Virus record (IMG/VR): IMGVR_UViG_3300012920_000350
Span: 1-20,908 of that record
Direction: 5' to 3' (one strand)
Length of the DNA: 20,908 nucleotides
Source: a virus
The notes under the pieces were generated by a model. That model had not been told where the DNA came from, searched no databases, and saw only the letters and a program-made list of their open reading frames with translations. Numbering within the stretch: position 1 is the stretch's first letter; every line of letters starts with the position of its first letter. Below, piece after piece: positions 1 through 20,908 of the stretch. Both the position numbers and the translations under genes were made by a program.

Positions 1-2
1 AC

Positions 3-653
3 GCAGATAGATACAGAAGAGGATTTAAAAATTGTAATAAAAAAATTATGGATGAGTTTAAATCCAAAATCAAAGATGAATCTATTTGGAAAGAACTAAC
101 TCACCTTAGAAAATATTCTTTTGCGAAAGGACATTCACTTGCTTATGGTCAAATGGTATGGGCTCTTGCATATCACAAAGCTCGTAGACCAAGAGAGTTT
201 TGGGAATCAACTTTAAAACATAACCAATCATCTTATAAGAAGTGGGTTCATCGTAGAGAGGCATTAGATGCAGGAGTGTGGATTAGAAACAAAGAACGAG
301 GAAACCCATATGACCAATTTACTAAAACAGGTTGGTGGGATTCATATTCATTCTTACCAAAGATGGGAGAGGAAAAAGAAGGTAACCAAGTTTGGTTCAA
401 CGGAATAGTTGGCAACTTCAGAAAACTTCGTAGAGGTAAATGGAGTTGTGTCTTAATGACTGTTGGTGTTGATAATGGTAAATACCTTGATTTGATTATA
501 AATAAAAAGTTTCCTTTTGGATATTATACTTGTATTGAAGGATGGGGATTCGAAAAAACAGAACACAATTCTACACACATAGAAGTACAAGATTTCAGGT
601 GTTATAACTTGCATGGTAGTACCGAACACAAAATGGAAAAGTTCTTTAAATAA
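3..653 (+). CDS. Family C DNA polymerase (DnaE-like alpha subunit), C-terminal part; 5' end outside window
   Basis: The frame is open to the left edge, so this is the end of a longer gene and the ATG at 48 is internal. The first residues (ADRYRRGF..NKK) fit the R-R-a-x-x-K-K segment of bacterial DNA polymerase III alpha subunits. The segment at about 120-173 (FAKGHSLAYGQMVWALAY followed by HKARRPREFW) fits the family's FNKSHAAAYxxxxYxTAxLKAxYPxEFM block. Next comes SSYKKWVHRREALDAGV, like the helix-hairpin-helix region, then a probable OB-fold with WFNGIVGNFRKLRRGKW. The catalytic aspartates would lie upstream and cannot be checked. The likely role is phage replicative DNA synthesis in the host cytoplasm. 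T4 itself uses a family B polymerase (gp43), so this is unusual beside T4-type tail genes. Assignment rests on motif recognition only. Confidence 0.8.
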   Translation, partial: ADRYRRGFKNCNKKIMDEFKSKIKDESIWKELTHLRKYSFAKGHSLAYGQMVWALAYHKARRPREFWESTLKHNQSSYKKWVHRREALDAGVWIRNKERGNPYDQFTKTGWWDSYSFLPKMGEEKEGNQVWFNGIVGNFRKLRRGKWSCVLMTVGVDNGKYLDLIINKKFPFGYYTCIEGWGFEKTEHNSTHIEVQDFRCYNLHGSTEHKMEKFFK

Positions 654-670
654 TAAGATTTTTCATTTAC

Positions 671-682
671 CATATTTATATA
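671..682 (+). promoter_or_regulatory. Putative phage late promoter 1 (CATATTTATATA)
   Basis: Contains the 10-mer ATATTTATAT shared by five intergenic gaps in this window, 20 nt upstream of the ATG at 703. No obvious -35-like element is shared among the copies, as in T4 late promoters. It would drive the 136-aa protein, the gp5-like protein and the 184-aa protein. Confidence 0.65.
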
Positions 683-702
683 CAACATAATATGGTATAA
701 TC

Positions 703-1113
703 ATGAGTACAAATTTTGAATTATTTCCTGGCAAAAACTTAAGTGGATTGTTTGAAGATATCTATGAGAATCAGAAAAACAAGAAACAAAGGATATCAGA
801 ATTGATTGCTGAAATGAAAAAGGTAATTAGACATTCTGGTGATATGGCAGTGATTGGGCCAATCATAAAAGATTTAGTTGATACTTCAGTTAGAAACGAT
901 GAATCACTAATCAAGATGGCAGCAATTGCACAAAGAATGATTGCCTCGAAAGATAAATCAGAAGGAGATACTGGTTTCCTTACTGATAAAGAAAAAGAAC
1001 AATTACTACAACAATTAGAAGATACAGTTTACGAAGTTGAAAATGAAAAAACAAAAGTTGATGATTTAACCAATGAGGTTGAAGAATTAAAACAAAAAGT
1101 AAACAATGAGTAG
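703..1113 (+). CDS. Small helical/coiled-coil phage protein of unknown function
   Basis: 136 aa and probably almost wholly helical. Residues 20-85 contain NQKNKKQRISELIAEMKK followed by a segment with PIIKDLVD and NDESLIKMAAIAQRMI. Residues 97-136 form an acidic, heptad-like coiled coil (LLQQLEDTVYEVENEK...VEELKQKV). There is no signal peptide, membrane segment or cysteine. Size and helical layout are loosely like a T4 gp16-type small terminase subunit, but I see no diagnostic motif and no large terminase beside it. It is the first gene after a late promoter and overlaps the gp5-like gene by 8 nt, which points to a virion or assembly role. No clear Shine-Dalgarno sequence precedes the ATG. 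Confidence 0.75.
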   Translation: MSTNFELFPGKNLSGLFEDIYENQKNKKQRISELIAEMKKVIRHSGDMAVIGPIIKDLVDTSVRNDESLIKMAAIAQRMIASKDKSEGDTGFLTDKEKEQLLQQLEDTVYEVENEKTKVDDLTNEVEELKQKVNNE

Positions 1114-2332
1114 AAGAGGACTAATAAATAGTAGTAGATATTACGATGCAAGACCACGAAAATCAGGTGTTGGTATTGTACTTGATGTTATCTTAGATGA
1201 TACACATGAACGAGTTAGTGATACTGGTCTTGGTAATGAAGAAACCAAAAAAACTGGTTTGATTGGAGCAGTTATTGTCAGAGGTGCAGAAGATACTACA
1301 ACACCAGATAAAGATTTAATCCCTATAAGACCATACGACCAAAACATTGTAAATCTTCCACTTATTGGTGAAAGTGTAGAAATAATCTACATAGGTACAC
1401 AAAAGTTTTACAAAAGAATGTCAGCACCAAATCTAAACAGAGGTACTGCAGTTGTAAATAAAAACAAAGATGTAAACACCGCAAGTTCAAATGATGTAGA
1501 TGATAGTTCTAATTATAGAGAAGCAAGTTCGACTGGTATTTCATCTCAGTCTGGTGGTGGTGATAGAGATACTGAACTTGGAGAATATTTTGAAGAATCA
1601 AAAGTAAATTCACTAAAATTATATGAAGGTGATAAAATTATACAATCAAGGTTTGGACAATCTATAAGATTTAGTGGATTTAATAATACTGAAAATGTTT
1701 TAGCACCTACAATTCTTATAAGAAATAGACAGAGTGATAAATCATTAGAAGAATTAAAAGAAGGTTCACAAACAGAAGAAGATGTAAGTTTTGATGGTTC
1801 AACAATAGCAATCACAAGTGGAGAGTATCTATTAGATTTCATACCAGGTACAGAAGATACTCCAATCGATACTCAACCTGTTTATCAAGAACCACCTGAA
1901 GAACTTAATGGTGACCAGATACTACTTAATAGTGGTAGAATCATTTTATCATCAAAAGAATCCGAAATGATGTTTATTTCAAAAGGAAATATGCAATTCA
2001 TAACTGATGGTGAAATTACAATAGATGCTGGATTAAGTGGTGCTAAGATAGATTTAAATGGTGAGTATAGAACTACAACAAATGATAATGATATGTTTTT
2101 CTTAGGTGGAAGTGGAAGAATATTTTTAAATGTTGATGGTAGTGAAGAGGAGCCATTGGTTAGAGGGAACACCTTATTAGAATTATTAGAACAATTAATT
2201 GATGAAATAAACAAACAAATTTTCAACACCCCTGCAGGACCAACTTCACCTGGCCCAACAAACGCAGCCAAGTTTAATGAAATAAAAGGTAAGTTGAACG
2301 AGTTTCTATCTACTCAAAACTTTACGGAGTAA
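1106..2332 (+). CDS. gp5-like baseplate hub/spike protein (OB-fold, beta-rich), no lysozyme domain seen
   Basis: 408 aa. The N-terminal region (about 15-110, GVGIVLDVILDD...NLPLIGESVEIIYIG) looks like the OB-fold of phage baseplate hub/spike proteins. A low-complexity Ser/Asp linker follows (about 120-160). Then come SRFGQSIRFSGF and LIRNRQSD, and a beta-rich stretch from about 270 (ILLNSGRIILSSKESEMMF, GEITIDAG, GAKIDLNGEY) resembling the needle-like repeats of gp5/VgrG spikes. The C-terminus is helical (LLELLEQLIDEINKQI). T4 gp5 is 575 aa with an internal lysozyme domain; none is visible here and the length leaves little room for it. The start overlaps the previous gene and the gene lies just upstream of the gp25/gp6 block. 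The family assignment is an inference from fold-like patterns and position. Confidence 0.65.
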   Translation: MSRRGLINSSRYYDARPRKSGVGIVLDVILDDTHERVSDTGLGNEETKKTGLIGAVIVRGAEDTTTPDKDLIPIRPYDQNIVNLPLIGESVEIIYIGTQKFYKRMSAPNLNRGTAVVNKNKDVNTASSNDVDDSSNYREASSTGISSQSGGGDRDTELGEYFEESKVNSLKLYEGDKIIQSRFGQSIRFSGFNNTENVLAPTILIRNRQSDKSLEELKEGSQTEEDVSFDGSTIAITSGEYLLDFIPGTEDTPIDTQPVYQEPPEELNGDQILLNSGRIILSSKESEMMFISKGNMQFITDGEITIDAGLSGAKIDLNGEYRTTTNDNDMFFLGGSGRIFLNVDGSEEEPLVRGNTLLELLEQLIDEINKQIFNTPAGPTSPGPTNAAKFNEIKGKLNEFLSTQNFTE

Positions 2333-2336
2333 CACC

Positions 2337-2891
2337 ATGTCTTTTAGTCTATTCAAGAGTAACATGAAATTTTATATGGAAAACCAAAATGGTATTGAGA
2401 AATACCAAGATTGGACAGATAAAATTGTGTCTGAATATGATTCATGTGTAAAGAGAGGTGGTGATATGATGAATGGTAAAATCCCAGTCCAAATAGGAAA
2501 AACATCTGCAATGAAATCGATGGTTAATATTGCATGTATGAATGGTTTAAATGGTTCAGAACAATTTTATAATGATTTTGGAAAAGGAGTTGTAGCATAT
2601 TGGACGGGTGCAGAAATGAGTCCGTTTCCAATACCACTTACACCTGCACCAAGTTCTGTACAAAATATACAAACTACTAAAGGAATTGTTAGTAATCCAG
2701 GTACTTGGCCATCTGGTAAACTTTTCCCAACTGATAAGGTAACTACCTTTTTAGATAGAATAGTATCGGGTATGCAGGGACATATCAATACTGTGGGTGG
2801 AGAATACTATACACAATCATTATATCCAGCAGGACCATCCATGATTGTTCTTCCCGGTATGGTCAAGTGGATGGGATATACGATTCCATAA
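2337..2891 (+). CDS. Phage protein of unknown function, probably structural
   Basis: 184 aa, 4 nt after the gp5-like gene, with a GGAG ribosome-binding site (acggagtaacaccATG). The N-terminal half is helical and mixed-charge (NGIEKYQDWTDKIVSEYDSCV). The centre is rich in Pro, Ser and Thr (SPFPIPLTPAPSSVQN). The C-terminal half has SGKLFPTDKVTTFLDRIVSG and a Pro/Gly-rich tail ending in GMVKWMGYTIP. Co-transcription with the hub/spike gene suggests a baseplate or tail accessory role. No catalytic motif, signal peptide or transmembrane helix was recognised. Confidence 0.7.
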   Translation: MSFSLFKSNMKFYMENQNGIEKYQDWTDKIVSEYDSCVKRGGDMMNGKIPVQIGKTSAMKSMVNIACMNGLNGSEQFYNDFGKGVVAYWTGAEMSPFPIPLTPAPSSVQNIQTTKGIVSNPGTWPSGKLFPTDKVTTFLDRIVSGMQGHINTVGGEYYTQSLYPAGPSMIVLPGMVKWMGYTIP

Positions 2892-2909
2892 CCATAAAAC
2901 TTACAAACA

Positions 2910-2920
2910 TATATTTATAT
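2910..2920 (+). promoter_or_regulatory. Putative phage late promoter 2 (TATATTTATAT)
   Basis: A copy of the ATATTTATAT element in the 45-nt gap after the 184-aa gene; the 11-mer ATATTTATATT ends 15 nt before the ATG at 2937. It is the only such element before the contiguous block reaching 15360, so it may serve the whole gp25-gp6-giant-protein unit. Confidence 0.65.
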
Positions 2921-2936
2921 TAGTAAAACTAAACGA

Positions 2937-3506
2937 ATGACAATGAATACAAAACAAATAGTAAAAGTAATCAAAACATTGGTAGAAGCTGAAGTGGCAA
3001 AAAAACACGAGCAGTTTTTAACCAAATCATTCCCTAAAATATTAGAGGAAGAGATATCTCGTAGAATGAAATCTACTCAACCGATTGTACAAGAAGAAGT
3101 AACGGAAGTAGACCCATTTGAACAAGCAGAATTAGCTTTACAACAAGAGAGAACAGAAGAACCACAAAGACAGTTATCAAGAAATCCTGTCTTAAATGAG
3201 GTTTTAAATAATACAAAACCATTTACATCAGAACAAAGAAAAGGTGGAGTTGAACAAAAATCAGTTTTAGATAATTTTCAACAACCACAAGTAAATGAGA
3301 GTATGGATAAGACAGTGACATTTAATTCTCAAGGTGCTCAAGGTGGTACTGATATGATGAGAGCTCAAATGGCACAAAAAATGGGTTATGGTAGTATGAG
3401 AAAAGGACCAAGTAAAACTGGTCTTGGAGTTCAGACAGGATTACCTGGTTTAGATAGAATTCTAAACAGAGATAATTCAGAACTCGTTAAAAAGTTTAAG
3501 AGGTAA
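2937..3506 (+). CDS. Hydrophilic phage protein of unknown function
   Basis: 189 aa, charged and Gln-rich. Residues 5-50 are probably helical (IVKVIKTLVEAEVAKKHEQF). A Glu/Gln-rich stretch follows (DPFEQAELALQQERTEEPQRQ), then a probably disordered middle with MMRAQMAQKMGYGSMRKGP, and a C-terminus with GLPGLDRILNR ending in a Lys/Arg-rich tail. A second in-frame ATG at 2943 is an alternative start; neither has a strong Shine-Dalgarno sequence. It sits directly after a late promoter and 7 nt before gp25. That position suggests a baseplate assembly factor or minor structural protein, but nothing in the sequence proves this. Confidence 0.7.
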   Translation: MTMNTKQIVKVIKTLVEAEVAKKHEQFLTKSFPKILEEEISRRMKSTQPIVQEEVTEVDPFEQAELALQQERTEEPQRQLSRNPVLNEVLNNTKPFTSEQRKGGVEQKSVLDNFQQPQVNESMDKTVTFNSQGAQGGTDMMRAQMAQKMGYGSMRKGPSKTGLGVQTGLPGLDRILNRDNSELVKKFKR

Positions 3507-3513
3507 TTAAAAA

Positions 3514-3945
3514 ATGGCTTATATTGTTGGAAGAAAGGTTGTTAAGGATACAAGTGAATTCGATTCTTTTGCGTATGGTATAACTTTACCAGCAAAAAGA
3601 GGGAACACTGGTTTCTTTGAACAAGCGTTTACTTCTTTCGAACAAACAAAAAGTAATTTATTGAATTTACTTTCAACAAGAAAAGGTGAAAGGATAATGC
3701 AACCAGAATTCGGTACAGGTTTACACGAACTTTTGTTCGAACCTATGACTTCCGATTTTGAAAGTAAGTTAACAGAAACAATTGAAGGTAGTGTTAACTT
3801 TTGGTTGCCTTATGTTACGATTAAAGAAATTGATGTTGATATGACTGATGAAATGAAAGATTCTCATACAGCAAGATTAAATATAAAATTTACAGTTGGG
3901 AATCAAATTGAAACAGACGAAATAACATTAACAATACAGGAGTAA
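3514..3945 (+). CDS. 25: Baseplate wedge protein, gp25 family
   Basis: 143 aa, close to the usual length of T4 gp25 (132 aa). The core has FEQTKSNLLNLLSTRKGERI then the family hallmark PEFGTGLHELLFEP (residues 64-77, with the EFG motif). After it come helix TSDFESKLTETIEGSV, WLPYVTIKEIDVDM and a closing beta-strand. This is the GPW/gp25 family, which forms the inner wedge ring and links the baseplate to the sheath in contractile-tail phages. An AGAGG ribosome-binding site lies upstream, and the gene is followed within 5 nt by gp6, its normal partner. Confidence 0.92.
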   Translation: MAYIVGRKVVKDTSEFDSFAYGITLPAKRGNTGFFEQAFTSFEQTKSNLLNLLSTRKGERIMQPEFGTGLHELLFEPMTSDFESKLTETIEGSVNFWLPYVTIKEIDVDMTDEMKDSHTARLNIKFTVGNQIETDEITLTIQE

Positions 3946-3949
3946 TAAC

Positions 3950-5971
3950 ATGGCATTAAACTCAGCAACATTTAGAAGTAATAAGGGAAGAGATATAAAG
4001 TATCTAAATAAAGATTTTGCATCATTTAGAACCAACTTAATTGAATACGCAAAAACTTATTTCCCTCAAACTTATTCTGATTTCAATGAATCATCACCTG
4101 GTATGATGTTTATTGAGATGGCAGCATATGTTGGTGATGTTCTTTCATATTATGTAGATGATACATTGAAAGAATCAATGATGTTGTATGCTGAAGATAA
4201 AGAAAATGTACTTGCTCTATCTCAGTATCTTGGATATAAACCAAAAGTAGTTTCACCTTCTATAGCTGAAATTGCAGTGTATCAAGTTGTACCATCGATT
4301 GGAAGTGGTGCAGATAATAGACCTGATTCAAAATTTTATTTAAGAATTAAAGAAGGTATGTTGATAGAATCTACTGATGCTAACAATACTATTTTTAGAA
4401 CATCAGAATTGTTAGATTTCAATGATGATTATGAAAGAGAAATTACAATCTATACTCGTGATAATGTTTCCAATGAACCAGCACAATATCTTATAAAGAA
4501 ATATGTTAAAGCAATTTCAGCAACAGTAAAAACAAGAACTGTATCATTTGGTAGTGCTGAACAATTTAACAAAATAGATTTAGCAGATGATAATGTAATT
4601 GATATTTACGATGTAAGAGATTCAAATGGTAACAAGTGGTATGAAGTACCATATTTAGGACAAGAGATGGTTTATATTGATTATCCTAATACTGAACAAT
4701 TTGATAAAGACCTTTCTCAATTTAAAGATTCAGTACCAAGTGTTTTAAAATTATTCAAAACATCAAGAAGGTTTGTTAAACAAATAAACGCAAATAATAC
4801 AACATCATTAGTTTTTGGTGGTGGAGTTGTTACCGATGATGAAACACTAATACCAAACTTTAAAAATGTTGGATTAGGATTAAATTCATCGATAGATAGA
4901 TTAGGTGCATCATTTGACCCATCAAATTTCTTAAAAAATAAAACATACGGTCAATCTCCATCAAACACAGATATAACAGTAAGTTATTTAGTAGGTGGTG
5001 GTGTAGAATCAAATGTGGGTGTAGGAACTCTTACAAGAATTCAAAGTGTTGCATATGATGAAGATTTATCTACATTTGATACTGATGATTTAAGAACATA
5101 TAGAATAGCAAAAAACTCTTTAGCAGTTGATAACGAAAAAACATCATCAGGTGGTAGAGGTGCTGAAACGATTGAGGAAATTAGAGAAAACGCACTTGCA
5201 AACTTTGGTTCACAGAATAGAGCGGTAACAAGAAAAGATTATCAAGTAAGAGCGTTATCAATGCCTCCAAAATATGGTGGTATTGCAAAAGCATATTGTG
5301 CACCAGATGGTGAGTTAGATAATAATTCACCAGCATCAATACTTGCATCACCAGATTCTCTAAACGAATTTGCAGAATTAATTCAAGATTATAAAGATAG
5401 AGATTTAACAGAAACACAAATCAAATCAGATTTACAAAAGTTTCTTATAGGAAAAAAACAAAATATTCAAGAAAAGAATAATCCATTCGCAATCAACTTA
5501 TATTTACTCGGATATAATTCAGAAAAGAAACTAGCTGTTCTGAATCGTGCAGTAAAAGAAAACTTAAAAACATACCTAAGTGAATATAGATTATTGACAG
5601 ATGGTGTAAATATACTTGATGGATATATTATTAACATCGGAGTAGATTTTGAAATAAGATGTTATGGTGGATATAATAAAAGAGAAGTTCTTGCAAAATG
5701 TATTAGAGAACTATCAAGTTATTTTTCTATTGATAACTTTACATTTAATATGCCAATCAACATAAGTGAAGCAGAATTAGTTGTTGCAGGAGTTGAAGGT
5801 GTATCATCAGTACCAAAGTTTGAAATTGTTAACAAATGTTTAGGAAACTATTCTTCACATTCATACAACATATCAGATGCAACTAAAAACAAAATGGTTT
5901 ACCCATCATTAGACCCATCTGTATTTGAAGTAAAGTTTCCAAACAAAGATATAAAAGGAAGGGTTGTATAA
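3950..5971 (+). CDS. 6: Baseplate wedge protein, gp6 family
   Basis: 673 aa, near the 660 aa of T4 gp6. The N-terminus has the family block KYLNKDFASFRTNLIEYAK, then SPGMMFIEMAAYVGDVLSYY (residues 49-68) and SQYLGYKPK. The middle carries the gpJ/gp6-type segment RGAETIEEIRENA followed by AVTRKDYQVRALSMPPKYGG. The C-terminal part is alpha/beta (GVDFEIRCYGGYNKREVLAK). gp6 forms the backbone ring of the baseplate wedges. A GGAG ribosome-binding site is at 3941-3944, and the stop overlaps the next ATG as TAATG, suggesting translational coupling. Confidence 0.92.
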   Translation: MALNSATFRSNKGRDIKYLNKDFASFRTNLIEYAKTYFPQTYSDFNESSPGMMFIEMAAYVGDVLSYYVDDTLKESMMLYAEDKENVLALSQYLGYKPKVVSPSIAEIAVYQVVPSIGSGADNRPDSKFYLRIKEGMLIESTDANNTIFRTSELLDFNDDYEREITIYTRDNVSNEPAQYLIKKYVKAISATVKTRTVSFGSAEQFNKIDLADDNVIDIYDVRDSNGNKWYEVPYLGQEMVYIDYPNTEQFDKDLSQFKDSVPSVLKLFKTSRRFVKQINANNTTSLVFGGGVVTDDETLIPNFKNVGLGLNSSIDRLGASFDPSNFLKNKTYGQSPSNTDITVSYLVGGGVESNVGVGTLTRIQSVAYDEDLSTFDTDDLRTYRIAKNSLAVDNEKTSSGGRGAETIEEIRENALANFGSQNRAVTRKDYQVRALSMPPKYGGIAKAYCAPDGELDNNSPASILASPDSLNEFAELIQDYKDRDLTETQIKSDLQKFLIGKKQNIQEKNNPFAINLYLLGYNSEKKLAVLNRAVKENLKTYLSEYRLLTDGVNILDGYIINIGVDFEIRCYGGYNKREVLAKCIRELSSYFSIDNFTFNMPINISEAELVVAGVEGVSSVPKFEIVNKCLGNYSSHSYNISDATKNKMVYPSLDPSVFEVKFPNKDIKGRVV

Positions 5972-7029
5972 TGTATTATTTCGTAACATCATCTAAAGAT
6001 TCTTCAATCTATCTACAACAACCAACTCAGAATACTGGTAGAGATGAGATACTTGAAGTATCAAAAACTTATTATGGTAACTTAAAAGATATTGCAAGAA
6101 GTTTAATTAAATTTGAAACAACTCCTCTTTCACAATCAATCGCAAGTGGAGATGTAACTATGAGTTCTGCACATTTAGTTTTAAGAGAATGTGAAGCATC
6201 TGAAATTCCAATTGATTATACAATCTATGCATATCCTGTCTCACAATCTTGGGAAATGGGAATCGGTACAAGATTTGATGAAATATCAACTGATGGTGTA
6301 TCATGGAACAAAAGAGGAACAGCAAATTGGTTAGTAAATGGTTTGGCAGCAGGAACAACTGGTTCTTTCAACGGAAAGGGTGGAACATGGTACACTGGTT
6401 CTGCATCATCACAATCATTTTCATATCAATCTGCGGATATAGAGATGGATGTATTAACACCACTTAATTCTTGGATTAGTGGTTCAATACCAAATGAAGG
6501 TTGGATTATCAAACATGATTCCGCAAAAGAAAACGATACAACAGATTATGGTCAGTTAAAGTTTTTCGGTAAAGAAACAAATACTGTATATCAACCTAAA
6601 ATAAGAATTGGTTGGGATGATTCTTCGTTCTCTACTGGTTCTTTAACAGAACTTACTGAAGATGATATTCATATTACATTTAAAAGATTAAAAGCAAGAT
6701 ATAAGAGAAACAATACAGTTACAATTAGAGTTTGTGGTAGAGAAAAATATCCTCTGAAAACATATGATAATTTATATTCTTATACTGATATAAAATATTT
6801 ACCAGCTACAACATATTATCAAATAAAAGATGCTATAACTGAAGAAACAATTGTACCATTCCATGATACTTACACAAAGGTAAGTTGTGATTCAACTGGT
6901 AACTATTTTAAATTAAATTTAACAAACTTTGAATATAATAGAGAATATTATATAGAAATCAAAGTTAATAGAAGTGGTAATATAGAATACTTTACAGAAA
7001 AGGATTTAACATTTAAGGTTGAAAAATAA
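5971..7029 (+). CDS. Virion protein with N-terminal DNRLRE-like beta domain
   Basis: 352 aa. The N-terminus (SSKDSSIYLQQPTQNTGRDE, then ARSLIKFETTPL and SAHLVLRECEA) follows the pattern of DNRLRE domains: D-x-x-I, N-x-G, a central R-x-L-x-x-F strand and A-x-L-x-L. Such beta-sandwich domains occur in secreted and surface proteins. Residues 90-200 are Trp/Gly/Ser-rich beta segments (WEMGIGTRFDE, GGTWYTGSASS), and the C-terminal third is also beta-rich with charged strands. The gene is joined by TAATG overlaps at both ends, to gp6 and to the coiled-coil protein. It occupies the position of gp7/gp8 in T4 order but shows no recognisable similarity to them. A peripheral baseplate or fibre-attachment role is inferred. 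Confidence 0.7.
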   Translation: MYYFVTSSKDSSIYLQQPTQNTGRDEILEVSKTYYGNLKDIARSLIKFETTPLSQSIASGDVTMSSAHLVLRECEASEIPIDYTIYAYPVSQSWEMGIGTRFDEISTDGVSWNKRGTANWLVNGLAAGTTGSFNGKGGTWYTGSASSQSFSYQSADIEMDVLTPLNSWISGSIPNEGWIIKHDSAKENDTTDYGQLKFFGKETNTVYQPKIRIGWDDSSFSTGSLTELTEDDIHITFKRLKARYKRNNTVTIRVCGREKYPLKTYDNLYSYTDIKYLPATTYYQIKDAITEETIVPFHDTYTKVSCDSTGNYFKLNLTNFEYNREYYIEIKVNRSGNIEYFTEKDLTFKVEK

Positions 7030-8216
7030 TGAGTTTAAGAGACAAATTTAGAATTAAAGAGCTTACGTCTTTTGGACAACAAGCCTTACGAAAGGATGAA
7101 AAGGGCATTGTTGTTAAAAGGAAAGATGGTAAAGAGGTAAAGCCGAAAGATGTTTCGGTTGAAGATAGAATATTGTCTAAAACTCCAAAGTTAGGAAAAC
7201 TTAAAAAGAAAAATCCAATCATTATACCAGATGAAAAACAAGAAAGTTATTCCGGTGAAGTAAGTGATTATGTTGAAAGATTAAAATATAACGAAGAAGA
7301 ACTTAAGAAAGCATTAGATGTTGATGTTGATGAGTTAATAAAAGCAGAACCAAAAGATTTACCTAAGATAATCAGTAGAAAGGCTTTTGAAAGATTACAA
7401 GGATTATATCAATCTGCTCAAGAAAATATACTTAATTTAACAAACAAATTAAAAGCAGAAGAATCTAAAGTATCTGGTTTAGAAACAACAATAGCAGATT
7501 TACAGGCAAGATTGGCTGCAGCACAAGCAGCACAATTAAACGCAGAACAAGAGTTGATTGCATCAAACGCAAAGTTTGCATCACTCTTAATTGATTTCCA
7601 AAACGCCCTTTCTAAAGGTATTCAAGAGGGGACTGAGAGGGTTTCTTTAGAATCACAACTGAGAGGGTTACAAGCAGAAAAAATTACATTTAAAGAGGTT
7701 GTAGGTAATTACGAAAAACAATTATTACAATCACAAGAAAGAATAGCAGAGTTAAACCAAAACATATTACAATTACAATCTGATGTTACACAAGCACAGA
7801 GAGATGCGATTAGAGCAAATCAATCTGCAGCATCAAACTCAGGTGGTAAAATTATATGTAATGAATTATACAAACAAGGTTATCTACCAGAAGAAATTTG
7901 GGATGCAGATGAAAGATGGGGAGCAGCAAGATTTATTACAGACCCTAAATTAGTTGTAGGATATCAAATGTGGGCAAGAAAGGTTGTGAAGTTTATGAGA
8001 AAAAATCCACAATGGACACCTACAATTTATTTCTTATGTAAACCATGGACAGAGTGGATGGCTTATGATATTGGAGTATTACCAAAAAATAACCTCAGAG
8101 GACAGTTTACTCAATGGGTAGGTAGATATTTTTCATATTTTGTTTTCGATATGTATGGTGGACAAAAATTATTAGATAAATACAATTATAAATTATTTAA
8201 ACAATCATGGCAATAA
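7029..8216 (+). CDS. Coiled-coil tail protein with conserved C-terminal ICxELxxQGYLP module
   Basis: 395 aa in three regions. Residues 1-75 are Lys-rich and probably flexible. Residues about 118-270 form a long coiled coil (NLTNKLKAEESKVSGLETTI, AELNQNILQLQSDVTQAQ) with a short break near 195. Residues about 273-395 are a compact module beginning GGKIICNELYKQGYLPEEIW, with DADERWGAAR, GYQMWARKVVKFMRKNP and a hydrophobic C-terminus. I have a general impression of this C-terminal pattern (ICTELHRQG...Y..WA.P.V..MR) from the ends of other phage tail-associated proteins, but its function is unknown to me. TAATG overlaps the upstream gene and 10 nt overlap the next. A trimeric fibre or a baseplate-anchored extension is plausible. 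Confidence 0.65.
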   Translation: MSLRDKFRIKELTSFGQQALRKDEKGIVVKRKDGKEVKPKDVSVEDRILSKTPKLGKLKKKNPIIIPDEKQESYSGEVSDYVERLKYNEEELKKALDVDVDELIKAEPKDLPKIISRKAFERLQGLYQSAQENILNLTNKLKAEESKVSGLETTIADLQARLAAAQAAQLNAEQELIASNAKFASLLIDFQNALSKGIQEGTERVSLESQLRGLQAEKITFKEVVGNYEKQLLQSQERIAELNQNILQLQSDVTQAQRDAIRANQSAASNSGGKIICNELYKQGYLPEEIWDADERWGAARFITDPKLVVGYQMWARKVVKFMRKNPQWTPTIYFLCKPWTEWMAYDIGVLPKNNLRGQFTQWVGRYFSYFVFDMYGGQKLLDKYNYKLFKQSWQ

Positions 8217-10117
8217 AATCTTTTAAAGATATTGTAGATAATAAAGGCTACAAGGTAGTTAAAAAAGACCGAGAGGTTTTTGAAGAAGGTTTGCAAAAAT
8301 CTTTCTTTGGATTGGGTATTGCCGATGAAATAGAATTTATCTTGTACGATTCAAATGATAATAAATTACCACAAGGTGAAAGTGGAAAAAAAGTAAGATA
8401 TATTAAACTTGATTCTGCAAATATTACTGATTATTTTTTATTAACCAAAACACAATCTAATTTAAGACAAACAAGAGCATCAGAATTTGTAGTTGATGTT
8501 GAAAAATTAATTAGAGAAGCCGGATATTCTAATGGTGTGTTTAAAACACAAGTAACACTCATAAACAGAAGAGCAGGTTCAGAAGATAGAGAGGGTGATA
8601 AATTATGGATACATGAAATATCACCATCAAGAACTGAAATTAGAGTTTTACCAACTCGTGGTAAAAAAATGATTGAGGATTTAGAAGAGAGATATAAAAC
8701 TTTTGTAAATGAAAAAGAATTTAGAGATGATACAATTTATTTTGTTAAACAATTAGCAGAGAGTGTTTCTGTTGAAGATATTAGAAAAACAATATTAACT
8801 GAAAAGGGAAGTGTACTTGCTGGTGAACAATATATTAGGTTAATTCAAAAAGAATTTAAAATTCCTAACTTTACTATATTCTTAACAAGAATCAGAAATT
8901 TGTTTTTAGAAGCAACTAATTTTTACATTGATAATAGGTATTCAAATCCAAACGAAGAAAGATATGGAAGAGTAATTACTAACAATGTAATACCAGTTCA
9001 TCTTGCATTAGAAAAAATAAACGAAGAGTTAATATCTATTTTATTACAATGTATTGATAAATTACTTTTAAAAAGAAACATTCAAGATGAAAACATCTTA
9101 ACAGAAGATGAACAAAAGACAATTGATAAGTTAAAAGAAATTACAAAAAGTGCATACAACGATGATATTTTTTCTTCGGAAGGATTACCTGATGAAAAAG
9201 CAGTGGTTGGTTGTATGGATACACGAGCACTTAACTACAATCCATTAGCTAAAAGAGAAGATGGTTCATGTATCTATGAACAAGAAGAGGAAGAAGTTTT
9301 AGGATGTACAGATAAAACAGCAAAAAACTACAATCCACTTGCAACTAAAGATGATGGTTCATGTAAACCAGTTGATAATGGAGAACTTTTATTTGGTCAA
9401 AAATATTATGTTTGGTCAACAAAAGCAAGATGGAGTTACAAATCTGAAAATGGCTCAATTGTAACAGGTAAAGGATTAATGTATGATACATTTAGTATAA
9501 ATCATTACAAAGGAACTTTTAAAGTTGAAGCTCAAGGTGATGTAAGAAAATATCCTAAACCATTAGAACCAAAAACAAAAAAATATAGAATTACATATAA
9601 CAGAAACATAATAGTACCAAGAGGTGAACTCGAACTCGTACCTACAAGATTTACCGACCCATTCGGTTGGGATGATAGATATGGAGAAGGACCAAACTAT
9701 CCATATGGTGGATTAGCAAGACCACCAAGAGATGATTATGATGATGGGTACAATGATGGTATTGGGGTTATCCAAAGCTTTACAGTATCTTATAAAAATG
9801 TATTAGGTAAGACAGTAAGTACAAGAAGTTTATCACCAGGTGATAGTATTGAAATTTGTGCACAAGTTGGTTCTGTAACATTACCATCAACTGCACTTAG
9901 TATGAAAGATAACGGAAGTTGTGTAAATGTAATAGATAGAGTAGAACCAGACTTGATTACAACTCTACCAACAAAACCATCTACAACACCGAGAGGTGGT
10001 GGTGGAGGCGGTGGTGGTTCTCGTGTTGTTGAACCAGTAAATGAGTTTAATTATTCAGATGAATCAATGAGACCAAATGAAAACATACAACCGAGAGGAT
10101 TGTATAATATAAAATAA
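8207..10117 (+). CDS. Tail/baseplate protein with two GCTDPTA-NYNP-DDGSC repeats and polyglycine linker
   Basis: 636 aa. The N-terminal domain (1-150) contains FVVDVEKLIREAGYSNGVFK and LWIHEISPSRTEIRVLP, which I associate with large tail proteins of marine myophages. Residues about 160-325 are helical. Two Cys-bounded repeats follow at 335-355 (GCMDTRALNYNPLA...DGSC) and 366-386 (GCTDKTAKNYNPLA...DGSC). The repeats have acidic loops that could bind calcium, and resemble repeats in Bacteroidota surface proteins. A beta-rich region follows, with a degenerate repeat end near 565-572 (ALSMKDNGSC) and an eight-glycine run at 597-604. No signal peptide is present. The gene ends in a TAATG overlap with the giant protein, whose N-terminus carries a third repeat, so the two products probably belong to one assembly. 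Confidence 0.7.
   Translation: MAIKSFKDIVDNKGYKVVKKDREVFEEGLQKSFFGLGIADEIEFILYDSNDNKLPQGESGKKVRYIKLDSANITDYFLLTKTQSNLRQTRASEFVVDVEKLIREAGYSNGVFKTQVTLINRRAGSEDREGDKLWIHEISPSRTEIRVLPTRGKKMIEDLEERYKTFVNEKEFRDDTIYFVKQLAESVSVEDIRKTILTEKGSVLAGEQYIRLIQKEFKIPNFTIFLTRIRNLFLEATNFYIDNRYSNPNEERYGRVITNNVIPVHLALEKINEELISILLQCIDKLLLKRNIQDENILTEDEQKTIDKLKEITKSAYNDDIFSSEGLPDEKAVVGCMDTRALNYNPLAKREDGSCIYEQEEEEVLGCTDKTAKNYNPLATKDDGSCKPVDNGELLFGQKYYVWSTKARWSYKSENGSIVTGKGLMYDTFSINHYKGTFKVEAQGDVRKYPKPLEPKTKKYRITYNRNIIVPRGELELVPTRFTDPFGWDDRYGEGPNYPYGGLARPPRDDYDDGYNDGIGVIQSFTVSYKNVLGKTVSTRSLSPGDSIEICAQVGSVTLPSTALSMKDNGSCVNVIDRVEPDLITTLPTKPSTTPRGGGGGGGGSRVVEPVNEFNYSDESMRPNENIQPRGLYNIK
9209..9364 (+). repeat. Two in-frame GCTDPTA-type protein repeats
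   Basis: Two copies of a 21-residue module from Gly-Cys to Ser-Cys, at 9209-9271 and 9302-9364, separated by an acidic linker (EQEEEEVL). Shared positions are G-C-x-D, A-x-N-Y-N-P-L-A and D-G-S-C. A third copy lies at 10354-10416 in the next gene. Confidence 0.85.
9995..10018 (+). repeat. Polyglycine-encoding GGN run
   Basis: Eight consecutive Gly codons (mostly GGT) encode a flexible linker between the repeat/beta region and the last 32 residues of the 636-aa protein. Confidence 0.8.
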
Positions 10118-13100
10118 TGGCAGTAAGTAGAGACATAATACGAGATGGATTCAGAGATAATATCTTTACAGATGATATTAGAATACGCGATACGCGAGAT
10201 GATGAAGTGCGAGATGATATTAAAATAGGTGATACTCGTGATGATATTAAAATAGGTGATACTCGTGATGATAGAAAAGATGATAGAATCGACATTATTG
10301 ATGATATTAAATTTGATGATGTAGTTGATGATATTATTGTCATTGATAAAGGTGGTTGTACAGACCCTACTGCACTAAACTATGATAGAAATGCAACTTA
10401 TGATAACGGAAGTTGTAAATACAAAGTAGTTGATATATCCCCTAAAGAAACAAGAAAAGAACTAAAGGTATTGTTTAAGGTAAACCAAAAAGGTTTTACT
10501 GTTAAGGTAGATGGTAGAGATAACCCACAACCAATTATATTTTCAAATACCGAATTATTAACTCCAAAATTAATTACTGTATGTAAGGGTAATTTTAAAG
10601 CAAATACAACTTATAGAGTTTCTACTAAAAAAAGACAACAAAGAATTTCAACTATAAAATCTGGTGTGAATAATTTTATTGACCCAAGAATGGGGATGAC
10701 TGGTTTTGGTAATACCTATGTTGGTGATATTGATACTCGACTTAGAAATAATTTTATAAGTGATACACAAATAACTTATTCATATAGAGATGTTTATGAA
10801 GTATGTGTTGAAAGATTAGTAAATGGTAAGTTTGTATATACAACCGTTCCAGGTCAAGTCGTAATTGCAAAGAATTTATTAGATGTTAAAGTTGATGAAA
10901 ATAATGTTATAGAATTTCCAAAATCAATAACTTTAGATTTTACATTAGATAAAATAGTAATTGATGACCCTGTCAAGTTTAATATACTTGAAGTAAAAGC
11001 AGATATACCTGGAAATAATTTAATTAAATATACATCTGAGAAAGGTGATACTGGTTTTATCATTAATGGTACACAAGAAATTAAACTAACACGAGATGAA
11101 ACTTTTATTGAATTTGGACCAAATACCGAGTTTGATGAAAATGGATTTAATTTTTCTTACCAATTAAATACAGATAAGATAGCAATTAAATCACCTTATA
11201 GAAGAGTTTCTATAAAAGGTAAAGCAAAACAAAGTTTATCAATTCAAGTAAGTAGAATCGTAATTGATGCACCAGACCCAGTAGTAGGTAAAACACCAAT
11301 AGTTGCTCCAAAAAATGGTAAATCTTTTTCATTTAATGTACTACAAAAAAATCCATTAGAAATTGTATATAGTTCTGCAAACGCGACAGAAGTAAGATAT
11401 TCACTTGGAAAAGTTCAAAAGAAAATTATACCTTCAGGTAAAATAAAATTAACCAATGCAGATTTTCCAAATGGTATTGGTAACTATGTTTTATATTTAC
11501 AAGGATATTCAGAAGTAAATGGAACAGGTCCTGTTGAGAAAATACCTATACAAGTATTTAGTAAACAAATATTACCAGGGCCAGATATTACTCATATCAA
11601 TTATCCACAATTAGTAAGGGGTGCAGATTTTAAAGGATTTAATGTTGACTTTAAAGTAAGTTGGCAATCAGTAAACACCGATTATATTTACATCTATGCT
11701 GGTAAACCAAGTAAAGAAAGTGCACTTGGAAAATTTTCTCCTGCAGGTGCTGCTACATTTAATATAGGACAACTTTTAAATGTAATGGCAAGAGGTGGTG
11801 GTAAAGCATTAGATGTTTTAACCTCTGGTAGAGATTTATCTAAGATACCACTTTATTTAGAACCATTCAACGCACGAGGTGATTCGTTAACAAAAGGTAA
11901 ATTAGAGAATGTTAATATTACTTTCGATAAAGGTGATTTAACATTAAGAAGAGGTGTTGTTGTAAATAGTATTAGAAACGCATACGATAAAGGACTTAAA
12001 TATGAATTATTCCAAGATGAGATTTCTAAGTTCCTTACACATTATTTACACATTGGTGATGGTGATAATAAGTTAGTTGCAACTTGGGGAATTGATACCG
12101 AAACATTCAACGAATACGAAGATGGATTTAATGAAGATGGTACACCTTTTAGAAAAAAACTAACTGATGAAAAAAGCTTAGTTCTTAAATTATACGAACC
12201 ATTACCAAGAAATATAGGAACAAATGATTCTGTTTGGATTTCCAAAGCTCAATCAATACCTTTAATTGAACAAATAACAATCTTAGATGAGATTGCAAAA
12301 GAATGTACTCCACTAACTCCAAACTTTGATTTGGAAATTGGTGATGATATTGGATACCAAATATTAGATGATTTAGTAGCAAGTGGTTCTGCAACATCTA
12401 CTGATTTAGTAAATAAATTTGTAAGTGGTTCTGGTTTTGAATTAGATAATCTTAACTTTAACTTTGTCAGTAGTTCAGATTATAATTGGAAAGATTTCGT
12501 TAAATTCTCATCTGCAGAAGAAAGAGCACGAAACTTCTTCTATAAAGTAGAAACGATACAATTCTATGAGAATAAAAAGAATAATCTAACAGTATCACAA
12601 CCAGCATCAAGTAGTGTTGCAGTTTTAAATGAAGTTAAAAAACTTGATTTAAATATTAAAAAACTTGAAAACAATTTTGATGCTTTTGAAAAATATCTAT
12701 ACACTACAAGTGGTTCATTATCATATCCAGGTGCAGGACAGAATGCAATATCATCATCAACAAACTCAGATGCAATATCTTGGAAAGATGGTATTGTAAG
12801 TAGTGCACAAACATTTGATGAATTAAACTCATCAAGATTATCTTACAATCTACCAGCACATATTATTAACAACACCAATAATGATGAGTTTACATTATTC
12901 TTTGATATGATTGGTCAACACTATGATGTAATTTATTCACATATTAGACAAATCACTAAATCAAAGAAAGCAGAAAACAAATTTATAGATGGAATCAACG
13001 ATGAATTAATTTATCATATGTTGGAATCTCTTGGGTGGAATGCAGACGAAGGAGTTCAATCTCAGTTCTTATGGGAATTTGCGTTTGGTAAAGATAAAGA

Positions 13101-15360
13101 TGGAACACAATCAAGAGCATTAAGTGGAAAAGCAAGACAACAAGAAATATGGAGAAGAATATTAAATAACTTACCATATCTTTTAAAACATAAAGGTTCA
13201 AAACGAGCACTTCATGCCTTACTATCATGTTATGGTGTTCCTGCATCTTTATTAACAATTGTAGAATTTGGTGGACCAAGAGATATAGATTCGAATGGTA
13301 CAACTAAATTTACATACGAAGATAGAACCGCATCGATTGGAATAAGCGGTTCAGAAAGTATTTCAATACCGTGGGATGAAGTTACTTCAACTTCCGACCA
13401 CCCAAATGCAATTGAGTTTAGATACAAAACATCAGAAAAACAAGAACAACAAATTGTAAGTGGTTCACAATGGTCATTATCATTAGTACCATCAACTGGT
13501 TCTTTAGCATCAGTAAAACTTGAAGTATCTGGTTCTACAACTTTGTATAGTGCATCAACTGATACATTCCCATGTTATAATACTGATTATATTTACTTCG
13601 CTGTAAATAAAGAAACAATTAGTGGTGAAGATTACTTTGATGTTTATGTAAAAGAAACAATTGATGAAAGATTAAAAACAGATGTATCTAAAAGATTAAT
13701 AGTACCAACGATAAGTGGTTGGAGTAGTGGTTCGTATGTTCAATTTGGTGGTTCAACAATTACCGGTTCTCTTGACGAAGTAAGATTATGGAAAACTCCA
13801 CTATCATCATCAAGATTAGATAATCACGCATTCTTACCAGATGCAATTGATGGAAATCATGTTTCCTCATCAACAGAAGATTTATTATTTAGATTAGATT
13901 TTGAATATCCAAAAAATAGAAGTACAAGTGGAGACCCTTATATTAAAAATGTTGCACCAATTAACACATATGCAACATTCGCTACAGCATCTAATTTTGA
14001 AAATATTTCATCGTATCCATATCAGTATGTATCATACGATAGAACGGTAACTGCAACTGTACCATCATCTGGTTTTAATTATTCAAACAAAGTAAGATTT
14101 GAAACACAAACATTAACTTCAAACTTATCGTATAGAAGTAGAGCAACTAAAAAATCATTTGACCAAGCACCAATTGATTCTGATAAATTAGGATTATTTT
14201 TCTCACCAATAAAAGAGATTAATATGGATATCTTAAAATCAGTTGGTAACTTTAATATAGATGATTACATCGGTGACCCTGCAGATGAGTATAACTACGA
14301 ATATAAAAAATTAAATGATTTAAGAAATTATTACTTTGATAGATATACTCTTAATTTACACGAGTATATTCAACTTGTAAGATATATAGATAAAACATTA
14401 TTTAAATCTCTTGAATCACTCGTACCTGCAAGAGCAAAAGTTGCTAGTGGATTGTTAATTGAACCACACATACTTGAAAGAAGTAAAACTAAGTGGACTA
14501 AACCAACTGGTACAGAAAATTATCACGAAGGAATTGCTGATGTTGGAGAAGATGTTGTACTTACATCGACTGCAGAACAATATTTAGCAGAAGTATCTGC
14601 ATCAGAAGATACTATCTTGAGTGGTGATAATAATCAATTTGAAGGTCTTATTAGTGAATCAACAGATATACCATTGACAGGAACTCATACCGATTTTCAA
14701 GTAATTATAAACACCGAAGTTGATAAGGATTTATCAGGTGTTATTACAAGAAATAGTGGTTCTGATATGGGTGGATTTGATATAAGTATTGATGCATTGG
14801 TAACACAATCAGTACAAGGACAGGTAGATACAACTGAATTTGTACAAGTTGGAAATGACCCAAATGGAATTTCAAATCAAACATTTGGTATCTACGCAGA
14901 AAACGGACACTCAAATATTACAAGAATATTTAGAGGTGAAATGATAAAAGAAAGAAGAAAAGTTTACATTCTAAAAGAAAGATATACTGTTGCTGAGAGA
15001 GTTAATATAGATTCAAATGATTCATCTCTTGGTACAGAGGTTGTAAATAAAACTAAACACAGATTTAAAGTAACTAAATTACCAATTACAGGTAGTGATG
15101 GAAACCCAACAACAGCACCAAGTGTTGCTGGTGATATTGTAGAGGTTACTGCACTTGATGGATATTCAAACCAACATTACAGATTCGTTGAAGATGTAAC
15201 ACATGGTTTAGAAAATTCGTTCTATAATGGTAGTTTACAAACATCTGCAACAACTGTTGATGGTTCATCACCAGTACAGACATTTACTACAAATCCGAAT
15301 ACTCTTAAAGTTTCTGATAGTGGTAGAGGTAGTGGAGAACCAATTTTAGAAGTAGATTAA
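10117..15360 (+). CDS. Giant multidomain tail/baseplate protein with Asp/Arg repeat, GCTDP repeat and LamG-like domain
   Basis: 1747 aa, the largest gene here. Residues 1-78 are an Asp/Arg/Ile-rich low-complexity segment built on DDIKIGDTR units. Residues 80-100 are a GCTDPTALNY...DNGSC repeat. Residues about 110-600 are beta-rich, probably Ig-like domains. Residues about 660-1050 are mostly helical, including FFDMIGQHYDVIYSHIRQI and WRRILNNLPYLLKHKGSKRA, a pattern I associate with phage tail/baseplate proteins. Residues about 1080-1260 resemble a LamG/concanavalin-like jelly roll (IEFRYKTSEKQEQQIVSG, then GSLDEVRLWKTPLS). A conserved-looking segment SLVPARAKVASGLLIEPHIL follows near 1430-1450, then a Ser/Thr/Asp-rich C-terminus. 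TAATG couples it to the upstream gene. It probably projects from the baseplate and may contact host glycans; this is inferred from the lectin-like fold. Confidence 0.75.
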   Translation: MAVSRDIIRDGFRDNIFTDDIRIRDTRDDEVRDDIKIGDTRDDIKIGDTRDDRKDDRIDIIDDIKFDDVVDDIIVIDKGGCTDPTALNYDRNATYDNGSCKYKVVDISPKETRKELKVLFKVNQKGFTVKVDGRDNPQPIIFSNTELLTPKLITVCKGNFKANTTYRVSTKKRQQRISTIKSGVNNFIDPRMGMTGFGNTYVGDIDTRLRNNFISDTQITYSYRDVYEVCVERLVNGKFVYTTVPGQVVIAKNLLDVKVDENNVIEFPKSITLDFTLDKIVIDDPVKFNILEVKADIPGNNLIKYTSEKGDTGFIINGTQEIKLTRDETFIEFGPNTEFDENGFNFSYQLNTDKIAIKSPYRRVSIKGKAKQSLSIQVSRIVIDAPDPVVGKTPIVAPKNGKSFSFNVLQKNPLEIVYSSANATEVRYSLGKVQKKIIPSGKIKLTNADFPNGIGNYVLYLQGYSEVNGTGPVEKIPIQVFSKQILPGPDITHINYPQLVRGADFKGFNVDFKVSWQSVNTDYIYIYAGKPSKESALGKFSPAGAATFNIGQLLNVMARGGGKALDVLTSGRDLSKIPLYLEPFNARGDSLTKGKLENVNITFDKGDLTLRRGVVVNSIRNAYDKGLKYELFQDEISKFLTHYLHIGDGDNKLVATWGIDTETFNEYEDGFNEDGTPFRKKLTDEKSLVLKLYEPLPRNIGTNDSVWISKAQSIPLIEQITILDEIAKECTPLTPNFDLEIGDDIGYQILDDLVASGSATSTDLVNKFVSGSGFELDNLNFNFVSSSDYNWKDFVKFSSAEERARNFFYKVETIQFYENKKNNLTVSQPASSSVAVLNEVKKLDLNIKKLENNFDAFEKYLYTTSGSLSYPGAGQNAISSSTNSDAISWKDGIVSSAQTFDELNSSRLSYNLPAHIINNTNNDEFTLFFDMIGQHYDVIYSHIRQITKSKKAENKFIDGINDELIYHMLESLGWNADEGVQSQFLWEFAFGKDKDGTQSRALSGKARQQEIWRRILNNLPYLLKHKGSKRALHALLSCYGVPASLLTIVEFGGPRDIDSNGTTKFTYEDRTASIGISGSESISIPWDEVTSTSDHPNAIEFRYKTSEKQEQQIVSGSQWSLSLVPSTGSLASVKLEVSGSTTLYSASTDTFPCYNTDYIYFAVNKETISGEDYFDVYVKETIDERLKTDVSKRLIVPTISGWSSGSYVQFGGSTITGSLDEVRLWKTPLSSSRLDNHAFLPDAIDGNHVSSSTEDLLFRLDFEYPKNRSTSGDPYIKNVAPINTYATFATASNFENISSYPYQYVSYDRTVTATVPSSGFNYSNKVRFETQTLTSNLSYRSRATKKSFDQAPIDSDKLGLFFSPIKEINMDILKSVGNFNIDDYIGDPADEYNYEYKKLNDLRNYYFDRYTLNLHEYIQLVRYIDKTLFKSLESLVPARAKVASGLLIEPHILERSKTKWTKPTGTENYHEGIADVGEDVVLTSTAEQYLAEVSASEDTILSGDNNQFEGLISESTDIPLTGTHTDFQVIINTEVDKDLSGVITRNSGSDMGGFDISIDALVTQSVQGQVDTTEFVQVGNDPNGISNQTFGIYAENGHSNITRIFRGEMIKERRKVYILKERYTVAERVNIDSNDSSLGTEVVNKTKHRFKVTKLPITGSDGNPTTAPSVAGDIVEVTALDGYSNQHYRFVEDVTHGLENSFYNGSLQTSATTVDGSSPVQTFTTNPNTLKVSDSGRGSGEPILEVD
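10213..10266 (+). repeat. Perfect 27-bp tandem duplication (DDIKIGDTR x2)
   Basis: Two identical, adjacent 27-bp units at 10213-10239 and 10240-10266, each encoding DDIKIGDTR. Degenerate copies flank them (DDIRIRDTR upstream; DDRKD, DDIKFDDVV and DDIIVIDK downstream). Base-level identity suggests recent slippage expansion. Confidence 0.9.
10354..10416 (+). repeat. Third GCTDPTA-type protein repeat
   Basis: Encodes residues 80-100 of the giant protein, with G-C-T-D-P-T-A-L-N-Y at the start and D-N-G-S-C at the end. It has the same 21-residue length as the two copies in the upstream gene. Confidence 0.85.
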
Positions 15361-15389
15361 TCGTTTTTTAATTAATTTTATGAAATACT

Positions 15390-15401
15390 TATATTTATAT
15401 A
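15390..15401 (+). promoter_or_regulatory. Putative phage late promoter 3 (TATATTTATATA)
   Basis: A copy of the shared element in the 66-nt gap after the giant gene, ending 25 nt before the ATG at 15427. It is followed by a good ribosome-binding site (GAAGGA). It drives two virion genes that end at the terminator at 17331-17356. Confidence 0.7.
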
Positions 15402-15426
15402 TTGTAAACAAAGAAGGAACAAAACT

Positions 15427-16056
15427 ATGGCTTATTTAAACAATTCAGAAATCACAGTTGATGCTATCCTTACTAAAAAGGGTAGAGAGAAGTTAGCAGC
15501 TGGACAAGGATTAAACATTACTAAGTTCGCATTAGGGGATGATGAGATAGATTACACCCTATACGAACCTGCACATCCAAAGGGTTCTGCATACTATGAT
15601 GCAGCAATAAAAGCAATCCCTATTACTGAAGCTTCTCCAGATGAAACTCAAGTATTAAAATATAAATTAGTAACCTTACCAAAAGGTACTGTTAAGATTC
15701 CAAAGGTAGAATTTGGTGTTCCTTCAATTTCTGTAAATCAGAACTCAGGCCAAGTTTCTTTAACACCAACAACTTCACCAAGTGGAAACGCACAAGCAGG
15801 ATACACAGTTATCTTATCTAATAAGAACGCAGGTTCTCTTGTAGGTACTGGTATCGCAGCAGGAACAGGTACAATACCTGTTTTCTTAGGAGACGAAATT
15901 ACAACAACTGCAGCAGTAGAAACTGGATTAGAATTCCAATTTATTCCTAACCCAAATATTACTGCTACAATTAGAACAACAATTACTGTATATGGTAACG
16001 AAACGGGTGGTTCTCAAACAATACCAGTGACAGTTACATATGTACAACCAAGTTAA
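15427..16056 (+). CDS. Virion structural protein with ILTKKGREKLA...FALGDDEIDY N-terminus
   Basis: 209 aa. Residues 14-43 read ILTKKGREKLAAGQ followed by ITKFALGDDEIDY, an N-terminal signature I associate with phage structural proteins. Residues from about 98 on are a beta-rich Thr/Ser/Gly domain (PSISVNQNSGQVSLTPTTSP, TTITVYGNE, TIPVTVTYVQPS), perhaps Ig-like. No cysteine, signal peptide or membrane segment is present. It has its own late promoter and a GAAGGA ribosome-binding site, consistent with high late expression. It could be a tail, fibre-base or decoration protein; the exact role is unknown. Confidence 0.7.
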   Translation: MAYLNNSEITVDAILTKKGREKLAAGQGLNITKFALGDDEIDYTLYEPAHPKGSAYYDAAIKAIPITEASPDETQVLKYKLVTLPKGTVKIPKVEFGVPSISVNQNSGQVSLTPTTSPSGNAQAGYTVILSNKNAGSLVGTGIAAGTGTIPVFLGDEITTTAAVETGLEFQFIPNPNITATIRTTITVYGNETGGSQTIPVTVTYVQPS

Positions 16057-16078
16057 TAAGAGGAAAGAGAATTAAATT

Positions 16079-17302
16079 ATGGCACAAATACAAGGACAAG
16101 CGGCTAATGCACTGAGAGATAGTTTAATCAGCTATCTTGAACAACAGACACCAAATTTAAGTTCTGAAGAAATCATTCAGAGGTTAAATGAGTATCTGGC
16201 TGGTGGTGATAAAGTTGCACCACAAGGTGGTTCAATCACAAACGGAATCTATAAAAGATTTCTTGAATTCGATAAGATTACTAATAAAGTTGAAGTTGTA
16301 ACTACTGGTCTATGGAGTGGTGATACTGGTTCCTTAACTACATTCTTTTCATCTTCAACTCAAAATGCTTTAGATTACTATGTTAATGTTTATGATAAAG
16401 ACCCATCAACTGATTCGACTGGTACTGTACAGTTTGCCATAGCTTACGGACACAGACATGGAAGTGGTTCAGTATCATTAGCAAATGATGATAGTTCTAC
16501 ATTAGCAACTAAAGCAACATACGCACAATATAAATCAATTCTTTTAGACCAAGATGATAATGTATTCACATTCACATCATCTTCTGGTCAGTTTGATTCA
16601 AGTGATATTTATGTTATCAATGTAAAAAGAAGTAGATATCGTGAATCAATGGATGCAGGAAACTGGTCATTAAAGATTAGTGGTTCAAATGGTAACTACA
16701 CTACTTTAATTGACGATAGTGGTAAGAAATTCTCAGATTCAGTTGGTAAAGCTGGTAGAGTATTCAATGTAGTAAGTGGTTCATTGAACTTAGGTTCACA
16801 ATCAGAAGCAACAGTTGCTGCTAACTACGATGCTGGAAGTACTGGTAAAGGATTTGGATTATTTTATCCAGACCAAGGATTAATTGTATTAAACCCAACT
16901 GCAATTCACAATACAATTGGAACTTCTAAAGATAGTGGTTCTAATGCAGGTGCTTCATTGTATAGTGGAGTTGGATATGAAGGACAAAATGGATTCCTAT
17001 TATATCACGCAATTAAGGGTGGAGCTGATTTCGAAGCAAGAAGAACAGAAAATGTTTCTACTTCTCATTACTTCGTAAGAGCAACAAACAGAGAATTTAA
17101 CTTCTCTAACAACCCAACATTCGTAACAGGTTCAGATGGAACATTCTCAGAATCTACTTTTGAAAGAGACCCAAAAACTTTCATTACAACGATTGGATTA
17201 TATAATGATGCAAACGAAATGATTGCAGTTGCTAAAACATCACAACCAATTGCTAAATCATTTGATAAAGAAGTTTTAATCAAAGTAAAACTTGATTTCT
17301 AA
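16079..17302 (+). CDS. Virion structural protein (paralogous C-terminus with the 376-aa protein)
   Basis: 407 aa. The N-terminus is helical (NALRDSLISYLEQQTPNLSS). It is followed by Ser/Gly/Asp-rich beta segments and the motif SSDIYVINVKRSRYRESMDA near 175-200. The C-terminal 65 residues (EFNFSNNPTFVTGSD then TTIGLYNDANEMIAVAK, near 370-386, ending VLIKVKLDF) match the plan of the end of the 376-aa protein downstream. A purine-rich ribosome-binding site (AGAGGAAAGAG) precedes the ATG. The gene is co-transcribed with the 209-aa protein and closed by a terminator. It is likely a virion protein, possibly tail or fibre-associated; no enzymatic motif was seen. Confidence 0.7.
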   Translation: MAQIQGQAANALRDSLISYLEQQTPNLSSEEIIQRLNEYLAGGDKVAPQGGSITNGIYKRFLEFDKITNKVEVVTTGLWSGDTGSLTTFFSSSTQNALDYYVNVYDKDPSTDSTGTVQFAIAYGHRHGSGSVSLANDDSSTLATKATYAQYKSILLDQDDNVFTFTSSSGQFDSSDIYVINVKRSRYRESMDAGNWSLKISGSNGNYTTLIDDSGKKFSDSVGKAGRVFNVVSGSLNLGSQSEATVAANYDAGSTGKGFGLFYPDQGLIVLNPTAIHNTIGTSKDSGSNAGASLYSGVGYEGQNGFLLYHAIKGGADFEARRTENVSTSHYFVRATNREFNFSNNPTFVTGSDGTFSESTFERDPKTFITTIGLYNDANEMIAVAKTSQPIAKSFDKEVLIKVKLDF

Positions 17303-17330
17303 ACCGTAGGCACACATTTTCAAACATAAC

Positions 17331-17356
17331 AAACCCCATCGAGTATGGGGTTTTTT
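17331..17356 (+). terminator. Rho-independent terminator
   Basis: A 9-bp perfect stem (AAACCCCAT, 17331-17339, pairing with ATGGGGTTT, 17345-17353) with a 5-nt loop (CGAGT) and a T-run at 17351-17356. It lies 28 nt after the 407-aa gene and just before late promoter 4. It is the only convincing terminator seen in the window. Confidence 0.92.
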
Positions 17357-17363
17357 ATTTCAG

Positions 17364-17375
17364 TATATTTATATA
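17364..17375 (+). promoter_or_regulatory. Putative phage late promoter 4 (TATATTTATATA)
   Basis: A copy of the shared element starting 8 nt after the terminator T-run and ending 13 nt before the ATG at 17389. A ribosome-binding site (AGAGGA) follows it directly. Confidence 0.7.
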
Positions 17376-17388
17376 GAGGAATTATACT

Positions 17389-18519
17389 ATGTTAAAATCA
17401 GTACCAAAGTCAAATGTATCCGTAAGAGATTTTAAAGTTCATAAAAATTGGACACTCGATAATACGGATTTAGATGTTGTTTCTGCTTCAGTAGAATCAG
17501 GACTATTTGATGCAGATTCATCAAATAAACAAGGTACTATTTATACAACCCCACTTTACAAATCGTTAAAAGCAAAATATTATAATCATAACGGAAACAT
17601 AGTTTTAACATTTGGTGATTACCAAAACATTTCAAAATTACCTGCTGAAAGACCAATTTCATCAACATTTTATATTATTGATATACCTCAACAAAAATAT
17701 GGTGAGACGGTAAAAAAACAATCAGTTAGAATAATTGATAACACAAATGCAATTACATATCGAGATGATGGAGAAGGTAAAATCGCATCATCAGTACCTC
17801 AGTACAATCTTTCATCAATGGATTTTTATACTGCAGAAATCATTATTACAGATAATGATGGAGATGTTTTTACAGGTACGATTACTTCTATTGATTTAGA
17901 GACAGGATTATCTACATTAACATTTGGTACTGATACAGATATCGTAACGATAGTGAGAATAGATTTTGAATTAGGTACAATTCAATTTGCTGCTCCATTA
18001 AATTTTGATGGATTAGATATTGATGAACAAACTTATGGAAATATATTTTATTCGGATGGTTTGATTGTAATGAGAAATGATATAGGTAATGATTACTTAG
18101 TAAAATATAAATCAACACAAACTATTTATGAAACTGAAGTTTTAGTTACTGCAAAGGCAGGTGAATTTAACTATTCACAAAACCCATCTGCTATTGAAAT
18201 GACATTAAGTAGTTCAATAGATTTTGAAGAAACTGCTTTTGGAAGATTTAGAGCAAGAACTAAAAAAATAAAATATGTAGAAGATATTAAACGAAAAGAA
18301 AGTTTCGTTGGTAGTGTAAGTAGTTCTATAAGTGGTTCATGGAATGATTACTATGATAACCAATTAGCAGACCCAACTGGTTCATATATTACTACTTATG
18401 TTACAACAATCGGTCTTTACGATGAAGAAAATAATATGGTTGCAATTGCTAAATTACCTAAACCAATAAAGAATTTACCAGATTATGATTTAAACTTTAT
18501 TATTCGTTTGGATACATAA
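17389..18519 (+). CDS. Virion structural protein, paralogue of the 407-aa protein at its C-terminus
   Basis: 376 aa. The N-terminal part (SVRDFKVHKNWTLDNTDLDV) differs from the upstream protein. The middle is beta-rich, with alternating Asp/Thr/Ile strands. The C-terminal part repeats the upstream protein's plan: EFNYSQNPSAIE, then TTIGLYDEENNMVAIAK, then PIKNLPDYDLNFIIRLD. Its own late promoter and AGAGGA ribosome-binding site suggest substantial late expression, separate from the upstream gene because a terminator lies between. It probably belongs to the same structure as the 407-aa protein. No catalytic motif is visible. Confidence 0.7.
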   Translation: MLKSVPKSNVSVRDFKVHKNWTLDNTDLDVVSASVESGLFDADSSNKQGTIYTTPLYKSLKAKYYNHNGNIVLTFGDYQNISKLPAERPISSTFYIIDIPQQKYGETVKKQSVRIIDNTNAITYRDDGEGKIASSVPQYNLSSMDFYTAEIIITDNDGDVFTGTITSIDLETGLSTLTFGTDTDIVTIVRIDFELGTIQFAAPLNFDGLDIDEQTYGNIFYSDGLIVMRNDIGNDYLVKYKSTQTIYETEVLVTAKAGEFNYSQNPSAIEMTLSSSIDFEETAFGRFRARTKKIKYVEDIKRKESFVGSVSSSISGSWNDYYDNQLADPTGSYITTYVTTIGLYDEENNMVAIAKLPKPIKNLPDYDLNFIIRLDT

Positions 18520-18521
18520 TC

Positions 18522-18533
18522 TATATTTATATA
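18522..18533 (+). promoter_or_regulatory. Putative phage late promoter 5 (TATATTTATATA)
   Basis: A copy of the shared element 2 nt after the stop of the 376-aa gene, ending 19 nt before the ATG at 18553, with AAAGGAG between. It would transcribe the 60-aa gene, the sulfotransferase and the GIY-YIG gene. Confidence 0.7.
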
Positions 18534-18552
18534 ATACAAAGGAGATACTACT

Positions 18553-18735
18553 ATGGCATCAATTGAAGAATTATACAACAAATCAGAATTTTCTAAATTA
18601 GGAAAAAACGAAAAGGATAAAACACCTCTATCTGCAGATGAAGGAAACAAACTTCATAAAGATGATAAGGCACTTGCAACCGCAAGGGGTGGTAAACTGA
18701 ACGAGAAAAAATATTCTGATTCAGTTCAACGATAA
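18553..18735 (+). CDS. Small hydrophilic protein of unknown function
   Basis: 60 aa, very rich in Lys, Asp and Glu (about 20 of 60 residues), with no hydrophobic segment: SIEELYNKSEFSKLGKNEKD at the start and ATARGGKLNEKKYSDSVQR at the end. It has one of the best ribosome-binding sites in the window (AAAGGAG, 9 nt before ATG) and its own late promoter, so it is very likely translated. It could be a small packaged or capsid-associated protein. No family was recognised. Confidence 0.7.
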   Translation: MASIEELYNKSEFSKLGKNEKDKTPLSADEGNKLHKDDKALATARGGKLNEKKYSDSVQR

Positions 18736-18745
18736 ACATTTAATT

Positions 18746-19324
18746 TTGGGTTTACTCTTAAATCACAAACATAAGTTTGGATTTGTACACATACCTAAGA
18801 CTGGGGGTACAACCATCACAAGCTTATTACTTCAAGTTTCAGAAACGGAAGAACTAACATCTCATCATGGGCTCAGTTTGTTGCCCGATGATAATTCCTA
18901 TTTTTATTTTACTGTTGTGAGAAATCCATATACAAGATTACTTTCTGCATACAAACATGAATGTAGAAAATTTGGTTTTAAAGAATTTGATAAATTCTTG
19001 AATGATGTGAATGAAGATAATACATGGTATGTACCACAAACCTTTTTTACTTTAGGGGGTGTTACTACAAATAGAAAATTTTCAAGAATAATAAAATATG
19101 AAAATTACGAACAAGATATATTACCGGTTTTGAATTTAATACAAAATGAGAAAGAATTTAAATCTCTTCCTCATCTAAACTGTAATCCAATTTACGAAAA
19201 ACATCCAAAACTAAATCAGCAAAAATATTATAAACATTTATATACTGAAACTTGGATGAAAGATTGGGTTCGAGAAAGGTATAAAAATGACTTTAAGGTT
19301 CTTAACTATGGGATGGACATATAA
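18746..19324 (+). CDS. Sulfotransferase-family protein (PAPS-dependent type)
   Basis: 192 aa from a TTG start. The N-terminus has FVHIPKTGGTT (residues 13-23), the 5'-phosphosulfate-binding loop, and residues 57-69 read VVRNPYTRLLSAY, the 3'-phosphate-binding motif with Arg59 and Ser67. His40/His41 (SHHGLS) lie where catalytic or substrate residues often occur. This matches the Sulfotransfer_2-type family, which moves sulfate from PAPS to glycans or other acceptors. No signal peptide or membrane anchor is seen, so cytoplasmic action is likely. No ATG fits; the frame is open upstream into the 60-aa gene and no good Shine-Dalgarno sequence is present, so the exact start is uncertain and coupling to that gene is possible. 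At 192 aa it is at the short end for the family. The substrate is unknown. Confidence 0.85.
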   Translation: MGLLLNHKHKFGFVHIPKTGGTTITSLLLQVSETEELTSHHGLSLLPDDNSYFYFTVVRNPYTRLLSAYKHECRKFGFKEFDKFLNDVNEDNTWYVPQTFFTLGGVTTNRKFSRIIKYENYEQDILPVLNLIQNEKEFKSLPHLNCNPIYEKHPKLNQQKYYKHLYTETWMKDWVRERYKNDFKVLNYGMDI

Positions 19325-19754
19325 CGGAAAATCAATAACAGAAATATCAGATATGCCAGAAGGTACTATCGGATTTATATACAAAATAACAAATCACCAA
19401 ACAGGTCAATATTATATTGGTAAAAAATCTTTATATTCAAAAAGAACATTACCACCATTAAAAGGTTATAAAAGAAAACGAAAAGTGGTAAAAGAATCTA
19501 AGTGGTTAGATTATCGTTCTTCAAATACTGCAGTTCAATTGTGGTTTCATGAAAGTGAAGCAGCAAGACAAAATGATAATCAAGATAAAATAAATGATAG
19601 TTTGGAATTAAAAATACTAAGATTCTGCAGTACCCCAAAATCCTTAACTTATTACGAAGTAGAAGAATTATTCCAACATAGAGTATTATCTGATGAATTA
19701 TCGCTCAACGATAACATTTTAGGAAAATTTTTTAGAAAAGATTTGGATATTTAA
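19287..19754 (+). CDS. GIY-YIG nuclease-like protein
   Basis: 155 aa from the ATG at 19287. The domain core shows GFIYKITN (29-36) and YYIGKKSLYSKR (42-53), the GIY and YIG halves, then KESKWLDYRSS with charged residues and a helical C-terminus (YYEVEELFQHRVL). This is the small GIY-YIG type found in T4-like phages. A free-standing homing or DNA-processing nuclease is the usual guess, though the role of these short forms is unclear. The start overlaps the sulfotransferase by 38 nt and has GAAAGG upstream. An in-frame ATG at 19308 gives MGWTYNGKSI and would shorten the overlap to 17 nt; it is an equally plausible start. Confidence 0.8.
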   Translation: MTLRFLTMGWTYNGKSITEISDMPEGTIGFIYKITNHQTGQYYIGKKSLYSKRTLPPLKGYKRKRKVVKESKWLDYRSSNTAVQLWFHESEAARQNDNQDKINDSLELKILRFCSTPKSLTYYEVEELFQHRVLSDELSLNDNILGKFFRKDLDI

Positions 19755-19773
19755 AATATTTTTTGTATATTTG
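19742..19773 (+). promoter_or_regulatory. Bacteroidota-type promoter (TTTG-N20-TATATTTG)
   Basis: TTTG at 19742-19745 and TATATTTG at 19766-19773 are separated by 20 nt and match the Bacteroidota housekeeping consensus (-33 TTTG, -7 TAnnTTTG). It lies across the end of the GIY-YIG gene, with the -7 box 20 nt before the primase ATG. It probably allows host RNA polymerase to transcribe the replication genes before the late phase. Confidence 0.75.
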
Positions 19774-19793
19774 TACTGTTTTATTGCGTAATT

Positions 19794-20393
19794 ATGCTAT
19801 CACATCACGAAAAACAACAGGTTATAAACATATTAGATGAGGTATTAGGTGTAGGTACATCCCTTAAAAACGATGAACAAGCACACTATTGTCCATTTTG
19901 TCATCACCATAAGAAAAAGTTACAAATTAACTTAAAAACCCAAAAGTGGCATTGTTGGGTTTGTGATGCAAAAGGAAAAAGAATAAATAGGTTACTTAAA
20001 AGACTTCATGTAGATTCTCGTAAATTAAAGAAATTATACGAAATTTATGGTGATGATTATGTTGTATATAGTAAAGATACCGAAGATGAAAAGGTAGAAC
20101 TTAGGTTACCTAATGAGTTTCAATCACTATTAAAAGAACCAAAGGGATTAAACCCTTTGTTTAGGAAGGTGAAAGAATATGTCAGAAAAAGAGGTATTAC
20201 TACAAGGGATATCAACGCTATAATATTGGTTATTGTGATAGTGGTCATTATGCCAATCGTATTATTATTCCAAGTTATGATGGAGATAATCGACTCAATT
20301 ACTTCATCGCACGTTCTGTATTCGATGAGGAAAAGTTTAAGTATAAAAATCCGCCGGTTTCGAAAAACATTATCATGTTTGAAAACCAAATAA
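19794..20393 (+). CDS. gp61-like DNA primase, N-terminal zinc-binding part (reading frame broken near 20217)
   Basis: The first 142 or so residues are a credible primase N-terminus: a zinc ribbon with C33-P-F-C36 and C54-W-V-C57 (KWHCWVCDAKGK), a linker, then KEYVRKRGITTRDIN, which starts the RGIT...YNIGYC segment of DnaG/gp61-type primases. After about 20217 this frame turns into low-quality sequence (LVIVIVVIMPIVLLFQ) up to the stop at 20393, while the expected continuation YNIGYCDSGHYANR appears in the -1 frame from 20219. The last 58 or so residues are therefore probably not native. Rejoined, the protein would be about 313 aa, near T4 gp61 (342 aa). The primase lays RNA primers for lagging-strand synthesis. 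A host-type promoter lies upstream and there is no Shine-Dalgarno sequence. Confidence 0.8.
   Translation: MLSHHEKQQVINILDEVLGVGTSLKNDEQAHYCPFCHHHKKKLQINLKTQKWHCWVCDAKGKRINRLLKRLHVDSRKLKKLYEIYGDDYVVYSKDTEDEKVELRLPNEFQSLLKEPKGLNPLFRKVKEYVRKRGITTRDINAIILVIVIVVIMPIVLLFQVMMEIIDSITSSHVLYSMRKSLSIKIRRFRKTLSCLKTK
20208..20222 (+). other. Frame-change site within the primase gene
   Basis: Homology-like coding moves from the frame of 19794 (RGITTRDINA) to the -1 frame (YNIGYCDSGHYANR from 20219). One missing base, or a -1 ribosomal shift, would join them. The -1 frame is closed by a TAG at 20162-20164, so the switch must occur after that. No canonical X-XXY-YYZ slippery heptamer and no long homopolymer are present at the site. 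Confidence 0.75.
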
Positions 20394-20734
20394 ATTGGGA
20401 TGAACCTATTACCTTAGTAGAGGGAGTGTTTGATGCAATGGCAGTGAAGAGAAATGCTATCCCTCTACTTGGTAAATTTGTACCAAAAACTTTAAATGAT
20501 ACTATATATAAAAAGGGTGTATCTAACATTAATATTCTATTAGATGAAGATGCACAAGAACAGGCGTTATATTATACTATGCAATTCCAAAATCAAGGAA
20601 TCACTACAAAAAATATTAAACCATCAGATAAAGATGCATCTGATATGGGATTTTCACAAATAAATTCAAAGTTAAAAGAAACAGAAGAAACTGGTTTCGG
20701 TGATATTATATCACAAAAGTTAAAAGGTTTATGA
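20375..20734 (+). CDS. gp61-like DNA primase, C-terminal TOPRIM part (frame-separated from N-terminus)
   Basis: 119 aa from the ATG at 20375, but the meaningful frame extends back to about 20219 (YNIGYCDSGHYANR, GDNRLNYFIARSVF, KYKNPPVSKN), so this ATG is internal to the ancestral protein. It holds the TOPRIM core: LVEGVFDAMAV with Glu16 as the first acidic residue, and NINILLDEDAQEQA with Asp57/Asp59 as the DxD motif. These residues bind the catalytic Mg2+. The stop overlaps the next start as ATGA. Alone it would lack part of the catalytic domain, so function depends on frame restoration or association with the N-terminal half. Confidence 0.8.
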   Translation: MFENQINWDEPITLVEGVFDAMAVKRNAIPLLGKFVPKTLNDTIYKKGVSNINILLDEDAQEQALYYTMQFQNQGITTKNIKPSDKDASDMGFSQINSKLKETEETGFGDIISQKLKGL

Positions 20735-20908
20735 TAATAAATAAGGTTTACCATTTGGCAGATTTACATATTCGTAATCTCCAAAGACATAAAGAATACA
20801 AACAAGTATTCAAAAAATTCTTAAAACAGGTTAAAGAAGATAAAATTGAGGATTCCCTCATTTATATTGCTGGTGATATTGCTCATGCTAAAACTGAGAT
20901 GTCACCCG
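20731..20908 (+). CDS. 47: gp47/SbcD-like recombination nuclease, N-terminal part; 3' end outside window
   Basis: 59 codons are visible from an ATG that overlaps the primase stop (ATGA), with AAAAGG just upstream. The start VYHLADLHIRNLQRHKEYKQ carries the first metallophosphoesterase motif (D-L-H), and LIYIAGDIAHAKTEMSP carries the second (G-D-x-x-H). This is the Mre11/SbcD family; the RN..RH.EY variant is typical of phage gp47. With gp46 (Rad50/SbcC-like), expected downstream, it resects DNA ends for recombination-dependent replication. The active-site residues visible here are intact; the rest lies outside the window. Confidence 0.88.
   Translation, partial: MIINKVYHLADLHIRNLQRHKEYKQVFKKFLKQVKEDKIEDSLIYIAGDIAHAKTEMSP

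Follow-up and report, generated by a model that had tools for sequence, protein, structure and literature searches.

A single-element upstream signal as the likely late promoter of a far-T4 myovirus

The window analyzed here, a 20.9-kb fragment of IMG/VR record IMGVR_UViG_3300012920_000350, contains five copies of the 10-mer ATATTTATAT. These elements are probably the late promoters of a far-T4 myovirus, most likely one with a Bacteroidota host, which would combine them with host-type early promoters and a divergent gp55-like sigma factor as their reader. The virus belongs to a large family of T4-like phages, the hosts of which are probably Bacteroidota.

Results

The copies of ATATTTATAT are located at positions 672–681, 2911–2920, 15391–15400, 17365–17374, and 18523–18532, all on the + strand, compared with a mean of 0.57 in dinucleotide shuffles of the window; at least five copies were reached in none of 100 shuffles. 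All five are situated in intergenic gaps and none inside a likely gene. The fuller form TATATTTATA is present at four of the five sites, with copy 1 having C for the leading T, and an independent gene caller likewise placed the four full copies between genes. The initial annotation had described the same five identical, intergenic 10-mers and had proposed a comparison with shuffled AT-rich sequence, and these points were reproduced; it had also placed them 13–25 nt before genes, whereas the measured gap to the start codon is 14–26 nt.

Each box precedes the leading gene of a different operon on the virion side of the genome, and all features described in this paragraph are on the + strand. Element 1 (CATATTTATA, 671–680) lies 21 nt upstream of a gene for a coiled-coil-like product (703–1113), and its transcript is predicted to start at ~684 if the A at 672 corresponds to A(−12) of T4. 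Element 2 (TATATTTATA, 2910–2919; predicted start, ~2923) lies 16 nt upstream of a gene (2937–3506) that heads a run with the genes for a gp25-like baseplate wedge protein (3514–3945; phrog_261, 5.7e-18) and a gp6-like baseplate wedge protein (3950–5971; phrog_219, 2.5e-22). The gp25-like gene, which is internal to the operon, has no late box directly 5′ of it. Element 3 (TATATTTATA, 15390–15399; predicted start, ~15403) lies 26 nt upstream of a conserved gene (15427–16056) with 573 IMG/VR relatives. The operon at 15427–17302 is closed by an intrinsic-terminator-like hairpin with a T tail (17331–17353), which adjoins element 4 (TATATTTATA, 17364–17373; predicted start, ~17377); this element lies 14 nt upstream of a gene (17389–18519) for which a peptide-pattern search found no IMG/VR relative. 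Element 5 (TATATTTATA, 18522–18531; predicted start, ~18535) lies 20 nt upstream of a small gene (18553–18735).

Given that the window is only a fragment, genome-wide tests were performed with records of relatives (288.7, 287.5, 162, 167, and 160 kb). In the two 288-kb relatives, G001 and G002, for which genes were called with a simple purpose-written caller, TATATTTATA was the top upstream 10-base word (42 versus 1.7 expected); it was oriented with the coding strand by 59 to 4, and a single-substitution scan found it to be strict at nearly all positions. The reversed word provided no true control because it shares nine bases with the motif. The boxes are frequently situated just after a terminator, and two minus-strand boxes in G002 lie 19 and 21 nt 5′ of minus-strand genes. 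In each of the two genomes, as judged from the position of the box rather than from expression, 8 of 15 virion-gene units, or about half of those tested, and 0 of 10 replication or metabolism units had the box directly upstream, the two tests not being independent because the genomes are related. No box was found directly upstream of the major capsid or terminase genes of G001 and G002. The late sites showed no conserved upstream box, with a −33 motif at 1 of 23 and 0 of 17.

Conservation of the box was also apparent upstream of orthologues of the five operon-leading genes, with the 8-base core being present in 66–100% of distinct upstreams, compared with 0–1% for ten control genes. The core was found for 29 of 29 distinct upstreams of gene 703, 35 of 35 for gene 2937, 54 of 54 for gene 15427 (with the full 10-mer in 50), 45 of 51 for gene 17389, and 31 of 47 for gene 18553. 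It was present in 0 of 40 upstreams for the gp25-like gene. A GGGTTTTT stretch 5′ of the box is also retained in the orthologues of genes 703 and 17389.

The coding strand reads TATATTTATA, the core of which, TATTTATA, is the exact reverse complement of the T4 late box TATAAATA. In G001 and G002 together, TATTTATA was found 55 times versus 9.2 expected, whereas TATAAATA was not enriched (8 versus 13.2 expected). A further count gave 59 versus 7.1 for TATTTATA and 15 versus 11.1 for TATAAATA. The opposite was observed for the T4 control, in which TATAAATA occurred 7 times versus 0.8 expected. The earlier description of a late-promoter-like element that differs from the forward T4 sequence, and that shows TATAAATA solely on the opposite strand, was therefore confirmed. 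Orientation-independent promoters, or leftward T4 promoters with TATAAATA on the minus strand, were rejected because the boxes follow gene direction, including that of the minus-strand genes of G002.

A second class of promoter is present in the same genomes. The window contains one match to the host-type pattern, compared with none in 100 shuffles: TTTGG-N19-TATATTTG at 19742–19773 on the + strand, upstream of the primase gene, with both the −33 TTTG and the −7 TAnnTTTG elements of the Bacteroidota primary-sigma promoter, both of which the late boxes lack. Among 48 upstreams of primase orthologues, the full host-type pattern was found in 24, TAnnTTTG in 36, and the late core in none. TTTGG was present at a fixed spacing from TAnnTTTG for 16 of 25 and 14 of 28 such boxes in genomes of relatives. 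Across dozens of relatives, the late and host-type classes precede different, mutually exclusive sets of genes, with the Bacteroidota-type promoter as the putative early class. The late box shares TATATTT with the Bacteroidota promoter (TTTG-N19-TAnnTTTG) in the same register and amounts to the −7 box TATATTTG with G replaced by A at the last position, but it has an additional TA and no −33 element. The most strongly enriched single-substitution neighbor of the late box was TATATTTGTA, a host-type box, consistent with the original suggestion of a modified −7 element, and co-evolution of the sigma factor with a Bacteroidota RNA polymerase is plausible. Tenacibaculum phage PTm1 possesses host-type TATATTTG boxes and shows enrichment of neither TATTTATA nor TATAAATA; the late box therefore follows phage lineage, not host phylum alone.

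The initial annotation had suggested a gp55-like protein, and such a candidate was detected in the relatives on the basis of a family match, orthology, and predicted fold. The candidate reader is a protein of 232–260 amino acids that is annotated as hypothetical and encoded outside the window; that the phage of the window also carries it is deduced from the relatives. The protein gp118 (KNV73_gp118) of vB_FspM_immuto (immuto), a phage of Flavobacterium, has orthologues in G001 (66938–67702), G002, and Mel-JY01 and matched the late-sigma family phrog_234 weakly (E of 0.008); of 59 members of the candidate set, 7 matched phrog_234, the best at 0.028. Comparison of the candidate with gp55 by hhalign yielded a probability of 1–4%, a PDB sequence search gave no sigma match, and the late-sigma model phrog_12791 had no matches. 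The predicted fold, by contrast with the sequence comparisons, resembles that of gp55 as bound to RNAP in the open complex (7d7c_F; Foldseek probability of 0.97). With VIA, this gp55 chain ranked first of 661 chains (118 residues; rmsd, 5.0) with a Z of 10.7, although for helical folds a Z of less than ~13 does not settle the matter alone. The top VIA rows were nearly all sigma factors, and others lay within 1 Z unit of gp55; the fold is therefore that of sigma region 2 rather than of gp55 specifically. Canonical sigma factors were eliminated as the reader given that, among eight records, the Sigma70_r2 and phrog_1740 models matched only the ECF-like protein of RM378.

Unlike T4 gp55, the candidate possesses an additional helical domain of ~100 residues at its COOH-terminus, which aligned best, albeit weakly, with region 4 of sigma70/sigmaA (Z of 4.8–5.3). 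With regard to the T4 partners also named in the initial annotation, this domain gave no sequence match to gp33, and a gp45-like clamp was found in G001 (5.2e-16), the only genome in which the phrog_223 model detected a clamp. A putative clamp-binding COOH-terminal tail of the [YF][LI]Dx[DE][FY]L type is present in 20 of 33 sequences and missing from those of immuto and Mel-JY01. No late box was found within 1.2 kb 5′ of the sigma gene at 54 distinct loci.

A(−9) and A(−8), which T4 gp55 flips into pockets (PMC7892883), are replaced by T,T in the box described here. The A(−12) of T4 and its stacking tyrosine are retained, with Y97 of gp55 corresponding to Y93, which is invariant in 59 sequences. 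In a low-confidence alignment, H95 of gp55 is replaced by F or Y and N13 by G or T.

Discussion

The promoter reading of the five elements holds, and, of the refuting outcomes named in the initial annotation, neither chance-level counts nor an equal frequency of the 10-mer within genes was observed. Each late promoter would consist of TATATTTATA as the sole element in the −10 position, without a −33 or −35 box, and would open a virion-side operon, often straight after the terminator of the preceding one. Early genes would be transcribed by the host sigma factor from TTTGG-N19-TAnnTTTG promoters, and the product of one of the earlier genes, the divergent gp55-like sigma, would then bind the host core RNA polymerase and steer it to TATATTTATA, possibly with help from the phage sliding clamp, as in T4. 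The candidate is probably a distant, previously unannotated relative of the T4 late sigma and the reader of TATATTTATA. We tentatively suggest that it is a natural one-piece late sigma, with region 2 of the gp55 type fused to a region 4– or gp33-like flap-binding domain and, in part of the family, a clamp-binding tail, and with a pocket re-specified for a core that is the reverse complement of that of T4 and matched to the Bacteroidota −7 box. A fused late sigma of this sort has not been found in nature according to a T4 review (PMC2988020).

The reader of the late promoters might instead be some other phage protein, for instance an activator that binds DNA and acts with the host sigma. T4 MotA functions in this manner at middle promoters. 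The pairing of box and sigma derives from co-occurrence and fold, which leaves room for such a factor, but the box lies at the start-codon distances of a −10 element with no host −7 box behind it, and the candidate has a sigma fold with gp55 as the best match; we consider this explanation unlikely. It is improbable that the unmodified Bacteroidota primary sigma reads the box as an atypical −7 element, with no phage sigma being required. The single G-to-A difference and the host-type promoters that these phages do carry favor this possibility, but the −33 TTTGG seen at 14–16 of 25–28 host-type sites is not conserved at the late boxes, the two classes precede mutually exclusive gene sets, host promoters do not feature the strict TA that comes after the A, and these phages share a conserved sigma-like protein. 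An RNA-level role, as an AU-rich 5′ leader signal for translation, mRNA stability, or processing, would fit the nearby start codons (14–34 nt) and AT-rich leaders, but it is highly improbable given that the spacing to the start codon differs by gene (3 to >100 nt) while the place after terminators is kept, that internal virion-type operon genes never carry the box, and that the box is not constrained to the ribosome-binding region. Chance occurrence in DNA with a GC content of ~31% was ruled out by the shuffles, the upstream counts, and the conservation among orthologues.

A survey of far-T4 phages, which are abundant in aquatic environments, found T4 transcription genes to be undetectable and left open how these phages are transcribed (PMC4360716). 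Our open-access search, covering part of the literature, found neither the motif as a phage promoter nor late promoters of Flavobacterium or far-T4 phages, and the element is not mentioned in the passages of a jumbo-phage overview that covers late promoters, Bacteroidetes, and sigma factors. Far-T4 phages now have a concrete and testable scheme of early and late transcription, with a late-sigma candidate, previously unannotated, that has hundreds of relatives in IMG/VR. Given the strict TATATTTATA signal and its probable distant late-sigma reader, a classic viral gene switch has apparently been rewritten for a different host. T4, with A,A, and these phages, with T,T, offer a naturally occurring pairing of sigma pockets with −10 bases for studies of how promoter specificity is rewritten when the host phylum of a phage lineage has a promoter code of its own. 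The box also provides a simple sequence rule with which to predict operons, as well as the host phylum, for far-T4 contigs from metagenomes.

The box shares with T4 late promoters a single −10-like element, the lack of −35 conservation, an AT-rich start region, and an association with virion genes, and the phages share with T4 a phage sigma region 2 protein (a candidate here) and a sliding clamp gene. For KVP40, 44RR, S-PM2, and Aeh1, the late consensus is highly T4-like or altered only at −13/−12 (PMC2988020); as here, a single-element consensus obtained in silico was linked to gp55 homologues, and the present element was reported for none of the four. The Rhodothermus phage RM378, a far-T4 relative, also has a single-element-like upstream word, but this word is a different one, TTATTTAA (20 versus 1.2 expected), and its sigma is ECF-like (phrog_1740, 7.5e-34).

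Conservation of a probable promoter element at virion operon heads

The window, a fragment of 20,908 bases, contains exactly five copies of ATATTTATAT, all on the + strand and at the places reported in the initial annotation; 0.57 copies were expected, and no more than three occurred in any of 100 dinucleotide shuffles. These boxes precede the first genes of five virion-side operons (703, 2937, 15427, 17389 and 18553, named by start coordinate), with start codons 21, 16, 26, 14 and 20 nt downstream, respectively. Assuming that the A at box position 2 corresponds to −12, transcripts would start at about 684, 2923, 15403, 17377 and 18535 (+ strand). A terminator-like hairpin (17331–17353, +) lies just upstream of the 17389 box, and GGGTTTTT-like terminator tails are kept directly upstream of the box in orthologues of 703 and 17389.

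Conservation was examined gene by gene in distinct 70-nt upstream regions of orthologues from 160 window-related IMG/VR loci. The 8-base core of the box was present in 29/29 upstream regions for 703, 35/35 for 2937, 54/54 for 15427, 45/51 for 17389 and 31/47 for 18553. Ten other window genes with enough orthologues served as controls (1106, 2337, 3514, 3950, 5971, 7029, 8207, 16079, 19287 and 19794), and the core was found in 0–1% of their 11–78 upstream regions each. The distance from core to start codon was narrow for each gene, at 21–22 (703), 15–27 (2937), 24–34 (15427), 14–18 (17389) and 19–23 nt (18553). In the core-anchored alignment, flanking columns carried approximately 0.45–0.85 bits each, and the tenth box base, which lies outside the anchor, carried 1.3–1.9 bits.

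Genome-wide distribution and two promoter classes

The genome-wide test was performed with two long relatives, G001 (288,673 bases) and G002 (287,455 bases), and bore out the proposed upstream enrichment. The fuller form of the box, TATATTTATA, was the top 10-base upstream word of an unguided count in both genomes (25 versus 0.8 and 17 versus 0.7 expected). It was intergenic in 32/36 and 25/27 cases, with intergenic DNA constituting 13–14% of sequence, and a start codon mostly lay within 60 nt. Copies were split 35:1 and 24:3 in favor of the main coding strand. Of the three G002 copies on the minus strand, two sit 19 and 21 nt ahead of minus-strand genes; the box therefore follows gene direction. 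At 107048–107067 of G001 (C1), two late boxes abut exactly (TATATTTATATATATTTATA); no gene is called for about 300 nt thereafter, a stretch that contains gggggtagggg.

Among single-base variants of TATATTTATA, TATATTTGTA alone stood out (9 versus 0.7 expected), and it belongs to a separate class, the host-type Bacteroidota promoter. TTTGG occurred at a fixed offset of −24 from TAnnTTTG boxes at 16/25 sites in G001 and 14/28 in G002, compared with 1/23 and 0/17 late boxes. The window has one perfect host-type promoter, TTTGG-N19-TATATTTG, at 19742–19773 before the primase gene, with none in shuffles; among the upstream regions of primase orthologues, 24/48 showed the full pattern and 0/48 the late core. 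The full pattern was found in none of the upstream regions of the five late operon heads across relatives. With gene classes drawn from the annotation of Flavobacterium phage immuto, the late box was present at 8/15 virion-gene units versus 0/10 replication or metabolism units in each of G001 and G002 (Fisher p = 0.0077 each, the two tests not being independent because the genomes are related). The distinct classes and the gene-class split therefore indicate a conventional early/late division in which the late element is the unusual part. As the initial annotation had suspected, this element resembles a modified −7 box, its sequence being that of TATATTTG with G changed to A, plus TA.

Comparison with T4 and other phages

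The T4 late consensus core TATAAATA was not enriched on the coding strand of G001 and G002 (8 versus 13.2 expected) or of the immuto group (15 versus 11.1), whereas its reverse complement TATTTATA was enriched in both (55 versus 9.2 and 59 versus 7.1). T4 itself, for which 80 kb was processed with the identical pipeline, showed enrichment of TATAAATA (7 versus 0.8). The core is thus the exact reverse complement of that of T4, yet is used in the forward sense, upholding the earlier claim that it is unlike the forward T4 element. 'Microcystis' phage Mel-JY01 also contained ATATTTATAT (9 versus 0.4). Tenacibaculum phage PTm1, which infects a Bacteroidota host, has host-type boxes with neither the TATTTATA nor the TATAAATA element enriched in the 150 kb examined, and host phylum alone therefore does not dictate the late box.

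In Rhodothermus phage RM378 (NC_004735.1), the upstream word TTATTTAA occurred 20 times versus 1.2 expected, often only a few nucleotides upstream of start codons, and an ECF-like sigma is encoded at 128329–128928 (−); together these may constitute a separate late system. In PTm1 (AP019524.1), the upstream regions yielded words centered on ACATTGTTT(T/A)ATAC, and a short ORF resembling gp55 lies near 173 kb (phrog_234, E = 0.006); this phage of a Bacteroidota host may use a further code for late promoters. Mel-JY01 (PP395634.1), whose annotated host is a cyanobacterium, has upstream regions with Bacteroidota-type promoters (CTTGCATA...TAnnTTTGTA, among approximately 19 sites) and a far-T4 gene set; the phage may in fact infect a Bacteroidota bacterium that accompanied the cyanobacterium in culture. 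Immuto (NC_055915.1) lacks TAnnTTTG boxes; a long upstream element, TTG...TATATTTAGGTAT(CAATAATTAAAACA), is conserved there in approximately 12 copies and is probably the early promoter of this phage, differing from the host box by a single base.

A candidate late sigma factor

The initial annotation had also envisaged a T4-type late sigma, and homologues of gp55, gp33 and gp45 were sought. The immuto protein KNV73_gp118, annotated as hypothetical, weakly matched the late-sigma family phrog_234 (E = 0.008), which was also the most frequent, albeit weak, family match across 59 diverse members of the protein's own family. Orthologues are encoded in G001 (66938–67702, with the late box of the 703 orthologue approximately 4 kb downstream), G002 and Mel-JY01, with hundreds in IMG/VR; in the annotated phage collection, the candidate was found in immuto, Mel-JY01 and LR756508 only. 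Sequence-profile comparison alone yielded no significant match for it. Its AlphaFold2 model (mean pLDDT of 78) matched sigma factors: Foldseek retrieved T4 gp55 from the gp55-RNAP open complex with a probability of 0.97 and weak E-values, and in a second structural alignment gp55 topped the ranking of 661 chains (Z = 10.7 over 118 residues, with an rmsd of 5.0), nearly all other rows of the top 50 being sigma factors.

In the gp55 structure, A(−12) lies on Y97, A(−9) between N13 and H95, and A(−8) on T99 (PMC7892883). A low-confidence hhalign register places Y97 at Y93 (invariant in 59/59), H95 at F/Y91, N13 at G/T14 and T99 at T/S or G/Q95. An A conserved at box position 2, together with T,T at positions 5–6, would be consistent with these aligned pocket residues.

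The COOH-terminal ~100 residues, modeled alone, aligned best, although weakly, with region 4 of sigma70/sigmaA (Z = 4.8–5.3). No gp33 likeness was detectable by sequence in this domain. A [YF][LI]Dx[DE][FY]L-type end, reminiscent of clamp-binding tails, is present in 20/33 family members, and G001 encodes a gp45-like clamp (5.2e-16), which the putative sigma may require. The late box was found within 1.2 kb upstream of the candidate gene at 0/54 loci and a full host-type promoter at 11/54, as expected for an earlier gene.

Computation establishes the box, with its strictness, orientation and conservation, its distinctness from the early class, and a predicted sigma-like fold for the candidate. 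We infer that host-type promoters would drive early genes, with the gp55-like sigma among their products, and that this protein would then recruit host core polymerase to TATATTTATA at virion operon heads. T4 and its relatives are known to combine a phage sigma with late promoters of a single element (PMC2988020), and the present system would be of this type; the element, host group, divergent sigma and possible region 2/region 4 fusion are unreported in searchable papers. A survey of far-T4 phages did not detect the T4 core genes tied to the regulation of transcription (PMC4360716).

Gene content of the window

The window is a far-T4 myovirus tail region, with gp25-like and gp6-like baseplate wedge proteins. 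Several large unannotated proteins have homologues in immuto, Mel-JY01 and the 484-kb LR756508, as well as distant homologues in RM378. The tail genes are followed by a sulfotransferase-like gene (18746–19324; phrog_3347, 5.1e-08), situated after the last late operon and before a GIY-YIG-like gene (19287–19754), and then by the primase gene. The best PHROG for the GIY-YIG-like protein, phrog_447, is labeled 'NAD synthetase', which is probably wrong; homing-endonuclease families match as well. The primase comprises two overlapping reading frames (19794–20393 and 20375–20734), each matching DNA primase (phrog_47); it is a single frame in G001 and immuto, with the split in the window reflecting either a sequencing error or a real frameshift.
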